Part shown: piece by piece, positions 1 to 64,000 of the stretch
Layout of the letters: every line of letters starts with the position of its first letter
Numbering within the stretch: position 1 is the stretch's first letter
NCBI GenBank assembly: GCA_018267825.1
Contig: JAFDXR010000010.1
Span: 1-64,000, forward strand
DNA from: Bacteroidota bacterium
GTDB lineage: Bacteria > Bacteroidota > Bacteroidia > B-17B0 > Aurantibacillaceae
Length of the DNA: 64,000 bases
Direction of reading: 5' to 3'
Position numbers and translations under genes: made by a program
The notes under the pieces: model-generated
Seen by the model: the letters and a program-made list of their open reading frames with translations, nothing else
What the model was told of the DNA's origin: nothing
Database searches by the model: none

Positions 1-50
1 GATCTGCGGGAATCTGCGTGTTCTTAATCTGTGTATGTCTGCGTGAAAGA
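1..50. repeat. short degenerate direct repeats at window edge
   Basis: Four near copies of the motif ATCTGYGKG (one is GTCTGCGTG) occur in the first 50 bases, with no coding frame over them. The array may continue off the left edge. Function unknown. Confidence 0.35.
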
Positions 51-155
51 AACATAGATCACTTCGCTCCACGTGCCGCTGAAGCTTATGCTTGCGCTGA
101 AGCTTTAGCATAGGCGCATAGCGGAGGCGCTATTGCTCGTAATGGCAAGAGATTA

Positions 156-2351
156 TTACCGGCCCGTGATATAAGTGTTAAAATACCCGCATTCTCTCAG
201 AATTTCCTGGTAGTATTTGGTATCCGAAAAATCATCCCTGATTTTCCTGAAATAAATTCCGGCTTTGAAATCGCCTTTATACGTATCAGGTTTGTGTTCA
301 AAAAATGTGTTTTGTTCGCACTTGGCAGCCATAAACAAACATTTGGTTTTGAATTCACGGTCTGTTGATTTGTCGTAGGCCAGCAGGTAATACTTAAGTG
401 CCAGGTCGCAGGTCATATCGCTTTCCATAACCACAGGGTTTTCATAGAAAAGGCGTGCATTTCCATAATAGGTCATGTTGTAAAATCCATTGGCCAGCAG
501 GAAATAATTCTGCGCAGCTTCTGCGGGTTTTGTTTCTGCTGTTTGCTTTATCTCGGTCATTTTCTGGATAAACAATTTACTTGTATAGGCTACTTTCTGC
601 GGAGCCTCGTGGTCACAGTCGTGGCAATCTTTGATGTGAATATTGAACGGATTGCCGAGCAAAGGTTTCTGATAACCTTCTATACCATTCATCACGCGGA
701 GTGCTTCAGGGAGATTGTTCTGTTGTGCATAGCGAATAGCCAGAAGATCCTGGTAGTCGGCTTTGTGAAGGCTTGCATGTTTCAGATAGAAATTCTCAAG
801 CGGTGTTTTCGCCGGGTTTTCAAAATACGCAATCATGCTCAGCACATTGTCGCTGGAGTTGAAGCGGTTTTGTACTGTGCCTGGCTGCACCATTTCGGCT
901 TTTTCATATTCGCCTTGTTTGGCGTATAAGCGGGCAATCATGTCGGCCGCCCAGCGTGTGGCAAAGCTGGTGCGTACATTCGAACTGCTGCTGTAAATTG
1001 TTTCGAGATCCTTCACAAGCGCTGTTCCTGAAGCTTCATCCAGTTTCTGGATCTGGCGTATTTTTCCGTATAAACGAATCAGGCAAACCTGGTCGCTTGC
1101 CATCTTATCATTGGTATGAATGCGTTTTTCAGCTTCTTTGAGGTGTGCATTTGCCAAACTGTAATTGCCACTGGCATAAGATAAATAGGCCGATGCCATA
1201 TACCAGAGTTCAGGTTTTGCGGTATTGGCTTTTGAAGCTATTTCATTAATAAATTGAACGGTGGGCTGATGAATGTTTTTCGTTATGGGCGTTGTTTTGT
1301 CATGTGCATCGTAGTCCGGCACATTAAAACCTTCTTCTTCGATATTCACAGCGCGTACCAGTAGTAAATCCACCAATTCCGATTTAGGATTGATCGTCAG
1401 AATTTCTTTCATGGCTCTTGTGGGGTCGTTATAAATTCCGAAGAGTTGCCAGAGTATTTCTTTTTCTCGGGTAGTCTTGGCAAGTGCCAGGCACTGGGCC
1501 CAGTCGCTTTCATTCTGTGGGTGAAACGAATAGTAGGCCGATGTTTTGAACGGCGCAAAACCATCATAGATCAGGGCATAAATGTAATTGGCTTCTCCGT
1601 ATTTTTTTTGTTTGTACAGGCAGGCGGCCTTATAGCCCAACGCACGCCATTTCATGCTTTCGCTGTTTTTGATCTGTGCTTCGTTCTGTGCGTATAGATT
1701 TAATGCATCATCGTATTGTCCGTTGAAATAATACAAGCGTTCGAGTTGAAACACATAGCGCTCTTTCATAAATGCATCTTTGGCAGAGGCCAGGAGTTTC
1801 TGACCGCCGCTTATCTGCTGAGCCAAAGTGATTGTGGTTTTTTTCGGCGTTTCTTTTTCTTCCCAGTAATTAACCACGGGTGCTACAAAGGTTTCATTGC
1901 GGCGTGCAAAGCCGGTATAGAATAAAAAAGCAATGGCTTTCTGAGCCGGATCCGCCACAGCGAGGCTGTATTTTTTAGAAGCCTCGGTCAGGTTGGCTGT
2001 TTTACCTTTCAGGGCAAAGATCATGGAATCTACCTGGTTCATGGAGGCAGTATAAAGCCAATAGTCAATGGCTTCAGGGCTCACTTTCTGTGCAAAATAC
2101 GTGCACCACTCCTGTGTATTAATGTGTTTCAGATCATCGCGAAACGAGTCGTCGTCGTTGCTACCATACAGGCGGAAATACGTGTCGCGGAAAAAGGGTT
2201 TGTACGTATCATTCGCAATAATTTCGGGTGTAAACATAGAGCCCTCGGAAGCGTCCCAGTCGCCTCCGGCACAAGCCATAACGGTTACTACGCCCAGTGT
2301 GCCGCCACTAATTAAAGACAGCCACAGTTTTTTCCAGTGTTTTTGTTCCAT
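156..2351 (-). CDS. large TPR-like lipoprotein of unknown function
   Basis: About 731 residues. The N-terminus has a basic start, a hydrophobic stretch and a lipobox-like VMAC about 30 residues in, so export and lipidation are likely. The rest is helical with repeated aromatic/alanine helical pairs (for example LERLYYFNGQYDDALNLYAQ), which reads like degenerate TPR repeats. The start MEQKHWKK is preferred over an ATG 21 bases upstream because the signal peptide follows it directly. It overlaps the 3' end of the upstream lipoprotein gene by 44 bases, so the two are probably co-transcribed. No enzymatic motif was recognised; a cell-surface or protein-interaction role is only an inference. Confidence 0.75.
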   Translation of the reverse strand: MEQKHWKKLWLSLISGGTLGVVTVMACAGGDWDASEGSMFTPEIIANDTYKPFFRDTYFRLYGSNDDDSFRDDLKHINTQEWCTYFAQKVSPEAIDYWLYTASMNQVDSMIFALKGKTANLTEASKKYSLAVADPAQKAIAFLFYTGFARRNETFVAPVVNYWEEKETPKKTTITLAQQISGGQKLLASAKDAFMKERYVFQLERLYYFNGQYDDALNLYAQNEAQIKNSESMKWRALGYKAACLYKQKKYGEANYIYALIYDGFAPFKTSAYYSFHPQNESDWAQCLALAKTTREKEILWQLFGIYNDPTRAMKEILTINPKSELVDLLLVRAVNIEEEGFNVPDYDAHDKTTPITKNIHQPTVQFINEIASKANTAKPELWYMASAYLSYASGNYSLANAHLKEAEKRIHTNDKMASDQVCLIRLYGKIRQIQKLDEASGTALVKDLETIYSSSSNVRTSFATRWAADMIARLYAKQGEYEKAEMVQPGTVQNRFNSSDNVLSMIAYFENPAKTPLENFYLKHASLHKADYQDLLAIRYAQQNNLPEALRVMNGIEGYQKPLLGNPFNIHIKDCHDCDHEAPQKVAYTSKLFIQKMTEIKQTAETKPAEAAQNYFLLANGFYNMTYYGNARLFYENPVVMESDMTCDLALKYYLLAYDKSTDREFKTKCLFMAAKCEQNTFFEHKPDTYKGDFKAGIYFRKIRDDFSDTKYYQEILRECGYFNTYITGR

Positions 2352-3336
2352 AGTATGAGATGTGAAAATCATTTAAATCAAAAAATACAATCCGGCGGAT
2401 CTGCCCGTCATCATTCAGATGCTCACTCAGTTGAGTGGCTGCAGCCAAAAGCTCGTCGCTGCTGAGTCGTTCTGTGCGGAGTTCATCCTGTTCCATAAAA
2501 TATAAACCGTCCTGCAGAAAAGAGTGTTTCACTGTGTAGAGTTCTCCTTTTTTTTGCATGGCAAAACGACTCGTATCGCTTTCATCGGGAATTTGCCCAC
2601 CGGATAACAAAGCTATAATTTTTTTATCGCGTTGTTGCACCTGCCAGCTGAAAATGGGTAAAGCCACATCCAGGTGCATGGGGTAGGAGGCTGCATAACT
2701 CACGTAGCGACCGGCATCTTCCGGATTATATATCGAGTTGGTTTCCTTCGGATCATGCAGGTTGCCCATATTGTAATACATCAGCATGCCTTTGTCGACC
2801 GGGGGGATGCCGGTACGCTGTTTATATTTTACCTGGTGAAGCCGGATAGTGGCAGAAAGCTGTTTCTCAGGCCCGGCCAATGTTTTCAGTGTTTTGAGCA
2901 GTTGAAAATAAGCCTCCTGCGATTTGTCTGACCAGTCGCAATCGATCTGAAACTCATGAAAGGAGTGACCTTTCATGAGGGTGTTTATTTTTTTATAAAT
3001 GTGTCCGGCCAGTCCGGCAACGCTGTCGGTCCTGGTGCCAAGCATGGTACGGTTGGTGATATACACCACCGGAATGATCTGCCAGCCGGCGAGCGAGTCC
3101 AGGTGACGAATGGTGCCGACAGGTATGGGTTGTCCCGATTCTTTATCGACATCAACATCAAACAGGCGCGTGTACAGCACGTTGGCCTGTAGGGTATGCA
3201 TGGCCTCCCGCTCGGATGCGTCTACTCCGCCCCGTGTTTTCCAGAAGTAAAAAGAGGTTTCGGTTTTATGCTTGTTGCACGATACCAGGAGCAGGCACAC
3301 GACGCACAGCGTTATATAATGACGAACCGCAAACAT
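2308..3336 (-). CDS. putative lipoprotein, unknown function
   Basis: 342 residues beginning with a short hydrophobic signal that ends in LLLVSC, a clear lipoprotein signal-peptidase II site with the cysteine near residue 20. The remainder alternates strands and helices and includes the stretch FQIDCDWSDKS, which reads like an active-site strand of a TIM-barrel glycosidase-type fold, but no family was recognised with certainty. It overlaps the start of the downstream TPR-like lipoprotein gene and forms a two-gene minus-strand unit. Its 5' end faces cysQ, with about 80 bases between the two starts. Confidence 0.75.
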   Translation of the reverse strand: MFAVRHYITLCVVCLLLVSCNKHKTETSFYFWKTRGGVDASEREAMHTLQANVLYTRLFDVDVDKESGQPIPVGTIRHLDSLAGWQIIPVVYITNRTMLGTRTDSVAGLAGHIYKKINTLMKGHSFHEFQIDCDWSDKSQEAYFQLLKTLKTLAGPEKQLSATIRLHQVKYKQRTGIPPVDKGMLMYYNMGNLHDPKETNSIYNPEDAGRYVSYAASYPMHLDVALPIFSWQVQQRDKKIIALLSGGQIPDESDTSRFAMQKKGELYTVKHSFLQDGLYFMEQDELRTERLSSDELLAAATQLSEHLNDDGQIRRIVFFDLNDFHISYYGTKTLEKTVAVFN

Positions 3337-3364
3337 GTTTTTCGAAACACTAAATATACGATGG

Positions 3365-3397
3365 TTGCCTGTATTTTCTGCATGCAGAGTATTTTTG
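3365..3397 (+). promoter_or_regulatory. candidate Bacteroidota promoter for cysQ
   Basis: A TTG box at 3365-3367 and TATTTTTG at 3390-3397 match the TTG / TAnnTTTG promoter pattern of Bacteroidota. The spacer of 22 bases is slightly longer than the usual 17-20. It lies just upstream of the chosen cysQ start. Confidence 0.45.
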
Positions 3398-3417
3398 TAT
3401 ATTGTATGGCAGAAGCT

Positions 3418-4248
3418 ATGAATTACACAGATTTGTTATACCAGGCCATCCTGGCTGCTGTTGCCGGAGGAAAAGAAATTCTGACCGTGTACGATACCGA
3501 TTTTTCGGTGGAGTATAAAGAAGACGATTCGCCCCTGACACTGGCCGATAAAAAAGCCAGCCAGAAGATTAGCGAAATGCTCGAACACCTTCGGATTCCT
3601 GTACTAAGCGAGGAAGGCGAACATACAGCCTTTGAAACGCGCCGCCACTGGAAACACCTTTGGATTGTAGATCCGCTCGATGGCACCAAAGAATTTGTAA
3701 AGCGCAACGGCGAGTTTACAGTAAATATAGCCCTGGTAGAAGAGGGGATTCCTAAAGTGGGGGTGATTTATTCACCGGTATTGAAAGACATTTATTTTGC
3801 AGCACTGGGTCTTGGCGCATTCAAGATCAACAAGCATGATTTTATGCGCATTGAAGAGTCGGTGCATACGCTCACGCTCGACAATCTGGTAGCTATGGCC
3901 GGAAAACTCCCTTTAGCCCAGGACCACAAAACGTACCGCGTGGTGGCCAGCCGTTCGCATATGAGCAGCGAAACATATGCTTATATCGAACAGCTGAAAA
4001 AACAGCATCCCGAAGTGGAGATTGTGAGTACAGGAAGCAGTATTAAAATGTGTTGGGTGGCCGAGGGTGTGGCCAATGAATACCCGCGATTTGGGCCTAC
4101 CATGGAGTGGGATACGGCTGCCGGGCAGGCTATACTGCAGCAGGCGGGCTGTGAGCTTATTGATTATGATACCAAAGAACCCATGCAATACAACCGTGCT
4201 GAACTCCTGAATCACTGGTTTATAGCCCGTCGCAAAGGCCTTTTATAG
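3418..4248 (+). CDS. cysQ: 3'(2'),5'-bisphosphate nucleotidase CysQ
   Basis: About 276 residues of the inositol-monophosphatase superfamily. The metal-binding signature DPLDGTKEFVKRNGEFTVN is intact, preceded by SEEGE and followed near the C-terminus by EWDTAAGQAIL, which together identify the CysQ branch. The enzyme hydrolyses 3'-phosphoadenosine 5'-phosphate to AMP, clearing a by-product of sulfate assimilation. The ATG at 3418 is preferred; an in-frame ATG at 3406 lies only 9 bases after the promoter -7 box. Further upstream reading-frame sequence is probably not translated because it runs antisense into the neighbouring lipoprotein gene. Confidence 0.9.
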   Translation: MNYTDLLYQAILAAVAGGKEILTVYDTDFSVEYKEDDSPLTLADKKASQKISEMLEHLRIPVLSEEGEHTAFETRRHWKHLWIVDPLDGTKEFVKRNGEFTVNIALVEEGIPKVGVIYSPVLKDIYFAALGLGAFKINKHDFMRIEESVHTLTLDNLVAMAGKLPLAQDHKTYRVVASRSHMSSETYAYIEQLKKQHPEVEIVSTGSSIKMCWVAEGVANEYPRFGPTMEWDTAAGQAILQQAGCELIDYDTKEPMQYNRAELLNHWFIARRKGLL

Positions 4249-4320
4249 GGGATGATTCCTGTATAAACCACACGGAAATAAGGCGCTTTTTTCGTAAATT
4301 TACCACTCTGAAAGTCGATC

Positions 4321-5766
4321 ATGCAAACACTTAAAAACTACATTAACGGGGAACTTCTGGAGCCCGTTTCCAAACAATACCTCGATAATTACGACCCATC
4401 GCGCGGCAAAGTATATTCACTGATTCCGAATAGCGATGAGCGCGATGTGGAGCTGGCTGTAAAAGCGGCTCACGAAGCCTTCCCGGCCTGGAGTGTAACC
4501 CCGAAAGATGTGCGGTCGCAATACCTGCTGAAGATTGCTTCACTGATTGAGCAGAATCTCGATAAACTGGCACGTGCGGAGAGTCTCGACAACGGTAAAC
4601 CATTGCACCTGGCCAAAACCGTTGATATTCCAAGGGCAGCGGCCAATTTTCATTTTTACGGAACGGGTATTCTGCACTATGCAGCGCATGCACACAGCAT
4701 GGAAGACACGGCAATCAATTACACGCTGCGTCAGCCAGTAGGTGTAGCGGGCTGCATTTCGCCATGGAATCTGCCGCTGTATTTATTCAGCTGGAAAATT
4801 GCTCCGGCGCTTGCAGCAGGATGTACCGTGGTAGCCAAGCCATCGGAAGTAACGCCCATGACGGCTTACCTCTTATCGGAAATCTGTATCGAAGCCGGAC
4901 TGCCTAAGGGCGTTTTAAATATTGTGCATGGCCTCGGTCCCAAAGTAGGCAATGCGATTGTGAGTAACACCAAAGTGCCGGTGATTTCGTTTACCGGTGG
5001 CACCAAAACAGGCGCTCACATTGCCAGCATTGCGGCGCCGATGTTCAAAAAAATGTCGCTTGAACTGGGCGGAAAAAACCCGAATATTATTTTTGCCGAT
5101 TGCGATTATCAGAAAATGCTGTCCACAACCATGCTATCGTCGTTTGCCAACCAGGGTCAGATCTGTCTTTGCGGATCCCGCATTTTTGTGGAGCGTTCTA
5201 TTTACGATACGTTCAAGGCGGACTTTGTAGAGAAAACAAAGAAACTGGTGATTGGTGCACCGCTCGACGATAAAACAAAAATAGGTGCAGTGGTTTCTGA
5301 ATCGCACATGGAGAAAATTCTGTCGTATGTGGAGTTGGCCAAACAGGAGGGAGGTATTGTACTTTGTGGCGGGAAGCGTGCTAAAGTAGATGGCGAATTT
5401 GCAAATGGTTATTATATCGAACCTACTATTATAGAAGGACTACCATACAGTTGCCGCACCAACCAGGAAGAGATTTTTGGGCCTGTAGTTACGATCACCC
5501 CATTCGACACAGAAGAAGAAGTGATGACTTATGCCAACTCTACCATCTATGGCCTGGCTTCTACAGTATGGACACAGGACATTACCAAAGCAAATCGTGT
5601 AGCAATGAATCTGCATACCGGTATTGTATGGGTAAACTGCTGGTTGCTGCGTGATTTGCGCACCCCATTCGGAGGTGTTAAATCGTCGGGTGTTGGGCGC
5701 GAAGGAGGTTTTGAAGCACTCGACTTTTTCACAGAGCCTAAAAACGTTTGCGTGAAACTAAAGTAA
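4321..5766 (+). CDS. aldehyde dehydrogenase, 2-aminomuconic semialdehyde dehydrogenase-like
   Basis: 481 residues, normal ALDH length. Visible motifs are the NAD-site FTGGTKTG, the catalytic glutamate in LELGGKNPN and the catalytic cysteine in NQGQICLCGSR, plus EEIFGPV and PFGGVKSSGVGREGG. The last motif and the overall sequence are closest to the ALDH8 / hydroxymuconic-aminomuconic semialdehyde group that oxidises ring-cleavage semialdehydes. A RidA-type protein resembling 2-aminomuconate deaminase lies 2 kb downstream on the same strand, which supports a role in kynurenine (tryptophan) breakdown; the substrate itself is an inference. Confidence 0.88.
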   Translation: MQTLKNYINGELLEPVSKQYLDNYDPSRGKVYSLIPNSDERDVELAVKAAHEAFPAWSVTPKDVRSQYLLKIASLIEQNLDKLARAESLDNGKPLHLAKTVDIPRAAANFHFYGTGILHYAAHAHSMEDTAINYTLRQPVGVAGCISPWNLPLYLFSWKIAPALAAGCTVVAKPSEVTPMTAYLLSEICIEAGLPKGVLNIVHGLGPKVGNAIVSNTKVPVISFTGGTKTGAHIASIAAPMFKKMSLELGGKNPNIIFADCDYQKMLSTTMLSSFANQGQICLCGSRIFVERSIYDTFKADFVEKTKKLVIGAPLDDKTKIGAVVSESHMEKILSYVELAKQEGGIVLCGGKRAKVDGEFANGYYIEPTIIEGLPYSCRTNQEEIFGPVVTITPFDTEEEVMTYANSTIYGLASTVWTQDITKANRVAMNLHTGIVWVNCWLLRDLRTPFGGVKSSGVGREGGFEALDFFTEPKNVCVKLK

Positions 5767-5770
5767 TAAA

Positions 5771-5850
5771 TACGGATAAATACGAATTGTTACGAATAAA
5801 TACGAATCAGTACGAATAGATACGAATTGTTGCGAATAGATACAAATCAG
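5771..5850. repeat. eight tandem 10-bp units containing TACGAAT
   Basis: Between the aldehyde dehydrogenase and the GxxExxY gene lie eight consecutive 10-base units of the form TACGAATNNN. Five units carry TACGAAT exactly; the first has TACGGAT, the seventh TGCGAAT and the eighth TACAAAT. The same heptamer occurs inverted (ATTCGTA) in the array downstream of the GxxExxY gene. Confidence 0.9.
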
Positions 5851-5905
5851 GAAAATATTGAATTCATAACTCCCATGAAACGTTTAATTATAAATCGGAA
5901 ACCAC

Positions 5906-6298
5906 ATGGGAATTACGAAACGGGAGGATTTAGTTCATCCGGATTTAAGTTATAAGATTGTCGGAGCTGCTTTTACTGTATTTAATGAATTGGGTGAGGG
6001 GCATCTCGAGAAGATTTATCAAAGAGCATTTGCACTCGAATTTAAAAGGCTGGGACTGAATTATAAAGAGCAGATTTATTGTCCTGTTGTTTTTAATAAA
6101 GAAGTTATTGGGAAGAATTATTTTGATTTTTTAGTAGAAGACCAGGTGATTGTTGAGTTAAAACGAAACGCTTATTTTTCAAAAAAACACATGGACCAGA
6201 TTACAAATTACCTGAGAGTTTCTGATCTGAGACTTGGTCTTTTGATCGGATTTTCGACAGAAGGCGTGCGGTTTAAGCGTATTGTGAATGTGAGATAA
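5906..6298 (+). CDS. GxxExxY family protein
   Basis: 130 residues. The family name motif is seen as GEGHLEKIYQ near residue 31, followed by a PD-(D/E)XK-like core: FDFLVEDQVIVELKRN has an acidic residue, then E-x-K. The family is common and often repeated in Bacteroidota and environmental bacteria, and its biochemical role is not established; the core suggests a nuclease-like fold. The gene stands alone, bracketed by two different tandem-repeat arrays that share a heptamer in opposite orientations, which suggests the gene and its flanks form a mobile or recombining unit. Confidence 0.85.
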   Translation: MGITKREDLVHPDLSYKIVGAAFTVFNELGEGHLEKIYQRAFALEFKRLGLNYKEQIYCPVVFNKEVIGKNYFDFLVEDQVIVELKRNAYFSKKHMDQITNYLRVSDLRLGLLIGFSTEGVRFKRIVNVR

Positions 6299-6330
6299 TG
6301 CGTGTGTAATTCGTATTTTTGCAGGGATTG

Positions 6331-6450
6331 GGATTAATACATTCATATGCAATGGGATTAATACATTCGTATGCATTGGGATTAGTACATTCGTATGTAT
6401 TAGGATTAGTACATTCGTATGTATTAGGATTAGTACATTCGTATATATTA
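6331..6450. repeat. five tandem 24-bp repeats upstream of thiL
   Basis: Five exact-length 24-base units start at 6331, 6355, 6379, 6403 and 6427, each beginning GGATTARTACATTC. Units 2-5 contain ATTCGTA, the reverse complement of the heptamer upstream of the GxxExxY gene; unit 1 has ATTCATA. A further ATTCGTA is at 6309-6315. The array ends 18 bases before the thiL start, so copy number could affect thiL expression. Confidence 0.93.
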
Positions 6451-6467
6451 GTATATAAATAATAGAT

Positions 6468-7505
6468 ATGTTAGAAAACAGTACAAGAACCGAGTTATCT
6501 GCCATGGGTGAGTTTGCCCTGATTAAGCATTTAACCGAGCATTTTGAAATAAAGAACGAAAGTACCCTGAAAGGTGTGGGCGATGATGCGGCTGTTATTC
6601 AATATGAGGCAGGAAAGCAAATACTTGTATCGACCGATATGCTGGTAGAAGGTGTGCATTTTGATTTGACGTATGTACCATTAAAACACCTGGGGTATAA
6701 ATCAATCGTGGTGAACCTTTCAGACATTTATGCCATGAATGGAACACCTCGCCAGGTTACAGTAAGTTATGCGGCCTCCAATCGGTTTTCAGTAGAAGCT
6801 ATGGAAGAGTTGTATGCCGGTATGCTGGTAGCCTGTAAGAAATACGGTGTTGACCTGGTTGGTGGCGATACCACCTCATCTACAAGCGGTCTGATGATCA
6901 GCGTTACCGCCATTGGTGAGTGCGAAGCCGGCCAGGCCGTTTACCGCAGCGGAGCCAAAGAAAAAGATTTACTCTGTGTGAGCGGCGACCTGGGCGGAGC
7001 ATATATGGGTCTGCAATTGCTGGAGCGTGAGAAATTTGTATTTAAAGATAATCCGAAACTGCAACCTGATCTCGAAGGGAATGATTACATCCTTGAACGC
7101 CAGTTGAAACCGGAAGCCCGTCGCGATGTGATCGAATACCTTCATAAAATAGGCGTGAAGCCGACATCCATGATCGATGTGAGCGATGGACTTGCTTCAG
7201 AGATTCTGCATCTGTGCACCAATTCGGAAGTAGGTTGCGAACTGTATGAAGATAAAATTCCGATCGATCTGCAAACCTATGACCGCGCCCGTGAATTTGG
7301 TCTCGACCCTACAGTGTGTGCCCTGAGCGGCGGCGAAGATTATGAACTGCTGTTTACGGTAGCCATGAGCGATTATGAAAAACTGAAAGAGGCAAAGGAT
7401 ATTACCATCATCGGTCACATAACCGCCAAAACCAGCGGCACCAATCTTGTTACCAGATCAGGAGGCTCACATCCGCTTACCGCACAGGGTTGGAAAGCAT
7501 TTTAG
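6468..7505 (+). CDS. thiL: thiamine-monophosphate kinase ThiL
   Basis: 345 residues of the PurM/ThiL ATP-binding fold. Motifs: N-terminal GEFALIKHLTEHF, the metal and nucleotide loop GVGDDAAVI, STDMLVEGVHFD, the NLSDIYAMNG helix, GGDTTSS and the second-domain MIDVSDGLASEI and LSGGEDYELLF. All are typical of functional ThiL, which phosphorylates thiamine monophosphate to thiamine pyrophosphate in the cytoplasm. The gene is followed closely by a small lipoprotein gene on the same strand. Its start lies 18 bases after the five-copy 24-bp repeat array, so its promoter is either inside or upstream of that array. Confidence 0.95.
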   Translation: MLENSTRTELSAMGEFALIKHLTEHFEIKNESTLKGVGDDAAVIQYEAGKQILVSTDMLVEGVHFDLTYVPLKHLGYKSIVVNLSDIYAMNGTPRQVTVSYAASNRFSVEAMEELYAGMLVACKKYGVDLVGGDTTSSTSGLMISVTAIGECEAGQAVYRSGAKEKDLLCVSGDLGGAYMGLQLLEREKFVFKDNPKLQPDLEGNDYILERQLKPEARRDVIEYLHKIGVKPTSMIDVSDGLASEILHLCTNSEVGCELYEDKIPIDLQTYDRAREFGLDPTVCALSGGEDYELLFTVAMSDYEKLKEAKDITIIGHITAKTSGTNLVTRSGGSHPLTAQGWKAF

Positions 7506-7530
7506 AAAATAATTGTATATTTATATTACC

Positions 7531-7872
7531 ATGAAACAATTCACCCTGTTATGTTGCGCCCTGCTTTTAATGGCAGCATGCGATAAAAAGAAAGCCAGTT
7601 ATAAAGGCACTGTCAAAGATCAGAATACCGGTGCCGCTGTACCTCAACTGTTGGTAACCGTGCATCAAAGTAAAACCGGCGATAACACGTCGACCGACAT
7701 TATTGTAGGGCAATGCTATACAAATAAAAACGGAGAATTCCTCATCGATCACACCGTTGGCAGCAAGTCCATGAAGAAATGGCTTACCGTGTATGAAGGA
7801 AGTAAAAAATTAGCCGAAAAAGACGACCTGGGGCTTAACGAAAGTGGCCTTGTGATTGAAGTAATACCATAA
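7531..7872 (+). CDS. small lipoprotein with carboxypeptidase-regulatory-like domain
   Basis: 113 residues from the ATG at 7531; the signal LLCCALLLMAAC ends in a lipobox. The mature part (YKGTVKDQNTGAAVPQ, later TNKNGEFLIDH) has the look of a carboxypeptidase-regulatory/CarboxypepD-like beta-sandwich common in Bacteroidota surface lipoproteins. The longer frame beginning at 7513 would place extra residues before the signal and is disfavoured. It sits 25 bases after thiL and 3 bases before the RidA gene, so it may be co-transcribed with them. Confidence 0.75.
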   Translation: MKQFTLLCCALLLMAACDKKKASYKGTVKDQNTGAAVPQLLVTVHQSKTGDNTSTDIIVGQCYTNKNGEFLIDHTVGSKSMKKWLTVYEGSKKLAEKDDLGLNESGLVIEVIP

Positions 7873-7875
7873 ATT

Positions 7876-8292
7876 ATGAATACAAAAATTGAATCATCCA
7901 AAGCGCCTGAACCTGTAGGATTGTATCCGCATGCGCGCCGTGTCGGTAATTTATTATTCCTGTCGGGTGTAGGTCCGCGTGAACGTGGCGCTAAAAAAAT
8001 ACCCGGTGTGGAACTCGACGACCAAGGAAATATTGTAAGCTACGATATTGAAGCCCAATGCCACAGCGTTTTCCGTAACATCAGATACATCCTTGAAGAT
8101 GCAGGCAGCAGCTGGGATAAGATCGTAGACGTAACGGTGTTTCTTACCAATATGAAGGTTGATTTTCCGAAATACAATAAACTCTGGGCCGAATATTTTA
8201 AAGATAATCTTCCCTGCCGTACGACCATTGAGATCAATTGTTTGCCAACACCGATCGCTATCGAATTGAAAGTTATTGCAACAATCGATTAA
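7876..8292 (+). CDS. RidA-family protein, 2-aminomuconate deaminase-like
   Basis: 138 residues. Features of the YjgF/YER057c/RidA fold are clear: LFLSGVGPRERG in the first third, the central DVTVFLTNMKVDF and the arginine motif LPCRTTIEINCLP. The form GVGPR instead of GQ.P is typical of the 2-aminomuconate deaminase subgroup. With the ALDH8-like dehydrogenase at 4.3 kb it could carry out successive steps of 2-aminomuconate metabolism; ordinary RidA-type imine hydrolysis is the alternative. It is a homotrimeric cytoplasmic enzyme in characterised relatives. Confidence 0.85.
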   Translation: MNTKIESSKAPEPVGLYPHARRVGNLLFLSGVGPRERGAKKIPGVELDDQGNIVSYDIEAQCHSVFRNIRYILEDAGSSWDKIVDVTVFLTNMKVDFPKYNKLWAEYFKDNLPCRTTIEINCLPTPIAIELKVIATID

Positions 8293-8309
8293 ATTTCAGT
8301 GACAGGCAT

Positions 8310-8819
8310 ATGACAGGAAAAAAGAAAATAATACTGGGGCTTGCTATTGCCCTCGTTGCCATTCAGTTTATAAGGCCCGATGCCAATGCCGGTGTGGCCG
8401 ATTCAGATAAGGATATAACACATGTGTTGTCGGTTCCGGCTGATGTAAAGAATATTCTGGTAACGTCGTGCTATGATTGTCACTCCAATCACACAGAGCC
8501 TATGTGGTATATGAACCTGCAACCTGTGGGCTGGTGGGTTGGGCATCACATCAAAGAAGGAAAAGAAGAATTGAATTTCTCTGAATTTGCTGGCTATTCG
8601 CCAAAGCGCCAGGCGCATAAACTGGAGGAAGTGGCCGAACAGATTGAAAGAAAGGAAATGCCTCTTTCATCTTATACCTGGGTGCATGGCAATGCCAAAC
8701 TGAGCCCGGAGCAGGCTGCTATACTCATGAAATGGGCCAAAGCCGGGCACGATAGCATTAAAGCTAAATTACCTCCCACACCTCCCGGTGGAGAACACAA
8801 GTCCGAACATCACGGATAA
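8310..8819 (+). CDS. haem-binding domain protein (single CxxCH)
   Basis: About 169 residues. An N-terminal membrane segment (IILGLAIALVAIQFI) precedes a domain with one c-type haem site, CYDCHSNHTEP near residue 50, and the conserved tryptophan-rich stretch MNLQPVGWWVGHH. This matches the Haem_bd domain found in Bacteroidota, where the protein is exported and binds one covalently attached haem. An in-frame upstream start at 8238 overlaps the RidA gene and lacks a signal, so the ATG at 8310 is chosen. The C-terminal tail is histidine/proline rich. Electron transfer partner unknown. Confidence 0.82.
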   Translation: MTGKKKIILGLAIALVAIQFIRPDANAGVADSDKDITHVLSVPADVKNILVTSCYDCHSNHTEPMWYMNLQPVGWWVGHHIKEGKEELNFSEFAGYSPKRQAHKLEEVAEQIERKEMPLSSYTWVHGNAKLSPEQAAILMKWAKAGHDSIKAKLPPTPPGGEHKSEHHG

Positions 8820-8893
8820 TCGTGTGTATTAACAAGCCATGTTATACACAAACTTGGCTTTCCTGTTTTGTAAACGTTTTATAACAATCAGTA

Positions 8894-8923
8894 ACAGCAT
8901 CCTCACAGGGTGCTGTTTTTTTT
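8894..8923 (+). terminator. rho-independent terminator after the haem-binding gene
   Basis: ACAGCA and TGCTGT arms (8894-8899 and 8911-8916) form a stem with further inner pairing and run into a T tract. The 272 bases from 8820 to 9091 otherwise contain only the presumed leader of the chitinase gene; no additional gene is seen. Confidence 0.75.
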
Positions 8924-9091
8924 GAGAGAGAGTTCCCCGAACCCTTTTATTCACAAGTGTTTTGAGGGGGTTCATGAAAGGTGTATGCAACGGTATAAAC
9001 AGCCATTCGGAAATTAAGAAACAAATAATACTCTGGTTTTTGCTATCGATATAAACGACAGAGGGAATAATTTCGCAGAAAAATTTTAAAC

Positions 9092-10582
9092 ATGAAGAAA
9101 TCATTTTTTATTTTAGTAATTATTTGCCTGTCTGCGAAGAGCTTTCTGGCACAGCCCTGCAAGGAGATTATCGGGTATTACCCAAACTGGCAATGGTATG
9201 ATCGCAATAAGTTGGTGCAACCATCAACCATTGCTTATCATAAATACTCTGTGATCAATTATTGTTTTTTTAAACCGGAGTCAACGGGTGCTATCTCCAA
9301 CACCGATAGCTGGGCCGATGAAAACCTTTTGCAGGGCCAGATCAACTGGTCAACAAGTCCTTATAGCTATTATCCGAATACATCCCTGGTCGATCTGGCG
9401 CACAATGCCGGAACGAAAGTGATGGTCTCCATCGGTGGCTGGACACTTTCGGATAATTTCCCGACAATTGCGGCTTCGGCCGGAACGCGCACCATGTTTG
9501 CATCCGAGTGCTGCCGGCTCATCCGGTTTTATCATTTTGATGGGATTGATATTGACTGGGAATACCCGGGTTTTTCAGGCCACTCGGGCACCAGTGCCGA
9601 TAAGCATAATTTTACCTTGATGCTGCAACAAGTCAGAGACTCATTGAATGTACTCGGGCAGGCACACAACAAGAACTACCTGTTATCGGCATGCTTTAGC
9701 GCAGCCTCTTCCAATGCCGCTAATATCGAGTGGAATAATGTCAGCGGCATCCTGGATATGATCAATCTCATGACCTATGATTTTTTTGGCGCCTGGGATT
9801 GTACCGCCAATCACAATACACCCTTATATACTACCAATGTGGGAGATCCTGCGTTCAATATCAATAGTGCCTGGAACATGCTGACACTTACTTATGGTGT
9901 GGCACCCTCAAAAATAAATGTAGGCGTGGCATTCTATGGCAGAAGCCAGACAGGCGCTACAGCGCTTTACCAGCCTACAAACTGCGGAGTCGATAATATT
10001 ACATTTCAGGCCGATGCGGGTTCCCCGTTGTATTATAACATCATGGCTTCGATGGGCCTGTTTACGGCATATTGGGACAATACAGCCCAGGTCCCTTATC
10101 TGCTCGGCAATACAGGAGGCGCTGCTGCGGGAACATTTGTGTCGTACGACAATAAGCAATCCATTGGATTAAAAGCACAGTACATTAAAAACAAAGGTGC
10201 CCGGGGTGCCATTATCTGGGAGATTACAGGCGACTACATGGAAACAAGTCCTGGCTCCGGAGTGATAGCAGGCACTCCTCTGGCTGATACGCTTAATACG
10301 GTATTTTGCAGCAGCAGTGTTGTAACAGGAATCGTTACGGCCGAAACGGAAACTCCGGCACTGTATCCGAATCCGGCCAGCGATGCGGTTTTCGTTAATC
10401 TCAGAGAGCACGCTGTTCTGAGCGTGTTCAGCGTTCACGGGGAGCTTGTTGAAAGCCAGGTGCTGCAGGAGGGACTCCACCGGATTGATATTAGTGGCTT
10501 AACAGAGGGTATTTATTTTATGCATGTCCAAACAAAAAATAAACTGTATGTAACGAAATGTCTGAAGCAAAGCGATCATTAA
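9092..10582 (+). CDS. secreted GH18 chitinase with T9SS sorting domain
   Basis: 496 residues. A signal peptide (about residues 1-20) leads into a glycoside hydrolase 18 barrel: the chitinase signature DGIDIDWEYPG, with the catalytic acid glutamate, is near residue 150, the strand VMVSIGGW near 110, and MTYDFFGAWD and IIWEITGDY further on. The last 75 residues (LYPNPASDAVFVNL... to the final lysine-rich end) are a type A T9SS C-terminal sorting domain, so the enzyme is probably moved across the outer membrane by type IX secretion. It should hydrolyse beta-1,4-linked N-acetylglucosamine polymers outside the cell. Confidence 0.93.
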   Translation: MKKSFFILVIICLSAKSFLAQPCKEIIGYYPNWQWYDRNKLVQPSTIAYHKYSVINYCFFKPESTGAISNTDSWADENLLQGQINWSTSPYSYYPNTSLVDLAHNAGTKVMVSIGGWTLSDNFPTIAASAGTRTMFASECCRLIRFYHFDGIDIDWEYPGFSGHSGTSADKHNFTLMLQQVRDSLNVLGQAHNKNYLLSACFSAASSNAANIEWNNVSGILDMINLMTYDFFGAWDCTANHNTPLYTTNVGDPAFNINSAWNMLTLTYGVAPSKINVGVAFYGRSQTGATALYQPTNCGVDNITFQADAGSPLYYNIMASMGLFTAYWDNTAQVPYLLGNTGGAAAGTFVSYDNKQSIGLKAQYIKNKGARGAIIWEITGDYMETSPGSGVIAGTPLADTLNTVFCSSSVVTGIVTAETETPALYPNPASDAVFVNLREHAVLSVFSVHGELVESQVLQEGLHRIDISGLTEGIYFMHVQTKNKLYVTKCLKQSDH

Positions 10583-10749
10583 AATGATGTGAGCAGGCGC
10601 AATTTTTTTTGAAAGTAAGACCGAAGACCTGTTATAGTTTCATAAACAGGTAATTTGTTTTCCGGATTATGCCTGTTGCAGCTGAATCGCTTGTAGGGGC
10701 CCGGATTATCGCCACAGGTTATACAGTATAGCATGCCGTTATTACACAA

Positions 10750-10780
10750 TAAAAAAGCCATCCCCCGGGATGGCTTTTTA
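10750..10780. terminator. bidirectional terminator between convergent genes
   Basis: AAAAAGCCATCC and GGGATGGCTTTTT arms flank a short C-rich loop, with A and T tracts on both sides. It lies between the chitinase and the oppositely oriented foldase gene and can serve both strands. Confidence 0.88.
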
Positions 10781-10797
10781 AATGAAGCGAGCTCCGA

Positions 10798-12960
10798 TTA
10801 GAAATCGTATTTCGCACGGTGATCTTCGATGTTGGCTTTTTCTTTCAGGATGCCATAGATTTCATAATCTACACGGCTGCCAACCATCTGTTCCATTTCT
10901 TTTTGTTTGTTTTTAAAGTCTTTTGGCAACTGGCCCGCAGTGATCATGCCTACATTTACCATGAACACACCGTTTTCTCCAATCATTGGTTTGCTGGTAG
11001 CACCTTGTTTCAGTCCGGCAGCTGCACCGATCAGGGCATCTTCACGACCTACACCGGCAACGTTGAAGGAACCGAAAGTAACGTTCTCCATTTTCTCAGG
11101 AGTCAGTGTCAGCTTCGCAGCAACTGCATCAACGGTTGTGCCGGCTTTCTTAAACTCTTCGATAAACTGTTCCGCTTTTTTAGCACGGATAGCCTTCGCA
11201 GTTACATCTTCTCTCACTTCATCAAGCGGAGCAATACCTTTTTCTTTTACTCCGGTGATTACAGGAACAATGTAGCGATCTTTGAATGCAAACGGCTCTT
11301 CGGCTACATCACCTTTTTTTGATTTGTAAATCCATCTTACCAGGTCTTTAGCGCCTTCGAGGCCAGGTAGATTCTTGTCGCTTTCACGGATATTATCAGC
11401 CAAACGTTTGTTCAGTTTCTCTGTGTCAACGGCTTTGTTGAAAGCCTCCAGCGTTCTGTTTTTGCCTGCAAAGTCGCTGGCCTGTTTATAGTATTCTTCA
11501 GATGTTTTGTTGCTCGGTGCAATCAGTTTATCGATCATCGACAGGCTGTAGCTTGTATGACGTGTTTTGGAAACATCCAGTACTTCGATAATATGATAAC
11601 CGAATTGTGTAGGTACAACGCTGATGTTGCCTTTAGTACCCAATAAACCGGCGTTTTTGAACGGCTCTACAAACTGTTTGTTCTCATCGAACCAGCCGTA
11701 ATCACCACCTTTATCAATAGAACCAAGGTCGTCAGATACCGTTTTCACGAGTGTATCGAAGTTTGCTTTTTTCTCTTTTAACAGGGTCAGTAAGCTGTCG
11801 GCCGTACGTTTGGCAGCTTCCGGAGTACGCTGTTGCTTCAGTTTCGGGCTTTGAAGAGCAATAAGGATGTGACGAACTTTTGCAGAGTCAGCAACCGAGC
11901 GAACATCTTCCAGCTTGTATACTTTCAGGAAAGTACCTTCGGTAAACGGACCAAATACAGTGCCTTTAGGTGCGGTAAACACGGTTGAATCGGCCACCGG
12001 CATATTTTTCTTGGTGAAATTGGCAATATTGATCACGCCGTTTTCAGACTCCTGAGCAATAAATACAGAGTCGTCTTTGGTGTTTGTTCTTTTTCTGAAG
12101 TCATCAGCAATACGTTGCGCATCTTTTTGAAGGGCTTCGTAATCTTCTTTGGATGGAAGCACATCAAATGCGATGTATTCGATTTTGCGACTCGCTTCAT
12201 CTACTTTATAGTCGTTCTGGTGTTTGGTATAATAATTTTTAATATCATCTTCACTTACTTTTACAGCAGAGTCAGATACAGTGTTGTAACGCTTCATCAC
12301 GTATGAAACACTCATTTGTTTGGATTGTGCAACGAAAGCATCTTTGGCTTCGGCAGTAGTTACATACACGCCTTTTTTAATGAGGTTGTTGTATTTCTCA
12401 GCGGTGCGGTATTCTTTCACAGCATCTTCCAGGTTTTTCCAGGCCATTTCCTGTTCAGGAGGCAACTGGCTGATGAGCTGGTTGAGTTTGGATACGTCGA
12501 TAGTTCCATCAGGTTTAGCAAGATCCTGGCGCAATTGCCCTGTTTTAGGATCGCTTAACTGCTGAATAAGGTATTGGTGCGGGTGCACCAGCATGAGGTC
12601 AACCAGTTCATCGTCTGATACGGCAACACCGAGTTTCTCATACTGTACTTTAATTACACGGTCATTTACCATCTGATTCCATACAGATTCAACGATCTGC
12701 TGGTGTGTATTTTCGTCGATACGGAAATCAGGATTCTGTGCATTCGCTTTCATGATTTTCGCGATCTGTTCATCTACTCTACGGCGGAATTCCTGAGCCT
12801 CGATTTTATCACCGGCGATTTCGCCTACCAGCATATCATCCGATTTAAACAGTGAAGCTCCCGAGCCCAACAGGCTTTGCAGAATAAAAATACCAAGGGC
12901 TAACCCTACTATACCAACAAGTAGTCCTGTGCGACTACGGATTTTTTCTAAAACGCTCAT
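10798..12960 (-). CDS. PpiD/SurA-like peptidylprolyl isomerase
   Basis: 720 residues. The N-terminus has a cytoplasmic start and one membrane anchor (GLLVGIVGLALGIFILQSLL), then a SurA_N-like chaperone segment, a PpiC parvulin domain around residues 360-460 (VRHILIALQSP, GDYGWFDENKQFVEPF, QFGYHIIEVLD) and a second, weaker isomerase-like domain. This is the PpiD architecture: a periplasmic, inner-membrane-anchored folding factor for exported proteins. Its position near lptC and an outer-membrane protein fits an envelope-biogenesis cluster. The start is supported by the anchor sequence following immediately after it. Confidence 0.9.
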   Translation of the reverse strand: MSVLEKIRSRTGLLVGIVGLALGIFILQSLLGSGASLFKSDDMLVGEIAGDKIEAQEFRRRVDEQIAKIMKANAQNPDFRIDENTHQQIVESVWNQMVNDRVIKVQYEKLGVAVSDDELVDLMLVHPHQYLIQQLSDPKTGQLRQDLAKPDGTIDVSKLNQLISQLPPEQEMAWKNLEDAVKEYRTAEKYNNLIKKGVYVTTAEAKDAFVAQSKQMSVSYVMKRYNTVSDSAVKVSEDDIKNYYTKHQNDYKVDEASRKIEYIAFDVLPSKEDYEALQKDAQRIADDFRKRTNTKDDSVFIAQESENGVINIANFTKKNMPVADSTVFTAPKGTVFGPFTEGTFLKVYKLEDVRSVADSAKVRHILIALQSPKLKQQRTPEAAKRTADSLLTLLKEKKANFDTLVKTVSDDLGSIDKGGDYGWFDENKQFVEPFKNAGLLGTKGNISVVPTQFGYHIIEVLDVSKTRHTSYSLSMIDKLIAPSNKTSEEYYKQASDFAGKNRTLEAFNKAVDTEKLNKRLADNIRESDKNLPGLEGAKDLVRWIYKSKKGDVAEEPFAFKDRYIVPVITGVKEKGIAPLDEVREDVTAKAIRAKKAEQFIEEFKKAGTTVDAVAAKLTLTPEKMENVTFGSFNVAGVGREDALIGAAAGLKQGATSKPMIGENGVFMVNVGMITAGQLPKDFKNKQKEMEQMVGSRVDYEIYGILKEKANIEDHRAKYDF

Positions 12961-13014
12961 ACTTAGAATATTTAAAGGATTGCAAAGATAAAATTATTGG
13001 TGAAATCTGAAAAA

Positions 13015-14346
13015 TTAATCCTGAATAATTTTCAGCGCCAGATAGTGGGCCTGAACCCTGATTTCGGGGATTGCGGTGCTTTCCCAGAGGATGCCTTTGA
13101 GGGGGGGACCCAGGGTATAAAACCCGGGAGCCAGGGTGCCGTCGGCCTCTGCCTGTAAGCCATAGCGGATGCCATCGGCCGAGATCAGTCCTTTTTGCAG
13201 GAGATCTTTCACCAGGGCATCATCGAGGCTCGTGTAATCGGAGCCGGGGCCGGTGCAATTAATAATGTAGCTGGTTTCCAGGCTTTGGGCCCGGTCGTTT
13301 TCATCTTTATAGGTAACCTGAAAGCCCCCGGAAAGTACTTCTATGTCATAAATACGACCCTTAAGAATATGCAGGCGATCATTTTGCCGGAATGTGTTCA
13401 GGATCGTAAGGCTTTCGGGTGTGGCCCTGTGACGCGCTACGCCCCATTTGTGGCGAAGGTGTCTCAGAAACTGCTGTTTTTCGGCCAGGGTGAAATTGAT
13501 CCAGCAGCGCTGTATATGGGGCCGTATTCGGTCAATAACACTCATGGGGTTTTTGGCCTCCCGGGTAGCCCGCTTCAACTCGCGGTTTACAATCGCCAGG
13601 AGCTTCGCCGGACTTAATATTTGAGACATATCCACGTAATCGTCGACTACGCCGCTGAGCGGTTGATGATGCGATTGCGGCAGGTAGCCATGTGGCGATA
13701 TAATGGTGATCCGGCCTTTGTAATGGCTGTGATAGAGGCTCAGCACCATGTCGATCATGGTAAGACCACTGCCCAGTATCAGCAGGTTATGGCTGTTTAA
13801 TACGGTTGGTAAACAGGCCGGATCAAAAGAATTCTGAAAATAGTGCGGGTGTTTAATGTAGTCGGAATGGTTGGTGCGGGGGTGTGCCGGTGCAAAATTG
13901 CCGGGAGCATATACCACCTGGTCTACAGCATAGGTAGTATCGGCCGTGATCAGGAAACTGGTTTCTTGTTTTTCGATGGCAGTGGCTGCGTGCGGCACAT
14001 ATTCTATGTGAATATGCGGGTGATTTGCTGTCATGGCCTGTAGTTCGGCTACAGCGTAGGTTCCGTAGAGACTGCGGGGCACAAAGTCGGAGGCTTTATA
14101 ATTATAATCGTTGGCGTGAAGCCAGTTCAAAAAATGTCCGGGTTCGTCGGGGTAAAGCGACATGTTGGAGGCCGGCACATTGAGCAGGTGCCAACTGTGC
14201 GGTGTGGTATAGGCAAGGCCTCTGCCAAAACTATTTTCCCGGTCGAACCAGACAATGCGCATGGTTTTCTGCTGAACTTTCAGCAGGTTCAGAGTCACAA
14301 GCGTACCGCTTAAACCACCACCGATTATGGCCAGGGACCGGGACAC
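13015..14346 (-). CDS. FAD/NAD(P)-binding protein (NAD_binding_9 type)
   Basis: 443 residues. The N-terminal dinucleotide fold is seen as LAIIGGGLSGTLVTLNLL (GxGxxG type), followed by GRGLAYTTPHSWHLLNVPA, a motif of the HI0933-unrelated FAD-NAD(P) family often linked to hydroxyacylglutathione-like or amino-acid-modifying loci. A second nucleotide fold occurs near residue 190 (NLLILGSGLTMIDMV). The substrate is not identifiable. The gene starts directly after the stop of the upstream 70-residue membrane protein, so the two are translationally linked. Confidence 0.8.
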   Translation of the reverse strand: MSRSLAIIGGGLSGTLVTLNLLKVQQKTMRIVWFDRENSFGRGLAYTTPHSWHLLNVPASNMSLYPDEPGHFLNWLHANDYNYKASDFVPRSLYGTYAVAELQAMTANHPHIHIEYVPHAATAIEKQETSFLITADTTYAVDQVVYAPGNFAPAHPRTNHSDYIKHPHYFQNSFDPACLPTVLNSHNLLILGSGLTMIDMVLSLYHSHYKGRITIISPHGYLPQSHHQPLSGVVDDYVDMSQILSPAKLLAIVNRELKRATREAKNPMSVIDRIRPHIQRCWINFTLAEKQQFLRHLRHKWGVARHRATPESLTILNTFRQNDRLHILKGRIYDIEVLSGGFQVTYKDENDRAQSLETSYIINCTGPGSDYTSLDDALVKDLLQKGLISADGIRYGLQAEADGTLAPGFYTLGPPLKGILWESTAIPEIRVQAHYLALKIIQD

Positions 14347-14559
14347 TTACTTTTTTTTATTTTGAGCATTAATCTGGGCCTGGTGTTTTTTGAGCTGGTA
14401 GCGTCGCAGTAAAAACAAAACGGCGGAGATCAGGAATGCAAAAATGAAAAACAGGGCATTATCGGTGTCTTTGATGCTGAGAAAGTACACGGCCATACAG
14501 GCGGAAACCACGGCCAGTACAAGCCAGCTATAGGTAAGGATCTTAAAAATCTTGTCCAT
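14347..14559 (-). CDS. small two-pass membrane protein
   Basis: 70 residues with two hydrophobic segments (WLVLAVVSACMAVYFL and ALFFIFAFLISAVLFLL) and a lysine-rich tail. No family recognised. It is packed between lptC and the FAD protein, with its stop immediately before the next start, in an envelope-related minus-strand cluster. Confidence 0.7.
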   Translation of the reverse strand: MDKIFKILTYSWLVLAVVSACMAVYFLSIKDTDNALFFIFAFLISAVLFLLRRYQLKKHQAQINAQNKKK

Positions 14560-14610
14560 GAAAATAAACTAAAAGAGCTACGAATATACACTAAATCCAT
14601 GTATGTTGGC

Positions 14611-15195
14611 TTACATATCTTTATCGTCGAGGCGGAGCGTTCCGGTAATTTCCTGGATCTCGTATTGGGTAAAATCCTGGTTTGAGATAAGGCCTTTACC
14701 CATGATGATTTCTTTGGCAGTGGTTATTTTGACAAAGGCATCGGAAATAATTTTCTTTTTTTGTTCGTCCCAGATGAGGTGTTCGGTATTGAGTTTTTCG
14801 CCGTTTATATTCACTACTTCCACATTGTATTTCACTTCCATGCGACGGCTCTGTTCAAACATCACGCCGTAGTTGGCTTTGAGCGTGGTAGCAGGCTTGC
14901 CTTTTTCATCGTAAAACACCACGTCCACACCTTTCGGCAAAATGGTCATGGGTTCTTTCACGCCCTTGTCGAACTTGGTCATGACCGGCGCTTTCAGTTT
15001 TATTTTCAGTTCGGTAGAATCCGACCACAGCATTGTAATACCTTTTCCCGATTGTGAGGGCACGATGGGTTTGGCGGCAATCTTCATGATGTCGTTACGC
15101 TTGTTTTCGCAGGAGCTGTGTGTGATCACAACAAGTGCACTGCACACCAGTAAGAGGTTTCGCGGATGAAATATGAATCGGTTGAAGGCTTTCAT
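14611..15195 (-). CDS. lptC: LPS export periplasmic/anchor protein LptC
   Basis: 194 residues. A membrane/lipoprotein-like N-terminus (LLLVCSALVVITHSSC) precedes the beta-jelly-roll of LptC: TKFDKGVKEPMTILPKGVDVVFYDEKGKPATTL is a hallmark, with YNVEVVNINGEKLNTEHLIWDEQKKKI following. LptC links the LptB2FG transporter to the periplasmic LPS bridge. The neighbours, coaX and an outer-membrane protein upstream, are the usual Bacteroidota arrangement. Confidence 0.9.
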   Translation of the reverse strand: MKAFNRFIFHPRNLLLVCSALVVITHSSCENKRNDIMKIAAKPIVPSQSGKGITMLWSDSTELKIKLKAPVMTKFDKGVKEPMTILPKGVDVVFYDEKGKPATTLKANYGVMFEQSRRMEVKYNVEVVNINGEKLNTEHLIWDEQKKKIISDAFVKITTAKEIIMGKGLISNQDFTQYEIQEITGTLRLDDKDM

Positions 15196-15212
15196 GTAGT
15201 GTTACAGAAACC

Positions 15213-16733
15213 TTAATCGTATTTGTATTTGATGAACCAGCGTTTGTTGAAGCTGAATCCGACAATCACACGAATGTAATTTTCTTTCAGCAGGCTGTTG
15301 GCGGTAGTGCCCATGGTGCCGAATTGTGCACTCAGGTTTACCACGGCAATATCGTCGCGGAGGCCAATACCCACAGGCAATCCGAGGCCGGCGGTAATGG
15401 CGTAGTTGCTGATCAGGCTGTTTTTAAGATCGAGGTATCCGTTGGAGTAGGTAAAGCCCACACGGTATTGCACGCGCTGCAGATACGTGAGTCCGCGGAT
15501 GGCAAACTTATTGGGTACGTAATTTAAGCCGGTGCTCACGCGGTAGCTGTTCTTAAAGGTATTGCGGGTATCGAAGTAACGGAACTGGTTCCAGTTGGTT
15601 ACACCACCATCAACAAGCACGGTGAGTTTTTCGCCTTTCTTGACTGAGAAGCCGCCACCGATCTCGAGCGGAATACGTATGGTTCCTTTAATTCCTGATG
15701 AGTTCAGAACCGTATCGAGCGGTAATTCGTTTCCGAAACCATCGAGCGAGTATGTATATATAATATCATTTTGTGTACCATTAAGAAGCGTAGGCAGGTT
15801 GGCATAGGCGCCGAATGCAAATTTGACTTTATGTTTCAGCGTTCTGAAAACAACGGTATCGCGCTGCCCGATCACATTGTTCAGGCTGTCTTTGATGTCG
15901 ATTTTCTGTTTCTCTTTGACCTTGCTGATGGTAAAATCCGTCTGAATACCGGCGTTGAACGACACGTCGGAAATGTGGGCCTGGCGCTGACGACGCACAT
16001 TGTACCAGGTAATAGAGCCCGGGTAAATAGCATCGGTGGTTTGGTTGGAGCTGCCAAACATATAATTGCCGCATACGCCTACCGATAATTCAGAAAGCAG
16101 TTCCTTACGGAATTTAATATGGCGCAGGCGTTGAATGTTGTTATAGTTGGAGTGCCGGATGAGTGAATCGTAAAGCGTTGATTTGTAAAAATTGGCAAGA
16201 CGGTTGCGGAATGGCTTTATGCCTGTAGCCAGGAAAGCACGGTTAAATCCGCCATCGCCGTTGTACACATATTTTACGGTTCCTATATATGGATCTGTGG
16301 TAAACGAAGTGATTTTATAGCCAACAGTACTGTATGGCATAATACCAAAGGCCATGCCCCCGAAATGTTTAAGCGGAACACCGAGACTGCCGTAACTGAA
16401 ATTGATATTGGTTTTTTTAAGGTTGTCGGTGGCACTGATAATGCGCGTAAACTGGGCCTGTCCGCCAACCTCAAAGGTGCTGAACTTAAGTCCGGAGAGG
16501 GATGCCGGGTTACCTATATTAATAAAATATGGGGCAGCGGTATCGCACTGGTAGGCCGAGAATGAGCCTCCCATAGCGTTGAGGTGCGAAAAATTACTGG
16601 TATTCATTTCACCGATCCCATAGCGCGAGTACGGGCTCGAGGTCAGAATCTGTGCCCGGAAGCCGGAACCAGCGAAGAGGAAGCACAGCAGCAGGGCCGG
16701 GCTCAGGAGTCGTTTATAGATGTTTATGTTCAA
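15213..16733 (-). CDS. outer-membrane beta-barrel protein (FadL-like)
   Basis: 506 residues with a signal peptide and an early motif SSPYSRYGIGEMNTSNFSHLN, then alternating amphipathic strands ending in an aromatic residue typical of a barrel (final WFIKYKYD). The form resembles the FadL/OmpP1-like proteins regularly found next to coaX in Bacteroidota. The transported substrate is unknown. It overlaps the 3' end of coaX by 20 bases, so the two are co-transcribed. Confidence 0.82.
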   Translation of the reverse strand: MNINIYKRLLSPALLLCFLFAGSGFRAQILTSSPYSRYGIGEMNTSNFSHLNAMGGSFSAYQCDTAAPYFINIGNPASLSGLKFSTFEVGGQAQFTRIISATDNLKKTNINFSYGSLGVPLKHFGGMAFGIMPYSTVGYKITSFTTDPYIGTVKYVYNGDGGFNRAFLATGIKPFRNRLANFYKSTLYDSLIRHSNYNNIQRLRHIKFRKELLSELSVGVCGNYMFGSSNQTTDAIYPGSITWYNVRRQRQAHISDVSFNAGIQTDFTISKVKEKQKIDIKDSLNNVIGQRDTVVFRTLKHKVKFAFGAYANLPTLLNGTQNDIIYTYSLDGFGNELPLDTVLNSSGIKGTIRIPLEIGGGFSVKKGEKLTVLVDGGVTNWNQFRYFDTRNTFKNSYRVSTGLNYVPNKFAIRGLTYLQRVQYRVGFTYSNGYLDLKNSLISNYAITAGLGLPVGIGLRDDIAVVNLSAQFGTMGTTANSLLKENYIRVIVGFSFNKRWFIKYKYD

Positions 16734-17445
16734 AATTGTAAATCAGTATTTCGTTCAGTCCTTTCAGCACGAGATAAGGCTCGGCAAAGATGTGATTTTT
16801 TAACCGTTTTGCCAAGTATGGCCCGTCGCCGCCTGTGATAACGGTAATAAGTCCGGGATATTGTTTGCTGTAGCGTTCGGTCATGCCATCGGCTTCGGCT
16901 ACGGCACCAAGCAGGGCGCCCGACAGAAGGGAGTCGCGGGTGCTCTGACCAAGCAAGGTGTCAAAACCAGGATCCATGTCAATAAGTGGCAGACGATCCG
17001 TGTAATGATTCATGGCTTTGAGGCGCATGGGCATACCGGGTGAGATGGCTCCGCCGAGATAAACACCTTCGGCTGTGATGAGATTATATTTAATACATGT
17101 ACCGGCATCTATAACCAGGCAGTGTTTTCCGGGAAACAGGGCATGGGCGCCCACGGCTGCGGTAATACGGTCGGAACCCAGTGTAGACAGGGTCTGGTAA
17201 TTATTTTGTACAGGTATGGGTGTATCGCTTTTAAAGAGCAGGCAGGGTATATTGATCAGGCTTTGGATATCCTGTATTGTATCGACCACGGTGCATATGG
17301 CAGCTTGTTTGGCCCGGGCCAGCAGGGTGGGCAGGGCCGCCATAAAATCGGCTTTGGAAGTATAGCTATGAGCCTCCACGAGGGTTTTATGCTCAAAGAG
17401 CGCCGCTTTAAAGCGTGTATTGCCAATATCGATAATGAGGTTCAA
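16714..17445 (-). CDS. coaX: type III pantothenate kinase
   Basis: 243 residues. The ASKHA-fold motifs of CoaX are all present: IDIGNTRFKAALFE at the start, LGSDRITAAVGA and VIDAGTCIKYNLI in the middle, and GGAISPGMPMRLKAM after. The enzyme phosphorylates pantothenate, the first step of coenzyme A synthesis, in the cytoplasm; type III enzymes are not feedback-inhibited by CoA. It is the first gene of the minus-strand cluster that continues into the outer-membrane protein and lptC. Confidence 0.95.
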   Translation of the reverse strand: MNLIIDIGNTRFKAALFEHKTLVEAHSYTSKADFMAALPTLLARAKQAAICTVVDTIQDIQSLINIPCLLFKSDTPIPVQNNYQTLSTLGSDRITAAVGAHALFPGKHCLVIDAGTCIKYNLITAEGVYLGGAISPGMPMRLKAMNHYTDRLPLIDMDPGFDTLLGQSTRDSLLSGALLGAVAEADGMTERYSKQYPGLITVITGGDGPYLAKRLKNHIFAEPYLVLKGLNEILIYNFEHKHL

Positions 17446-17508
17446 GGCGGTAAAAGTAGGGGAAATAGGCCGGAAATCGGGAGAGATTAAGTTTTTTTAA
17501 TATTTTTT

Positions 17509-17537
17509 TTGATAAGACGAATAATGTAGTAAATTTG
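17509..17537 (+). promoter_or_regulatory. tRNA-Phe promoter
   Basis: TTG at 17509-17511 and TAAATTTG at 17530-17537 are separated by 18 bases, a textbook Bacteroidota TTG / TAnnTTTG promoter, 31 bases before the tRNA. Confidence 0.75.
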
Positions 17538-17568
17538 CAAACCCAATTCCGGTGTAAACCGGTGAGCT

Positions 17569-17641
17569 GGTACCTTAGCTCAGTTGGTAGAGCAAAGGAC
17601 TGAAAATCCTTGTGTCCCTGGTTCGATTCCTGGAGGTACCA
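17569..17641 (+). tRNA. tRNA-Phe (GAA)
   Basis: A 73-base cloverleaf: acceptor GGTACCT pairs with AGGTACC, D-loop AGCTCAGTTGGTAGAGC, anticodon arm AAGGA-CTGAAAA-TCCTT with anticodon GAA, and T-arm CTGG-TTCGATT-CCTGG-like. CCA is not encoded. The tRNA stays intact because the integrated elements entered at its 3' end. Confidence 0.95.
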
Positions 17642-19212
17642 CGTACCACCAAGTGGGGGATTTCAAACAATAGTTTGGAATCCCCCATTTTTATTTCCGC
17701 CATATCCCGCACCAAATGGGCGATGTACGTGAATACCGAATTTACTTTTGTGGTTCGACACTGGTTGATTTTTTTGCTGTAGCGGATTCCTTCAGGAAAG
17801 AGTAAAAATTGAAGCAATTGTTTGTCCTTATAAGCCATCAAACCCCACGCTTTCGGGAGGTTAGCGGCAAAGTCCATTATAATATTTACGCAATTTTCAA
17901 GGTTCGACACCCTCTTTTGGGTTTTTACAAGGTTCTTCTCCAAATCCAATCTTTCTTGCTTTAATTTCTCCGTGAACTTATTGAAAATTTCAAGGGTTAA
18001 TTCCTCATTTATTAGCCTTTCCTCCAACCTTTCGAGCTTCTTTTCAATCTCCACAATTTGGCGTTTTAAGCCCTCCTTTGACTGATCCTTTTCTTTATGC
18101 TCCTTATTATAGTTTGCCATGATTTGCTTCGCCACAAAGCCCCTAATTGCGTCATTTCCGACCAAGCTAAAGGAAGCCAATACCTTCTCGAAAAACGTGT
18201 GGATTTCCCTTGCACTTTTGTTATTACCGCACCCCTTGGTGTTGCACTTGTAATAAGGGAGGTTTTTGGCTTTTACCACGTACCCCCTCATAAAGGAGCC
18301 GCAATGATCGCACCGTAAGAATCGCTTTAATGGAATATGTTCCGATTCTTCGTGGCATGAATAGCCGTGTTTATTCTCGCTTAAAATTTCATTCACTTTC
18401 AGGAACACTTCTTTTGAAACCATTTTCTCCTGATTACCTTCCACCAATTGTCCTTTCAAAGCTGAATGCGCCATAAGCCCACAATAAAAAGGGTTTCTGA
18501 AATATCCCGATAATCGCTTCTCGTCAAGTTTCAATCCGAGGGCTTCTAATCGTTCAGAAATTTCTGTATGCGTTATTCGTTCATTTGCTTTCCAATGAAA
18601 TGCCCTTTGTAAAAGTTTGCCTTTTTCATTCAGTACAATTTTACGTTTACCGTTCTCTTTAATTTCATCGTAACCGTAGGGTGCTTTATGACACCACTCT
18701 CCTTTCATTAAAGCTTCACGAACTCCTGCCATACATTTTTCTCTTCGCAACTGATTATCATACTGCGAAAAAATAATTTGAATGTTTTGTTGAAAGTCTC
18801 CACTCGATGTTGAAGCATCTCCGGGTTGCGTAACCGCAACAAGATAAATTCCTTGTTCCCTGAGTTGATCCTTAATGTAAATTGCGTTCGCACCTGATCG
18901 AGAAAATCGGTCAACGCTATAAACAATAATGTAGGAGATTTTCTCTCTACTCTTTTTTACGAATGAAAGCATCCGGTTAAACTCTTTACGTTCATCTGTT
19001 TTTGCACTTTCATAAGTTCCGCCAAAAACTCCCATCACAGAATATTGATGCTTCTTAGCGTATTCTTCACACGCCTTTCGTTGCGTCTCTAAACTGTAAC
19101 CCAGTTCTTGTTCTTTACTTGATACCCTTGTGTAAATAACACAATTGTTTGTTCGCTTAAGGTGTTGCGATTTACCCTTTGCAAACTGATCGAATAAAAC
19201 TAATCCTTTCAT
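17575..19212 (-). CDS. large serine recombinase (integrase)
   Basis: 545 residues. Resolvase domain: YTRVSSKEQ with the nucleophilic serine near residue 31, and YSVDRFSRSG near 98. Recombinase domain about 185-280, zinc ribbon about 300-350 (RCDHCG and CNTKGCG supply four cysteines), then a coiled coil to about 440. This is the standard architecture of serine integrases that catalyse one-way integration between attP and attB. The last 22 codons are antisense to the tRNA-Phe gene, so that C-terminus is host-derived and formed by integration. The start overlaps the stop of an upstream small gene by four bases (ATGA). Confidence 0.93.
   Translation of the reverse strand: MKGLVLFDQFAKGKSQHLKRTNNCVIYTRVSSKEQELGYSLETQRKACEEYAKKHQYSVMGVFGGTYESAKTDERKEFNRMLSFVKKSREKISYIIVYSVDRFSRSGANAIYIKDQLREQGIYLVAVTQPGDASTSSGDFQQNIQIIFSQYDNQLRREKCMAGVREALMKGEWCHKAPYGYDEIKENGKRKIVLNEKGKLLQRAFHWKANERITHTEISERLEALGLKLDEKRLSGYFRNPFYCGLMAHSALKGQLVEGNQEKMVSKEVFLKVNEILSENKHGYSCHEESEHIPLKRFLRCDHCGSFMRGYVVKAKNLPYYKCNTKGCGNNKSAREIHTFFEKVLASFSLVGNDAIRGFVAKQIMANYNKEHKEKDQSKEGLKRQIVEIEKKLERLEERLINEELTLEIFNKFTEKLKQERLDLEKNLVKTQKRVSNLENCVNIIMDFAANLPKAWGLMAYKDKQLLQFLLFPEGIRYSKKINQCRTTKVNSVFTYIAHLVRDMAEIKMGDSKLLFEIPHLVVRGTSRNRTRDTRIFSPLLYQLS
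17630..17642. other. left attachment-site core at tRNA-Phe 3' end
   Basis: CTGGAGGTACCAC here is repeated exactly at 55458-55470, and a shorter version, CTGGTACCAC, lies at 52595-52604. The repeats bracket the foreign block and mark where elements joined the tRNA gene. Confidence 0.75.
17654..17690 (+). terminator. hairpin downstream of tRNA-Phe, supplied by element 1
   Basis: GGGGGATTTCAAAC and GTTTGGAATCCCCC arms flank a four-base loop and are followed by a T-rich stretch. It can terminate tRNA transcription, and on the other strand lies inside the recombinase reading frame. Confidence 0.75.
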
Positions 19213-19451
19213 GCTGCATTTTTTATTGGTTCATAATTGTTATTTGTTTCATTGTCTTCAATTACAATTTCAGGTTCGTATTGCTTTTTATAGAGGGAAT
19301 AAAAAACCGTACTTACTGTTCTAACAAAATCAACAACTTCCTTCGCTTGTTCTTCGCTGAGGTTTTTAAATCCCTCTGTAGCTAAAACTTCTTCAACCGT
19401 TATATCATGCTCTCTCGCCTCGTCATTACAGGCGTTTCCAACCTTCTCCAT
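19209..19451 (-). CDS. small acidic protein coupled to the recombinase
   Basis: 80 residues from the ATG at 19451, which has an A-rich leader. The frame can be extended to a TTG at 19556, but that start is poor. The sequence (EHDITVEEVLATEGFKNLSEEQAKEVVDFVRTV) is helical and acidic, with no recognised family. Its stop overlaps the recombinase start (ATGA), so production is coupled. A role as accessory or directionality factor is possible from position only. Confidence 0.6.
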   Translation of the reverse strand: MEKVGNACNDEAREHDITVEEVLATEGFKNLSEEQAKEVVDFVRTVSTVFYSLYKKQYEPEIVIEDNETNNNYEPIKNAA

Positions 19452-19775
19452 TTTTGTTATTATTGAAAAATTACGTACACTTTTGGGAACGTGGTAGCGA
19501 TTCCTGCTTTCTTTTTTTGAGGGGAAAAAATCAAGGGAATAAACTTGCACGTTCAAAAATTAAATGCCATACTCAATGGCAAATACCACTAAGAATCGTC
19601 TATTTTCGGGGGATATAGGGTTAAACAACACACAGGGCAAAACTATGCCCGTATATAAAGATGGTTTCTTGGTTTGGAAATTTTTTTGAATTTTTTGATA
19701 CAGATTTTAAATCCTTTTTAATCTTTTGTATCAAAATAAAAACCCCAAGCGTTCTGCTTGAGGTTGAAAGGTTAC
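19452..19775. other. intergenic region without a clear gene
   Basis: 324 AT-rich bases. Apart from the minus-strand terminator at 19735-19765, I see no gene. It probably carries the promoter of the recombinase operon. Confidence 0.5.
19735..19765 (-). terminator. rho-independent terminator, minus strand
   Basis: On the minus strand CCTCAAGC and GCTTGGGG arms flank a short loop and are followed by TTTTTA. It ends the minus-strand transcript coming from the 55-residue gene and the operon upstream of it. Confidence 0.8.
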
Positions 19776-19943
19776 TTACTTCTTTTTTGTATAGCCGAGT
19801 TTTTCAGCTATTAATGGATTGTTATCCAACCACTTTTTTAAGTCTTGCAAAGTATAAAAGTCGTTAGACCCTTTGCTTCGGCTTGTATCATAGGATACAG
19901 TTATAACAACTGTTTTTACTTCCTCCTTTTTTATATCACTCAT
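19776..19943 (-). CDS. 55-residue hypothetical protein
   Basis: Frame MSDIKKEEVKTVVITVSYDT through to a lysine tail YTKKK, read from minus-strand bases 19943-19776. The composition (strand-like VVITVSYDT, then helix TLQDLKKWLDNNP) suggests a small folded protein. It lies directly downstream of the WG-repeat gene and directly upstream of a terminator. No family recognised. Confidence 0.6.
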   Translation of the reverse strand: MSDIKKEEVKTVVITVSYDTSRSKGSNDFYTLQDLKKWLDNNPLIAEKLGYTKKK

Positions 19944-19966
19944 TTCTTACTATCGTTTCAATTTGT

Positions 19967-20668
19967 CTATTTAATTTCAAGAATTGTTTTGCCTTGCTCA
20001 TTAATTAATTCTTTTACTCCATTAAAATTACTCACTAAGGCAATTCCATTATAGAAAGGTTCAATAAATAAATATCGTTGTGGATAAATTTCACTACCAA
20101 CTTTATTTATGTGAAACCAACCGATATGATCCTTAGCAGTGGCAATTCCTTTATGAAATACACCTAAGTCATTGAATTTATTTCCATTTAACTCTTTGCC
20201 CTCCGCATTGATATGTTGCCATCCTTCTTCGGTCTTAACACAAGCATAACCATCTTTAAAATCACCTGCATAAATGTATTTACTTTTATATGCTGGACTT
20301 CCGTCAACCTTGACATGAAAATACTTGTCCTCCTTGTCTCTGACACTGCATAAGTCCTCCTGAAAGTTACCTGTCCATTTATAAATAACATTTGATAATG
20401 GTTGCCCTTTTTCATCAATATGTAACCATCCGTGTTCACTTATAACTGATGCCCTGTTGCAATAATATCCAAACGCCCTCAAATATCTTTGGCTGTATAT
20501 TTCATTCCCATCGGTATTGATATGATACCAACCTTCGTCTGATTTTACAGGGGCAAGTCCAGGCGCATGAAATTTGAGAGCATCTAAAAATGTTTTCCCG
20601 AATATTTGTTTGCCATTTATGGTGAAATGGGTGTTGCATTCCGCTAACCTTATGTTCTTCCAGTTCAT
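19967..20668 (-). CDS. WG-repeat protein
   Basis: 233 residues made of about six repeats with the pattern G-W-x-H-I-N/D-x-x-G, for example EGWYHINTDGNEIY, HGWLHIDEKGQPL, EGWQHINAEGKEL and IGWFHINKVGSEI. WG-repeat proteins are predicted beta-propeller-like or solenoid modules for binding; no catalytic motif is seen. It lacks a signal peptide, so it is likely cytoplasmic. It is the last large gene of a tightly packed minus-strand operon with the phosphatase and radical SAM fusions (one base separates it from the phosphatase gene). Confidence 0.82.
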   Translation of the reverse strand: MNWKNIRLAECNTHFTINGKQIFGKTFLDALKFHAPGLAPVKSDEGWYHINTDGNEIYSQRYLRAFGYYCNRASVISEHGWLHIDEKGQPLSNVIYKWTGNFQEDLCSVRDKEDKYFHVKVDGSPAYKSKYIYAGDFKDGYACVKTEEGWQHINAEGKELNGNKFNDLGVFHKGIATAKDHIGWFHINKVGSEIYPQRYLFIEPFYNGIALVSNFNGVKELINEQGKTILEIK

Positions 20669-20669
20669 T

Positions 20670-22103
20670 TTAATTTAAAAATAATTTGTTTCTCAATTTT
20701 GTAACTTCTTGTTCTGATAGTCCACAAGACTTCATAAATGGTATTATGCCTCCCGATTCCTTTATTATATTCAAAACTATATCAAGCCTTTCTTTCTTTA
20801 CATCAACTTCACTTGCTAAATAATCGTTATAAATCACATTCTCATCGGCTCCATTTAGCATGTGAAGCATTGAAATAAATATCCCTGTTCTATCCTTCCC
20901 TGCAAAACAATGAATTGCAACACTTCCTTCGTCTTCATTAATCAAAGCTTTAAAAGCCTTCAAATATGAATCTTTACAACCCATTCCAAAATATCTGTAT
21001 GCAATCTCCTCATTGTTACCATATTGATAATCTTTTTTAAACCACTCAGGTTGATTCCAAGGATCAAGCGGAGCGTGTATATAATTCACTTTACTTAATA
21101 CGGATTCGTTGTAAGGCATTTCTATTAACTCCTGATCCGCCCTCAAGTCTACAATCGTTTTTATTTTTAATGTGTTCATTAAGTCTTCAAACTTGTCATC
21201 ATTTTGAAATGCTGATAGAGTTGCAGTCCTATAAACAAAGTTCTTTTTAACCCTTGGATTAAAGGTTGCTATGTCTCTCAAATTCCAAAAATAATCTCGT
21301 TCAAAAATTGCTTCTAATGACTTTTTTACTTGATTAATTTCGCCATACTCCAGTTTTATCAACACTTCATAAAAGTAATCCAAAAGAAGTCTTTTCTTTT
21401 TATTTGCATCCGGTAAGAAAATTGACCCTGTTAGTTGATAAAATGATTTCATTTCTTCCTTATTCTCCATACCCGGAATAAAATACTTTGGAAGGAAATT
21501 AAAGCGAGTGTCATTGTGCAAAAGGTGTCTAAGCTGAACAACACAATGTAAGGCGATATTATAAAAGAAGTAAAATTTATAACCATCGCTTCTTTTATGA
21601 TTACTTGAGCAACTCTCAAACTCATAAATGAATTTCTGAACCAAGTCTTCAATTAAGTGTTTCGAATGACTTCCGATTCTGTTGTTCCCTGAGTCTCTCA
21701 CCAATTGTGCAAGGTATGATCCAATATCATAAAGAGATGGAACTCTCTGATATAAAATTGTTTCGGAAATATTGTTTATTTCACTTCCCAAATAGTTTCT
21801 ATTGATATCTTCAATTGCTTTTGAGTATCCTATTTCCAGTTTTGGTATTTCATTGAAATAAACAACGACTTTGTTTCTCATCCTGACATTAACAATTGAT
21901 AAGATTTCATTACTAAACTCTTCCTTTAGTGTATCAATTAATTTTATGACATTGAAATTGCCATTGACAATAACTTGAGTGTCAATATCTGAATTGGGAT
22001 TGACTTCGTTCCTCCCAAAAGAACCATATAGTAAGGCAATATCTATACCTTCATTTGATTCCCAAACTTTGTTTAATCGGTTTATAATATTTAGTTGTTT
22101 CAT
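20670..22103 (-). CDS. nucleotidyltransferase-tyrosine phosphatase fusion
   Basis: 477 residues with two enzymatic halves. N-terminus: LLYGSFGRNEVNPNSDID is the G-S-x(n)-D-x-D signature of the polymerase-beta/MNT nucleotidyltransferase fold (GS near 27-28, DID 39-41). C-terminus: FVYRTATLSAF and AIHCFAGKDRTGIF (near residue 400) give the CX5R phosphatase loop of the Y_phosphatase3/LipA type. The middle 200 residues are helical and unassigned. The pairing suggests a system that adds a nucleotide and removes a phosphate on one substrate, or a switch; substrates are unknown. Its start overlaps the stop of the glycosyltransferase-radical SAM gene by four bases. Confidence 0.85.
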   Translation of the reverse strand: MKQLNIINRLNKVWESNEGIDIALLYGSFGRNEVNPNSDIDTQVIVNGNFNVIKLIDTLKEEFSNEILSIVNVRMRNKVVVYFNEIPKLEIGYSKAIEDINRNYLGSEINNISETILYQRVPSLYDIGSYLAQLVRDSGNNRIGSHSKHLIEDLVQKFIYEFESCSSNHKRSDGYKFYFFYNIALHCVVQLRHLLHNDTRFNFLPKYFIPGMENKEEMKSFYQLTGSIFLPDANKKKRLLLDYFYEVLIKLEYGEINQVKKSLEAIFERDYFWNLRDIATFNPRVKKNFVYRTATLSAFQNDDKFEDLMNTLKIKTIVDLRADQELIEMPYNESVLSKVNYIHAPLDPWNQPEWFKKDYQYGNNEEIAYRYFGMGCKDSYLKAFKALINEDEGSVAIHCFAGKDRTGIFISMLHMLNGADENVIYNDYLASEVDVKKERLDIVLNIIKESGGIIPFMKSCGLSEQEVTKLRNKLFLN

Positions 22104-24403
22104 GGTTTACGCATATTACATGTTTTACATAATGGTTCATTCTTGTAGTTAGTTACGAGATTTTGATAATTTGTTCCATTTATTATCTCTCTTAATGAAG
22201 CATCTTGAATATTACCGAAGTTCCCTAACTTATCTCGCTCTTTGTCCGGAGCGCAGCAAGGTGAGATTTTCCCTGTTGCTGAAATCCAAATTTCCTTATT
22301 AAGAAAAGGGCAATTATACTGCTCAGGAACTTCTCTTTTCTCTATATCCTCAAGCGTGTAAATGTTCTCTAAAATAACTTTTTCACCATTTGGTCTTCGA
22401 TATTTATCCGCAGTTTCTATTGCATCAACAACATAATTATTCCACAATTTAATGCTATTTGAATCTGCTTTCATTGAAAGTTTCTTAATCTCTTCAAAGT
22501 GAGCCCAAAGATGATGTCCTTTGACTCTGTCTACATTAAGTTTCGCAGCAAGTTTTACTATCTCGCTTAATTCATGCATATTATTTTGCATAAAGGTTAA
22601 CTGAAATGTTATCCGACAGTAATTGCCACCCATTTTAAAGTGATTATCACGGAAAGAAACGAACTTCTCTACATTTTCCACCGCCTCCTTAAAGTCAATT
22701 CCAATCATTACTTTTTCGGATGTTTCTTTTGTAGCACCGTTCCAGGAGATTTTTACATCACTGGTGTTTGGCACTATTGTTTTTGCCCAATCTTCTACGC
22801 TCTTCTTTGGGAATGTACCATTTGTAGTTAGGTTTATTTTAATATCATTTTGCTGAGCCAGTTCATAAATTTTTTCAATCCCTTTATACAATAAAGGTTC
22901 GCCCATTGTAGATGGAATGATTTCTTTAACACCTAATTCTTTTGCTTGCACAAATATTTTATCGAGCCATTCGACAGGCATTCGACGTCTTTTTATGCCA
23001 GTCTCTTTGTATAAATTATCAATGTACTTGCTAAACTGACTGTGTTCTTCACACATCGTACAACTTAGATTACAATCTTCAGGGTTGGTATCGATTGTAA
23101 TTCTCCCTAAATCATTATTTTTTTTGCTCTTCTTAATATCATTATAGATACTTAATAGATCATTACAATGCCTTTTTATCTCAGGTACTTTCCCGTCCGT
23201 ACTAAATAAATAACCTCTCTTACCAAGTTCTATCATCTGAATTTTATTTTCGATAGCCCACTGCATTTGTTCACTTAAACTTACTGCGTCTCTGTGTGTA
23301 AACAGCAAGCCATTAACTTTATGATTAACATACTCCTTCATTCCACCATAATTTGCCGTAATTACAGGAATGTGACACGCCTGTGCTTCATGAATAACTA
23401 ACGGAGAGTTCTCTCCCCAGATTGAAGGAACGACAATACAGTCAACCTGCGAAAACACTTCATCAGCAAGATTTTTATTTATGTATTCTCCTTTAAACTC
23501 TATTGGCAATCCTACTTCTTGAGCCTTCTGAACCAAAGCCTTGGTACTTCTTTGATCCTTCCAACCCCAAATTTTCAATACTGCTTTGCCTTTTAGTTTC
23601 AAATAAGCATCTATCAGAAGATTTACTCCTTTAGCCGGAATATGAGTACCTATGTATCCAAAAGTGAATAATTCACTTTGTGCCTTCTTTACATGTGGTG
23701 TCAAATAGTGAGTTGGGAAACCATAATCCATGTAGCGTATTTTTTCAGGATTAATTCTAAACTCATCAACAAACCGATTTCTTAAATACATAGAGGGTGC
23801 TATAAACAAATCAACCTTGTTTACTATTTCTCTCGTTTCCTTCATTCTTGAAGCAATCCAGTCAGACCAAAATGAAATGTCTTTTTGTAAATTATCCTCT
23901 TGCCCAGTAAAATAGGCGTTATAGCAATTAGTGGCACATTTTTTATTTTCCTGTTTATCGCAGAGTTGAAGATGATTAGCGTTTCCAAAGTTGCGTTGTA
24001 AAAATTGCCCTCTCGGACACATAAGCCAAAAATCGTGAAGTGTAAAGATTACAGATATCCTCCTTTTTTTTAGTTCATCTACTATCCCTGTAGATAGGTG
24101 ATTTAAATGCCCGATGTGTGCAATATCAGGTTTAATTTCGTCAACAATTTTTCCGAAGATATCATCTAATTCACTATGGCGGAATCCATCTTTTCCTTGC
24201 GCCATATTTGCAAAGAAAATAGTTAGGTTATTATTTACTGATTCCTTCCTAATTGTGAAGTCAGGCAAATAAGCATTCTCTTCTCTTGTGAAAACATATA
24301 CCTCATTGCTTTGAGATAACTCTTCACAGATTGATTGACTATAAACTTCTGATCCTGCATTATAAAGTGGCGGGTATCCGTGTATGATTTTTAGAATTCT
24401 CAT
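22100..24403 (-). CDS. glycosyltransferase family 4-radical SAM/SPASM fusion
   Basis: 767 residues. Residues 1-430 form a GT-B glycosyltransferase: N-terminal HGYPPLYNAGSEVYSQ, FGYIGTHIPAKGVNLLIDAY as the donor-domain start, and CIVVPSIWGENSPLVIHEAQACHIPVI as the conserved E-x7-E-like donor-binding region. A radical SAM domain follows with CNLSCTMC near 441-448 as the 4Fe-4S site. The end is SPASM-like: NCPFL near 696, ISPCCAP near 715 and LCKTCNMRKP at the end supply auxiliary cluster cysteines. Such a fusion would couple sugar transfer to radical chemistry on a peptide or carbohydrate; no substrate is identifiable. Confidence 0.88.
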   Translation of the reverse strand: MRILKIIHGYPPLYNAGSEVYSQSICEELSQSNEVYVFTREENAYLPDFTIRKESVNNNLTIFFANMAQGKDGFRHSELDDIFGKIVDEIKPDIAHIGHLNHLSTGIVDELKKRRISVIFTLHDFWLMCPRGQFLQRNFGNANHLQLCDKQENKKCATNCYNAYFTGQEDNLQKDISFWSDWIASRMKETREIVNKVDLFIAPSMYLRNRFVDEFRINPEKIRYMDYGFPTHYLTPHVKKAQSELFTFGYIGTHIPAKGVNLLIDAYLKLKGKAVLKIWGWKDQRSTKALVQKAQEVGLPIEFKGEYINKNLADEVFSQVDCIVVPSIWGENSPLVIHEAQACHIPVITANYGGMKEYVNHKVNGLLFTHRDAVSLSEQMQWAIENKIQMIELGKRGYLFSTDGKVPEIKRHCNDLLSIYNDIKKSKKNNDLGRITIDTNPEDCNLSCTMCEEHSQFSKYIDNLYKETGIKRRRMPVEWLDKIFVQAKELGVKEIIPSTMGEPLLYKGIEKIYELAQQNDIKINLTTNGTFPKKSVEDWAKTIVPNTSDVKISWNGATKETSEKVMIGIDFKEAVENVEKFVSFRDNHFKMGGNYCRITFQLTFMQNNMHELSEIVKLAAKLNVDRVKGHHLWAHFEEIKKLSMKADSNSIKLWNNYVVDAIETADKYRRPNGEKVILENIYTLEDIEKREVPEQYNCPFLNKEIWISATGKISPCCAPDKERDKLGNFGNIQDASLREIINGTNYQNLVTNYKNEPLCKTCNMRKP

Positions 24404-24709
24404 TTAATTTAAGACTTGTAAATAATAGTTTTGCTTTTTTATTATGTGTGTTAAGACGTTTGAATAGAATGCCCTTATGAGTTTCCCTTCCTTTATTACT
24501 ATACATAAATTGGGCAATTCCATTTTTTCAGGTAATGAAAGTTTATTACGTTTTAGCCATTGGTATCTTGCAATCAAAACTGTGTTTTCTTTTAAGTACT
24601 TTTTTTTGGATGATGCAATAATTGTTCTAATCGCTTTTTGATCCGGAATTGTTTTCGAAGCTTGACAATGTCCATTTGAACTAATTGAAAATTTATCTGT
24701 TTCTATCAT
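24404..24709 (-). CDS. 101-residue protein heading the fusion-enzyme operon
   Basis: First gene of the minus-strand operon; its stop abuts the start of the glycosyltransferase-radical SAM gene. The sequence is lysine-rich with two cysteines and hydrophobic strands near the end (LCIVIKEGKLIRAFYSNVL). No family recognised. It could be a substrate or carrier for the enzymes downstream, but no leader/core peptide pattern is evident; a small regulatory or binding protein is equally possible. Confidence 0.6.
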   Translation of the reverse strand: MIETDKFSISSNGHCQASKTIPDQKAIRTIIASSKKKYLKENTVLIARYQWLKRNKLSLPEKMELPNLCIVIKEGKLIRAFYSNVLTHIIKKQNYYLQVLN

Positions 24710-24799
24710 TTTTGTTTTTTCATAACAATAGACTATATCCGTGCCATTACAGAGCCTAAATTGTAATTAGCTGCATATCAATGCTATGGTGATTTGTAA

Positions 24800-24816
24800 A
24801 GAAGAATATATCTTCT
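24800..24816. promoter_or_regulatory. 17-bp palindrome in divergent promoter region
   Basis: AGAAGAATATATCTTCT is a perfect dyad with six-base arms between the divergently transcribed fusion-enzyme operon and the AAA+ gene. A dimeric repressor site is a reasonable guess; the XRE-ImmA/IrrE protein at 33.6 kb is one candidate regulator. Confidence 0.5.
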
Positions 24817-24841
24817 AATTAGAAATATGTATCTTTATTTC

Positions 24842-25906
24842 ATGAATAAGAAATTCGAAGAAGAAATTAAGGATCAGCATCCACTTAGAAAAGCTGCATT
24901 AGAAAAGCTGTACTACTTTATGGCTAACCCAGGAAGATTCTCCTTGCTTGTTATTGGCGAGAGAGGAACAGGAAAATCACGTTGGATAAAACAAATTAGT
25001 GAAATTCTTAAAGAAGAGAAGGTACAATTTGCGAACAAGTTCGTTGAGGCATCGTGCGCTTCATTTAATCACGACAACGCTGAAGCGGATATTTTCGGAT
25101 ATGAGCCGCACGCTTTCACAAATGCGAATCCTAAAGGCCATAACGGTCTATTAATGCAAGCTGACAAAGGTTTTTTATTCCTTGACGAGGTGCATCATCT
25201 TGATGATCGTGTAAAATCAAAACTTCTCACAGCAATGCAAACTGTTGGTAGTGGAAAAGAGAAAGGAAAATTTTCCTTACGTAGAATGATGGGTGATGAG
25301 ATTCATTATGTTTCGGTGCGTCCAATTTTTGGAAGTAACAGAAGTATTTCAGAGTTGAAAAACGAGACACTACTGCCTGATTTCTATGACCGAATAGCGC
25401 AGTTGGTAGTAAAACTTCCTTCTATTTCAGAGACAAGAGAAGCTGTAAAGCCTGATTTCATGTTAGTTTGGGAAGGGATGAAGTTCAATGAAGCAAAGGG
25501 GTATGAATATCTTAAACCACCATCAATTTCGGATTTCTATAATTGGTTATCCCTATTGCCACTTGATGGAAATTTTAGAGACTTACAAACAGTTTCAATT
25601 CTTTGGATGACCTATTGGAAGATTGTTCAAACCGAATTTAAAAATTTGAACATTAATGATAAGGAGAAAAAAATATTTGAACTCGTAAAAGGGGATTTTG
25701 AAAAATTCAACTTAACCTCAAAGATTGAATTACCTCACAGCATTGATGTTACAAGACCATTTGAAGAACATTACAACGCTTTAAAAAAAGTGTATGCAAA
25801 AACTATTTCTCAAAACCCAGATTTCAAAAATATTAAGCAAGGAGATTTAGTTTTTGAAACTGGAAAAACGAAAAAGACGATTGAAAAATGGTTATCAATA
25901 ATATAA
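24842..25906 (+). CDS. AAA+ ATPase of the sigma-54-activator type
   Basis: 354 residues from the second ATG (24842); an ATG at 24827 sits inside a possible promoter box. Walker A GERGTGKS is at 39-46, Walker B FLFLDE at 111-116, sensor-like FGSNRS near 160 and an arginine-bearing FYDRIAQLVVKLPSISETRE as in enhancer-binding ATPases. The sigma-54-contact loop that normally reads GAFTGA is HAFTNA (90-95), so transcription activation through sigma-54 is doubtful. There is no N-terminal sensory domain; a short C-terminal segment may be a vestigial helix-turn-helix. It probably acts as the remodelling or sensing ATPase of the adjoining methyltransferase-MORC-Z1 operon, from which 131 bases separate it. 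Confidence 0.82.
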   Translation: MNKKFEEEIKDQHPLRKAALEKLYYFMANPGRFSLLVIGERGTGKSRWIKQISEILKEEKVQFANKFVEASCASFNHDNAEADIFGYEPHAFTNANPKGHNGLLMQADKGFLFLDEVHHLDDRVKSKLLTAMQTVGSGKEKGKFSLRRMMGDEIHYVSVRPIFGSNRSISELKNETLLPDFYDRIAQLVVKLPSISETREAVKPDFMLVWEGMKFNEAKGYEYLKPPSISDFYNWLSLLPLDGNFRDLQTVSILWMTYWKIVQTEFKNLNINDKEKKIFELVKGDFEKFNLTSKIELPHSIDVTRPFEEHYNALKKVYAKTISQNPDFKNIKQGDLVFETGKTKKTIEKWLSII

Positions 25907-26037
25907 TTGGCTCAACTGAAAATTGAAGAAGCCTCTAAAACATTGATTATTAATACCCATCAAATAAAAGGCTAAAAACCTGACAATCATTCGGTTAAAA
26001 TGCTTATATTTCCCTTTTAAAAAAGAGTAAATTTTGT

Positions 26038-27387
26038 ATGCTAAAATTCATAGATTTATTTGCAGGACTTGGAGGCTTTCATAAAGCCTTGCATGAATTA
26101 GGGCATGAGTGCGTATTTGCGAGTGAACTTGATCCTAACTTAAGAAAATTATATAAAGAAAATTGGGGAATAAGACCTGAAGGAGATATAAGAATGATTA
26201 CAAATAAAGTCATTCACGTTATTCCCAAGCACGACATTTTATGCGCTGGTTTTCCCTGTCAGCCGTTTTCTAAAGCAGGAAAGCAATTAGGAAGAGAAGA
26301 TAAAGAAAGAGGTACTTTATTTGATGATATTATAAAAATTCTTTCTTACAGAAAACCTAAATATTTCATTTTGGAAAATGTCCCGTTCATTGCTAAACAT
26401 GACAATGAAGAGACGTGGCTTTATATGAAACGCCAACTTGAGAAACTCGGGTATGAAGTTGATCACAGAAATTATTCCCCTCATGATTTTGGCGTCCCAC
26501 AACACAGATTAAGAATTTTCATCGTTGGTTCGCTTAGAGGGTTAAAGCACTTTAGTTTTGATAACATTGATAAGCTAAAAACGGGCTTAAGTGAAAATGA
26601 TATATATAATTTTATAGAAGATAATCCTATCACCGCAAAAAAATTGCCCAAGAAAAATATTGAGTGTTTAAAACTATGGCAAGAATTTATTGATGCTTTA
26701 CCAAATGACGTTAAAATACCTGGCTTCCCAATTTGGAGTATGGAATTCGGAGCTACATACCCTTATGAAGAAACTTTCCCTCATAAAATGTCTGCAAATA
26801 AACTTGCTGAATACCGAGGAAATTTTGGAGTATCATTAAGTGGCTTAAGCAAGGAGGATCAATTCCAACTATTACCAAGTTATGCGAGAGTTGAAGATGA
26901 ATTTCCTGATTGGAAAAGAAGATACATTGCGAACAACCGCAAGTTCTATCAGGAGAATAAAAAGTTCATAAGAGATATCGTTAAACAAATTTCGAACTAC
27001 GACTCTCAAAGTTGGCAAAAATTAGAATGGAATGTTGGTGATGGGGAACGTAAATTGAAAAATTACATTATTCAGTTCAGGGCATCTGGAATCCGTGTTA
27101 AAAAGGTTGATTTCTTTCCATCGTTAGTTTGCACTAATACACAAATACCAATTATCGGTTGGGAAAAAAGATATATTTCAAGAGAAGAAGGGTTGAAATT
27201 ACAATCCTTAGAAGGAATTGAACTGCCTGAATTAGACAACCCGGCGTTTAAAGCTTTAGGAAATGCTGTTAATTCTAAAATAGTTAAGATGATTGCAAAG
27301 GAACTTATCTATGTGAGAAAAAAGAAACCACTTAACGGAAAAGCTCATACAAAAACGAAAAAGAAAAAAGAGTATGAAACAGCCTGA
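26038..27387 (+). CDS. C5 cytosine DNA methyltransferase of the MORC module
   Basis: 449 residues. Motif I DLFAGLGGFHKAL, motif IV GFPCQPFSKAG with the catalytic cysteine at 74, motif VI FILENVPF and the C-terminal motif X-like ALGNAVNSKIVKMI are all present; a long target-recognition region of about 200 residues lies between. It transfers methyl groups to cytosine C5 and most likely protects host DNA from the nuclease encoded downstream. Its last codons overlap the MORC ATPase start by 14 bases. It is a different sequence from the second C5 methyltransferase at 46.3 kb. Confidence 0.92.
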   Translation: MLKFIDLFAGLGGFHKALHELGHECVFASELDPNLRKLYKENWGIRPEGDIRMITNKVIHVIPKHDILCAGFPCQPFSKAGKQLGREDKERGTLFDDIIKILSYRKPKYFILENVPFIAKHDNEETWLYMKRQLEKLGYEVDHRNYSPHDFGVPQHRLRIFIVGSLRGLKHFSFDNIDKLKTGLSENDIYNFIEDNPITAKKLPKKNIECLKLWQEFIDALPNDVKIPGFPIWSMEFGATYPYEETFPHKMSANKLAEYRGNFGVSLSGLSKEDQFQLLPSYARVEDEFPDWKRRYIANNRKFYQENKKFIRDIVKQISNYDSQSWQKLEWNVGDGERKLKNYIIQFRASGIRVKKVDFFPSLVCTNTQIPIIGWEKRYISREEGLKLQSLEGIELPELDNPAFKALGNAVNSKIVKMIAKELIYVRKKKPLNGKAHTKTKKKKEYETA

Positions 27388-28918
27388 AAAAGTTAGCATA
27401 AGACCGCAAGTAACTATGCTCTCTGTTCTAAAATTCTTGGAATATGAGACATGGTTTGCTTTAGCTGAATTCGTTGATAATGCTATAGCAAGTTATCTAA
27501 ACAATGAAATTGCTCTTAAGAAAATTGAAGGGAATGATTTCAAATTATTAGTGACCATTGAAATCAACGAACCTGAAAATAAAATTACAATTAGAGATAA
27601 TGCGGCAGGTATAAATGCGAGTGATTATCCCAGAGCATTCAGAGCTGCTGAGATTCCAATGGATAATTCAGGACTATCGGAATTTGGAATGGGTATGAAA
27701 TCTGCTTCTTGTTGGTTTGCCGATGAGTGGAAAGTCACAACCACGGCACTTGGGGAAGATGTGGAAAAGTGTATTCGGTTCGATATGAAAAAAATTTATG
27801 AAGATAAATTGGAGGAGTTAGAAGTTGAGGCAAAACCGTGTAATAAAAATCATCATTATACTACCATAGAACTTTTTAATGTTAGCAGAATGCCAAGACG
27901 TAGAGGCATTGGGAAAGTTAAGGATCATTTAAAAAGTATTTACAGGGAGTTTATTCGCAAAGGAATTCTTACCTTAAAGGTAGACGGTGAAGTGCTAACA
28001 TATACCGAGCCCAAAATATTAAAAGTACCAAGGTATGACGATCCTAAAGGTGAACCTGTTCTTTGGAAGAAAGAGATTTCATTCCCAATTGAGGACGGGT
28101 TAAGTGTTCATGGTTTCGTTGCCATAAGAGAAAAGGCATCCACAGCAGAAGCAGGATTTGCTTTATTTAGGAGAGGCCGTGTTATCGAAGGTAGTTTTGA
28201 TAATGGTTTTAGACCTGAATTTATTTTTGGTAATCCTAATAGCTTCAGATACCAAAGGGTTTTTGGCGAATTACACTTGGAAGGCTTTGACGTTAGCTTT
28301 ACAAAAAAAGGAATACAGTGGGATGAGAATTTAGACGTTTTTTTGAGGTTGCTTAAAGATGATCTAAGTAATAAAGAATTCCCACTACTGCAACAAGCCG
28401 AACAATATAGGGTTAGAGCAACTGAAAAGGAATACCAAGCTGCAAAAAAAGCATTGGATGAAACGGTAAGCGATTTTGAAAAGAAAGCTCCACAAGCTGT
28501 TGCAGATGTGGTTAACGCTTCCACGCAGGTAGTTTCAATTCCAGAACACAAAGAATTAATAAAGACTGATAAAACTTTACATAGGGAATTTGAAATACGG
28601 TTTAATAAAGTAAACTGGAAAGTTTCTCTTGAACTATCTTATGACCCATCCCTAAAAGAGTTGATAGAAGTTGGCGATAGTTTTATTAAAGAAAAAACTC
28701 AAGACCAATCTGTTCGACAAATTGGCATCAGACTTTCTCTTACTCACCCATTCATGGTTGAGTTTGCTGGAACAGATACGAACAAAATTGAACCTATTTT
28801 GCGGATAGCCGCTGCTTTTGGATTATCAGAAGTTATTGCTAAAGAAGGGCCAAAAATTATTGGAGATGTGAGACGTAATTTCAACGAACTCATTTCAAAT
28901 TTATCAAAACCAAATTAA
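27374..28918 (+). CDS. MORC/MutL-type GHKL ATPase
   Basis: 514 residues. The Bergerat ATP-binding fold shows EFVDN (E32, N36), RDNAAGI (D75) and FGMGMKSAS (105-110) as the N, G1 and G2 boxes. A ribosomal S5-like domain region follows, including the lysine-bearing FRRGRVIEGS. Prokaryotic MORC-like ATPases of this kind are known in operons with DNA methyltransferases, Z1 ATPases and PD-(D/E)XK nucleases, where an ATP-driven clamp is thought to act on DNA. Gene spacing to the Z1 gene is one base. Likely role: ATP-gated DNA engagement within a restriction-like system. Confidence 0.88.
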   Translation: MKQPEKVSIRPQVTMLSVLKFLEYETWFALAEFVDNAIASYLNNEIALKKIEGNDFKLLVTIEINEPENKITIRDNAAGINASDYPRAFRAAEIPMDNSGLSEFGMGMKSASCWFADEWKVTTTALGEDVEKCIRFDMKKIYEDKLEELEVEAKPCNKNHHYTTIELFNVSRMPRRRGIGKVKDHLKSIYREFIRKGILTLKVDGEVLTYTEPKILKVPRYDDPKGEPVLWKKEISFPIEDGLSVHGFVAIREKASTAEAGFALFRRGRVIEGSFDNGFRPEFIFGNPNSFRYQRVFGELHLEGFDVSFTKKGIQWDENLDVFLRLLKDDLSNKEFPLLQQAEQYRVRATEKEYQAAKKALDETVSDFEKKAPQAVADVVNASTQVVSIPEHKELIKTDKTLHREFEIRFNKVNWKVSLELSYDPSLKELIEVGDSFIKEKTQDQSVRQIGIRLSLTHPFMVEFAGTDTNKIEPILRIAAAFGLSEVIAKEGPKIIGDVRRNFNELISNLSKPN

Positions 28919-28919
28919 A

Positions 28920-31172
28920 ATGACTGAAGTAATTGAAGTACAAAATACAAATTCAGAGCAATCGTGGACTCCTTTTGTTGGGGAGGAAACAACAGGATTA
29001 CTACGCAGCAAGGGATTTGCAAATGCCGAAGGAATTTTCAATGAACCCGGACAAAGGATTCTTGATGAGACTTATCGAATAATGCAAGTTTGTGGCAATC
29101 CTAATTCAGCGGAGAATAGTGAAACTGGAATTGTAATTGGCTATGTGCAAAGTGGGAAAACACTATCCTTTACCACGTTAACAGCGTTAGCTCGAGATAA
29201 CAATTACAGAATTGTAATTGTTTTAGGCGGTACAACAAAAAACCTCCTTGAACAATCAACTGACCGATTGCGTGGGGATTTGCGAATTGATACTCGCTAC
29301 GGATTTGAGCAAAAGTGGACTCAGTTGATTAATCCGGAAACTCAAGAAGACTTTGATACAATTACGAATGCTTTAGATCAATGGTCAAATCCCACTTACC
29401 CCAAAGATAGATGCCGCACTATCTTAATTACTGTAATGAAAAACGGTAATCGACTAAGGAATTTGACCGAATTATTTGATGGGATAAACCTTCAAGGAGT
29501 GCCAACACTTATCATTGACGATGAGGGAGATCAAGCAAGTTTAAATACAAGAGCTGCATGGGCTGCAAGGCAAGGAATCGACATAGAAGACTTAACAGAG
29601 AACGATGTTTCTACTATTTATAGGAGAATTACCGCTTTGAGAAATACTTTCCCTCACCATACATTTTTACAGTACACAGCAACTCCACAAGCGAACCTTT
29701 TCATTAACATATTAGATAGATTGTCTCCAAACTTCATCAAACTTTTGACACCCGGTGGCGATTATACTGGAGGGATTACTTTCTTTCACGAAAATCCAAA
29801 CTTAATCGTGGAAATTCCTCCAGCCGATTTACCAACAAACCAACCGCTTCATGAGCCTCCTGATAGTTTACTCAGAGCACTCAAGTATTTTTATTTGGGT
29901 GTAGTTGCTGGAACAGTTCTTCAATCATATCGATTGCATGGACAACGAAATAGGTCTATGTTGATTCATCCATCAAGACTTCAGGGAGATCATATTACAT
30001 TTTACAGTTGGATCAATAATATTAAAGAGGGTTGGAGAAGATTGCTTTCGGGCGAAAACAACGAGGAAAAGGCACAACTCTTAAGTGAATTTAGAATTGT
30101 ATATAATGATCTTCAAATGACTGTCGCTGATTTGCCTCCGTTTGAACAATTAACTGATTTTAATTTAGTCCATGCTATACAATATACTCCAATTATAGAG
30201 GTTAATGCAAGACGGGGAGCAACACCACAAATAAATTGGCAGCAAAATTATTCATGGATATTAGTTGGAGGTCAATCAATGGATCGCGGTTTTACCGTAG
30301 AAGGTTTAACTGTTACTTATATGCCAAGAAATATTGGTGTAGGAAATGTTGATACAATTCAACAAAGGGCTCGTTTCTATGGTTATAAAAGAAGTTACTT
30401 AGGATATTGCAGAGTCTTTTTAGATCAGGTTACTATTGATTCGTATAACAGCATTGTTGAACACGAAGAGGACGTCCGAGAGCAATTAGAAGAGTTCAAT
30501 GTTAACAATAGGCCACTAAATGATTGGGAAAGAAAGACAGTTTTGGACGGAATGCTGAATTTAACAAGGGCTAATGTTTTGTATGATGACTTAGATCGTG
30601 ATCGTTTTGGAGAAGAGTGGTTTCGAATTAATGCTCCTCATGACACAGAAGAGTATATTGACACCAACAGAGAAGCAGTATTTAACTTTCTTTCTCCAAA
30701 AGCAAATCAGTTCAATGTGGATGCTGGGCATCTCCAAAGAACAAATGAACAAAAGCATTTAACCGCATCACTATCATTAAATGACGTGCTTGAGAATTTG
30801 TTGAATAATCTCCGCTTTACAAGAGAAAGTGATTCTGCAACATATTCAAGTCTGAGAGGTATACTAAAAAGATATTTGAGAGAAAACCCTAATGAACAAT
30901 GCTTAATATATTTAATGAGTGCATCATCCATTGAAAATTGGACAAGAAGAACAAGGAGATTAAAGAACAATGAAATTCAGCAACTATTCCAAGGTCGAAA
31001 CCCTCGTGTGGGTGAAGTCATATACCCAGGAGATTCTGAAATTAAAAATCCGAATCTTTTAACGATTCAAATACATCTACTTGATTTTAGAGACACGAAT
31101 TATACAAGTGTACCAACACTTGCAATTTGGATTCCGGAACATATTAGTCAAGATATTATAAGACAGGCATGA
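28920..31172 (+). CDS. Z1-domain helicase-like ATPase
   Basis: 750 residues. P-loop GYVQSGKT at 74-81, Walker B-like LIIDDEGDQAS near 198, motif III-like QYTATPQ near 250, and the Z1 signature GGQSMDRGFTVEGLTVTY near 448 followed by an arginine motif QQRARFYGYK. This is a superfamily 2-like ATPase typical of conflict operons with MORC ATPases and PD-(D/E)XK enzymes. It is expected to translocate on or remodel DNA. The start follows the MORC stop by one base and its stop overlaps the nuclease start (ATGA), indicating strict co-translation. Confidence 0.9.
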   Translation: MTEVIEVQNTNSEQSWTPFVGEETTGLLRSKGFANAEGIFNEPGQRILDETYRIMQVCGNPNSAENSETGIVIGYVQSGKTLSFTTLTALARDNNYRIVIVLGGTTKNLLEQSTDRLRGDLRIDTRYGFEQKWTQLINPETQEDFDTITNALDQWSNPTYPKDRCRTILITVMKNGNRLRNLTELFDGINLQGVPTLIIDDEGDQASLNTRAAWAARQGIDIEDLTENDVSTIYRRITALRNTFPHHTFLQYTATPQANLFINILDRLSPNFIKLLTPGGDYTGGITFFHENPNLIVEIPPADLPTNQPLHEPPDSLLRALKYFYLGVVAGTVLQSYRLHGQRNRSMLIHPSRLQGDHITFYSWINNIKEGWRRLLSGENNEEKAQLLSEFRIVYNDLQMTVADLPPFEQLTDFNLVHAIQYTPIIEVNARRGATPQINWQQNYSWILVGGQSMDRGFTVEGLTVTYMPRNIGVGNVDTIQQRARFYGYKRSYLGYCRVFLDQVTIDSYNSIVEHEEDVREQLEEFNVNNRPLNDWERKTVLDGMLNLTRANVLYDDLDRDRFGEEWFRINAPHDTEEYIDTNREAVFNFLSPKANQFNVDAGHLQRTNEQKHLTASLSLNDVLENLLNNLRFTRESDSATYSSLRGILKRYLRENPNEQCLIYLMSASSIENWTRRTRRLKNNEIQQLFQGRNPRVGEVIYPGDSEIKNPNLLTIQIHLLDFRDTNYTSVPTLAIWIPEHISQDIIRQA

Positions 31173-32149
31173 ATTTGATAGAACTATTTGATTCGTTAAA
31201 TATTCCCGAAGAAAAAAGTGTTGTTACTTTTAATGCTACCCCTATTCCTGAATTTTCAAGTTTCAGAATTGCAGTAAATTGTGAAGGATACCCTGTTCTA
31301 TTAATTCCAACAGATAATTCTATTAGAAGCCTTGCATTTAAAAATTTCAAATTAAAATATCTTCAGTTAGAACAAAGTATAGAATGTAAGATAACAGAGT
31401 CGGGAAATGAAACTACTAATAAATTTACTGTTATAACATTCACAAGTAATGAAAGGGGGTTGCAAGAATATTTTTTAAAAATCTCCGAAACATTTATAAA
31501 AACGCTAAATACTAAAGCTAACTCACAACAAATAATAGATGCTTTAATTCGTTTTGTTGAAGTTTTTAGAGCTTTAAATGAATTACCAACAAAGACTGTA
31601 CAAGGATTATGGTCGGAATTGTTTTTTATTTATAATTCTAAAAATCCGGAAGTGCTATTAAACTATTGGCATAATCTTCCCGAAGAAAAGTTTGATTTTA
31701 ATTTTGGAGTAGAAAAAATAGAAGTCAAAAGTAGTGCATCTATGGAACGCATTCATATTTTCGCATCGGAACAATTAAATCCTTTGGAGGATCAACAGGT
31801 GCTGATTGTGTCTTTATTTGTTAGACCAAGTAATACTGGTATTTCAATCGAGAATTTAGTTGATTTTATTTCGAATAAGGTGAAAGACCCGGATTTAATT
31901 CAAAAACTAAATTCTATTGTCGGTCGTACGCTCGGATCAACATTAGAACAGTCTATTGGTTTGAAATATGACTTACAAATAGCCAAGGAATCTTGTAAAT
32001 TATATCGACATCAAGACATTAAAAAGATTGAGAAAGTGGATATTCCTGATGAAGTCCATGAAGTAAAATATAAGTCAGACTTAACCCATGTCAGTTCAAT
32101 AGACATAACTACCCTAACGAACAAGCAAATACTATTTCAATCAATATAA
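31169..32149 (+). CDS. PD-(D/E)XK motif nuclease (DUF4420 type)
   Basis: 326 residues. The central region KFDFNFGVEKIEVKSSAS near 172-190 carries the D...E-x-K catalytic pattern of the PD-(D/E)XK fold, and the flanking sequence (LWSELFFIYNSKN before, HIFASEQLNPLEDQQ after) is typical of the DUF4420 nuclease family that accompanies Z1 proteins. It is the probable cleaving subunit of the module, with host DNA protected by the methyltransferase. Two bases separate it from the next gene. Confidence 0.87.
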   Translation: MNLIELFDSLNIPEEKSVVTFNATPIPEFSSFRIAVNCEGYPVLLIPTDNSIRSLAFKNFKLKYLQLEQSIECKITESGNETTNKFTVITFTSNERGLQEYFLKISETFIKTLNTKANSQQIIDALIRFVEVFRALNELPTKTVQGLWSELFFIYNSKNPEVLLNYWHNLPEEKFDFNFGVEKIEVKSSASMERIHIFASEQLNPLEDQQVLIVSLFVRPSNTGISIENLVDFISNKVKDPDLIQKLNSIVGRTLGSTLEQSIGLKYDLQIAKESCKLYRHQDIKKIEKVDIPDEVHEVKYKSDLTHVSSIDITTLTNKQILFQSI

Positions 32150-32151
32150 TT

Positions 32152-32901
32152 ATGATGACAAAAGATCAAATAGCCAACATCATTGACCCACAATTTCCAA
32201 TGGTATATGCTCCAACTACAGAGCCCACAAAACTTATTTTTGAGGACGGTACTGAAATGGTTGGATATTTTCAGCACACAAAAAATTCTGATGAACTTGA
32301 AAAGCAAAACAAATTCACTTTCGTAGAGTTTGGGGAAAAAGCACAAAAATTTAGGGCAACTCAAGATGATTCTTTTGTCACTACAATAGATGCTAACTTG
32401 CTTAAAAATGTTGAATACCCTTCATATTCAGGGATTTTAAAAGAACGTCTTAAAAAAATTGAGGAAATTTTGAATGAGGCTCCTAAAAGGAATTGGCCGG
32501 AGTACAAGAACAAATGGGTTGAAGATGTCAAAAACATTATCAATACAGTAATGTACAAATGGCTTAATGACTATGAGCGTGAAGGTTTTTTAAAGTTCAG
32601 TCTACTGACTGCGAAAAGATTTGAAACAAATCTTGGCGAGTACTTAATTCCAGTACTGGAAATTAGTTTTAAAAATGGAAGCACCGTTGTGCTTGATCCG
32701 ATTGCCGGAGTTACTTCTGATTATAATGGAAGAATCGATTTCTACTTAATGGGGAATGTTTACAAAAAAGTTTCCATATTAAGAAAGATAATGGAAACTG
32801 GGGAAACTGTTTGGATTTATGCGAAGAATTACGATACTCGAACTCATTTCCCATTAGGAGAGCAATTATTCATAAAACAAATTAATGAATGGTTACAATA
32901 G
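32152..32901 (+). CDS. unknown protein of the MORC-Z1 operon
   Basis: 249 residues, no recognised domain. The N-terminal part has short strands around DGTEMVGYFQHT and a helical middle; the last 90 residues (GEYLIPVLEISFKNGSTVVLDPIAGVTSD, YNGRIDFYLMGN) look like a beta-rich domain. It overlaps the HEPN gene by 13 bases in another frame, so they are probably produced together; it could neutralise or direct the HEPN protein, which is inference. Confidence 0.72.
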   Translation: MMTKDQIANIIDPQFPMVYAPTTEPTKLIFEDGTEMVGYFQHTKNSDELEKQNKFTFVEFGEKAQKFRATQDDSFVTTIDANLLKNVEYPSYSGILKERLKKIEEILNEAPKRNWPEYKNKWVEDVKNIINTVMYKWLNDYEREGFLKFSLLTAKRFETNLGEYLIPVLEISFKNGSTVVLDPIAGVTSDYNGRIDFYLMGNVYKKVSILRKIMETGETVWIYAKNYDTRTHFPLGEQLFIKQINEWLQ

Positions 32902-33449
32902 AAAATGAGGATTTAAGACTTATCTACCATAGTGTTTTGACAATTAAAAATATCCTTGATAGGGATTTACCAAGGGTTAGCGTAGAAAAAAGTTATTTAG
33001 ATAACCTTGTTCCACAAGGTTTAAAAGGTGTCTATTCTCAAAAACAAAATTCTGCATTGACATTTGTAGATTCAATCACTTCCCTTCATTATGATTCCTC
33101 AGTTGTTTCTCTTGTTACTGCATTTGAAAAAATTGTATTTGCCAAATATCGAACCTCCTACGGAGCTATTAAAACTGTAGTTAACGAAAAAGCAGAACAC
33201 CCACTTGATTATTACCATTCAAGAGAAAGATTTGTAAACACAGGCATTGATAAACTCGCCGGAATTTTTTATTTAATTGAGGGGATTATTGATCAAGATA
33301 CAATGGAAAAATTAAATATTATTAAAGATCACAGAAATTATATCGTTCATGGAAAGAGAGATAGCACCCCACCATCGGTAGAGTTCGAATTGGATGATAT
33401 TGCTAAAGTTCTTGATAAAGCTATTTCAGAAATCTCACTAAGAGAATAA
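32889..33449 (+). CDS. HEPN-domain protein ending the MORC-Z1 operon
   Basis: 186 residues, helical. The motif DHRNYIVHGKRD near 148-156 is the R-N-x3-H (RX4H) active-site signature of HEPN domains, many of which are metal-independent RNases in toxins and phage-defence systems. An upstream helix (YDSSVVSLVTAFEKIVFAKY) fits the first HEPN helices. It overlaps the 249-residue gene and closes the operon. A suicide or back-up RNase arm for the restriction module is the attractive reading, yet a non-catalytic regulatory HEPN cannot be excluded. Confidence 0.75.
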   Translation: MVTIENEDLRLIYHSVLTIKNILDRDLPRVSVEKSYLDNLVPQGLKGVYSQKQNSALTFVDSITSLHYDSSVVSLVTAFEKIVFAKYRTSYGAIKTVVNEKAEHPLDYYHSRERFVNTGIDKLAGIFYLIEGIIDQDTMEKLNIIKDHRNYIVHGKRDSTPPSVEFELDDIAKVLDKAISEISLRE

Positions 33450-33504
33450 TACACTGATATTCAATATAATGCAAGTTTACGGGGGATAATTAAGGGGATT
33501 TATT

Positions 33505-33534
33505 TTGCAATTTTGCTGTAAATTTATACTTTTG
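33505..33534 (+). promoter_or_regulatory. promoter of the XRE-ImmA/IrrE gene
   Basis: TTG at 33505-33507 and TACTTTTG at 33527-33534 with a 19-base spacer match the Bacteroidota promoter pattern and lie 28 bases before the GTG start. Confidence 0.7.
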
Positions 33535-33562
33535 ATATGCGGTTAAAGAAAAAGTATAAGAA

Positions 33563-34597
33563 GTGAGCCCTAACAAATTAAATCCTAAAATGATAGCCTT
33601 GGCAAGAGAGTCAAGGGGAATAACTCAACTTGAATTAGCTGAAAAACTCAATGTTTCGACATCTCATATGTCGAGAATTGAACAAGAGTTTATTGAAGTT
33701 GGAAAGCATCACTTAAGCGAACTTTCTAAAACTTTAAATTATCCGGAAGATTTCTTTTATCAGGAAGGTGAGAACCTCCCACCTGCCATCGCTTTGCGAA
33801 AGCGTGAGAAAGTTGCACAGAAAATCTTAATTCCAATTGAGGCACAGGTTAATATTTATCGCCTTAGCATAGAAAAGCTTTTAAAGGCCATTAGTCAACA
33901 TGACATAAACCTGCCTGTTCTTGATGCGGAGAAATTAGGATCACCTGCCGAAGCTGCTCGTAAACTTCGCAAACTTTGGAAAATCGAAAAGGGCGCAATA
34001 CCTAATTTAACAGAGGTACTTGAATCAAATGGACTACTTGTGGTAGGGTTCGATTTTAATACTGACCGAGTAGATGGTATGAGCATTTTAGCGAATGGAA
34101 AATTTCCAATCGTGTTTTCAAACAAAAGAAGTTTGGGGGATCGCCAACGATTCACCTTAGCTTATGAATTGGGGCATTTAGTAATGCATCTCCAAACCCA
34201 ACCTTCTTTTATGCGTGACATTAGCCATGAAGCAAATGAATTTGCTGCGGAGTTCCTTATGCCCGAAAAGGATATCAAAGCAGATTTCAAAGATGGAGTT
34301 ACACTTGCATTATTAGCTGATTTAAAAAGGAAGTGGAAAGTATCCATGCAAGCACTTTTATATAGAGCTAATGACATCGGGGTAATCACCGATGGACAAA
34401 AGAAGTATTTGTTAAGTCAGTTTAACTCATTAAACATCCGCAGAAGAGAACCTTCTGAATTGGATATACCAAGAGAACAACCCATGAAGTTGCGAGACAT
34501 GATTACCAATTACAAAAGCAAACAAAGATTAAATGTAAATCAACTCGCTTTGTTTTTTAATTCAAATGAAGATGAGTTTTTAAGTAAGTATTCGTAG
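33563..34597 (+). CDS. XRE regulator with ImmA/IrrE peptidase-like domain
   Basis: 344 residues from a GTG start. The N-terminal helix-turn-helix is ITQLELAEKLNVSTSHMSRIEQ. The ImmA/IrrE (COG2856) domain follows, with FTLAYELGHLVMHL near 200 and EANEFAAEFLMPEKDI. The usual first zinc ligand of HExxH is replaced by tyrosine (YELGH), encoded by TAT, so peptidase activity may be reduced or absent. Such proteins control phage and mobile-element genes by cleaving or sensing repressors. Its own promoter and position between the defence operon and the phage operon suit a master regulator. Confidence 0.88.
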   Translation: MSPNKLNPKMIALARESRGITQLELAEKLNVSTSHMSRIEQEFIEVGKHHLSELSKTLNYPEDFFYQEGENLPPAIALRKREKVAQKILIPIEAQVNIYRLSIEKLLKAISQHDINLPVLDAEKLGSPAEAARKLRKLWKIEKGAIPNLTEVLESNGLLVVGFDFNTDRVDGMSILANGKFPIVFSNKRSLGDRQRFTLAYELGHLVMHLQTQPSFMRDISHEANEFAAEFLMPEKDIKADFKDGVTLALLADLKRKWKVSMQALLYRANDIGVITDGQKKYLLSQFNSLNIRRREPSELDIPREQPMKLRDMITNYKSKQRLNVNQLALFFNSNEDEFLSKYS

Positions 34598-34623
34598 TTA
34601 GACACAATTAGATATAGAGAGAC

Positions 34624-34827
34624 ATGAGCATAACGACAGACAAATTCGAGTTGAAAGGCTACTCTAAGAGAGAGTTAGCAGAGAAGTACAACATCTCAAT
34701 CAGAACCTTTAACACTTGGTTAAAGCCATTTGAGGATAAAGTAGGTGAAAAACGTGGACGCTATTATACAGTCAACCAAGTAAAAACAATTATCGAGCTT
34801 ATTGGCTTGCCGGGAACAATGCATTAA
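34624..34827 (+). CDS. small helix-turn-helix protein, paralogue 1
   Basis: 67 residues: SKRELAEKYNISIRTFNTWLKPF is a MerR/excisionase-like helix-turn-helix and is followed by YTVNQVKTIIELIG. A clear paralogue lies at 35816-36025. Small DNA-binding proteins of this type act as excisionases or repressors in mobile elements. It may bind the repeat array just downstream. Confidence 0.75.
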   Translation: MSITTDKFELKGYSKRELAEKYNISIRTFNTWLKPFEDKVGEKRGRYYTVNQVKTIIELIGLPGTMH

Positions 34828-35064
34828 ACTCGGTTAACCAACTTTTTTTACGGAAATATTTGTGGATGGGTGACCTGAATGGTCACCTTTTATTTTTTCG
34901 CAAGTGCCACCGAAATCATCCCATAAAAAACCCCTAAAAATCCTACAAAGAAATTAAAAGAATTCAATCATCCCCATATCTCCCCCGGTTCTCCCCCTAT
35001 AATCCCGGAATATTTTCAGATTAAATATTCTTAAAAAGAATTCAATCCTTTTTTCAAACCATTC
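34828..35064. other. first part of a 436-bp intergenic region
   Basis: Apart from the terminator at 34869-34896, this AT-rich stretch shows no gene. The remaining part of the gap carries the phased repeat array and a promoter. Confidence 0.6.
34869..34896 (+). terminator. rho-independent terminator after the small HTH gene
   Basis: GGTGACC and GGTCACC arms with a five-base loop, followed by TTTTATTTTTT. Confidence 0.88.
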
Positions 35065-35180
35065 ACATCGAAGCGTTTTGGTACACATTGAAACACTTTG
35101 ATGCTCTTTAGTAAACATTGATCAACATCAATGCAAAGTTTTGCGCTTTGCTACAAAGTTTGAAACATCGGTGCGCTTTG
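35065..35180. repeat. helically phased repeat array before phage promoter
   Basis: The 16-base pattern ACATYG-N5-YTTTG (second half ending TTTG) starts at 35065, 35085 and 35165, and a half copy ACATTG at 35115. A second-half copy TTGCGCTTTG ends at 35150. Start spacings of 20, 30 and 50 are multiples of ten, so the sites lie on one DNA face. The array ends one base before the GGAAAG promoter box. It looks like an operator cluster, or iterons of a replication origin. Confidence 0.65.
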
Positions 35181-35181
35181 C

Positions 35182-35213
35182 GGAAAGTGCCAGTTTTTGT
35201 TGCCACACCTTTG
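35182..35213 (+). promoter_or_regulatory. element-specific promoter P1
   Basis: GGAAAG (35182-35187) and CACCTTTG (35206-35213) are separated by 18 bases. The same arrangement recurs at 36083-36114. It ends about 50 bases before the start of the 182-residue gene and directly follows the phased repeats. Confidence 0.6.
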
Positions 35214-35263
35214 TATCGTCAATCACGACAACACAAAAAAGTAATCAATAAAAACTAAATAAA

Positions 35264-35812
35264 ATGTCAGCAGTAAAAAAAATCAAAACAGCAGCCCCTT
35301 ATTTAAGAGTAATTAAAGGAGGTAAATCAAATCCATTAAACAACATCGTAGATAACACATGGATATTTATTCATGCAGCATTGTGGTGCAATAATGAGTT
35401 CTCCGGAAAAGAAGAAGCACAATTTCAGAACTTAATTGCAGAACATTATAATACGCATAAAAATCCGACAAAGGTTTTTGAAGAGATCATCGAGCGTGTG
35501 TGTCTCGCAAAACGCTATGTAAGTCGTAAGCGTGGACGTTATCTTTCAAAACCAATTGATTGGTTAAATCTACATTACCACAAAGGTTTAACAGGCACAG
35601 AAGGTTGGTATCAAGAGGTGTGTCTACAACGCATAACAGTTCCTGAATACAATAAAGGAATAACTCTTCTTGCAAAAGCGATCACCAAATACTTACAAGA
35701 ACCAACCATCAAAACGATTGTAACATATCGTAAAAAGTTAATTGCAGAAAGGCAGTTCGACCTTCTACAAATATTCAACAACAGTATTATCAATTTTCAA
35801 ATCAACAATTAA
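35264..35812 (+). CDS. 182-residue phage-operon early protein
   Basis: No family recognised. The N-terminus is basic (MSAVKKIKTAAPYLRVIKGG) and the body helical with several arginine-lysine clusters (VSRKRGRYLSK), suggesting nucleic-acid contact. It follows the phased repeats and promoter P1 after an A-rich leader of about 50 bases, so it is probably the first gene of this transcript, and is followed by the second small HTH gene after three bases. A replication or regulatory role is inferred from position only. Confidence 0.65.
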   Translation: MSAVKKIKTAAPYLRVIKGGKSNPLNNIVDNTWIFIHAALWCNNEFSGKEEAQFQNLIAEHYNTHKNPTKVFEEIIERVCLAKRYVSRKRGRYLSKPIDWLNLHYHKGLTGTEGWYQEVCLQRITVPEYNKGITLLAKAITKYLQEPTIKTIVTYRKKLIAERQFDLLQIFNNSIINFQINN

Positions 35813-35815
35813 GTA

Positions 35816-36025
35816 ATGGAGAATTCAGAAAAAGTAACAATAGAACTAAAGCCTTACCTGACAAAAGAACTAATCAAATTCTATCAGGTAACCTACCCAA
35901 CATTCGCTAAATGGATGAAAGGTATTGAGGATAAAGTTGGAAAAAGAGTCGGAGCATATTGGTCTGTTAAGCAAGTCGAAATAATATTTAAGGAATTAGG
36001 TATGCCAAAGACCTATTCTTTTTAA
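35816..36025 (+). CDS. small helix-turn-helix protein, paralogue 2
   Basis: 69 residues: LTKELIKFYQVTYPTFAKWM aligns with the helix-turn-helix of the protein at 34624, and GIEDKVGKRVGAYWSVKQVE aligns with its second half. The two probably arose by duplication and may bind related sites as opposing regulators. Confidence 0.75.
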   Translation: MENSEKVTIELKPYLTKELIKFYQVTYPTFAKWMKGIEDKVGKRVGAYWSVKQVEIIFKELGMPKTYSF

Positions 36026-36082
36026 AGAAAATTAAAATGATTTAAAAAGATTAAAAGCCTTTCAAAAAAAATTTTCAAATCA

Positions 36083-36114
36083 GGAAAGCGACTCAGACAA
36101 GTGATTCACCTTTG
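36083..36114 (+). promoter_or_regulatory. element-specific promoter P2
   Basis: GGAAAG (36083-36088), an 18-base spacer and CACCTTTG (36107-36114) repeat the arrangement of P1. The A-rich leader of the first structural gene follows. Confidence 0.6.
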
Positions 36115-36154
36115 TGCCGTGATGGATGAACAACAACTAAAAAAAGAAAAACAG

Positions 36155-36349
36155 ATGTCAGAAATTAAACACAACCACCAAGCGCAAGATGGAACAGGAA
36201 GTATGCTCTTAACGGCAAGTATCCTTTTCGCAAACATCGATTACTCAGGACTCGCAGACTACGCAATAAAAGCTTTTGTAGGTGGTGCAATTTGGATGGC
36301 TTTTAAAGTAGGCGGAGAATATTTCAGCAACAAGATCAAGAAAAAGTAA
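36155..36349 (+). CDS. small single-pass membrane protein
   Basis: 64 residues from ATG 36155 (A-rich leader). An upstream in-frame ATG at 36122 lies only 7 bases after the -7-like box of P2, so it is disfavoured. Histidine-rich N-terminus, then a hydrophobic region (SMLLTASILFANIDYSGLADYAIKAFVGGAIWMAF) and a KIKKK tail. It opens the structural operon; a virion membrane or holin-like role is possible. Confidence 0.65.
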   Translation: MSEIKHNHQAQDGTGSMLLTASILFANIDYSGLADYAIKAFVGGAIWMAFKVGGEYFSNKIKKK

Positions 36350-36850
36350 ATGGCAAGCATTAAAAAAATACTGTTGAGTTTAGGCATAGGAGGAGGCTTG
36401 GTAGCAGGGGGAGCGTATCTGTGGAGATTGAATAAGACCTCGGTGAACCTGGAGATTGTTCCGACAGCGAAATTGCACAAAGTGGATTTGCAGGGTGTGG
36501 TTATCAGAGTAGATGTGCAATTGAAAAATCCAACCCGGACTGGATTAAAGCTGAAGTTCCCTTTTATTAAGCTCTTATCGAAAGGGAGCAGCATAGGAAG
36601 TTCGCAATCTGTCAATCAGGACATAGCACTTCCTGCATTCGGAGAGGCAAAGTTTGAAGCGATAATGTTACGCATTCCAATGTTCAGCCTCCTCTCTACT
36701 GCCAAAGATTTACTGCAAGCAGTAAAAAACGGTGAAGCTTTTCAGATCGGTGTAACGACCATGACAACAATTGACTTGGGTTGGAAAAAAGTTCCTTATG
36801 AAAAAACAGATGAAGTACAGTTAATCGGAGCAAAGAATGGAAGCAACTAA
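36350..36850 (+). CDS. membrane-anchored beta-rich protein (LEA-like domain)
   Basis: 166 residues. An N-terminal anchor rich in glycine (ILLSLGIGGGLVAGGAYLW) is followed by a beta-sandwich resembling LEA14/WHy domains (VDLQGVVIRVDVQLKNPTRTGLKLKFPFIKLL). It starts directly after the previous stop and overlaps the next gene by 14 bases. Similar glycine-rich single anchors occur in several other products of this operon, fitting proteins of an internal viral membrane. Confidence 0.68.
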   Translation: MASIKKILLSLGIGGGLVAGGAYLWRLNKTSVNLEIVPTAKLHKVDLQGVVIRVDVQLKNPTRTGLKLKFPFIKLLSKGSSIGSSQSVNQDIALPAFGEAKFEAIMLRIPMFSLLSTAKDLLQAVKNGEAFQIGVTTMTTIDLGWKKVPYEKTDEVQLIGAKNGSN

Positions 36851-38531
36851 AAAACGAAAGATAAAAAGCGGTGAAGAATATGACCACTTGTTTCCGAGGC
36901 CACTCTTCCTTGATCCAACAATCAAGAAGGGAGCAACGGTAACAGACACGGTGCGATTCATTCCGCAGGTAGTGCGAGAGACTTTGTTTCAAACTGCGAA
37001 GATTGCTCCGCTTCTGAAAGGAAAGAATGTGTACGAAACCTGCCGTAATATTTGGGAGTTTGTTTACCAACACATCGCATATAAAAAAGATGCTGATGGT
37101 CGTGAACAAATACGAAGTCCGGCAAGAGGATGGCACGACAGGCATCATGGAATAGACTGCGATTGTTATACGGTGTTTATCAGTAGCATATTGAGCAACT
37201 TAAAAATAAAGCACAAGCTACGAATCACAAAATACAGAGAGGATCACTTTCAGCATATCTATCCAATAGTGCCAACGGCAGGAGGAACTTACATCACGGT
37301 CGATTGTGTGGTAGACCGATTTAATTACGAAGAACCATACTCAGAAAAACAAGATACAAACATGGACTTAGAATATTTAAATGGCGTACCCAGCACAAAC
37401 AATGTAGATGTGCAAGACCTAATGGGTTGGGAAGAGTTAGAGGGAGGCGATTTGGGAAAAATTAAACTCTTCAAAAAAATGAGTCAGCCTCCCGGAGCAG
37501 ATAACAGCGGAAAGAAAGGTGGAAAATTAAAGAACCTTATTCATAAGGGGCTTCACTTGACCAATCGTGCAAACCCTGCGACAGCCCTTATTCGTGCAGG
37601 GGTATTAGTAAGCATGAAACTTAACCTATTCAAAGTTGCTTCACGATTAAAGTATTCATACTTGACAAATGAACAGGCGAAGCAAAAAGAAATTGACATG
37701 AGTAAGTTCGACCGCTTAATCAAAGTGCGTGAGAAACTTGAGAAGATTTTTTACGATGCCGGTGGTAAACCTGAAAATCTAAAGAAAGCAATCTTAACAG
37801 GTAAAGGAAACAAGAATCACGATGTAAGTGGATTAGGATATATCGTAGACGACATGAGTGGTTTGGATGAAGGTACTTCGACAAGCTTACTACTTGGAAA
37901 CGAAATGTATCACGATGAGAACTTCAACGGATTTGGAGAACTCGGTTCAGCTACAGCAGCAGCAGCTTCCATAACAGCAGCATCAGGAATCATCGGTGCA
38001 ATTGCAGGACTACTAAAAGGGATCGGAAACATTTTCCCAAAGAAAAACAAAGAAGGAAAAGACTTTGAAAATCCTGAATCACAAGCAGGAGATGGAACAT
38101 CGGCTGAAGAAGTATCTCAAGGAGCTACAAATGTAAAAATCACAAACAGCGACACAGGAGAATCGACAACAACCACAAGCAGTTCAGGAGGTGGTGGAGA
38201 ATCAGGTGGTGACGGAGGAGGAAGCGGAGATAATTCAAAAGCGATGATGCGAACAGCGAATACTTCCGACAGCACATCCGACAGCGGCTCAGGATCAGGT
38301 GGAGATAAGCCTGCCGGATTTTGGGAGAAAAATAAAAAGTGGTTGAAACCAACTGCCATCGGAGTAACAGGAATTGGATTGCTTTTCCTTGGATACAAAA
38401 TGATGAACAAACCAAAACCACCTGCACCCACTCCTGCTGTCTCAGGACAATTGAAAGGTTTAACAAAACGAAGGAAAAAAAGGAAAGGAGGAAACAAAGG
38501 AAAGAAGAAGCAAGCAGTAGCATATATGTAA
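36837..38531 (+). CDS. transglutaminase-like cysteine peptidase fold protein
   Basis: 564 residues. The N-terminal 180 residues match the transglutaminase-like fold: GIDCDCYTVF carries the cysteine near 106, HFQHIYPIV the histidine near 139 and YITVDCVVD the aspartate. A hydrophobic alanine/glycine segment lies near 380-400, a serine/glycine linker at 430-480 and one membrane segment near 515-535, then a strongly basic tail. It may process virion proteins or act on the cell envelope at entry. Family members appear in phage structural clusters. The catalytic triad looks intact, but substrate is unknown. Confidence 0.72.
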   Translation: MEATKKRKIKSGEEYDHLFPRPLFLDPTIKKGATVTDTVRFIPQVVRETLFQTAKIAPLLKGKNVYETCRNIWEFVYQHIAYKKDADGREQIRSPARGWHDRHHGIDCDCYTVFISSILSNLKIKHKLRITKYREDHFQHIYPIVPTAGGTYITVDCVVDRFNYEEPYSEKQDTNMDLEYLNGVPSTNNVDVQDLMGWEELEGGDLGKIKLFKKMSQPPGADNSGKKGGKLKNLIHKGLHLTNRANPATALIRAGVLVSMKLNLFKVASRLKYSYLTNEQAKQKEIDMSKFDRLIKVREKLEKIFYDAGGKPENLKKAILTGKGNKNHDVSGLGYIVDDMSGLDEGTSTSLLLGNEMYHDENFNGFGELGSATAAAASITAASGIIGAIAGLLKGIGNIFPKKNKEGKDFENPESQAGDGTSAEEVSQGATNVKITNSDTGESTTTTSSSGGGGESGGDGGGSGDNSKAMMRTANTSDSTSDSGSGSGGDKPAGFWEKNKKWLKPTAIGVTGIGLLFLGYKMMNKPKPPAPTPAVSGQLKGLTKRRKKRKGGNKGKKKQAVAYM

Positions 38532-38558
38532 AAGAACAAACGAATAAAAAGAAAGAAA

Positions 38559-39188
38559 ATGGCAAAAAGTAAAAACAGTTATCAGAAAGCAGCACTTAGA
38601 AAAGAACTTAACGGTACAGCTGAAGGAAGCACCGGAGAGAAAGTAAAAGATGCGGCCACCGAATTAGGAAAGGACATTGTGGTTGGCGTAATCGGAGGAG
38701 GCGTTGCAGGAGCTGTGTTGGGAAGATTGTCGTTCGTGGTTGGAGCAGCAGTTACAGGAGTTGGTCACTACGCTAAAAACAGACTCGCATCAGCTCTTGG
38801 TGTTGGGATGATGGCTTCGGGAACATATCAAGCCATGTCCGGAATGAACGGCAAGCCTGCATCGGGGTTGAATGGTGTAAAGGAGCGATTACTCGCATTC
38901 AAAGACGATATGAAAAAACGAATCTTCCTTGACAAAGTTTTGAAGGCAAAGGAAAAGAAAGAAGAAAAAACTGATGAGGGTACAAATGGTCTCGGTCAAG
39001 TGCAATACTTCGTCTATCCGAATTCCGAAGAGTCAATGGGAGCCTTGGACATGAGCGAACTGGACAAAATCCAAAAGCAAATCCAAAACAGCGCAATGAA
39101 CTTTAATCAAGTTAACGGAGTCGAAGACGACCTGTTGAACGGTGAAGAAGAAGTAGGTACAGTAGATGCCTCAGATAAAATCTACTAA
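38559..39188 (+). CDS. glycine-zipper membrane protein
   Basis: 209 residues. The region IVVGVIGGGVAGAVLGRLSFVVGAAVTGVG (split here at residues about 40-70) is a glycine-zipper membrane segment, followed by an amphipathic helix and an acidic tail rich in DE. No family recognised. It lies immediately before the probable capsid gene and is a candidate virion membrane protein. Confidence 0.65.
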   Translation: MAKSKNSYQKAALRKELNGTAEGSTGEKVKDAATELGKDIVVGVIGGGVAGAVLGRLSFVVGAAVTGVGHYAKNRLASALGVGMMASGTYQAMSGMNGKPASGLNGVKERLLAFKDDMKKRIFLDKVLKAKEKKEEKTDEGTNGLGQVQYFVYPNSEESMGALDMSELDKIQKQIQNSAMNFNQVNGVEDDLLNGEEEVGTVDASDKIY

Positions 39189-39244
39189 ACAAAATCAAAC
39201 ATCCATCACACAAAAAATAAGTTAAACAATTAAAAACAAAAAGT

Positions 39245-39964
39245 ATGTTAGAAATTTTAGACGGTACAGAAGAGTACAACAATGCCGGAGCGTTATTGGG
39301 ATTAGATGGCGCAGAAGGAGAAGAACTGTTGGGCGCACTCCGCAGAATGAACCCTGTGGCTCGTCAACGTGCGATCAATAAATTGGCGAGTCCAGGAGCA
39401 GCGAGCAAAGGTTCTCGTGCAGAAATGGAGAAGCACTTCCGTGAGTTGCCACCTCACATTAAATCAGCGTTGGCAAAGGGAGATTTGCGTTTAGCGGATA
39501 CAATCATCTACTCCATCAAACCTGTGAATTCAAAAACAATCAAGTTATTTGAGACACAGGATGTGAAAGAAGTTGGTTTGCGTAACATCAGCAACGCCAA
39601 GTTGCCAAAGAACCAAGCTCTGTTGGTAAGCGGAATCTTTTTGTTGGCATCGATTCCTGCGGATAACACCACAGACAAAATCATCGGTTCAAAATTCGTT
39701 CAATTGGAAGATTTCCCTGCAATCGCAAACGGTGAATTCAGTTTGAAAGCAAACAAGAAGATCATCGTTCCGGAAACAAGCATCGCTGCATTCAAAACGC
39801 AGAATATGCACGCACTTCCGTTGGGATATTTCAAGTTGGCAAACCCACGTTTGATTCACGATGATATCTTGGTTGAGTTTACTGTGGAGTTAGGCTCAAT
39901 GGAAGGTCTTGATCCAAAAACCCAACTGTATGTTGGATTACACGGAACTATCACTACTCCTTAA
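39245..39964 (+). CDS. probable major capsid protein
   Basis: 239 residues. The first 85 residues are helical (LGALRRMNPVARQRAINKL), the rest is beta-rich (ALLVSGIFLLASIPAD, LIHDDILVEFTVELG) with a jelly-roll-like strand pattern. It has a 56-base A-rich leader and is followed by a perfect hairpin terminator that lies inside an otherwise continuous operon, an arrangement expected for a highly produced structural protein. No HK97-type signature is visible. The capsid call is an inference from context; fold (single or double jelly roll) must be tested by structure prediction. Confidence 0.5.
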   Translation: MLEILDGTEEYNNAGALLGLDGAEGEELLGALRRMNPVARQRAINKLASPGAASKGSRAEMEKHFRELPPHIKSALAKGDLRLADTIIYSIKPVNSKTIKLFETQDVKEVGLRNISNAKLPKNQALLVSGIFLLASIPADNTTDKIIGSKFVQLEDFPAIANGEFSLKANKKIIVPETSIAAFKTQNMHALPLGYFKLANPRLIHDDILVEFTVELGSMEGLDPKTQLYVGLHGTITTP

Positions 39965-39977
39965 TCATTAACCTAAT

Positions 39978-40003
39978 GCCGGGAGATTACTCTCCCGGCT
40001 TTT
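39978..40003 (+). terminator. internal terminator after the capsid candidate
   Basis: GCCGGGAGA and TCTCCCGGC form a perfect nine-base-pair stem with a TTAC loop, followed by TTTTAAAA. Partial termination here would raise the dose of the upstream gene. Confidence 0.85.
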
Positions 40004-40015
40004 AAAAACAATACC

Positions 40016-40399
40016 ATGTTAAAAGCAGTAAAGAAAAGATTTGACATAAAAATAACTCAGGCAAACTCCACCGTGAGCGACACTTTTGAGTTAGAGAAGA
40101 ACATTGTGAAAGTGCATGGTGTGTTGGTTACATCAGATAAGGACGATTTACTCTATTACAGAGGAACACAAAAAATTGAGATCAACAAAGAAGAGTTTTT
40201 TCCGGACAACTATGAAAGCAAATTGTTGATGTCAGGAATTAACGTAACACCAAAACAACGCTACTACGATATTGGCGGTGTTGCACCGGGTAACGGCAGA
40301 GTTCAATTAACCTACAAGGACTTGGACGATGGCAGAACGGTGTTTACCCCATACAGAGTGAGTTTGTATCTCGATTGCGAAATGGAGGATGAGTTATGA
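40016..40399 (+). CDS. small beta-rich structural protein candidate
   Basis: 127 residues dominated by short strands (KRFDIKITQANSTVSDTF, YRVSLYLDCEMED). No family recognised. It overlaps the next gene by four bases. Similar overall pattern to the following 181-residue protein suggests both are minor capsid or vertex proteins. Confidence 0.6.
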   Translation: MLKAVKKRFDIKITQANSTVSDTFELEKNIVKVHGVLVTSDKDDLLYYRGTQKIEINKEEFFPDNYESKLLMSGINVTPKQRYYDIGGVAPGNGRVQLTYKDLDDGRTVFTPYRVSLYLDCEMEDEL

Positions 40400-40941
40400 T
40401 GAAAGAGCAAGTGATAATAACCAAGGTAAATATAAAGCTTCAGGGGGAACGGAAGCACTTCCAAATAAAATTGCCTAAAGACACCAAGTATATTATCGGT
40501 GTAGAGTACGGTGGAAGATTGCTTACCAAATCGGATGGGCCTGTTGTTCAACCTGCACCCAAAGAAGCACCAAAGGTAGAAGCAATACAGGATGTTCTTG
40601 TGCATTTGGTGGCTACAAGTAGTGGTAAGGAATCGAGAACGCTGTTCAAAAGAAACCAATTGATTGGCGAGTTGAAATTGCAAAGTTGTGAAGAAGCAAA
40701 TTGGTTTTATGCAGCGGATGTATTTGCAAACGATGCAAACCTTGACTACGCAGATTATTCAAAGTCAGGATTCCCGATTAATGATTTTACGCACGGCAAT
40801 AAAAAAACTGAAGAGATCGTGAAGGTGGATGCCGAGTCAACAATCATTCAAGGATGGTACTTAGATGCTCTTGGTAAATCTCAAAAAATGGACATCCAGT
40901 ACGAAGTAACGGTTTATGTATGGATTAATGTGGAGGAATAA
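40396..40941 (+). CDS. beta-rich structural protein candidate
   Basis: 181 residues. Strand-rich N- and C-termini (VIITKVNIKLQGERKHFQI; YEVTVYVWINVEE) around a proline/valine linker. Shares the strand-dominated look of the preceding 127-residue product. No known domain; minor capsid or vertex protein is a guess from position after the capsid candidate. Confidence 0.58.
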   Translation: MMKEQVIITKVNIKLQGERKHFQIKLPKDTKYIIGVEYGGRLLTKSDGPVVQPAPKEAPKVEAIQDVLVHLVATSSGKESRTLFKRNQLIGELKLQSCEEANWFYAADVFANDANLDYADYSKSGFPINDFTHGNKKTEEIVKVDAESTIIQGWYLDALGKSQKMDIQYEVTVYVWINVEE

Positions 40942-40944
40942 AAA

Positions 40945-41277
40945 ATGACAATAAACCTTGCCTTAGAATACATCCCACGCAGGATGCAGGAATTGGGATA
41001 CAAGCAGGATTACTATATCCGATTCCGTCACTTGGTTTTACAACCAAATGAAGAACAAACCATTGATGCATTCAATCAGTTCTATTACCTCGTTGAAGAG
41101 GCCGAAAACGTGAGAGTGGAAAGTGAAACGGGAATTTTCGACCTGAGCGAAAAGAACGCAAATGAAATGCAGTATGAGCATCAAAGCAAAATACAGATCA
41201 CTAATTATTTATCCGGTATTAATCACTTGCGATTCATCCAAGTAATACCAAAACACAAAATCAAAAAAGAAAAGTAA
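40945..41277 (+). CDS. 110-residue structural protein candidate
   Basis: Begins MTINLALEYIPRRMQELGY and continues with strands (YYIRFRHLVLQPNEEQTI). No family recognised. Overlaps the next gene by one base in the structural operon. Confidence 0.55.
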   Translation: MTINLALEYIPRRMQELGYKQDYYIRFRHLVLQPNEEQTIDAFNQFYYLVEEAENVRVESETGIFDLSEKNANEMQYEHQSKIQITNYLSGINHLRFIQVIPKHKIKKEK

Positions 41278-42149
41278 TGCAACATACCAATCCATACAAT
41301 GACGTGAAACTGTCGCAATTTAAAATGTGGCTTCACGACATGAACGACAAAGGCGAAGGGAAATATTTTGAGGTGTATGTGGACGATGTAAAAGTTGTAC
41401 CGAGAACAAACAGAATAGAGTCTCTTGATGACCACAAGGTGTATCTCGATGATACCACCGAGACAGTAAAGGTATTCACTTATAATACCGAGAACTCTAA
41501 TCGCTATCAACAGTTCACTTTCTACATGGAAAAGAAAAAGAACAGTGAATTGCCGATACAAACGCAAACACCAATTCAACAAGGGCTTTCCGGTATTGAG
41601 TTGGAAAACAAAATAAACGAGCGTTTGATGCAGACATTGTCTGTTGAAAGAGAACGATGGCAAACGGATCTCCTTAAGAGAGATTACGAAACCTGCAAGA
41701 AGAAGCTCACAGAAGCGGAGGATTACATTGATGAGTTAGAGGAAAAACTCAATGTGTACAAAAGTAAGAAGTTACACTTGGGTGATGTGAATCTTGGAGA
41801 AGTAGCTTCCATCATTGTTGAAGGGATGGTAAAACGTAATCCGCATTGGGTTGCTAAACTTCCGGGTGGTGATGCGCTTGCTGGCTTGATTGCTAAAGAA
41901 GCAACAGAAGATGGTAAAGCCGAGGTAATTGAAAGTGAAGTGGTCTTCAAAAAGAAAAGTCCGAGTGAAGAAGGAATGAGCGAAGAAGTGAAAGCACAAC
42001 TTGGTTTCTTAAAGCAACTTGAGACACACTTTACACAGGAGCAACTTGATAAAATCATGAACATTTTACAAGCCTTTGTAGAAGAGCCGAAACACATCGA
42101 AACAGTATTTGACCTTTTAGAAATTAAAAAAGAAGATGAAAAAGTTTAG
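41277..42149 (+). CDS. coiled-coil structural protein
   Basis: 290 residues. An N-terminal beta-rich domain (about 1-90) is followed by a charged coiled coil (about 108-165: RERWQTDLLKRDYETCKKKL, YIDELEEKLNVY) and a helical C-terminus. This is the layout of a trimeric fibre or spike, or of a scaffold protein. No family recognised. Overlaps the 60-residue gene by 14 bases. Confidence 0.62.
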   Translation: MQHTNPYNDVKLSQFKMWLHDMNDKGEGKYFEVYVDDVKVVPRTNRIESLDDHKVYLDDTTETVKVFTYNTENSNRYQQFTFYMEKKKNSELPIQTQTPIQQGLSGIELENKINERLMQTLSVERERWQTDLLKRDYETCKKKLTEAEDYIDELEEKLNVYKSKKLHLGDVNLGEVASIIVEGMVKRNPHWVAKLPGGDALAGLIAKEATEDGKAEVIESEVVFKKKSPSEEGMSEEVKAQLGFLKQLETHFTQEQLDKIMNILQAFVEEPKHIETVFDLLEIKKEDEKV

Positions 42150-42318
42150 TTACGAAATAACCATCGAAGCGGCTACTGAAGCAGAAGCCGACTCAAAAAT
42201 GAAAGCGTTAACAACGATAGCAAAGAAGCTTAACACGAAAGAGATTGTGAAGTTGGCTGACATCGTTCAAAACGATCCAGTAAAAACTGCATTAGCAAAA
42301 AAAGCATTAGGAGTTTAA
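42136..42318 (+). CDS. 60-residue helical protein
   Basis: Sequence MKKFSYEITIEAATEAEADS then helices rich in alanine and lysine. No family recognised. Placed between the coiled-coil protein and the annexin-like protein, one base before the latter. Confidence 0.55.
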   Translation: MKKFSYEITIEAATEAEADSKMKALTTIAKKLNTKEIVKLADIVQNDPVKTALAKKALGV

Positions 42319-42319
42319 G

Positions 42320-42997
42320 ATGAAAAAGGATACCACCAATAATGATTTAACATTGAAGGAGAAGCTTCTCTATTCCTTAATAGGATTAGGGATCGTGGGC
42401 GGTGGTATTTTCTTTGGGAGAAAATTTGTGATTAAAAGTGTTGCCAATCGTGAAGAGAAAAAATCCTTTGAAGATGGTACACCTGCAACCTACGCCAAAC
42501 AATTGAAGATGGCATTTGATAATGACGGATGGTGGGGAACAGATACCGAAAAAGTAAGAAGCACGTTAAGGGAAATACCAAGTAAGCAGGTTTTTCTCCA
42601 AGTCCAGGAGTCCTACAAAAAACTATACAACTCAAACTTAATTACTGATCTAAGTGATGAGCTACAAACTACCGAGTACAATGAGATGTTGCAAATCATC
42701 GCACAGAAGCCCGATAAAACAGGTGGCAAACCACCATCAGCTGTAAACAGTTATGTCGGATGGGCAAAGCGATTAAAGGCAGCATTTGATAAAAGTTACG
42801 GCTTTTTGCCCGGTACGGATGAAGACGCAATAAAAGCGGTGTTCAATGAAATGCCAACACAAAAGGCATTTGTGATTACAGGCGTGGCCTATCAAAAGCT
42901 ATATGGAAGCAATATGATGACCGACCTAAAGGGAGAGTTGGAAATGTGGGAATACAATGACTACATGAAAATAATACTATCAAAACCAAAGGGATAA
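42320..42997 (+). CDS. membrane-anchored protein with two annexin-like repeats
   Basis: 225 residues. One glycine-rich anchor (LIGLGIVGGGIFFG, about 17-35) precedes two tandem repeats at about 57-131 and 147-223. Repeat 2 reads PGTDEDAIKAVF...YQKLYGSNMMTDLKGEL and repeat 1 WGTDTEKVRSTL...YKKLYNSNLITDLSDEL. The G-T-D, the tyrosine/leucine core and the acidic D-L-x-x-E-L about 38 residues after GT match the annexin repeat with its calcium-binding endonexin motif. Annexins bind membranes; here a role in attaching to a viral or host membrane is plausible. The annexin call is from motif comparison only. Confidence 0.68.
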   Translation: MKKDTTNNDLTLKEKLLYSLIGLGIVGGGIFFGRKFVIKSVANREEKKSFEDGTPATYAKQLKMAFDNDGWWGTDTEKVRSTLREIPSKQVFLQVQESYKKLYNSNLITDLSDELQTTEYNEMLQIIAQKPDKTGGKPPSAVNSYVGWAKRLKAAFDKSYGFLPGTDEDAIKAVFNEMPTQKAFVITGVAYQKLYGSNMMTDLKGELEMWEYNDYMKIILSKPKG

Positions 42998-43611
42998 TGG
43001 AAAAGACAACACACAACAAAAGAAAAACGATCCTGATTGGACTGAGCGTATTAGGAACTGGAGTCGCAGGTTTCTTGGGATGGAACTATTGGAGAAATAA
43101 GAAAAAAGCAAATCAGGAAAGTGCAGATGCACCGACTGAGTCAGCAAGTTTCAATATTCCAACAACAAGGAACGATGATTTTCCTCTAAAAAGAGGAAGT
43201 AAAGGAAACCGAGTAAGTCAACTTCAAAATGCACTGGTGAAGAAGTACGGTGCGAGCATACTGCCTAAATATGGTGTGGATGGAATGTTCGGAAAAGAAG
43301 TGGAAGCAGCTTTAGTGAGGGCTAAACTACCAACCACTATTAACGAGACAACCTACAACACTTTTGTTGGCGGACAAGGCTTTGCCGGATTAATAAAACA
43401 TGGTGAAGAAGTCGTTTCAATTGAAGAATGTGAAATCTACAAGGTGAAGGGAAAACTGACCATGAAGATACCAAAGCACATCATTCTTGGAGTGAAGGAG
43501 TTTACTCATCAAGGTTGGATTTATTTCATTCCTAAAAACAGTACGGAACTATTCAGGGTGAGAAAAGAGAAAGTGAAATCCTTTAAAGAATTTAAAAATG
43601 AAAAATCTTAG
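42997..43611 (+). CDS. membrane protein with peptidoglycan-binding domain
   Basis: 204 residues. A single anchor (KTILIGLSVLGTGVAGFLGW) is followed by a PG_binding_1 domain: LKRGSKGNRVSQLQNALVKKY and GVDGMFGKEVEAAL at about 65-110. The remainder may be an SH3-like fold. It should tether a virion or cell membrane to peptidoglycan, or guide a lysin. It precedes the amidase gene with 14 bases of overlap. Confidence 0.8.
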   Translation: MEKTTHNKRKTILIGLSVLGTGVAGFLGWNYWRNKKKANQESADAPTESASFNIPTTRNDDFPLKRGSKGNRVSQLQNALVKKYGASILPKYGVDGMFGKEVEAALVRAKLPTTINETTYNTFVGGQGFAGLIKHGEEVVSIEECEIYKVKGKLTMKIPKHIILGVKEFTHQGWIYFIPKNSTELFRVRKEKVKSFKEFKNEKS

Positions 43612-44044
43612 AAACATTAAATATATCGTGGTGCATTGCACCGCTACTCCACCTACCACAACTGTAGAGTCTATCAAACGCTACTGGAAAGAGCAACGTG
43701 GTTGGGGAGATACTCCCGGCTATCATTACTTGATCCAACGCCAAGGTAATATCCTTCAGTTGTTGGATGAGAGTAAGAATAGTAACGGTGTTTATGCTCA
43801 CAACTCTAACTGCATCAACATTGCCTACATCGGTGGCGTTGACAAGGACAACAAGCAGGTAGACAACAGAAGCGATGCACAAAAGCATTCCATGTTTGAT
43901 TTGATAGTTTCTCTGACAGAGAAGTATCCTCAAGCACAGGTGTTGGGACATCGCGATTTCCCTGATGTGCATAAAGCTTGCCCAAGCTTTGATGTAAAGA
44001 AGTGGTTGAGTGAGTATGAACCCGATTTAGGAAATGCCACATAA
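43598..44044 (+). CDS. N-acetylmuramoyl-L-alanine amidase
   Basis: 148 residues of the Amidase_2/PGRP fold. KYIVVHCTATPP holds the first zinc histidine, PGYHYLIQRQGNILQL is the conserved second motif, and VLGHRDFPDVHKACPSFDV supplies the second histidine and cysteine ligands. It cleaves the amide between N-acetylmuramic acid and L-alanine, releasing phage or aiding entry. Overlaps the next gene by one base. Confidence 0.92.
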   Translation: MKNLRNIKYIVVHCTATPPTTTVESIKRYWKEQRGWGDTPGYHYLIQRQGNILQLLDESKNSNGVYAHNSNCINIAYIGGVDKDNKQVDNRSDAQKHSMFDLIVSLTEKYPQAQVLGHRDFPDVHKACPSFDVKKWLSEYEPDLGNAT

Positions 44045-44727
44045 TGTTGCTATCGAAGATCAAAGGAATTCTACGAAGCAAAGGATATGAAATCTACACC
44101 AAACCAAATCAATTAAATATAGTCGGGATTAGGTCAACAAGTACCATCCCCAACAAGTTTGATGATGAGATTCATGTCTTTTACAAAGTAGCCCCCTTAA
44201 AGTGGTTTTATCATGTCTACAAGGCAACGACCGATCCAGGTACATTTTGGTTGCGTAATCCTATGCAACCTCAAGGTACTGCCATCTTAGCACAAGGTCA
44301 ATACAAAGGAGCGTACAGAATTGGCTTGCATCAGGGAAAGTACAAAGCATTGGTTCAGGCAAAACCAATCACTGTAATACGAGATTACGACAGAGATGCA
44401 AAGCTTGATTTCAGGAACGGATCTAAAAGCAAAGGAATGTATGGCATCAACATACACCGGGCAAGTTTGAATGGTGTGACCAAACAAGTGGACAAATACT
44501 CCGCAGGTTGTCAGGTATTCGCAGACATCAGAGACTTTAACGAGTTCATGAGTCTTTGTGAAAAACACAGTTCGCTATACGGTAACAGTTTTACATACAC
44601 CCTGATTGATTTCAGGGCTGTAAAGCGACAAACCTTTAAGCGTTGGGCGATAGGAACTGTGTCTGTGGCATTGGGATTAACTGCCTTATGGGGAATTCTA
44701 AAAAGGAAAAAGAAAAAACACAAATGA
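44044..44727 (+). CDS. YkuD-like cell-wall enzyme candidate with C-terminal anchor
   Basis: 227 residues. GINIHRASLNG and, 14 residues later, KYSAGCQVFADIRDF resemble the H...SxGC active-site layout of L,D-transpeptidase/YkuD-like phage proteins. One membrane segment near the C-terminus (GTVSVALGLTALWGIL) is followed by a lysine-rich tail. Its place after the amidase supports a peptidoglycan role. The family call is tentative, and no signal peptide is seen. Confidence 0.6.
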   Translation: MLLSKIKGILRSKGYEIYTKPNQLNIVGIRSTSTIPNKFDDEIHVFYKVAPLKWFYHVYKATTDPGTFWLRNPMQPQGTAILAQGQYKGAYRIGLHQGKYKALVQAKPITVIRDYDRDAKLDFRNGSKSKGMYGINIHRASLNGVTKQVDKYSAGCQVFADIRDFNEFMSLCEKHSSLYGNSFTYTLIDFRAVKRQTFKRWAIGTVSVALGLTALWGILKRKKKKHK

Positions 44728-44948
44728 AAAATCAATTCATAACAGCTTTAGCACAATTGCTAAAAGACAAAAACGGAAACCACAGCTTGCGTGAAGTAGT
44801 CACAGTCTTGTTCGTGATTGTGCTTCTTGTGAGTTGGATTGCGGATCAGTTCTTTGAAATTAAAATGCCCGAACATATGTTTTATGGCTTCATCAGCCTT
44901 GTAGGAGCGGGTTGCTTCGGGTACTCTATTGAGAAAAAACAAGTGTAA
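44724..44948 (+). CDS. holin-like membrane protein
   Basis: 74 residues from ATG 44724 (ATGA overlap with the previous stop). Two hydrophobic segments (VVTVLFVIVLLVSWIAD; MFYGFISLVGAGCFGYSI) and a charged tail. Size, topology and position next to the amidase fit a holin. Confidence 0.68.
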   Translation: MKNQFITALAQLLKDKNGNHSLREVVTVLFVIVLLVSWIADQFFEIKMPEHMFYGFISLVGAGCFGYSIEKKQV

Positions 44949-44967
44949 AATTTAAAAACGAATAAAT

Positions 44968-45573
44968 ATGAAACAGATATTCTCTGCCTTTGTCATAGGC
45001 ATCATCGTTTGCTTCTTCGCAGTAAAGAGTTGCGAGGACAAACCAAAACAGGTAAATGTAAAAGAAATCAAAAAGGAGATTACCAACTCCGGCAATTTAG
45101 CGGAAACGCTTCAGCGCAATTTTCAAAAAGCGAAGCAAGAGTTCAATAAGGTTGCCGATTCTTTGAAAACTGAAAACCAAAAGTTGAATGTAAAACTACA
45201 GGTAACCCGTGCATTGCTTAAGAAACAGCAAACGCTTGTAACAAGCAATATTCCTTGTGACACATTACGAAAGGAAGTTGTTGTGCTGAATGAATTAAGC
45301 AATGAGCAGGATAGCTTGTGCAGTTTAAACATTAGTTCTCTCAATCAGGCAGTCGCAATCCGGGATTCGCAAATTGTAATGTGCAATAGGACTTACCAAT
45401 CCATGTACGATCTACAAAAAGAGAATCAGCAAAGGCAAATGCAATTAGCCGAAGACTTGAAGACAGCTTTAAAAGCAAACAGAAAGAAGCGTTTTGAAAA
45501 TAAAATGCTCACCTGCGGCCTAATGATAATGACAGGAATAACTACAACTCTATTTATAAAATCACAGCAATAA
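44968..45573 (+). CDS. spanin-like coiled-coil protein
   Basis: 201 residues. One N-terminal membrane or lipoprotein-type signal (FSAFVIGIIVCFFAVKSC), then a long heptad-rich helix (RNFQKAKQEFNKVADSLKTE) and a final hydrophobic stretch. The layout matches an inner-membrane spanin or Rz-like protein of a lysis cassette. No family assigned. Confidence 0.6.
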   Translation: MKQIFSAFVIGIIVCFFAVKSCEDKPKQVNVKEIKKEITNSGNLAETLQRNFQKAKQEFNKVADSLKTENQKLNVKLQVTRALLKKQQTLVTSNIPCDTLRKEVVVLNELSNEQDSLCSLNISSLNQAVAIRDSQIVMCNRTYQSMYDLQKENQQRQMQLAEDLKTALKANRKKRFENKMLTCGLMIMTGITTTLFIKSQQ

Positions 45574-45575
45574 GA

Positions 45576-45749
45576 ATGAAAGAAAAAACCATCGTTTCAA
45601 CCACCACACTTGCAGCTTCTCTTTTGATGTACTTCTATGCTAAAACAGCACAGAAAGATGCAGCTCCCTATGTGATGATTGGTGGTTTCATGGGAGCAAT
45701 AATCGGAGAGAGCATTGTTGAATTTATTAATAAAAACAAAAAAGACTAA
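45576..45749 (+). CDS. 57-residue membrane protein
   Basis: Two short hydrophobic segments (STTTLAASLLMYFYA; YVMIGGFMGAIIGESIV) and a lysine-rich end. It fits between the spanin-like gene and the next gene with two-base gaps on both sides. It is a second holin/antiholin or virion membrane candidate. Confidence 0.6.
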   Translation: MKEKTIVSTTTLAASLLMYFYAKTAQKDAAPYVMIGGFMGAIIGESIVEFINKNKKD

Positions 45750-45751
45750 TT

Positions 45752-46309
45752 ATGGCAACGACTATTGAAAATAACGGAGCAAGTTTAAAGATCACAGAAA
45801 ACGGAGCATCACGTTTCGTGTTGAAGTATCAAATTAGAGAGGTGGAAATCGTCAGAGATACCATTATCAAAATTGATATCGGGCAAGGCGCATTGAATAA
45901 CATCTTTCTCGATCAGGCGGATGTTACAACACCTGCAACAGCAACTGTTGAGGAGTTAAGAGACCAAATCATTAATATGCTTCAAACTAACGTAGTAGGA
46001 ACTGCGACTGAAGCAAAACAAATTGAGGAGATCGGAGAAATCAAAAACCTTCAGGCAGTTGTAGGAAACCTGCAAGCCAAAGTAAACTCATTAGATGACA
46101 AGACATTCTTCCAACCTAAATTGGTAGATGAGAGCAACGCTAATGTTGTTTACAATGGATTTGCCGTTCCGGGTTCTGCTGTTGACGCTCCGGTATGGGC
46201 GATTCAAAAAGTAACCAAGACAAACGGAGTTTACTCTTACCAATGGGCAGGAGGCAACAGAAACTTCGATAAAGTGTGGAACAACAGAAAAGCCCTTATC
46301 TACAGCTAA
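45752..46309 (+). CDS. putative spike or receptor-binding protein
   Basis: 185 residues. Strand-rich N-terminus, a central coiled coil (EIKNLQAVVGNLQAKVNSLDD near 107-127) and a glycine/aromatic C-terminus (WAIQKVTKTNGVYSYQWAGG). This resembles small trimeric appendage proteins. No family recognised; call is structural inference. Confidence 0.5.
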   Translation: MATTIENNGASLKITENGASRFVLKYQIREVEIVRDTIIKIDIGQGALNNIFLDQADVTTPATATVEELRDQIINMLQTNVVGTATEAKQIEEIGEIKNLQAVVGNLQAKVNSLDDKTFFQPKLVDESNANVVYNGFAVPGSAVDAPVWAIQKVTKTNGVYSYQWAGGNRNFDKVWNNRKALIYS

Positions 46310-46312
46310 AAA

Positions 46313-47602
46313 ATGAAAAGGGAAATCTCTCTGTTAGATTTATTCAGCGGTACAGGAGGCTTCGCAAGAGGCCTCCTTGCCTCTGGATTTATCATTAAGA
46401 ACCACGCCTTCTCGGAAATAGACAAATACTCAGTTGCGAACTATCAATACAATTTTAGAAATGCGAAGAACCTCGGTGACATCACAAAAATCAAAGGGAA
46501 TAAAATCCCAAGACCAAACATCATCACGTTTGGTTCACCATGCCAGGATATTTCCATTGCTGGAAAATTCAAAGGGCTCAAAGGCAAAAGAAGCGGACTC
46601 TTTTTTGAGGCAATTAGAATCATTAACGAGTGCAGACCCGATGTTTTTGTCTTTGAAAATGTCAAAGGACTTTTCTCCAGTAACAAAGGGAAAGACTTTG
46701 AGGTCGTACTTCAAACGATTGCCAACCTTGGGCTTTATGAGTGCCAATGGCAACTGCTTAATACTTGCTGGTTTTTACCCCAAAATAGAGAGCGGATATA
46801 CCTTGTCGGATATCTTAGAGGAACACCCCGACAACAAATATTTCCTATCGGAGAAATCAGTCAAGGGAATAATGAGATCAATCAAAAAACATCTGAAGGG
46901 AAAAAGGTAAGTCCGACTATTGATACAAAGGTTGGAGAAAGTTCTCATCGTTCACCTTATGTTTTGCATTGGAAAAACTCCACCGATAAATGGGTAAATG
47001 AGCAAATGGATAAAAGCCCTGCAATTAAAACGCAGAGCGATTATACAAGACAACCATTAATCGTAAGTGGAGCCGCATATAGAACAAGAAACTACAAAGG
47101 GCAAGAGGGAAAAATTGAGTTAAGGAAAGACAAAATTGCTAATCAGCTAACAACCGTTCAAAAGGACAGCATGGTAATGTTCCATGTACCGGAAGCAACA
47201 AAGAAAGGATACGCTACTGCCAAAGAGGGTGACAGTATCAATTTATCTTTTCTTGAAGCGAACAAAAGAAGAGGAAGAGTCGGAAAAGGAATTGCCAATA
47301 CACTCGATACAGGAGTACAACAATATACACTTGGCAAAGGATCACTTAGAAGATTAACTCCTGTTGAATGTGAGCGGTTACAGGGCTTTCCTGATAACTG
47401 GACAAGGTATGGTCTGTTTGATGGCGAGGTAATCGAAATATCCGATTCACAGCGATATAAAATGTTAGGCAATGCTGTGAGTGTACCTGTAGTGAAAGAG
47501 ATAGGCAAACGGATGATTGGCGAGCAATCAACTAAACAAGAATCAGATCTATGGATTCTTGAAATGGAACTCGAATTAATGAATTTGAAAAGAGCAGCTT
47601 AA
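46313..47602 (+). CDS. phage-type C5 cytosine DNA methyltransferase
   Basis: 429 residues. Motif I LLDLFSGTGGFARGL, motif IV GSPCQDISIAGK with the catalytic cysteine near 76, motif VI FVFENVKGLF and a C-terminal LTPVECERLQGFPDNW ... MLGNAVSVPVV region are intact. The arrangement is that of orphan phage methyltransferases, and the gene is embedded in the phage-like operon with no nuclease neighbour. It probably protects the element's DNA from restriction. It overlaps the adenine methyltransferase start by one base. Confidence 0.92.
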   Translation: MKREISLLDLFSGTGGFARGLLASGFIIKNHAFSEIDKYSVANYQYNFRNAKNLGDITKIKGNKIPRPNIITFGSPCQDISIAGKFKGLKGKRSGLFFEAIRIINECRPDVFVFENVKGLFSSNKGKDFEVVLQTIANLGLYECQWQLLNTCWFLPQNRERIYLVGYLRGTPRQQIFPIGEISQGNNEINQKTSEGKKVSPTIDTKVGESSHRSPYVLHWKNSTDKWVNEQMDKSPAIKTQSDYTRQPLIVSGAAYRTRNYKGQEGKIELRKDKIANQLTTVQKDSMVMFHVPEATKKGYATAKEGDSINLSFLEANKRRGRVGKGIANTLDTGVQQYTLGKGSLRRLTPVECERLQGFPDNWTRYGLFDGEVIEISDSQRYKMLGNAVSVPVVKEIGKRMIGEQSTKQESDLWILEMELELMNLKRAA

Positions 47603-48474
47603 TGAAAACACCAATAACATACTACGGAGGGAAACAAACCCTTTTAAAATATTTGCTTCCATTGATTCCGCAACACCGACTTTATTGCGAACCATTCTTT
47701 GGTGGTGGTGCGGTATTCTTTGCCAAGCCAAAATCAGAGGTGGAAGTAATTAACGACATCAATGGAGAGATAGTAAACTTCTTTAAGGTATTAAAATCGA
47801 AATTTCCTGAACTGCAAAGAGAAATTAAAGCAACGCTTCATAGCAGAGAATTGTACAAAAAAGCAATGGTTGTTTATGACCATCCGGATTTATTTACGGA
47901 TGTGAAGCGTGCATGGGCATTGTGGGTTCTTACCAATCAAGGCTTCGCAGGGATGATAGGTTCGTGGGGTTTTGGAAAGGATGATTCAAAAGAAGCAGCA
48001 CTCGCCAATAAAAGAGATGCGTTTACAAAAGAATACGAAGACAGACTTGCCAAGGTGCAAGTAGAAAATAATAATGCAATCAAAGTAATACAAAGATGCG
48101 ATGAGAAAGAAACATTTATCTATGCCGACCCTCCGTACATTGGTTCGGATCAGGGTCATTATAAGGGTTATTCGGAAAACGATTACAGAGAACTACTCGA
48201 TGCGTTGGCCAAGGTGAAAGGAAAATTTTTGCTGAGTTCTTATCCCTCAAAAATTTTAAACACCTACATCAAAAAATACAAATGGAAAGTGCAAAAGGTG
48301 ACAAAGAATGTTGCCGTTACAAAACATACCGATAAAGTTAAAACGGAAATGATCGTGATGAATTATGATCCAAGCAAAGCAAGATCGTTCATGCACAGCT
48401 TGAATCCAAAGGATAAGAAGGAACTGCAAAATTTAACCAAACAATTAACCCGATTAAAATTTACTACAAAATGA
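47602..48474 (+). CDS. D12-class adenine DNA methyltransferase (Dam-like)
   Basis: 290 residues. N-terminal TYYGGKQTLLKYL (SAM site), CEPFFGGGAVFF and the catalytic ADPPY near 175 identify the D12/Dam family of N6-adenine methyltransferases. Recognition site not predictable. The stop overlaps the start of the large ATPase gene by four bases (ATGA). Together with the C5 enzyme it could give the element a double methylation shield. Confidence 0.92.
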   Translation: MKTPITYYGGKQTLLKYLLPLIPQHRLYCEPFFGGGAVFFAKPKSEVEVINDINGEIVNFFKVLKSKFPELQREIKATLHSRELYKKAMVVYDHPDLFTDVKRAWALWVLTNQGFAGMIGSWGFGKDDSKEAALANKRDAFTKEYEDRLAKVQVENNNAIKVIQRCDEKETFIYADPPYIGSDQGHYKGYSENDYRELLDALAKVKGKFLLSSYPSKILNTYIKKYKWKVQKVTKNVAVTKHTDKVKTEMIVMNYDPSKARSFMHSLNPKDKKELQNLTKQLTRLKFTTK

Positions 48475-50639
48475 AAATAACGACCAAGAACTATTTTAAA
48501 GCCATTAGTGAGGTTGGATTTGATAATCTGCCGGAAGTGCTAAAAAAATCTCACTTGGTTATTCAGGAGAAAACCAACAATGGAAATGACTGGGGGCTTT
48601 ATGATAACGACCCCGAAGTAAAAAGAGTGTTTGATTTAGCGTTTGAAAAACTCTATGAGTTTATTGACAGAAAGGACAATCTCGCAGGACTCGATGGAAA
48701 TCCATTAATTGAACGTGCCAAAAAAGATGCAGCAGGATATAAAGACCTACCGCTTGATAAATTAAAAATGATTTACCGATTGGAACAGGATGCTGAATTA
48801 GAAGATGGTTTAACTCCTGAAATAAAAATCAGAAAAGCAGCTTTAGAGAAAGCAATAGCTTCAAAAGAAGGTAAGCCAAAGGGCAACTTGGGAATGGCTA
48901 AAAATAAATACTCTGAAATATCTCAGGAGATAAAATTCATTTTACGTTACCTTGACTTCCATGATAAAGTCCTATACAAAAATACTATCGGGCTATTTAT
49001 TGATGATTTGCAAAACGCAATCACTGAAAAGAAGATCACAAAAAAATCTCCTGTTGCAAAGGAAATAATGGAGATGCAGGATTCTGCACTAAAGGCTTTC
49101 AATTCTATGCGGAATGCGAAGCACATAATGCTTCGAACTGAGACTATAAAAAAGTTAAAGGCTATCATTGAAAAATACGAGAACGCTTACGATGACATTG
49201 ATGAGCAGTATGCAAAGTCAAAGAAGGAAAAGAAGAATTTGAATGGCTTGGGGAATACGCCTGTGAACATCATGTCGAGTAAGGACTTTACAAATCTTAA
49301 ATTCAATACTCTTGGTTTTGAGGGCAAGTGGCTTGAGTTTATTGGTGATCCTGCTCCCGGCTTTACTGCAATGGTTTTTGGAATGCCTAAAATGGGCAAG
49401 AGTTATTTATGCGTTGACTTTGCAGGATACTTAGCTCGTAATCATGGCAAGGTGTTGTACGTTGCTAAAGAAGAGAAATTGGACGCAACACTTCAAAAGA
49501 AATTGAAGGACAAAGATGTTGCACATGAAAACTTATTTGTTTCAGATGCGCTTCCATCGGATCTGTCCGCTTACGATTTTATCTTCCTGGACTCCGTAAA
49601 TAAAATCGGCCTTACACCTAAAGATTTGGAAAAGCTAAAGGCTGACAACAAAGGCAAATCATTTATTTACATTTTTCAAGCGACCAAAGGCGGAAAGTTC
49701 AAAGGCAATAATGAATTTCAACATGATGTTGATGTTGTGATTGAAATCCCGGAACAAGGAAAAGCAGCGCAGTATGGACGTTTTAATCAGGGCGGAGAGT
49801 TAAACATTTTTGGAGATTCTTCCATTAGCGAGGCAGAAGAGTTAAATGGTGTCAGAAAAAGCAGAAAGAACTTGGACGATAAAAAGAAAGTATCGAACGT
49901 AGACACTATGAAAAAGAAAACTGCAAACACCGAAGATTGGACTGAGCCTGAACACTTGGATAAACAAGACCACGCTGTCCTAAAGGAAATCAATCGCTTG
50001 TATAAGGCTAAAAAGTACAAGGAGGCAATGAATCGTGCTATGGATGCCGACACTATCATTAGAGAAGAGATACCACCTGAAATTTGGAAGAAGATGGGTG
50101 GTCAGCTTACAAAAACTGGTGAGGATAGACTGCGAGAACGACAGGGAAAAGCTGGTGCACATTCGGCTCAGGAATCCAAGCAAAAATCAAGGCTTGTTTT
50201 TAATGGAACAGTACGAATTTTAAAAGGAGTTATTGAAAGAGAGTGGGATTTAGAACTTACTGATGCGGAGTACATTGAAATTTTGGAAATCGCTGAAGAC
50301 AGAAGCGTAAACTTTACAGAAGCGGTTAACGAAATGAACCCGAATTTAAACGCCTTCCTGATTCAGATGGCTGAAGCTTTGAAAATTTGGGATCAGGCAA
50401 ATTCTAAATCAGAACGAAAATCACGTGAGAAGTTTGATCCACGTTTCTACGAGAACAGACCTGATGACGATAACCCTTCTTATATCTTCAGTTTAACAAG
50501 TAACAAACTTTTATCTGAAGCAATTGAAGGAGACTTTGACTTGATTTATTTGGTGCGCCGGGAACTGGCAAACCGAGGACTTGATAGCAAGGGGAAATGG
50601 GTTGGTTTTGATGAGGCGAAGAGAATTCATAGAATTTGA
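48471..50639 (+). CDS. multi-domain RecA-like ATPase protein
   Basis: 722 residues. N-terminal about 270 residues are helical and charged. A RecA/KaiC-like ATPase core follows: Walker A GMPKMGKS near 304-311, KVLYVAKEEK, and the Walker B strand DFIFLDSVNKIG near 365. The C-terminus contains an RGLDSKGKWVGFDEAKRIH tail that recalls polyvalent-protein domains of Bacteroidota mobile elements. It may serve replication (DnaB-like) or genome packaging; no relaxase or terminase motif is seen. It is the last gene of the operon. Confidence 0.7.
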   Translation: MKITTKNYFKAISEVGFDNLPEVLKKSHLVIQEKTNNGNDWGLYDNDPEVKRVFDLAFEKLYEFIDRKDNLAGLDGNPLIERAKKDAAGYKDLPLDKLKMIYRLEQDAELEDGLTPEIKIRKAALEKAIASKEGKPKGNLGMAKNKYSEISQEIKFILRYLDFHDKVLYKNTIGLFIDDLQNAITEKKITKKSPVAKEIMEMQDSALKAFNSMRNAKHIMLRTETIKKLKAIIEKYENAYDDIDEQYAKSKKEKKNLNGLGNTPVNIMSSKDFTNLKFNTLGFEGKWLEFIGDPAPGFTAMVFGMPKMGKSYLCVDFAGYLARNHGKVLYVAKEEKLDATLQKKLKDKDVAHENLFVSDALPSDLSAYDFIFLDSVNKIGLTPKDLEKLKADNKGKSFIYIFQATKGGKFKGNNEFQHDVDVVIEIPEQGKAAQYGRFNQGGELNIFGDSSISEAEELNGVRKSRKNLDDKKKVSNVDTMKKKTANTEDWTEPEHLDKQDHAVLKEINRLYKAKKYKEAMNRAMDADTIIREEIPPEIWKKMGGQLTKTGEDRLRERQGKAGAHSAQESKQKSRLVFNGTVRILKGVIEREWDLELTDAEYIEILEIAEDRSVNFTEAVNEMNPNLNAFLIQMAEALKIWDQANSKSERKSREKFDPRFYENRPDDDNPSYIFSLTSNKLLSEAIEGDFDLIYLVRRELANRGLDSKGKWVGFDEAKRIHRI

Positions 50640-50651
50640 TTATCTCAAAAC

Positions 50652-50676
50652 AAGGGGGGGCTAAATGCCCCCTTTT
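50652..50676 (+). terminator. rho-independent terminator of the phage-like operon
   Basis: A GGGGGC - GCCCCC stem with TAAAT loop, flanked by AA and TTTT, directly after the large ATPase gene. Confidence 0.88.
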
Positions 50677-50732
50677 GGCTTCAACCAAAGTATAATATTT
50701 GTATTTTATTGATAAATTTACCTGTGCATATT

Positions 50733-52046
50733 ATGAAAACTAAAATTAACCTAATCGCTATTCTCTTTTTACTCACAAGTACTGTTATTCCTCAAACGCA
50801 AGGAAAAGCTATTGTAATTGGGAAAATTGGCGGAAAAGTTCCTGAAGGAAAATACTGGAAATTAGAAACTGCTAAAACTATTCCAGTAGAATTAAGTGAG
50901 GGATCCTTTAAGTCTGGCTCCCTTTGCAATGCTATGCTGTTCTCTAAACCTAATGTTGTTTTTTATGTTTCTACCGGATCGATTTACAGAGCAGATAAGA
51001 GTTATGCAATTATTTTTGAAGGGATGAAAAAAATTCCATACTCAAATGGGGTTAGTTATGAAATTACGCCAAAAAGAATTGTTACAAGTGATTTTGACTT
51101 TAAAACCCTTGCATACAAAGATATTAATAGCGTTGGCGTGCCGGAATTGATTTTTATGCCTGGCACTTTTGTATTTGCGAATCAATGTATAGAGAATATT
51201 CAGCTTTTTGAATACACATTAACTAAAGACGTTATTACTAAAATAGAAAAGGAACAAAGTGAGAAGCAAAAGACGCTTGAACTAAATGAAAAAAACGAAT
51301 CTGACCAAAGAAAATTAAAGCAAGTTGAGAATCTGAACATAGGATTGGATGTTACAGGAGATCCCTTCAATATTGATGGCCGTGTAACAAATAGAAAGGA
51401 AATTGAAATCACCAAGACAGAAAAATTTTCACAAATAATGATTAAGTATTTTAATGAAACTTCTGAAAGGAATCCTGAATACAAGCAATACCTTGCAAAT
51501 AATGTTAGTGGTACAGGTAAAGGAAGCTATCTGTATAATTTGAGATTTTGTTTTGATGAAAGCGGAAAACTTTACAGAGTCATTGATAATGTTAAAAAGC
51601 AAGGTTCTAAATATGCTGAATATACTGACCTTCCAAAAGAGTACATTGATGAATTGAAAAATGAAATAGTTGCGAAAACACCGGGTATTTTTGAATTTGA
51701 AAACAAAAAGTACCCAGTTAAGTTTTATAATTGGTTTAGATTCAATTTTTCGATAGGAGAAATGGGGGGCACTACTTACCTGTCTTTTAAAAAAGATAAA
51801 AAAGGAGAAATTGAAGTTATTGAATATAAACCATCCGGATACTCGAAGTTTAATCAATCTATGTGCGTTGATATGATTAAGAAAAGTGAGGGCTTTTTGA
51901 AAGCATCAAAGGGTAAATACTCTGTAAAAATACAGGAGAACTATAAAAATTCAAGCATTACGGTATTTAGTGATTATACGCAGTCTAAGGAGACCTTTCC
52001 TTTTACTGATAAAAGAGTAGAGATTATAGATTTCAAAGAAATGTAG
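50733..52046 (+). CDS. exported protein of unknown function
   Basis: 437 residues from ATG 50733. A signal peptide (LIAILFLLTSTVIPQTQG) is clear; the mature protein has a central glutamate/lysine-rich helix near 175-205 and strand-rich ends. No family recognised. It is preceded by a terminator and followed by another, so it is its own transcription unit, as expected for a cargo gene expressed from the resident element. Confidence 0.72.
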   Translation: MKTKINLIAILFLLTSTVIPQTQGKAIVIGKIGGKVPEGKYWKLETAKTIPVELSEGSFKSGSLCNAMLFSKPNVVFYVSTGSIYRADKSYAIIFEGMKKIPYSNGVSYEITPKRIVTSDFDFKTLAYKDINSVGVPELIFMPGTFVFANQCIENIQLFEYTLTKDVITKIEKEQSEKQKTLELNEKNESDQRKLKQVENLNIGLDVTGDPFNIDGRVTNRKEIEITKTEKFSQIMIKYFNETSERNPEYKQYLANNVSGTGKGSYLYNLRFCFDESGKLYRVIDNVKKQGSKYAEYTDLPKEYIDELKNEIVAKTPGIFEFENKKYPVKFYNWFRFNFSIGEMGGTTYLSFKKDKKGEIEVIEYKPSGYSKFNQSMCVDMIKKSEGFLKASKGKYSVKIQENYKNSSITVFSDYTQSKETFPFTDKRVEIIDFKEM

Positions 52047-52050
52047 GTTG

Positions 52051-52078
52051 AAAAAGGGGTGTTTTTACCCCTTTTTTT
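52051..52078 (+). terminator. rho-independent terminator
   Basis: GGGGT and ACCCC arms with A tract before and T tract after (AAAAAGGGGT ... ACCCCTTTTTTT), directly after the exported-protein gene; can act on both strands. Confidence 0.85.
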
Positions 52079-52107
52079 ATGTTCAATAATGCCATATTTT
52101 TATTCCC

Positions 52108-52413
52108 ATGAAAGTCACAAAAATTAATCGGAAAAAGGAACTCGAAGTCAAGGTGGATCGTGTTTACCATAAAATTTTTGCAAGAACAAAGAAGAGGCCT
52201 TTGGGCATTCATGGTATGGCAGCAGAATACGCCTTCCAAACCAACCAAAAGGAATTACATATAAAAGAGCTAAAGCAACAAATCCACTCTACACGTCCTT
52301 ACATGGAGGAGCTATACGGAAAAGGTCTCATTCAGGAAATTTACGATTTGCCGATAAAATTCAGGAAACTGAAGCGATTGTCCATCTACAAGGTATTAAG
52401 CGCACAGAAGTAA
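52108..52413 (+). CDS. 101-residue basic protein
   Basis: Strongly basic and helical (RKKELEVKVDRVYHKIFART, KFRKLKRLSIYKVL). No family recognised. It lies alone between two terminators near the right end of element 1. Possibly a DNA-binding accessory factor. Confidence 0.6.
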   Translation: MKVTKINRKKELEVKVDRVYHKIFARTKKRPLGIHGMAAEYAFQTNQKELHIKELKQQIHSTRPYMEELYGKGLIQEIYDLPIKFRKLKRLSIYKVLSAQK

Positions 52414-52441
52414 AAAAAGGGCTAATTTCAGCCCCTTTTTA
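52412..52441 (+). terminator. rho-independent terminator
   Basis: GGGCT and AGCCC arms with a six-base loop, A tract before and T tract after. Confidence 0.8.
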
Positions 52442-52594
52442 GTTGTTAAAATTTAAGTAATTTCTATCTTTATACCCGAAGCCCACAAGGGGGTTCTTTG
52501 AGAAATTTGTATCAGTCGGTTAAAGGTTCTAAAAGGCCGGTGAATTCCAATATTTTATGGAAATCCTCGACTTCATAGTACGACCTTTCCCCCA
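52442..52594. other. intergenic sequence before the inner junction
   Basis: No gene is seen. This stretch would supply the left attP arm if element 1 excised, and its minus strand gives the recombinase frame a stop eight codons past the shared ACC codon. Confidence 0.5.
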
Positions 52595-52604
52595 CTGGTA
52601 CCAC
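52595..52604. other. inner attachment-site core (right end of element 1)
   Basis: CTGGTACCAC, sharing GGTACCAC with the tRNA-Phe 3' end (17635-17642) and with the outer repeat at 55463-55470. It is directly followed by a perfect hairpin. Confidence 0.6.
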
Positions 52605-52630
52605 AAGCCCACTCAAACGAGTGGGCTTTT
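52605..52630 (+). terminator. hairpin supplied as tRNA terminator by element 2
   Basis: AAGCCCACTC and GAGTGGGCTT form a perfect ten-base-pair stem with AAAC loop, followed by TTTT. Before element 1 arrived it would have lain right behind tRNA-Phe. Confidence 0.85.
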
Positions 52631-52742
52631 TTATTGAGCATTATTGAGTTTTATTCAGTATTGACAAGGGCTTTGGGAACATTCAGCGAAATTGTATTTA
52701 GGTTTGCACAACTAAAAATGATGATGATTAATCACTTTTTTA

Positions 52743-52761
52743 CTACCTATTTGCTACTTTT
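52743..52761. repeat. left arm-site-like repeat of element 2
   Basis: CTACCTATTTGCTACTTTT, matching 55380-55398 in 18 of 19 positions and in the same orientation. TTTGCTAC also occurs inverted (GTAGCAAA) at 52782-52789. Confidence 0.65.
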
Positions 52762-52805
52762 TGAAAAATATGGCAAAAAAGGTAGCAAAACAAAGCTAAA
52801 GCCAA

Positions 52806-53657
52806 ATGAAAAAGAAAATAATATTTGATTATGTTTTTGACCGTAAAGGAAAAGTTACAAAAAAGGTTTCCAATAAGGGACTGATTGAATTACGTTGCTA
52901 TGGAAACGGTAAACAGCGATATTATAGCACAAGAATTTATATTTTAAATACTGAATGGAACGATGTTAAGCAGAGAGTAGTTAGACACCCGCACGCTGAA
53001 ACTTTAAATAACGAATTAGATATTTTATTTGAAAAGGTTATGAAAGCGCAACGTATGGCTTATGATAACAACAAACTTTTTGATTTAGAAAGTGTAAGTG
53101 AGTTATTAAAAAACAGTAAAATAAAAACTATGTCGTTTAGTGAATTTGCAACAAACGAATTAGAAAACAACACTAAAATTAAAGAAGTAACAAAGCGAGC
53201 GCATCGCAATACATTGAATAAACTGAAAGCGTATAACAGTAATAGAGATATATTATTTAATGATATTGATTTTGCTTTTGCTGATGGCTTTGTAAAATAC
53301 CTAGTTGGATATGTTACGCAAAACACCATAAGAAAACACCATAAAAATTTTAAACAGTACATTGAGATTGCAATAAAAAAAGGGCTATACGAAAAGAAAA
53401 ACCCTTGTAATGATTTGAAAGTAAAAGAGCATGATGTGAAAATTATTGCTCTTACATGGGAACAACTAGAGAACATAGAAAATTTAGTTTTTGAACCGTA
53501 TGATAAGCAACTAAGTTTATTCAGAGATATGTTTTTATTTCAATGCTATACTGGTTTGCGTGTTTCTGATTTAATGAGTCTTAAACCAAAACATATACAA
53601 CGTAATGGTAACGAATTAATGATATATAAAACGACTATTAAAGTCAATAGTTATTAA
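52806..53657 (+). pseudogene. truncated tyrosine recombinase (integrase)
   Basis: 283 residues where about 400 are usual. An arm-binding N-terminus, a SAM-like core-binding domain (TMSFSEFATNELENN to about 200) and the first catalytic arginine in CYTGLRVSDLMSL are present. The frame ends soon after ELMIYKTTIK; the H-x-x-R and the tyrosine nucleophile are missing, and no continuation is seen in the following 290 bases. The gene therefore cannot make an active recombinase, although it could still bind att sites. Confidence 0.85.
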
Positions 53658-53950
53658 TACTTTTCTTGTTCTGTTGATTTAAATTAACAATTTTGGCTTA
53701 TTAATAGAAAGCTTAAATACAAGCACATTGCTATATTTTATAGCGTATTTTTGCTATAATATGTTTTAATTTTACTTTAATGTGCAATTAAACTATTAAT
53801 ATAATACGTTGATTTATCACTTTTTCTCGCATTATATAAAGACAAATTAATGCTTAACTTATAAGTTATTTTATAACTAATTATATATCAATGTTTTAAA
53901 TATTTTTTGCAAATAAATAAATATTCTTAATTTTGTAACTTAACTTATAA
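53658..53950. other. AT-rich gap after the truncated recombinase
   Basis: About 290 very AT-rich bases with no gene. It probably replaces the lost end of the recombinase and contains the promoter of the toxin-antitoxin-chaperone module. Confidence 0.6.
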
Positions 53951-54451
53951 ATGAAGCGTAGAATTAGCATAGAACTTTATGAGGAATGTGATAATGTAAA
54001 TTATTACACTTTTAGATTTTTAGATGAAAATGATAATGAATTTGATAAATTTTTTGGAAAATATGATGGTGATGCGGAATTTGAACGAGATTTTAATATT
54101 ATTTTAGGTTGGCTAGATAAAATAGGTGAAGATGGTGCGGATGTAGCACATTTTAGACCAGAAGGAGGTAGTTTAAAAGCTTTGCCAGTAAACGGTGGAA
54201 AATTAAGACTATACTGTTTTAGAGTAAGTGACTGTATTGTTGTACTTGGAAACGGTGGAAATAAAAAGACACGAACATATCAAGAAGACCCTCTGCTAAA
54301 TAAATTTGTTTCTGATTTAAATGAAGTTGGTCGAAGTTTATGGAATAGATTTAAAGGTAAAGGCACTGCAAGTATTTATAATTGTAAACTATTGGGCAAT
54401 CTAGAATTTGAAATTGAAACTGAAAAACTAAAAGATGATGAAGAAGAATAG
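53951..54451 (+). CDS. HigB/RelE-like toxin of a TAC module
   Basis: 166 residues. The region KLRLYCFRVSDCIVVLGNGG with the following KKTRTYQED is typical of the Gp49/HigB branch of the RelE fold, in which such toxins cut mRNA at the ribosome. The N-terminal 80 residues are acidic and longer than usual. It overlaps the XRE antitoxin gene by 17 bases. Toxin activity is inferred from fold and gene order. Confidence 0.75.
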   Translation: MKRRISIELYEECDNVNYYTFRFLDENDNEFDKFFGKYDGDAEFERDFNIILGWLDKIGEDGADVAHFRPEGGSLKALPVNGGKLRLYCFRVSDCIVVLGNGGNKKTRTYQEDPLLNKFVSDLNEVGRSLWNRFKGKGTASIYNCKLLGNLEFEIETEKLKDDEEE

Positions 54452-54887
54452 CATAAAAGAAAGAGCAAAAAAAGTTCCTGCCGAAATAAAAAGCATGATT
54501 GCTAGGTCGATGGGAACAGCTAAAGCAATTAATCGAATCCTTGAGAAACAAGGTAAAACACAGCGTGATTTAGCTAAAATGCTTAACAAAAAAGAGGCAG
54601 AAATTAGCAAGTGGATGAGAGGAACTCACAACTTTACTTTTTTAACAATTTGTAAAATTGAAGAAGTTTTGGGAGAACGTTTAATATTATTGCCAGAAGA
54701 AGCGATACAAAAAATCTATATTGTGCAACCAGTAAAAGCTAATTCTGAACAAGCAATATGCTTTAAAAGTTCTAAAGAATATGGATATACATCTATTTCC
54801 AAAGACGTTTCGTTTTTTTCAAAACAAAATGTACCAACCTATAATAAAGTAGGCAGTCCTTTTACATATGCTGACTGTTTAAATTAA
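54435..54887 (+). CDS. HigA-like XRE antitoxin with C-terminal extension
   Basis: 150 residues. Helix-turn-helix of the XRE type near 35-75 (TQRDLAKMLNKKEAEISKWM). The last 50 residues after the DNA-binding domain are unusually aromatic and hydrophobic (YTSISKDVSFFSKQNVPTYN), as expected of a chaperone-addiction tail that makes the antitoxin depend on a SecB-like chaperone. It lies 11 bases before the SecB-like gene. Confidence 0.8.
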   Translation: MMKKNSIKERAKKVPAEIKSMIARSMGTAKAINRILEKQGKTQRDLAKMLNKKEAEISKWMRGTHNFTFLTICKIEEVLGERLILLPEEAIQKIYIVQPVKANSEQAICFKSSKEYGYTSISKDVSFFSKQNVPTYNKVGSPFTYADCLN

Positions 54888-54898
54888 AAAATAAATAA

Positions 54899-55366
54899 AT
54901 GGAAAAGCCATTAAAAGAAATTAAGATGTTAATGAAAATATCTAAGATGAGCTTAGATAAATTTGAATTAGTAGCTAGTCTCCCAGTAGATATAGCTAAA
55001 GCTTTGGATTTAACCAAAGTTCAGTTTGAATTTAATATTGGGATAGGTGTAGATATTATTAAAAAAAATATATCAATAGTATTAACTACTCACGTCTTTG
55101 GTGAGGAAGAAAAAATTAATAAACTCGGTGAAATCGTTTCAACAGGCATTTTTGACCTCGAAAATATCGAAGAAATAATAGCCCAAAATGAGGAAAAGAT
55201 ACCAAATGTGCTTTTAGCTTCTTTAGTAGGAATAGTAATAGCAACGACAAGGGGATTTTTTATTTTGAAAACTGAAGGAACTTTTCTTCAAGGGTTAATT
55301 CTGCCTGCCGTAGATCCAATGATGTTTTTTAAAAAACCGATAGAGCAAAAAGGAATTCCAAAATAA
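54899..55366 (+). CDS. SecB-like chaperone of a TAC module
   Basis: 155 residues. The SecB fold is indicated by a strand-rich first part ending in GIFDLENIEEII, then PNVLLASLVGIVIATTRG and TFLQGLILPAVDPMMFF, which parallels the P-N-I-L, G-T-F-P-Q and L-x-P-V-N motifs of SecB. The gene order toxin - antitoxin - SecB-like matches known toxin-antitoxin-chaperone systems in which the chaperone folds and protects the antitoxin. Chromosomal secB is normally absent or rare in this phylum, which favours a dedicated role here. Confidence 0.78.
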   Translation: MEKPLKEIKMLMKISKMSLDKFELVASLPVDIAKALDLTKVQFEFNIGIGVDIIKKNISIVLTTHVFGEEEKINKLGEIVSTGIFDLENIEEIIAQNEEKIPNVLLASLVGIVIATTRGFFILKTEGTFLQGLILPAVDPMMFFKKPIEQKGIPK

Positions 55367-55379
55367 TATTCAGTTTTTG

Positions 55380-55398
55380 CTACTTATTTGCTACTTTT
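55380..55398. repeat. right arm-site-like repeat of element 2
   Basis: CTACTTATTTGCTACTTTT, one mismatch from 52743-52761, 60 bases inside the outer core repeat. Confidence 0.65.
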
Positions 55399-55457
55399 AC
55401 AAAAACGTTATTTCTCAAACCTTAATTATAGTGGAATTTAGCAGTACAATCGTTGTA

Positions 55458-55470
55458 CTGGAGGTACCAC
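55458..55470. other. right attachment-site core of the whole foreign block
   Basis: CTGGAGGTACCAC, identical to 17630-17642 inside the tRNA-Phe gene. It marks the chromosomal right junction. Confidence 0.75.
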
Positions 55471-55478
55471 ATCAAGCA

Positions 55479-55506
55479 AAACCCCCAAACGAAAGTTTGG
55501 GGGTTT
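55479..55506 (+). terminator. original tRNA-Phe terminator hairpin
   Basis: AAACCCCCAAAC and GTTTGGGGGTTT form a perfect twelve-base-pair stem with a GAAA loop. Before any insertion this would have followed tRNA-Phe directly. The bases from here to 55753 contain only the palindrome at 55540 and no clear gene. Confidence 0.8.
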
Positions 55507-55539
55507 GTATTTCTCAGCAGAAATAGTCAAAGAAAAGAG

Positions 55540-55557
55540 GCAACCGGATCCGGTTGC
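55540..55557. promoter_or_regulatory. 18-bp perfect palindrome
   Basis: GCAACCGGATCCGGTTGC, with no T tract after it, so a protein-binding site is more likely than a terminator. It lies upstream of the small ORF and LuxR-type gene. Confidence 0.4.
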
Positions 55558-55753
55558 TATTGAAATCTAAAGAGAGTTTAGTTTTTTTGGCAGGAATCTT
55601 GCCTTTTATACTCGTCCCATAACGGCTTTTGCCGGTCGGATAGCGGAACCGGTTTTCAGGCTGTTGTTGTTTCATACGGTCAAACGCCTGGAAATTAAGG
55701 TTTTTTATAAGTTTCCGGTAGGGCTTTACTGAACAAAAAGAAATTTAATCTGT

Positions 55754-55870
55754 ATGGAATATAATGAAGCCTGGATTTTTTCAGAATCATTTTTGGAAAT
55801 GATTTGTGAAAATGGGACAGAACAGGCATCCGCAACAATACAGACAACACAAAAACAAAGAACATCATGA
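55754..55870 (+). CDS. 38-residue ORF coupled to the LuxR-type gene
   Basis: MEYNEAWIFSESFLEMICEN and on to KQRTS, with the stop overlapping the next start (ATGA). Tight coupling suggests real translation, possibly as a leader peptide controlling the regulator. No homology can be judged at this length. Confidence 0.45.
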   Translation: MEYNEAWIFSESFLEMICENGTEQASATIQTTQKQRTS

Positions 55871-56349
55871 GGCAAACAAAAAAACAGAAGATCACTCCCA
55901 GGAAAATTAAAATAGCAACAACACCCAAAGGCCTTGCTGCACAGAATCTGGAGCAGGCACAAACCGTAAATGAGCTGAAACGCTGGCAGATCATATACCT
56001 TCATTTTTATAAAGGATATAGCCTGAAATCGCTTTCAGAAATCACCAATCATACATTGCCCGTAGTTACACGGATTGCAAAAGGCTATAAAACCCCACCT
56101 AAACTAACCGCGCGTCAGAAAGGAAAACTCGAAAAGCTTAAACTCAAACAGGACAAACAGCTGAGCGAGCGTGATAAGCGCCTGATCCAAATGATTTCGA
56201 ACGGAATGAAAAGCCGTGAAATAGCCTATGAATTCGGATTATCGCAGCGAACCGTTGAAGGACTCAGGCAAACACTCTACCGCAAAATAGGTGTGAATAA
56301 GGTGGCTGAAGTACTGATGTATGCTGTCAAGCATAAACTGATCCGGTAG
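55867..56349 (+). CDS. LuxR-type helix-turn-helix regulator
   Basis: 160 residues. A first helix-turn-helix-like part (YKGYSLKSLSEITNHTLPVVTRI) is followed by a basic linker and a GerE/LuxR DNA-binding domain: LSERDKRLIQMISNGMKSRE, then EFGLSQRTVEGLRQTLYRKI. No receiver domain is present. It is probably a DNA-binding regulator of chromosomal origin, lying just outside the foreign block. Confidence 0.8.
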   Translation: MRQTKKQKITPRKIKIATTPKGLAAQNLEQAQTVNELKRWQIIYLHFYKGYSLKSLSEITNHTLPVVTRIAKGYKTPPKLTARQKGKLEKLKLKQDKQLSERDKRLIQMISNGMKSREIAYEFGLSQRTVEGLRQTLYRKIGVNKVAEVLMYAVKHKLIR

Positions 56350-56398
56350 AACTATTGAACGGAAAAGCTTCAGATGATGCAACCCAGCATAAAACAGG

Positions 56399-57502
56399 CT
56401 ACTCTTTAATAAACTTTCGGGTTATAATGCCATTGCCAAACTGCATGCGGATGAAGTAAACGCCCTGGGCCAGGTCGAGAAAATCGATTTTATAGCCCCG
56501 TGTAGTTTCTGTAATATTATAGTCATCCACCGGCTGGCTAAGGTAATTCATAACATCAAGCGAAATAAGATCGGCTTTGTTGTCGGTGGCCAGGTGGAGT
56601 GTATTGCCTGCAAGGGGATTCGGGTAAAGGTATGTGCCGTAAACCGGTGTACTGTCGGGAACAAACACGGCGCCCTCTGAAAAAGCATTGAGGCAGGTTG
56701 TTTTCACAAGCAGAAAAACAGTATAGGAAGTGTCTTTTCGGGTGTAGGTGTGGTACACTTTTCGGCCACCGCCGATTACATAGAGATCGGCGACAGCTCC
56801 ATCTCCAAATGACCAGTGGTACTCGGTGAACGGTCCTGACACAGAATCACAGGCCAGGAACATCACAGAATCCTTGCCGGCTTTTGAAACAAAGTGGCCG
56901 TTGAGGTCATTCGTGCTAACTACATTTACAGAGTCGGTTATCGTATCAGACATACTGCCTTTTGAAGCAATAAGTGTAACTACGTATACCCCCACGCTGT
57001 CGTAAAAATGCACAGGCGATTCCTCTGTCGATGTATGCCCGTCCCCAAAATTCCACTGGCAGGAATCGTAGCATACAGACATGTTCATAAACTGGCTGCC
57101 GCAGATCTGGTAATCGAAGTTGGCTGTTGTTGTAGAATCAATTTCAATAATACGCGTAATAGTTACAATGTGCCCGTTGTTTGCTGTTAAAGAGATTTTA
57201 TAGGTCCCGGGATGTGTAAAAACAAACTCGATATTGGTATTGGTCGATGTATAGATCTGTGAAAACACCACGTTGTTTTTTCCTCCGGCTGAATCAATCG
57301 TCCATATATAGGAGGAGCCCATCAGGGTTGTATTGGTGAAAAAAGTAGTATCACCTATACAAAAATGCGAAATGGTAAAGTTGGGAATAGGGGCTGGGTG
57401 ATACAGGTTGCTTTTTTCTTCAGAATTTGAAGCGTTTATGATGTTGCCTGAAACCCCCGCCAAGCCAAGAAAAAAAAGAAATATCAGGAGAAGGTGTTTC
57501 AT
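56399..57502 (-). CDS. secreted PKD-domain protein with T9SS sorting tail
   Basis: About 367 residues from ATG 57502, where a signal peptide (LLLIFLFFLGLAGVSG) starts. Two PKD-like Ig folds are visible by WNFGDGHTSTEESPVHFY and YHWSFGDGAVADLYV; the final 75 residues (YLYPNPLAGNTLHL onwards to FIKE) form a type A T9SS sorting domain. A cell-surface adhesion or binding role is likely. It is a paralogue of the protein at 59013-60155, sharing the HPAPIPNF N-terminal signature. Confidence 0.85.
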   Translation of the reverse strand: MKHLLLIFLFFLGLAGVSGNIINASNSEEKSNLYHPAPIPNFTISHFCIGDTTFFTNTTLMGSSYIWTIDSAGGKNNVVFSQIYTSTNTNIEFVFTHPGTYKISLTANNGHIVTITRIIEIDSTTTANFDYQICGSQFMNMSVCYDSCQWNFGDGHTSTEESPVHFYDSVGVYVVTLIASKGSMSDTITDSVNVVSTNDLNGHFVSKAGKDSVMFLACDSVSGPFTEYHWSFGDGAVADLYVIGGGRKVYHTYTRKDTSYTVFLLVKTTCLNAFSEGAVFVPDSTPVYGTYLYPNPLAGNTLHLATDNKADLISLDVMNYLSQPVDDYNITETTRGYKIDFLDLAQGVYFIRMQFGNGIITRKFIKE

Positions 57503-57665
57503 GCATTTGCATTTAGAATAAATGTCATGTAAACGTATTGAAAAAAACATCGAAAGGCAATTTTTTAACACTTATGCTCTTGACAAGTGCAAATTACTCG
57601 CCTACCTTAGTATGAACGTAAAAGTACGTTTGAATTTAATTCCACTACCCCCGAAAATTCCAACC

Positions 57666-58010
57666 ATGAAAACAAGAATTGCCCTTTACATTATATTAGG
57701 ATTATCTGCTATGGTGTATGCCTGCAAGAAGAAAAGCAGCACTCCATCCGGTACCAAAGCATTTACATTTCATGGTATTAAGGTGGATCACGATACAATT
57801 GCCAAGGGCAATGTTACCAATGTTCATGCAGATGTGGCCGGGAGTGTTACCTATGCGTGGTCTGCATCGGCCGGTGATATATTCAACAGCGGCAGCACCG
57901 TTCTTTTTGGTGCGAGTACCTGCTGCACCGGTAGCCATACAGTTACCTGCAAAGTAACCGACAGCAATAATAATTCCGAGAGTAAGAGTGTAGTCATTCA
58001 GGTTAATTAA
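57666..58010 (+). CDS. small lipoprotein with PKD-like fold
   Basis: 114 residues from ATG 57666; lipobox in LSAMVYAC. The mature sequence (VTYAWSASAGDIFNSGS, HTVTCKVTDSNNNSES) is a single Ig/PKD-like domain. An upstream frame start at 57522 has no signal sequence and is disfavoured. First gene of a plus-strand group with the outer-membrane protein and the T9SS protein. Confidence 0.78.
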   Translation: MKTRIALYIILGLSAMVYACKKKSSTPSGTKAFTFHGIKVDHDTIAKGNVTNVHADVAGSVTYAWSASAGDIFNSGSTVLFGASTCCTGSHTVTCKVTDSNNNSESKSVVIQVN

Positions 58011-58022
58011 TATTCTGCTCCG

Positions 58023-58979
58023 GTGAAAAAAACGCTACTCATCTTTGTTTCCCTGCTTCTGGAGTACACTGCAGGCTTTGCGCAGTGTTGCGGTGGATGT
58101 AATCCTATCGGAGGCAATACCAACCAGGGAACTCTTCCGAAATATATGTTGCAGATCAATACGTATGAAAAGCATGGATACTCTGCAGGTTATATGCAGA
58201 ATGATCATGCCTCCGATTTTCAGTTTGTAAAAAATGCCACAAGTAACTTTGTTGGTTTGTCGCTTGGATATGGATTGACCCGTCGGCTCACGGTCGAGGC
58301 AGAGGGAGGCTACTACATTAACCGCACGCAAAATTTTGATCTGCCCTATGCCCGGTATACATTGAATGGATACGGAGGTTCGTCTGTAACACTCGGTGGC
58401 AAATACAATATCTTTAAAGATACCGCCCGCGATATTGAGTTTACAATGGGAATCGGTGTCAAAATGCCCTGGTCGAAACAACCCCAGGTTGTAAACGGGG
58501 TTGAACTTACAGAGGATGTTCAACCAAGCAATGGAGCATATGGCCTGGTACTCCGGTCGTTTTTATTTAAAGCGTTTGACCGGACAGACATTCGTATTTT
58601 TTTAATGAATACAGTGAATATCAATGGCAACAGCATTCGTAATTATAAAGAAGGAAACACCTACCTGACCTCGTTTTTTGTGAGTAAAACATTTTACAGG
58701 AACTGGACGGCCATTGCACAGTTGCGCAATGAGATCAGGGATTATGCTTACCGCGACAATGTAAAGGTCACATCGTCCGGTGGCTATAGATTTGTATTCG
58801 TACCACAGATTAATTATAATATCCGGAAAAAGTACAATATCTCGGTATTGTATGAATTGCCGATTTACCAGGATTACTATGGTATACAGCTTCGCGATAT
58901 GTACGCGTTTTCCGTGAACCTCAATATCAGGCTTGGATTGAATAAAAAAGCAAATGAAGCCTGCGAACGTCCGAAATAA
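58023..58979 (+). CDS. outer-membrane beta-barrel protein
   Basis: 318 residues from a GTG start, with a signal peptide ending near AGFAQ and a cysteine-rich CCGGCNPIGG motif right after it. Alternating strands ending in aromatic residues (GLSLGYGLTRRLTVEAEGGYY) identify a barrel, like a family of transporter-type proteins in Bacteroidota. The CCGGC motif may bind a metal. It is 12 bases after the lipoprotein gene and 33 bases before the next, so co-expression is likely. Confidence 0.78.
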   Translation: MKKTLLIFVSLLLEYTAGFAQCCGGCNPIGGNTNQGTLPKYMLQINTYEKHGYSAGYMQNDHASDFQFVKNATSNFVGLSLGYGLTRRLTVEAEGGYYINRTQNFDLPYARYTLNGYGGSSVTLGGKYNIFKDTARDIEFTMGIGVKMPWSKQPQVVNGVELTEDVQPSNGAYGLVLRSFLFKAFDRTDIRIFLMNTVNINGNSIRNYKEGNTYLTSFFVSKTFYRNWTAIAQLRNEIRDYAYRDNVKVTSSGGYRFVFVPQINYNIRKKYNISVLYELPIYQDYYGIQLRDMYAFSVNLNIRLGLNKKANEACERPK

Positions 58980-59012
58980 AAGGAATCAAAACTAACCTGA
59001 ACCATCAGCAGG

Positions 59013-60155
59013 ATGAAAAAGGTCTATATAATTATAACTCTCCTGATCCTGTTATATGGTCGCAGTACGCTGGCGAATACGAATCATGTGGCATTTCATC
59101 CGGCACCAATTCCCAATTTTGTAATCAACCATTTTTGTTACGGCGACTCCTCGTATTTTATCAATACCACCCAAATGGGAGTAACTTATATCTGGAATGT
59201 GTATGAGTTGGATGCAACAGGCTTTCCTTATGATACGTTGTATACATCCACCAATTTCAACATCTCTTATATGTTTGCCGACACCGGAATGTATCGCGTG
59301 GAACTGATCGCCAATAACGGCCACATTGTATCGACCAGTAAACTCCTGCATGTGAGCAATACGGTCACGGCAAACTTCGATTATCAACCCTGCGGCGGGC
59401 AATTCTCAAACAGTTCGGTTTGCTTCGATCAGTCTTACTGGGATTTTGGCGATGGAACCACATCCACAGAAGAATCGCCCATACACTTTTACAGTGCCAT
59501 AGGAATGTATACCGTTACGCTGATCGCCACAAAGGGAAATATGTCGGATACCATAGCGGTGCCATTGAATGTACAGATGGCCAATACACTGAACCCCACG
59601 TTTACACTCCAGATATTGAAAGACACGACTTTATATTATCAGAACGATACGCTGGCCTGGGTACCCACAGATTCTATTCTGGTACATTTTCAGGTTCCGG
59701 ATACTTCGTCAGGCCCTATGACTGAGTACCACTGGTCTTTTGGAGATGAAGGTGTTGCCGATCTTTATGGTTATAATGGCGGACGTGATGTATACCATCG
59801 TTATGCCAACGTCGATACGGTATATACGGTGTTTCTGCTTGTCAAAACCATTTGTACGAATGCATTCAGTGCGCAAAGTTTCAGCTTTTATGATCATCCG
59901 GTTTATACCAATGGCACAGAACGCATTTACCCAAACCCCGTGGCCGGTGACTATTTTCACTTTTACTCCAAGAGGGCTTTCGAACTTACAGATATCAGGG
60001 CCGTCAACGACCTGGGACAAACGGTTCATGTAAATATTCTAAATCGTTACGACGATGGACTTGATATAGGCGTATCTGATTTGGCCTCCGGGGTTTATGT
60101 CGTTCAACTTTATTTTGGTAATGATCCTCTTACCCTGAGATTTATAAAGGAATAA
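59013..60155 (+). CDS. secreted PKD-domain protein with T9SS sorting tail (paralogue)
   Basis: 380 residues. A signal peptide (IIITLLILLYGRSTLA), then HPAPIPNFVINHFCYGDSSY and two PKD units (YWDFGDGTTSTEESPIHFY; YHWSFGDEGVADLYGYNG) and a T9SS type A tail (RIYPNPVAGDYFHF to FIKE). Very similar in order and motif to the protein at 56399-57502, so the pair arose by duplication. Confidence 0.85.
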   Translation: MKKVYIIITLLILLYGRSTLANTNHVAFHPAPIPNFVINHFCYGDSSYFINTTQMGVTYIWNVYELDATGFPYDTLYTSTNFNISYMFADTGMYRVELIANNGHIVSTSKLLHVSNTVTANFDYQPCGGQFSNSSVCFDQSYWDFGDGTTSTEESPIHFYSAIGMYTVTLIATKGNMSDTIAVPLNVQMANTLNPTFTLQILKDTTLYYQNDTLAWVPTDSILVHFQVPDTSSGPMTEYHWSFGDEGVADLYGYNGGRDVYHRYANVDTVYTVFLLVKTICTNAFSAQSFSFYDHPVYTNGTERIYPNPVAGDYFHFYSKRAFELTDIRAVNDLGQTVHVNILNRYDDGLDIGVSDLASGVYVVQLYFGNDPLTLRFIKE

Positions 60156-60211
60156 GTATAGTAAACAATCACCTACCTTTTTTACGCGATAGCATAGCAA
60201 CAAAACAAGAC

Positions 60212-60229
60212 GTATCTTCGTTAAGATAC
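60212..60229. promoter_or_regulatory. inverted repeat directly before the CDF gene
   Basis: GTATCTT and AAGATAC arms with a CGTT spacer end one base before the start codon. TATCTTCG at its left may be the -7 box, so a metal-responsive repressor could block transcription here. Confidence 0.5.
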
Positions 60230-60230
60230 T

Positions 60231-60884
60231 ATGCCGCACGACCACAGCCATCACCATCATACACATGCTGCGCAACGCTACACAAAAGCATTTGCGTGGG
60301 GGCTGCTGCTTAATACGGCATTTGTTGTTGTGGAGTTTGTGGTGGGGCTTCAGACCAATTCTCTGGGACTCGTTTCAGATGCCGGGCATAACCTGGGCGA
60401 CGTGGCGGGTTTGCTGTTGGCTTGGCTTTCGGTGTACCTGTCTTCGCGCCATCGTGGAACAGCAGAAACCATACACTATCAGAAACTATCGGCGTGGCTC
60501 ACATTTTTAAACAACCTGGTTTTGTTTGTTGCTGTTGGCATTATTGCCTGGGAAGCCGTGCAGAGGTTTAATCATCCTGAGCCTGTAGGTGGTATACGTG
60601 TAGCAATAGTAGCAGCTGTTGGTATTCTGGTGAATGCCATTACAGCTTACCTATTTTACAGGGATCGTAAAGATAACATCAATATACGTTCGGCTTATGT
60701 ACACATGCTTGCTGATGCCATGGTGTCGGCAGGCGTGGTTGTAGCCGGTATACTTATTTATACAACCGGCTGGCAATGGCTCGATCCTGCTATCAGTCTG
60801 CTTATTGTAATTGTGATTGTATACAGCTCTTATGCTGTATTTATGGAGAGCTGGCGCATGGTTCAGGGGAAACCCCGGAGCTAG
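60231..60884 (+). CDS. short CDF metal exporter without C-terminal domain
   Basis: 217 residues. A histidine-rich N-terminus (MPHDHSHHHHTHAAQRY) and six membrane segments with the metal-site pairs SDAGHNLGD (helix 2) and HMLADA (helix 5) of Zn/Co/Cd-type cation diffusion facilitators. The usual 80-residue cytoplasmic C-terminal domain is missing; the frame ends at a normal stop soon after helix 6. Proton-coupled Zn2+ export is likely. It converges on the LytTR gene with one base between stops. Confidence 0.87.
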   Translation: MPHDHSHHHHTHAAQRYTKAFAWGLLLNTAFVVVEFVVGLQTNSLGLVSDAGHNLGDVAGLLLAWLSVYLSSRHRGTAETIHYQKLSAWLTFLNNLVLFVAVGIIAWEAVQRFNHPEPVGGIRVAIVAAVGILVNAITAYLFYRDRKDNINIRSAYVHMLADAMVSAGVVVAGILIYTTGWQWLDPAISLLIVIVIVYSSYAVFMESWRMVQGKPRS

Positions 60885-60885
60885 G

Positions 60886-61632
60886 CTATACGCCCAGTGT
60901 TTCTTTCAGCTTGCTGTATCCTGTACGACTCAAGGGTATTTTTTTTCCGTTCTTAAGCAATACCACATATGTGTTTTTTTCCAGCGGTTCAATGCGCGTG
61001 AGCTGCTGCAGGTTGATGATAAACGAGCGATGTGTTCTGAAAAATACAGAACCATCAAGCACCTGCTCGTAATAGTTCATGGTTTTCTTTTTCAGGTAAT
61101 ACGTGTCTTTTGTAAATATTTTCACATAGTCGTCGTAGGCTTCAATATAGCAAATATCGTCTGTTGGCACGATCCGGATGTCGCTCCCGTTTTTCACTAC
61201 GATGCGGTGTTTTTCGTCGGGCTGTTTACCGGTGCTTTCCAGTAAATGGTGTATGTTTTTTTCTGTTGCAGGAGCCTGGTTGAATTTGCCACGCCATTTT
61301 TCAATCGCTGCATCAAAACGCTCTTTACTGAAGGGTTTCAGCAGGTAATCCATGGCATTGGCTTCAAAGGCCTTAATGGCATACTCGTCAAAGGCTGTTG
61401 TAAAAATAACCGGTGGAGCGGTGTCAAGTAGCTCCAGCATTTCGAAACCGTTGATCTTGGGCATTTGTATGTCCAGGAAAATAAGATCTGGCTGATGCTG
61501 ATGAATGGCTTTTACACCTTCAAAACCATCATTGCATTCGGCGGCCACAGTCATATCGGCATACGGTTGCAGGTATTCCAGTACAATGCTTCGTGCGAGA
61601 GGTTCATCATCGATGATTACAACTTTCTTCAT
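60886..61632 (-). CDS. LytTR response regulator
   Basis: 248 residues. Receiver domain with IIDDEPLAR, phosphorylation aspartate in DLIFLDIQMP (near 55) and the lysine in LLKPFSKE; the C-terminal LytTR DNA-binding domain is seen as ICYIEAYDDYVKIF and FFRTHRSFIINLQQ. It overlaps the histidine kinase stop by four bases, so it is the partner of that kinase. Confidence 0.93.
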   Translation of the reverse strand: MKKVVIIDDEPLARSIVLEYLQPYADMTVAAECNDGFEGVKAIHQHQPDLIFLDIQMPKINGFEMLELLDTAPPVIFTTAFDEYAIKAFEANAMDYLLKPFSKERFDAAIEKWRGKFNQAPATEKNIHHLLESTGKQPDEKHRIVVKNGSDIRIVPTDDICYIEAYDDYVKIFTKDTYYLKKKTMNYYEQVLDGSVFFRTHRSFIINLQQLTRIEPLEKNTYVVLLKNGKKIPLSRTGYSKLKETLGV

Positions 61633-62570
61633 ATCGTTTGAGGTATTTTTAGTCGGGTAATAAATCGCTGGTCTGCAGACTCTGTCATGAGCAGATCCTG
61701 GCGGGCATATAATAAAAACAAGCGGCGCTGAACGGAACTTAAGCCAAAGCCCGTGCCTTTGGGACTGCTGGTTTGCGGGTCGTATGGATTGGTAATGTCA
61801 ATGTGCAGATACGGGCCTTCGGTATACGAACGCAGCGTGATGATAATATCACCCGTAGTGTCATAAAGCCCGAATTTAATGGCATTCTCAACAATAGGCT
61901 GCAGGAGTAGGGGGGGCAGCATACGGTCCATACTGTCGTCGGAAGCCTGTATATCAATATTGAGGCGATGCCCAAAACGCACACGTTCTATATCGAGGTA
62001 TAGTTTCAGGTGCTGCAGTTCTTCTTCAAACTTCACAACCTGCTGCTCATCTTTTTTCAGGGTGCCTCTTAAAAAATCAGACAGTTGCTGAATCATTTTC
62101 CGGGCTTCATTTGGTTTTGAACCGGCCAGGGCGCTGATGGAGTTCAGGCTATTGAATAAGAAATGCGGTTGGAGTTGTTGCCGCAGTTTGCTAAGCTCTG
62201 CTTCACGGGCCAGCCTCTCCGAATCGTTGTTACGTTTTTCGTATTCCTTTTGTTCCTTAAGTGTATTCCACAACCAGTTCAGTACCGAAATAAATGAAAT
62301 GATCATGAAAGAAAACACAAAACGTACGGGCATAGAGCGTTCGAGGAAAAGCAGGTAATCCGGATCATCGGAAAACACATGGCGCAGCACAAAATTCATG
62401 GCGGCGCCGAAGAAAAGCGTAATAACAATGCTATATATGAAACGGTAAATGCGGTTTCCACGGCCGGGCTGGTAATAGCTGTACAGCATGGTGGTGGCAA
62501 ATCCGGCCAGGGCCATCAGGGTGTTTGATACCACAGCATCTACCACGGAAAGATTCCAGCCAAGGTTCAT
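61629..62570 (-). CDS. LytS-type sensor histidine kinase
   Basis: 313 residues. Membrane segments in the N-terminal part, then the His_kinase motif LRQQLQPHFLFNSLNSISAL with the phospho-accepting histidine, and an ATPase domain (LQPIVENAIKFGL and GTGFGLSSVQRRL). The ATG at 62570 would cut the first membrane helix: an in-frame, hydrophobic stretch (KLLLAYIAWWSFWVFVQ) lies upstream, reaching back to the stop of the DUF4288 gene with only non-standard starts (ATT 62672, CTG 62669). The true start may be one of these. Confidence 0.88.
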   Translation of the reverse strand: MNLGWNLSVVDAVVSNTLMALAGFATTMLYSYYQPGRGNRIYRFIYSIVITLFFGAAMNFVLRHVFSDDPDYLLFLERSMPVRFVFSFMIISFISVLNWLWNTLKEQKEYEKRNNDSERLAREAELSKLRQQLQPHFLFNSLNSISALAGSKPNEARKMIQQLSDFLRGTLKKDEQQVVKFEEELQHLKLYLDIERVRFGHRLNIDIQASDDSMDRMLPPLLLQPIVENAIKFGLYDTTGDIIITLRSYTEGPYLHIDITNPYDPQTSSPKGTGFGLSSVQRRLFLLYARQDLLMTESADQRFITRLKIPQTI

Positions 62571-62678
62571 GTGGTGGAGCAGGATGCTCTGTACAAATAC
62601 CCAAAAACTCCACCAGGCTATATAGGCCAGGAGGAGTTTTCGTACAGGATATGGTGTGCTGTGTGCCAGAATATTGAT

Positions 62679-63026
62679 TTATGCAAAGGTTAGACTTTTT
62701 GCCTGAATCACCATCGATTTCTGACGGATAAAGCGGATAAATGAATTGGCATCTTCGCGCTCGTAAGTGGTCGAGTAAATCTGTTCGCCGTCTTTTAATT
62801 GTTCGAGGGCATACAGATCCGTCACGTCAATGAATTTCCAGTCTACCAGTTTATTGTCATGGTTCACAAAGGTTTCTTCTTCCTGCTTACCAATGGCGCG
62901 TGCTTTATGAAACGCATCTTCTATGTTGCGTGCTTCCAGCAACCGGGTTTGCTCATCGAACTGGGTATTGTGTGTCCCGTTGTCGATATTGATGTTAAAC
63001 ATCAGTTTGGCTAAGTATCTGTGCAT
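62679..63026 (-). CDS. DUF4288 protein
   Basis: 115 residues with the DUF4288 pattern: early NINIDNGTHNTQFDEQTRLL, central EDAFHKARAIGKQEEETF and FIDVTDLYALEQL. Family function is unknown. Its stop TAA is in the same frame as the upstream extension of the histidine kinase, suggesting coupled translation. Confidence 0.8.
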   Translation of the reverse strand: MHRYLAKLMFNINIDNGTHNTQFDEQTRLLEARNIEDAFHKARAIGKQEEETFVNHDNKLVDWKFIDVTDLYALEQLKDGEQIYSTTYEREDANSFIRFIRQKSMVIQAKSLTFA

Positions 63027-63044
63027 AGTATAATGGATTAGGGA

Positions 63045-63869
63045 TTAATAACTTTTTATATCAACACCACCGAAAAAGCAGACGCCACGCAGGATCAGGA
63101 TTTTGGAACTCGCATCTACTGCGGTATCAGGCTGAATAGGCCTTTTATCTTCGATGCTGCCAAAGATGGATACAAGATCCGATTGAATTTTCCAGTGTGA
63201 AGGAATAACCAGTTTAGTGCCACCAAAAACATTTGTGATATCAAGTGTTGCGGATCCCTCGAAATCGGCCTGGCTCAGATTAACCTCTGCACCACCGAAG
63301 ACGTTCGTGATATCTCCGCCCTTAAAATTTCTGGATGTCACATTTTTCTTTACACCACCCATGAACGTTGTGGAATCAATGTATTCATCGTTGGTTGCTG
63401 TTTCAGTTCCGCAGTTGTAGCCGTAGCCATAGTGGCTGTGGTGGTGTTTTTTATGCCAGTGCTGATGCTTATCATGCCAGTCTTTCCATTGGTGCCAAGG
63501 CTTGTGACGACGACGAGGCTTGAAAATGATGAAGAGGCCAAAAATGATCAGTACCACGGGCCAGATAATATGTTTAAGGGCCAGCGCGGGATACAGATCA
63601 CCGATCAGAAAGGCACCACCAACCATCACGAGGGCAATCCAGGCGGGATGCAAAAATTTATGTTTCACGGCCGTTAATAAACCGATGGCTATTAAAAGCA
63701 TTTTCCAGGTAAATACCCATTCCGGGATTTGCGCGCCGAGTTCTTTTGCAAGAAATAAAGAGCCTGCCGTAACGATCAGGATGCCTCCGAAGATTTTTCC
63801 GCGACGGTGGCTTTTTTCCCAGTTCCTCCAGAGCTCTTCCTGCTGATTATGTTCTGTTTGATTTTCCAT
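63045..63869 (-). CDS. LiaF-like membrane protein
   Basis: About 274 residues from ATG 63869. Four hydrophobic helices in the first 110 residues (GKIFGGILIVTAGSLFLA, LLIAIGLLTAV, WIALVMVGGAFLI, IIWPVVLIIFGLFIIF), a histidine/lysine-rich linker (HKKHHHSHYGYG) and a beta-solenoid tail with repeated NVFGG motifs typical of the cell-wall-active-antibiotics-response/LiaF C-terminal domain. With the LytS/LytTR genes downstream it suggests an envelope-stress sensing operon. Confidence 0.83.
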   Translation of the reverse strand: MENQTEHNQQEELWRNWEKSHRRGKIFGGILIVTAGSLFLAKELGAQIPEWVFTWKMLLIAIGLLTAVKHKFLHPAWIALVMVGGAFLIGDLYPALALKHIIWPVVLIIFGLFIIFKPRRRHKPWHQWKDWHDKHQHWHKKHHHSHYGYGYNCGTETATNDEYIDSTTFMGGVKKNVTSRNFKGGDITNVFGGAEVNLSQADFEGSATLDITNVFGGTKLVIPSHWKIQSDLVSIFGSIEDKRPIQPDTAVDASSKILILRGVCFFGGVDIKSY

Positions 63870-64000
63870 TGTTGTTGTATTTATTTGATGGGTCAAAATT
63901 ACAGCAGCTTTCAACGTTGTACAACAGCATATAGGCTACAGGCAGAGCCGGGTCGGTGAATGGTACCACATGGTCGGTTAACGACCCCCTATGAGGGTTC

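Follow-up and report, generated by a model that had tools for sequence, protein, structure and literature searches.

A recurrent mobile-element operon built around a glycosyltransferase-radical SAM fusion in Bacteroidota, related to the Undecim Cluster of Wolbachia phage WO

A minus-strand operon in the window (the whole 64,000-nucleotide stretch of DNA analysed here) belongs to a gene set whose four larger operon genes recur together, with approximately 75 loci found, mostly in Bacteroidota. Its core comprises a fused GT4 glycosyltransferase-radical SAM/SPASM protein (GT4-rSAM), a WG-repeat protein of 233 residues and one phosphatase, often accompanied by an O-methyltransferase or a carbamoyltransferase. 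Since the GT4-rSAM and WG genes were found together in 53 of the 61 loci with enough flanking sequence, this gene set is more than a chance grouping. We lean towards the view that the set is cargo of mobile elements and encodes, under inducible control, the synthesis of a small metabolite resembling a glycoside or nucleoside. The class of chemistry is well supported and a part in antiviral defence or conflict would be plausible, while a modified-peptide substrate is not supported.

Gene set and core enzymes

The five minus-strand ORFs described in the initial annotation were all present at their positions (Table 1), with spacings of 0, -4 and +1 bases between the first four. Pfam confirmed the domain calls, namely GT4, Radical_SAM and SPASM in one fusion, a nucleotidyltransferase (NTase) and Y_phosphatase3 in another, and WG repeats. 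The 55-aa ORF had no relatives in any related locus and was rejected as a component.

Table 1. Features of the operon and its surroundings in the window.
Feature	Position	Strand	Basis or remark
Large serine recombinase, from the mobile element that carries the operon	17575-19212	-	at tRNA-Phe 17569-17642
55-aa ORF, judged outside the system	19776-19943	-	no relative in related loci
WG-repeat protein, 233 aa	19967-20668	-	Pfam WG_beta_rep
NTase + CX5R tyrosine-type phosphatase fusion, 477 aa, phosphatase slot	20670-22103	-	Pfam
GT4 glycosyltransferase-radical SAM/SPASM fusion, 767 aa, anchor gene	22100-24403	-	Pfam
Small protein, 101 aa, first gene past the promoter	24404-24709	-	clustering, tblastn
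Putative sigma54 -24-type element TGGCAC	24741-24746	-	YGGYAY core at matching place in related promoters
Putative upstream activator palindrome TGATATGCA (family consensus TGANNNTCA)	24772-24780	-	exactly 34 bases upstream of TGGCAC
Divergent gene for a predicted AAA+ sigma54 activator of RtcR/PspF type, short and CARF-less	24827-25906	+	Pfam, PADLOC
MZA-like defence module, outside the operon	26038-33449	+	C5 methyltransferase, MzaB-/MzaC-like proteins, weak MzaD match

In the GT4-rSAM protein, Pfam Glycos_transf_1, Radical_SAM and SPASM all scored over their cut-offs, and the motifs of both enzymes were intact (GT4 E331-x7-E339; radical SAM C444-x3-C448-x2-C451). The catalytic residues were invariant in 41 fused relatives, with a mean identity of 71%. 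The protein fell under the cut-off for every NCBIfam radical SAM family listed. The radical SAM domain thus lies within no curated subfamily, which leaves a sugar as only its putative substrate and weighs against the preferred reading. Among solved structures, the sole radical SAM match was weak (5v1q, E 9e-4) and no GT4 match was obtained at E 1e-6. No GT4-rSAM protein was confirmed in the viral contigs searched.

The phosphatase slot of the window is filled by a fusion of Pfam Polbeta/NTP_transf_2 and Y_phosphatase3 domains, in which the phosphatase (PTP) motif HC-x5-R was kept in 22 of 22 sequences and the NTase GS/DxD motif in 21 of 22. Elsewhere, the NTase-PTP protein is swapped for a histidine phosphatase or a stand-alone PTP, so that four phosphatase arrangements, this fusion among them, can stand in for one another. 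Exactly one phosphatase class, of PTP-type or histidine-type fold, was present in 51 of 61 loci, and the class switched at least 16 times on the GT4-rSAM tree. These repeated switches, with one class per locus, indicate that the needed activity is the removal of phosphate and not one particular protein.

The WG protein, found in 53 of 61 loci, had a near-constant length and a mean identity of 56%; in Arsenophonus and in phage WO of Wolbachia it forms a single protein with an O-methyltransferase. An O-methyltransferase is missing from the window and was found in 26 of the 61 related loci, where it belongs to the Methyltransf_2 family with a dimerisation domain, a small-molecule type. Other tailoring genes at related loci coded for a NodU-like carbamoyltransferase and an APH-like kinase, and the cluster on Arsenophonus plasmids was accompanied by PhyH-like and SHMT/transaldolase-like enzymes.

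Divergent activator and promoter

The operon limits given in the initial annotation were too narrow, as the divergent gene upstream also belongs to the system and, judging by its sequence, codes for a sigma54 AAA+ activator. This 359-aa protein matched Pfam Sigma54_activat (84.8 bits, cut-off 20.2) and PADLOC RtcR_PspF1 (E 2e-44). In 34 of 55 loci, a divergent homologue adjoined the GT4-rSAM gene. Among 87 genomes of the family, the four best activator matches (E <= 3e-52) all adjoined a GT4-rSAM gene and the others matched the general sigma54 ATPase domain only. Approximately half of the activator relatives carried a CARF domain, confirmed by fold. The long relatives, of about 600 aa, matched PADLOC CARF_AAA_HTH (E 1e-76), and the top PDB matches of a long-activator model were nearly all CARF proteins (Csm6, Cdn1, Card1, Csa3). 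No long activator was found in broad Bacteroidota samples, which contained no positive control of their own. The window copy has lost the CARF domain. Its activator loop reads HAFTNA, compared with NAFTGA in the close relative L043 and GAFTGA in most long relatives; many loci had no adjacent activator or one without the loop. The missing CARF domain, the altered loop and these loci count against the preferred reading.

The region between the activator and the operon contained a family sigma54 element, TGGCAY, sited with an upstream activator palindrome. The YGGYAY core was observed in 20 of 25 divergent promoters with a GAFTGA-type-loop activator and in none of the eight without the loop. Likewise, the palindrome stood at the exact 34-base spacing in 11 of the 25 loci whose activator keeps the loop, in none of the 8 others and in 0.12% of shuffles. 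With rpoN present in this genome, we predict sigma54-dependent transcription of the operon, controlled by an activator of the RtcR/CARF lineage.

These proteins resemble RtcR-like CARF-AAA-HTH activators in their AAA+ sigma54 domain, their HTH-like C-terminal end, the N-terminal CARF domain of the long relatives and a gene that adjoins the controlled operon or diverges from it. RtcR-type activators carry CARF, whereas the window copy does not. RtcR-like activators are known, or have been proposed, to act on rtcBA RNA repair, restriction-modification and CoCoNuTs (PMC4012209, PMC11090510, PMC7790460), and a biosynthetic operon as a target was not found in the literature searched. If true, CARF-type sigma54 control over a biosynthetic operon would widen the roles of such sensors.

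Known relatives and proposed product

The initial annotation knew of no described system with this gene set, which was nearly right: our literature searches for the gene combination returned no paper describing it. However, the GT-rSAM fusion and the WG/methyltransferase pair are known from the Undecim Cluster (WD0611-WD0621) of Wolbachia phage WO (PMC9203015). Its UC3 protein is the same GT4-rSAM fusion and was 48.5% identical to that of the window over the full length, and its WG-methyltransferase fusion was 44.5% identical to the window WG protein. Together with the Arsenophonus plasmid cluster, it has in common with this type of operon an O-methyltransferase, carriage by phages or plasmids and transfer between bacteria. 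The gene next to GT-rSAM in the Undecim Cluster is the WG-O-methyltransferase fusion, whereas the window has a separate WG protein and no methyltransferase. The eleven Undecim genes include an epimerase, a PhyH-like protein, an ABC transporter, threonine aldolase-like enzymes, a UDP-glucose dehydrogenase and a permease, and none of the genes outside the common core was found in the window operon or among the recurrent clusters of Bacteroidota loci. Conversely, the Undecim Cluster had neither a phosphatase nor a small protein nor an AAA+ activator next to it. The window shares only the GT4-rSAM and WG core with it and adds the NTase-PTP fusion, small protein and activator. The Undecim Cluster, whose function is so far unexplained, hence gains free-living relatives in culturable Bacteroidota that are open to genetics and metabolite analysis.

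In two loci only (L019, L045), a bona fide viperin (288 bits, cut-off 180) was encoded between the small gene and GT4-rSAM, placing a radical SAM antiviral enzyme of the pVip (prokaryotic viperin) kind within the operon. GT4-rSAM itself is not a viperin: its similarity to pVip (E 4.5e-9 only) is that of radical SAM proteins in general, it bears a SPASM-type C-terminus, unlike viperins, and the viperin model NF038283 was absent among its listed NCBIfam matches. With PADLOC, the four operon genes gave only weak cross-matches and no strong match to a named anti-phage system.

From the families of the enzymes, the retaining GT4 domain would join an activated sugar to a phosphate-bearing acceptor, the radical SAM/SPASM domain would attack C-H bonds of the sugar moiety by a radical route, to oxidise or epimerise it or to form a C-C bond, and the phosphatase would take the phosphate off. 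Where present, the O-methyltransferase and NodU/CmcH-type carbamoyltransferase may decorate the product, and the WG protein probably belongs to this pathway too, as a close partner of the methyltransferase. The few curated matches of the NTase, all weak, include lincosamide and ANT(9) aminoglycoside nucleotidyltransferases, which favours a small-molecule pathway, alongside MntA and HalB. Pairs of a GT4 enzyme and a phosphatase occur in glycoside biosynthesis, for example sucrose-phosphate synthase and sucrose-phosphate phosphatase. The logic, by analogy and with no claim of homology, is also that of PolH/PolJ in polyoxin biosynthesis, in which a radical SAM enzyme acts on a phosphorylated sugar compound before a dedicated phosphatase (PMC5365060). 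The product is probably intracellular in action, because no exporter was seen in the Bacteroidota operons. In full-length activators, the CARF domain would respond to infection or RNA damage through a nucleotide or an RNA end as the signal, a sensor that the short form in the window has lost.

Of the products proposed in the initial annotation, the enzymes are consistent with a small molecule of sugar or nucleotide type; a modified peptide is not supported, as the small protein is inconstant, modelled as folded and not precursor-like. The suggested conflict role is plausible in the light of the CARF-type regulators, the viperins within two operons and some of the neighbours, and our guess at the most likely purpose would be antiviral or conflict chemistry resembling viperin's ddhNTPs. 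A more specific version, which we put forward tentatively, is that signals of RNA damage or infection act through a CARF/sigma54 sensor to switch on enzymes for a modified glyconucleoside or aminoglycoside-like inhibitor, which would work beside viperin, with the Undecim Cluster as a phage-borne version of the same chemistry. An infection-induced role would be ill-suited to the Undecim Cluster in Wolbachia, because expression there is reported to be high and constitutive (PMC12801941). Were the antiviral small-molecule reading true, it would give this long-unexplained, highly expressed cluster its first defined function. The alternative phosphatases, optional tailoring enzymes and viperins in two operons lead to concrete, testable predictions on the product.

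A less probable explanation, though the best of the alternatives, is a cell-surface glycan pathway in which the genes modify lipopolysaccharide or exopolysaccharide, as was suggested for the Undecim Cluster (PMC9203015). It agrees with the GT4 domain, with the NAD-dependent epimerase in Arsenophonus and Wolbachia, with the phage WO genes for GlmU-like and UDP-glucose 6-dehydrogenase proteins and with an extra 229-aa protein in the second operon copy of this genome, which looks glycosyltransferase-like by eye (DxD motif), though it had no NCBIfam match. However, no polymerase, flippase or exporter was recognised among the recurrent genes of Bacteroidota operons, the window operon is without surface-glycan genes, and the small-molecule type of the methyltransferase and carbamoyltransferase, the CARF-type activator and the viperin in the same operon all point elsewhere.

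We consider it unlikely that the enzymes modify or repair tRNA or rRNA under an RtcR-like activator responsive to broken RNA. RtcR senses tRNA pieces with a 2',3'-cyclic phosphate (PMC7790460), CARF-AAA activators are found here, an NTase domain is present at part of the loci and the WG protein is a possible scaffold. Nevertheless, no RNA ligase, kinase or RNA-binding domain was recognised, the methyltransferase is of the small-molecule Methyltransf_2 family and the NTase is dispensable.

Peptides are often the substrates of SPASM-type radical SAM enzymes, and the small gene lies directly upstream of GT4-rSAM without a gap, as in a RiPP-like cluster with the 101-residue protein as substrate. 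This reading is very improbable, and the protein was rejected as a peptide substrate. A genome scan (clustering and tblastn) recovered eight relatives at other loci, and a second, related small-protein family occupied the same place in others; small genes of this kind were near only 21 of the 55 loci with enough upstream sequence. The proteins were conserved from end to end, their C-terminus was fixed and they showed neither a variable core nor precursor-like traits, the AlphaFold model of the 101-aa protein was folded (pLDDT 80.5) with no PDB match, and no RiPP radical SAM model reached its cut-off. A BrnT/RelE-like toxin identity, which the H..WDR pattern in the sister family and the RtcR-CoCoNuT precedent brought to mind, drew no Pfam or PADLOC match and no PDB fold match and is at most tentative, and an LmuA-like match (E 4.5e-4) was judged to be chance.

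Least probable of all is an MntA/HepT-like toxin-antitoxin pair with the other genes merely near: the NTase matched MntA and HalB weakly (21.9 bits against the MNT antitoxin model NF047752, cut-off 60), as well as PADLOC PDC-S09, but it is fused to a phosphatase, is missing from most loci while the other operon genes stay, and no HEPN partner was recognised with Pfam among the operon proteins.

Mobile elements and neighbouring genes

The proposal that this is a recurrent system on mobile elements was upheld: the fused domains do co-occur across related loci, contrary to the possibility that homologues of the fused genes would be found apart. The recombinase family encoded at tRNA-Phe in the window also adjoined the operon in relatives L007 and L043, and this genome harboured two non-orthologous operon copies in two related prophage-like elements. 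A search for att sites gave a single candidate, at position 55458, where 13 bases of the tRNA end are repeated; alone, it is unconvincing. Across loci, the neighbours of GT4-rSAM were mixed, which counts against the preferred reading, and included REase_I, McrBC, pAgo, PsyrTA, Dpd and Lmu-like genes as well as housekeeping and other ordinary genes.

Gene content and distribution of the operon

The initial annotation had described five tightly packed minus-strand genes, and we confirmed the exact positions of all five ORFs, their strand and their close packing. Pfam also matched the proposed domains, with Glycos_transf_1, Radical_SAM and SPASM in the 767-aa protein (GT4-rSAM), Polbeta/NTP_transf_2 and Y_phosphatase3 in the 477-aa protein (a nucleotidyltransferase-tyrosine phosphatase fusion, NTase-PTP) and WG_beta_rep in the 233-aa protein. 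No Pfam domain was found in the 101-aa and 55-aa proteins, and the four operon genes gave no strong match to any PADLOC system. The radical SAM half scored under the cut-off for all NCBIfam radical SAM subfamilies listed (best TIGR04317, 77.9 bits vs 380). The observation was confirmed, and its context proved richer than was visible from the sequence alone.

Coordinates of the operon, its surroundings and features of related loci
Feature	Locus	Position	Strand	Remark
WG protein	window	19967-20668	minus	
NTase-PTP	window	20670-22103	minus	
GT4-rSAM	window	22100-24403	minus	
Small protein	window	24404-24709	minus	101 aa
TGGCAC	window	24741-24746	minus	predicted sigma54 -24-type element
TGATATGCA	window	24772-24780	minus	palindrome, predicted upstream activator site
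Activator	window	24827-25906	plus	short form, without CARF
MZA-like module	window	26038-33449	plus	outside operon
HTH + metallopeptidase protein	window	33563-34597		PADLOC RmrA, E 2e-60
Virus-looking block	window	36350-50639		
Second operon copy	same genome (L081, L098)	G000:C32:76629-80841		
Viperin	L019, Flavobacterium lacus	7128-7988		gaps +1/+12 bases
Viperin	L045, Bacteroidia MS502-39	7144-8013		gaps +1/-13 bases
Long CARF activator	L061, Saprospira grandis	5592-7418		divergent
Loop-less AAA+ protein	L061, Saprospira grandis	10764-11666		short, inside operon
WG-O-methyltransferase	L099, Wolbachia phage WO	12040-13635		
WG-O-methyltransferase	L086, Arsenophonus plasmid	10227-11936		
Phosphotransferase-like kinase	L067	12803-13669		
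Small proteins	L008	7057-7359, 7467-7769		tandem

A scan of 84,980 genomes recovered 70 loci with GT4-rSAM relatives, nearly all in Bacteroidota, and a plasmid search found three Arsenophonus plasmids. Such loci are rare and unevenly spread, occurring in 6 of the 87 genomes of the window's family, 2 of 395 in one phylum sample and 3 of 397 in a different family. The GT4 and radical SAM halves were fused in 44 entries and split into two adjoining genes in 21. Companion genes were defined by clustering every ORF in 75 loci, and downstream genes were counted in the 61 loci having at least 3.5 kb downstream. When the gene set was sought in other genomes, as the initial annotation had proposed, the WG protein accompanied GT4-rSAM in 53 of these 61 loci; the 55-aa ORF, which it had included in the set, had no relative across the related loci. 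A 320-aa O-methyltransferase was present in 26 and a NodU-like carbamoyltransferase in 6 of the 61. Exactly one phosphatase class was encoded in 51/61 loci. The commonest classes were a histidine phosphatase of 189 aa (23 loci) and NTase-PTP (22), followed by a PTP encoded on its own (6) and another histidine phosphatase (4). One locus (L023) encodes the NTase and the PTP as two separate genes. On a maximum likelihood tree of 65 GT4-rSAM proteins (quick method, SH-aLRT support only), phosphatase class switched at least 16 times, the methyltransferase was gained or lost 16 times and activator type switched 25 times.

In the operon relative of L067, a second, short radical SAM gene comes after a gene for an aminoglycoside-phosphotransferase-like kinase. 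L008 has two diverged small-protein families, one with an H..WDR pattern that looks RelE/BrnT-like by eye, for which no profile or fold match was found.

Divergent activator and predicted promoter

The divergent AAA+ sigma54 activator gene, which adjoins the MZA-like module, belongs with the operon. Of 55 loci with sufficient sequence upstream, 34 have an activator homologue divergent from the operon. Among the 87 genomes of the window's family, the four top matches (E 0 to 3e-52) all directly adjoin GT4-rSAM, and the remaining ones (E about 1e-35 or weaker) share only the general sigma54 ATPase domain. About half of the activator family are long proteins (about 600 aa) matching PADLOC CARF_AAA_HTH (E about 1e-76). 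An AlphaFold model covering the 290 N-terminal residues of a long activator (pLDDT 88.7) retrieved from the PDB a list topped nearly entirely by CARF proteins, with modest TM-scores of 0.3-0.4; the matches included Csm6, Cdn1, Can2, Card1, Csa3 and ring nucleases. Apart from rtc operons, CARF-AAA activators are known beside restriction systems (PMC4012209) and CoCoNuTs (PMC11090510). RtcR itself binds to fragments of tRNA that carry a 2',3'-cyclic phosphate (PMC7790460).

The activator of the window is a short form that lacks CARF, and the GAFTGA loop is also gone from some short activators. The sigma54 -24 core YGGYAY was found in 20 of 25 promoters with a loop-bearing activator vs 0 of 8 with a loop-less one, and the palindrome TGANNNTCA (at most 1 mismatch), exactly 34 bases upstream of this core, in 11 of 25 vs 0 of 8, these loci being related and not independent. 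The palindrome occurred at this spacing in 0.12% of shuffles. Sigma54 is encoded in the window's genome. We predict from sequence, with fair to good confidence, that the divergent sigma54 activator controls the operon.

The loop-less short AAA+ proteins of L011, L013, L015 and L027 keep an HTH-like C-terminus. In at least L013 a different palindrome, TTTGGCAAATATTTGCCAAA, lies near the start of the gene itself, and L027 has one that resembles it. These proteins may have changed from sigma54 activators into regulators of another kind. In Saprospira grandis a long CARF activator occurs together with a short AAA+ protein that lacks the loop.

Mobile-element setting and relation to the Undecim Cluster

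Next to the window operon, at tRNA-Phe, is the gene of a large serine recombinase. The same genome has a second operon copy, non-orthologous to the first (64% identity), which includes a histidine phosphatase and an additional 229-aa protein. This copy sits within a prophage-like element related to that of the window, and most of the element's remaining genes share 65-93% identity with those at 42320-48474 of the window. The operon is therefore recurrent cargo. The virus-looking block of the window encodes a transglutaminase-like protein, amidase/endolysins, DNA methylases and a RecA-like ATPase, and its presumed structural genes had almost no PHROG or phage-record matches. It is possibly an undescribed kind of provirus.

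We found no paper on this operon in Bacteroidota or on its regulation through CARF/sigma54. The Undecim Cluster of Wolbachia phage WO comprises eleven genes with suggested roles in polysaccharide synthesis, methylation and export, and has moved among Wolbachia, Rickettsia, Cardinium and Phycorickettsia (PMC9203015); constitutive high expression has been reported (PMC12801941). Its GT-radical SAM fusion and the window GT4-rSAM share 48.5% identity over the full length. The following gene, classed under methylation (PMC9203015), encodes a WG protein (44.5% identity to that of the window) fused to an O-methyltransferase, and the same fusion occurs on Arsenophonus plasmids, which is independent evidence that the two proteins work together. 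On the GT4-rSAM tree, the sequences from Undecim and Arsenophonus group in a separate, supported branch, and most of the eleven genes are absent from the window operon, so the latter is a distant cousin and not an Undecim member.

Predicted chemistry and possible role

The operon is most likely an inducible small-molecule pathway on mobile elements. Across 41 fused relatives, conservation was complete or nearly so for the EX7E motif of the GT4 domain, for the three cysteines of the radical SAM domain and for C596, C698, C716, C717, C759 and C762. The HCX5R motif of the PTP was the same in all 22 sequences, GS/DxD of the NTase was retained in 21 of 22, and all 33 histidine phosphatases had the RH motif. 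The operon-linked methyltransferase has a dimerisation domain and belongs to the Methyltransf_2 type. A retaining GT4 enzyme often has as its partner a phosphatase that strips phosphate from the first-formed glycoside, as in sucrose-phosphate synthase and its phosphatase. PolH and PolJ of polyoxin biosynthesis are a documented pair of radical SAM enzyme and phosphatase (PMC5365060). By analogy with these pairings, the product would be a small glycoside- or nucleoside-like molecule. Our confidence is fair to good for this pathway class and low for any specific product.

In Flavobacterium lacus and Bacteroidia MS502-39, a true viperin (curated model, 288 bits vs cut-off 180) is encoded between the small protein and GT4-rSAM. 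Relatives are flanked by type I restriction enzymes, McrBC, pAgo, PsyrTA, Dpd and Lmu proteins, as well as housekeeping genes; the defence genes are no more than suggestive of a role in conflict. We hold an antiviral purpose with moderate confidence at best. In the window, an RmrA-like HTH and metallopeptidase protein is encoded downstream of the MZA-like module.

Follow-up and report, generated by a model that had tools for sequence, protein, structure and literature searches.

Gene content and limits of the element

The stretch of Bacteroidota DNA analyzed here, 64,000 nt in length and referred to as the window, contains a complete integrated element of about 35.0 kb at 17643-52604, whose features are listed in Table 1. 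The operon recognized in the first-pass annotation is real, but the extent given to it was too short: it runs from 33563 to 50639 and is itself only part of the element. The insertion site is the 3' end of a tRNA-Phe gene, beside the element's own serine integrase, and the ends were fixed by means of right-end homology with C32, L008 and L009, which stops exactly at attR. The integrase matched Pfam PF00239 (1.2e-27) and the PHROG 95 integrase family (1.8e-71), and an end with a serine recombinase at a tRNA gene was also found in six other elements. A tyrosine recombinase fragment at 52806 was rejected as the integrase because it lies outside attR. The source genome has three copies of the lineage, two of which were mapped, each at a different tRNA. 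Tandem insertion was considered for neighboring copies 37-60 kb apart and dropped, since unrelated, host-like genes lie between the two G028 copies.

The defence cargo sits between the integrase and the candidate repressor. PADLOC identified MTase_II (2.6e-72), MzaB (2.1e-5) and MzaC (5.8e-29) in this cluster, and a homologous cluster was found beside the second G028 element. No replication gene was recognized in the element, which counts against the interpretation preferred below.

Table 1. Features of the integrated element and its insertion site (proteins are named by their lower coordinate)
Feature	Position	Strand	Basis or remark
Host tRNA-Phe	17569..17642	+	ARAGORN; 3' end is attB
attL core GGTACCAC	17635-17642	within tRNA-Phe 3' end	core also at right end
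Serine integrase (Resolvase, Recombinase, Zn ribbon)	17575..19212	-	3' end overlaps tRNA-Phe
Cargo, Mza-like defence cluster	24827..33449	+	RtcR-like AAA, C5 MTase, HATPase/MzaB-like, Z1/MzaC-like, others
Lysogeny repressor candidate, HTH and ImmA/IrrE metalloprotease domain	33563..34597	+	PHROG 2439 1e-82; Peptidase_M78 3.7e-19
Small HTH-like proteins 34624 and 35816, unknown 35264	34624..36025	+	weak HTH matches; order conserved
Small protein 36101, LEA_2-like 36350	36101..36850	+	found in nearly all elements
Transglutaminase-like domain and membrane segment; homologous to gp34 of the SSIP-1 virion	36837..38531	+	hhalign
Gly-rich membrane protein directly before capsid gene	38559..39188	+	positional analogue of SSIP-1 gp44
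Candidate major capsid protein, probable homologue of SSIP-1 gp45/gp46	39245..39964	+	hhalign, AF2/Foldseek
Predicted single jelly-roll protein, candidate for a minor/second capsid or vertex role	40016..40399	+	AF2, Foldseek
Beta-rich small proteins 40396 and 40945	40396..41277	+	conserved families A9, A7
Coiled-coil protein	41277..42149	+	architectural analogue of SSIP-1 gp33
42136; N-anchored membrane proteins 42320 and 42997 (PG-binding-like)	42136..43611	+	TM segments
Lysis group: 43598 (amidase), 44044 (endolysin-related), 44724 (holin-like), 44968 (spanin-like), 45576	43598..45749	+
Conserved protein, role not assigned	45752..46309	+
C5 and Dam-type DNA methyltransferases	46313..48474	+	Pfam 8.2e-69 and 7e-28
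RecA/RadA-type ATPase, homologous to gp40, the ATPase of the SSIP-1 virion	48471..50639	+	packaging ATPase candidate
attR core GGTACCAC	52597-52604	+	element right end

Membrane, lysis and candidate capsid proteins

The open reading frames of the first-pass annotation were present where it had placed them, among them the transglutaminase-like protein, the amidase and the coiled-coil protein (36837, 43598 and 41277). Its proposal of at least six membrane proteins in the operon was borne out by a hydropathy scan, which found strong TM segments in eight (36837, 38559, 42320, 42997, 44044, 44724, 44968 and 45576). Protein 36350 has a Gly-rich hydrophobic stretch at its N terminus and hit Pfam LEA_2 at 0.0046, below the cut-off; the DUF553 hit of 36837 (1.3e-3) also fell below its cut-off. 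The 42320 family occurs in nearly all elements, and 42997 matches a PHROG endolysin (1.6e-8). Within the lysis group, the amidase matched PHROG 822 at 1.4e-48, and PHROG 3000 was matched at 8.5e-37. A PHROG 'tail assembly' match of 38559 (8.5e-4) covered 61 residues of Gly-rich membrane sequence and was judged weak and spurious.

In the annotation 39245 had been singled out as the capsid candidate, and it is kept as one, though it is only one of at least two small beta-rich candidates, and the clear predicted jelly-roll is 40016. The AF2 model of 40016 (pLDDT 83.7, pTM 0.78) has eight strands, and its Foldseek matches fall among jelly-roll folds, including the double-jelly-roll (DJR) capsid of PR772. 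Protein 39245 has a helical N terminus followed by about 155 residues, which leaves room for one barrel only. Its AF2 model, built on a ten-sequence alignment, is poor (pLDDT 49.6), and this counts against our interpretation. All sequences used for folding came from the window and from related loci. The best Foldseek matches obtained with it were viral jelly-roll capsid proteins, with EhV-201 at the top, a list that is only suggestive of a capsid role given the quality of the model; structure prediction thus did not point to a non-capsid protein. Profiles of the capsid candidate and the ATPase, when searched against PDB sequences, gave nothing useful.

The proteins of the operon and of the element ends were scanned against Pfam and PHROGs, and neither a terminase nor a portal, HK97 capsid or tail protein was detected. 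The absence of such genes proposed from the open reading frames is thereby upheld, including that of a terminase-portal pair, and the features of Caudoviricetes (large terminase, portal, HK97 capsid, tail) are lacking.

Relationship to SSIP-1 and other tailless viruses

SSIP-1 is a salt-lake phage that infects a member of the Bacteroidota and has an internal membrane but no tail; an orphan since 2012 and still unclassified, it is the sole isolate of its lineage. That lineage is usually placed with the single beta-barrel viruses that have two major capsid proteins, not with the DJR PRD1/PM2/FLiP group. Sequence comparison indicates that three proteins of the element are homologous to SSIP-1 virion proteins, namely gp40, gp34 and, less strongly, gp45/gp46; which SSIP-1 structural proteins are the major capsid proteins was taken from the record annotation, reviews and inference. 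The ATPase aligned with gp40 in hhalign with P 99.8 and E 6e-29 over 185 columns, and it also matches PHROG 6891 (2.4e-23), a family that covers gp40 end to end. For 36837 and gp34, both with TM segments, the values were P 99.6 and E 2.7e-24, and this match is far stronger than that of either protein to generic transglutaminase models.

The match between 39245 and gp45/gp46 (P 66.8, E 5.3e-5) scored 38.7, against 12.5 +/- 2.1 (maximum 19.9) for shuffled controls, which places it 12 sd above column shuffles. Among all element families 39245 gave the best gp45/gp46 match, collinear across the beta domain. The register of the alignment was unchanged with gp45/gp46 alone or with prophage homologues alone, and the score fell to 21.6 with gp45/gp46 alone. 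We regard these data as moderate support for membership of 39245 in the gp45/gp46 capsid family, a weaker link than those of the ATPase and gp34.

The likeness extends to architecture. Both SSIP-1 and the element have a Gly-rich membrane protein directly before the capsid gene, a coiled-coil protein and single-anchor membrane proteins, and SSIP-1 measures 43.8 kb compared with 35.0 kb for this element and about 43.6 kb for its C32 copy. The order Gly-rich membrane protein, capsid, small beta proteins is found in the element, and SSIP-1-like elements of other Bacteroidota retain a membrane protein followed by the capsid and then the beta proteins; 40396 and 40945 are positional counterparts of gp47/gp48. 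No profile match was found between 38559 and gp44, or between 40396 or 40945 and gp47/gp48, and none that was significant between 41277 and gp33. In contrast to SSIP-1, which has two capsid-family genes, the element has one; it is integrated in a tRNA, its lysis and cargo genes differ, and detectable sharing is restricted to the three families. The giant methyltransferase-type gp43 of SSIP-1 is absent from the window, and the IMG/VR relatives G060 and G061 have ORFs of 1555-1580 aa in its place. With one isolate known, gp43 may or may not be a defining feature, so we claim membership only for a wider SSIP-1-like lineage.

Sphaerolipoviridae and Matsushitaviridae (SH1, P23-77; Singelaviria) are tailless, with an internal membrane and small single-barrel capsids, the morphotype proposed for SSIP-1. 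The 39245 and gp45/gp46 families had no sequence match to VP16/VP17 of P23-77 or VP4/VP7 of SH1. Singelaviria have two vertical single jelly-roll capsid proteins; in the element, 40016 is a predicted single jelly-roll, and the model of 39245 is of too low quality for such an assignment. The gp40 family profile matched the P23-77 packaging ATPase at P 93, while the 722-aa ATPase family itself reached P 51 over 27 columns only. The core of the ATPase is RecA/RadA-like, with a RadA-like match in the PDB, and inspection of stretches from several distant elements revealed no ATPase; both observations count against the interpretation preferred below, and a role in packaging is our inference. Hankyphage p00 and comparable Bacteroides phages are tailed; a weak ATPase match is all they share with the element, no other common genes having been found. 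The hankyphage is a transposable phage (PMC12135933).

Alternatives and significance

The operon order recurs in diverse Bacteroidota, being kept in over 20 elements whose capsid candidates share as little as 23% identity, and the genes are under purifying selection (dN/dS 0.02-0.2), so that the pattern is beyond chance. This bears on the possibility that the element is a tailed prophage in decay, with head and tail genes that have disappeared or diverged beyond detection. The lysis genes, like PHROG families 6891 and 3000, do occur in or near tailed phages, but an identical order lacking head-tail genes in all those elements, the failure of any profile to match such genes and the virion homologues in a tailless phage already contradict this explanation, which we consider highly improbable. 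A DJR virus of the PRD1/PM2/FLiP group, the kinship put forward in the first-pass annotation, would account for the many small membrane proteins, and membrane-bearing DJR phages are known to infect Flavobacterium (PMC9719478); PR772 and EhV-201 among the structural matches also favor it. FLiP (Finnlakeviridae) and PhiCjT23-like prophages resemble the element in being membrane-containing and tailless with Bacteroidota hosts, PhiCjT23 being temperate, but they are ssDNA viruses of 8-9 kb with a DJR capsid, a rolling-circle Rep and dif-site integration (PMC9719478). The structural and ATPase families gave only noise-level hits to all FLiP proteins (hmmsearch, hhalign), no FLiP-type replication protein was found, 39245 has space for a single barrel, and homology leads to SSIP-1; this kinship is quite unlikely.

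It is also unlikely that the element is an integrative one that has retained virion-derived genes but lost the ability to form infectious particles, whether as a satellite, as a vesicle-forming element or as a defence island that makes use of viral genes. The big defence cargo and the absence of recognized replication genes fit that idea, as does the near lack of free viral contigs: the lineage was found in only two of the 2.9 million contigs of IMG/VR, which counts against a functional virus, and most viral-contig scans with distant capsid members gave nothing. Against it, no structural or lysis gene is broken and purifying selection acts on all of them. The element also encodes an integrase, a repressor and lysis proteins of its own, in which it differs from a minimal satellite, and a survey of this bacterial family that found the lineage in 32 of 87 genomes recovered 57 capsid-gene copies with no stops.

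The element is best read as a complete, probably functional temperate prophage of a tailless lineage with SSIP-1 as its one known isolate, a conclusion supported by the three-protein homology and by the complete integrated element with att sites. This agrees with the initial suggestion of a tailless, probably membrane-containing prophage from a little-described Bacteroidota group, and we infer both particle formation and an internal membrane. The HTH-ImmA/IrrE protein would maintain lysogeny, and on induction the integrase would circularize the element. The 39245 product, the jelly-roll 40016 and the other beta-rich proteins might form an icosahedral shell above an internal membrane bearing the single-anchor proteins, with the RecA-like ATPase powering DNA packaging or entry, and the amidase, holin-like and spanin-like proteins would lyse the cell. 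The defence cluster and DNA methyltransferases would shield virus and host.

More broadly, these data likely represent a phylum-wide lineage, at family or order level, of Bacteroidota dsDNA viruses that are temperate, lack a tail, contain a membrane, integrate by serine recombinases into diverse tRNA genes, carry exchangeable defence islands and would have been missed by virus surveys because no known profile matches their capsid proteins. Bacteroidota genomes would then commonly harbor, almost without record, a lineage of which one isolate is known, and a sizeable share of the integrated viruses in some Bacteroidota would go nearly unseen in a major virus collection. Tailless prophages, like tailed ones, would carry defence islands. 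Placing SSIP-1 within a large prophage lineage provides families of capsid, ATPase and membrane proteins that can be aligned, and thereby opens its taxonomy, the fold of its capsid and its packaging mechanism to testing.

Ends and gene content of the element

Homology at the right end, shared by the window, the copy on contig C32 of the same genome and two related loci (L008 and L009), ceases exactly past GGTACCAC, at 52604. This 8-mer also terminates tRNA-Phe (17635-17642), and left-end homology with C32 starts beside it. The shared 8-mer and the breakpoints at both ends thus delimit an element of approximately 35.0 kb; the C32 copy is approximately 43.6 kb long. A serine recombinase ending at a tRNA gene was found in other elements too (tRNA-Arg for the C32 copy, tRNA-Leu for four elements and tRNA-Ala for one). 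The two arms (CCCCCACTTGGTACC and CCAAGTGGGGG) appear to be halves of an imperfect palindrome, as a serine-integrase attP should be, and what reads by eye as a hairpin terminator right of 52604 is consistent with a displaced tRNA terminator. Directly outside attR lies a truncated tyrosine recombinase, possibly the remnant of another element.

The ORFs listed in the first-pass annotation were confirmed in place, as were its multiple membrane proteins, with strong transmembrane segments in eight operon proteins, and its lysis group of amidase, endolysin-related and membrane-anchored proteins. Terminase, portal, HK97 capsid and tail genes had been reported absent, and Pfam and PHROGs scans recovered none; one weak match of the Gly-rich membrane protein 38559 (proteins are named by start coordinate) to a 'tail assembly' PHROG (8.5e-4, 61 residues) was judged spurious. 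Membership tests, these scans included, did not place the element among tailed phages, nor did they bear out the FLiP-like identity proposed earlier. Comparison of capsid sequences with Singelaviria, a possible affiliation, gave no match.

Features of the element and of related loci
Feature	Location	Remarks
Element	17643-52604	
Serine integrase	17575-19212	end falls within tRNA-Phe
Glycosyltransferase-radical-SAM fusion	22100-24403; C32:78550-80841	64% identity
Mza-like cluster	24827-33449	C5 methyltransferase, HATPase/MzaB-like, Z1/MzaC-like, RtcR-like AAA
Amidase	43598	match 1.4e-48
Endolysin-related protein	44044	match 8.5e-37
Anchored lysis-group proteins	44724, 44968	transmembrane segments
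Truncated tyrosine recombinase	52806-53657	
Third copy in the genome	G000:C28:80198-80887	
Methyltransferase-ATPase ORFs	L037:15568-17604; L014:9173-11362	
gp40-type ATPase	L116 (MT837295):1835-2509	match 1.4e-16
Large ORFs	G060:18095-22762; G061:25254-29996	1555-1580 aa

Relationship to Salisaeta phage SSIP-1

Two Salisaeta phage records among the weak tblastn matches of the window ATPase pointed to SSIP-1, an unclassified, circular dsDNA phage with an internal membrane, two capsid protein types and no tail. SSIP-1 gp40 is annotated both as an ATPase and as structural; its entire length matches PHROG 6891 (2.6e-79), and the window ATPase matches the same family (2.4e-23). Further SSIP-1-like elements were found among other Bacteroidota, mainly in one family, as were intermediates, making profile-profile tests possible. 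The ATPase family matched the gp40 family (P 99.8, E 6e-29), and the family of the transglutaminase-like membrane protein 36837 matched that of gp34 (P 99.6, E 2.7e-24), far exceeding the match of either protein to general transglutaminase models.

For the capsid candidate 39245, the family profile was enlarged with a member from the relative G142. It matched the gp45/gp46 family collinearly across the beta domain (P 66.8, E 5.3e-5, score 38.7); 100 column shuffles scored 12.5 +/- 2.1 (maximum 19.9), reversed controls 11-12, and the best of 21 other families 21.1. Against the prophage homologues only the score was 33.7, and against gp45/46 only 21.6, with the register unchanged. By these profile scores the 39245 family is likely, short of proof, to be homologous to gp45/gp46. 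Searches with gp45 and gp46 return an identical set of seven homologues, suggesting that these two candidate MCPs are paralogues, in keeping with the report of two MCP types in SSIP-1. Counting the likely capsid homology, three proteins of the window element have homologues among SSIP-1 virion proteins.

The AF2 model of 39245 was poor (pLDDT 49.6). Its top Foldseek matches were viral jelly-roll capsids, namely EhV-201 (E 0.013), enteroviruses and bromoviruses, with furin-type matches interspersed. The neighbouring 40016 was well predicted as an eight-stranded sandwich (AF2 pLDDT 83.7, pTM 0.78). It matched jelly-roll-type folds of both viral and cellular origin, among them proteins of PR772, CCMV, BMV and KHP40, with no match to PDB structures at E <0.001. 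The modelled fold class is compatible with a role in the capsid or at a vertex but does not prove it.

A gp40-type ATPase is also encoded on an unannotated phage contig of 7.2 kb from human faeces, perhaps a small relative. In two IMG/VR relatives, large ORFs immediately upstream of the ATPase recall, by size and place, the giant methyltransferase gp43 near gp40 of SSIP-1.

Distribution, selection and cargo

Searches with 39245 and the ATPase showed that the module recurs across many Bacteroidota, with the gene order from repressor to ATPase kept. Of the 87 genomes from the host's family, 32 carried the capsid candidate (57 copies, none with internal stops); it was also present in 4 of 396 genomes of a phylum-wide sample and on two IMG/VR contigs. 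The window's genome carries three copies; the third, highly diverged but of the same lineage, has its own transglutaminase-like and ATPase genes. Comparison between copies gave dN/dS of 0.02-0.2 for nearly all genes, indicating that they are in use rather than decaying. In two relatives the sequences of the Dam-type methyltransferase and the ATPase read as a single fused ORF.

The integrase-to-repressor interval carries the Mza-like defence cluster as cargo. In the first element of the relative G028 this interval holds different genes, of restriction-like type, which suggests an exchangeable slot. A glycosyltransferase-radical-SAM fusion, also cargo, adjoins attL in the window and attR in C32; this arrangement would follow if cargo adjoined attP in a circular form.

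Proposed life cycle

The integration site, ends, gene content, selection and the three SSIP-1 virion-protein homologies are the findings here, with homology likely for the capsid candidate. In the life cycle that we propose, the HTH-ImmA/IrrE protein would act as repressor, the integrase would circularise the element, the shell would enclose an internal membrane, the ATPase would power packaging or genome entry, and the amidase, holin and spanin-like proteins would lyse the cell. The packaging role is the least secure step, since the window ATPase has a RecA/RadA-like core, the literature gives gp40 as a packaging ATPase by prediction only (PMC4124505), and no ATPase was found for several distant elements within the stretches examined. 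The gp40 family matched the P23-77 packaging ATPase (P 93).

The literature searched, which leaves most subscription journals outside, held no link between SSIP-1 and Bacteroidota prophages. We regard the element as part of a branch of the SSIP-1 lineage that is temperate and integrates into tRNA genes, and that is much commoner than the lone isolate implied.
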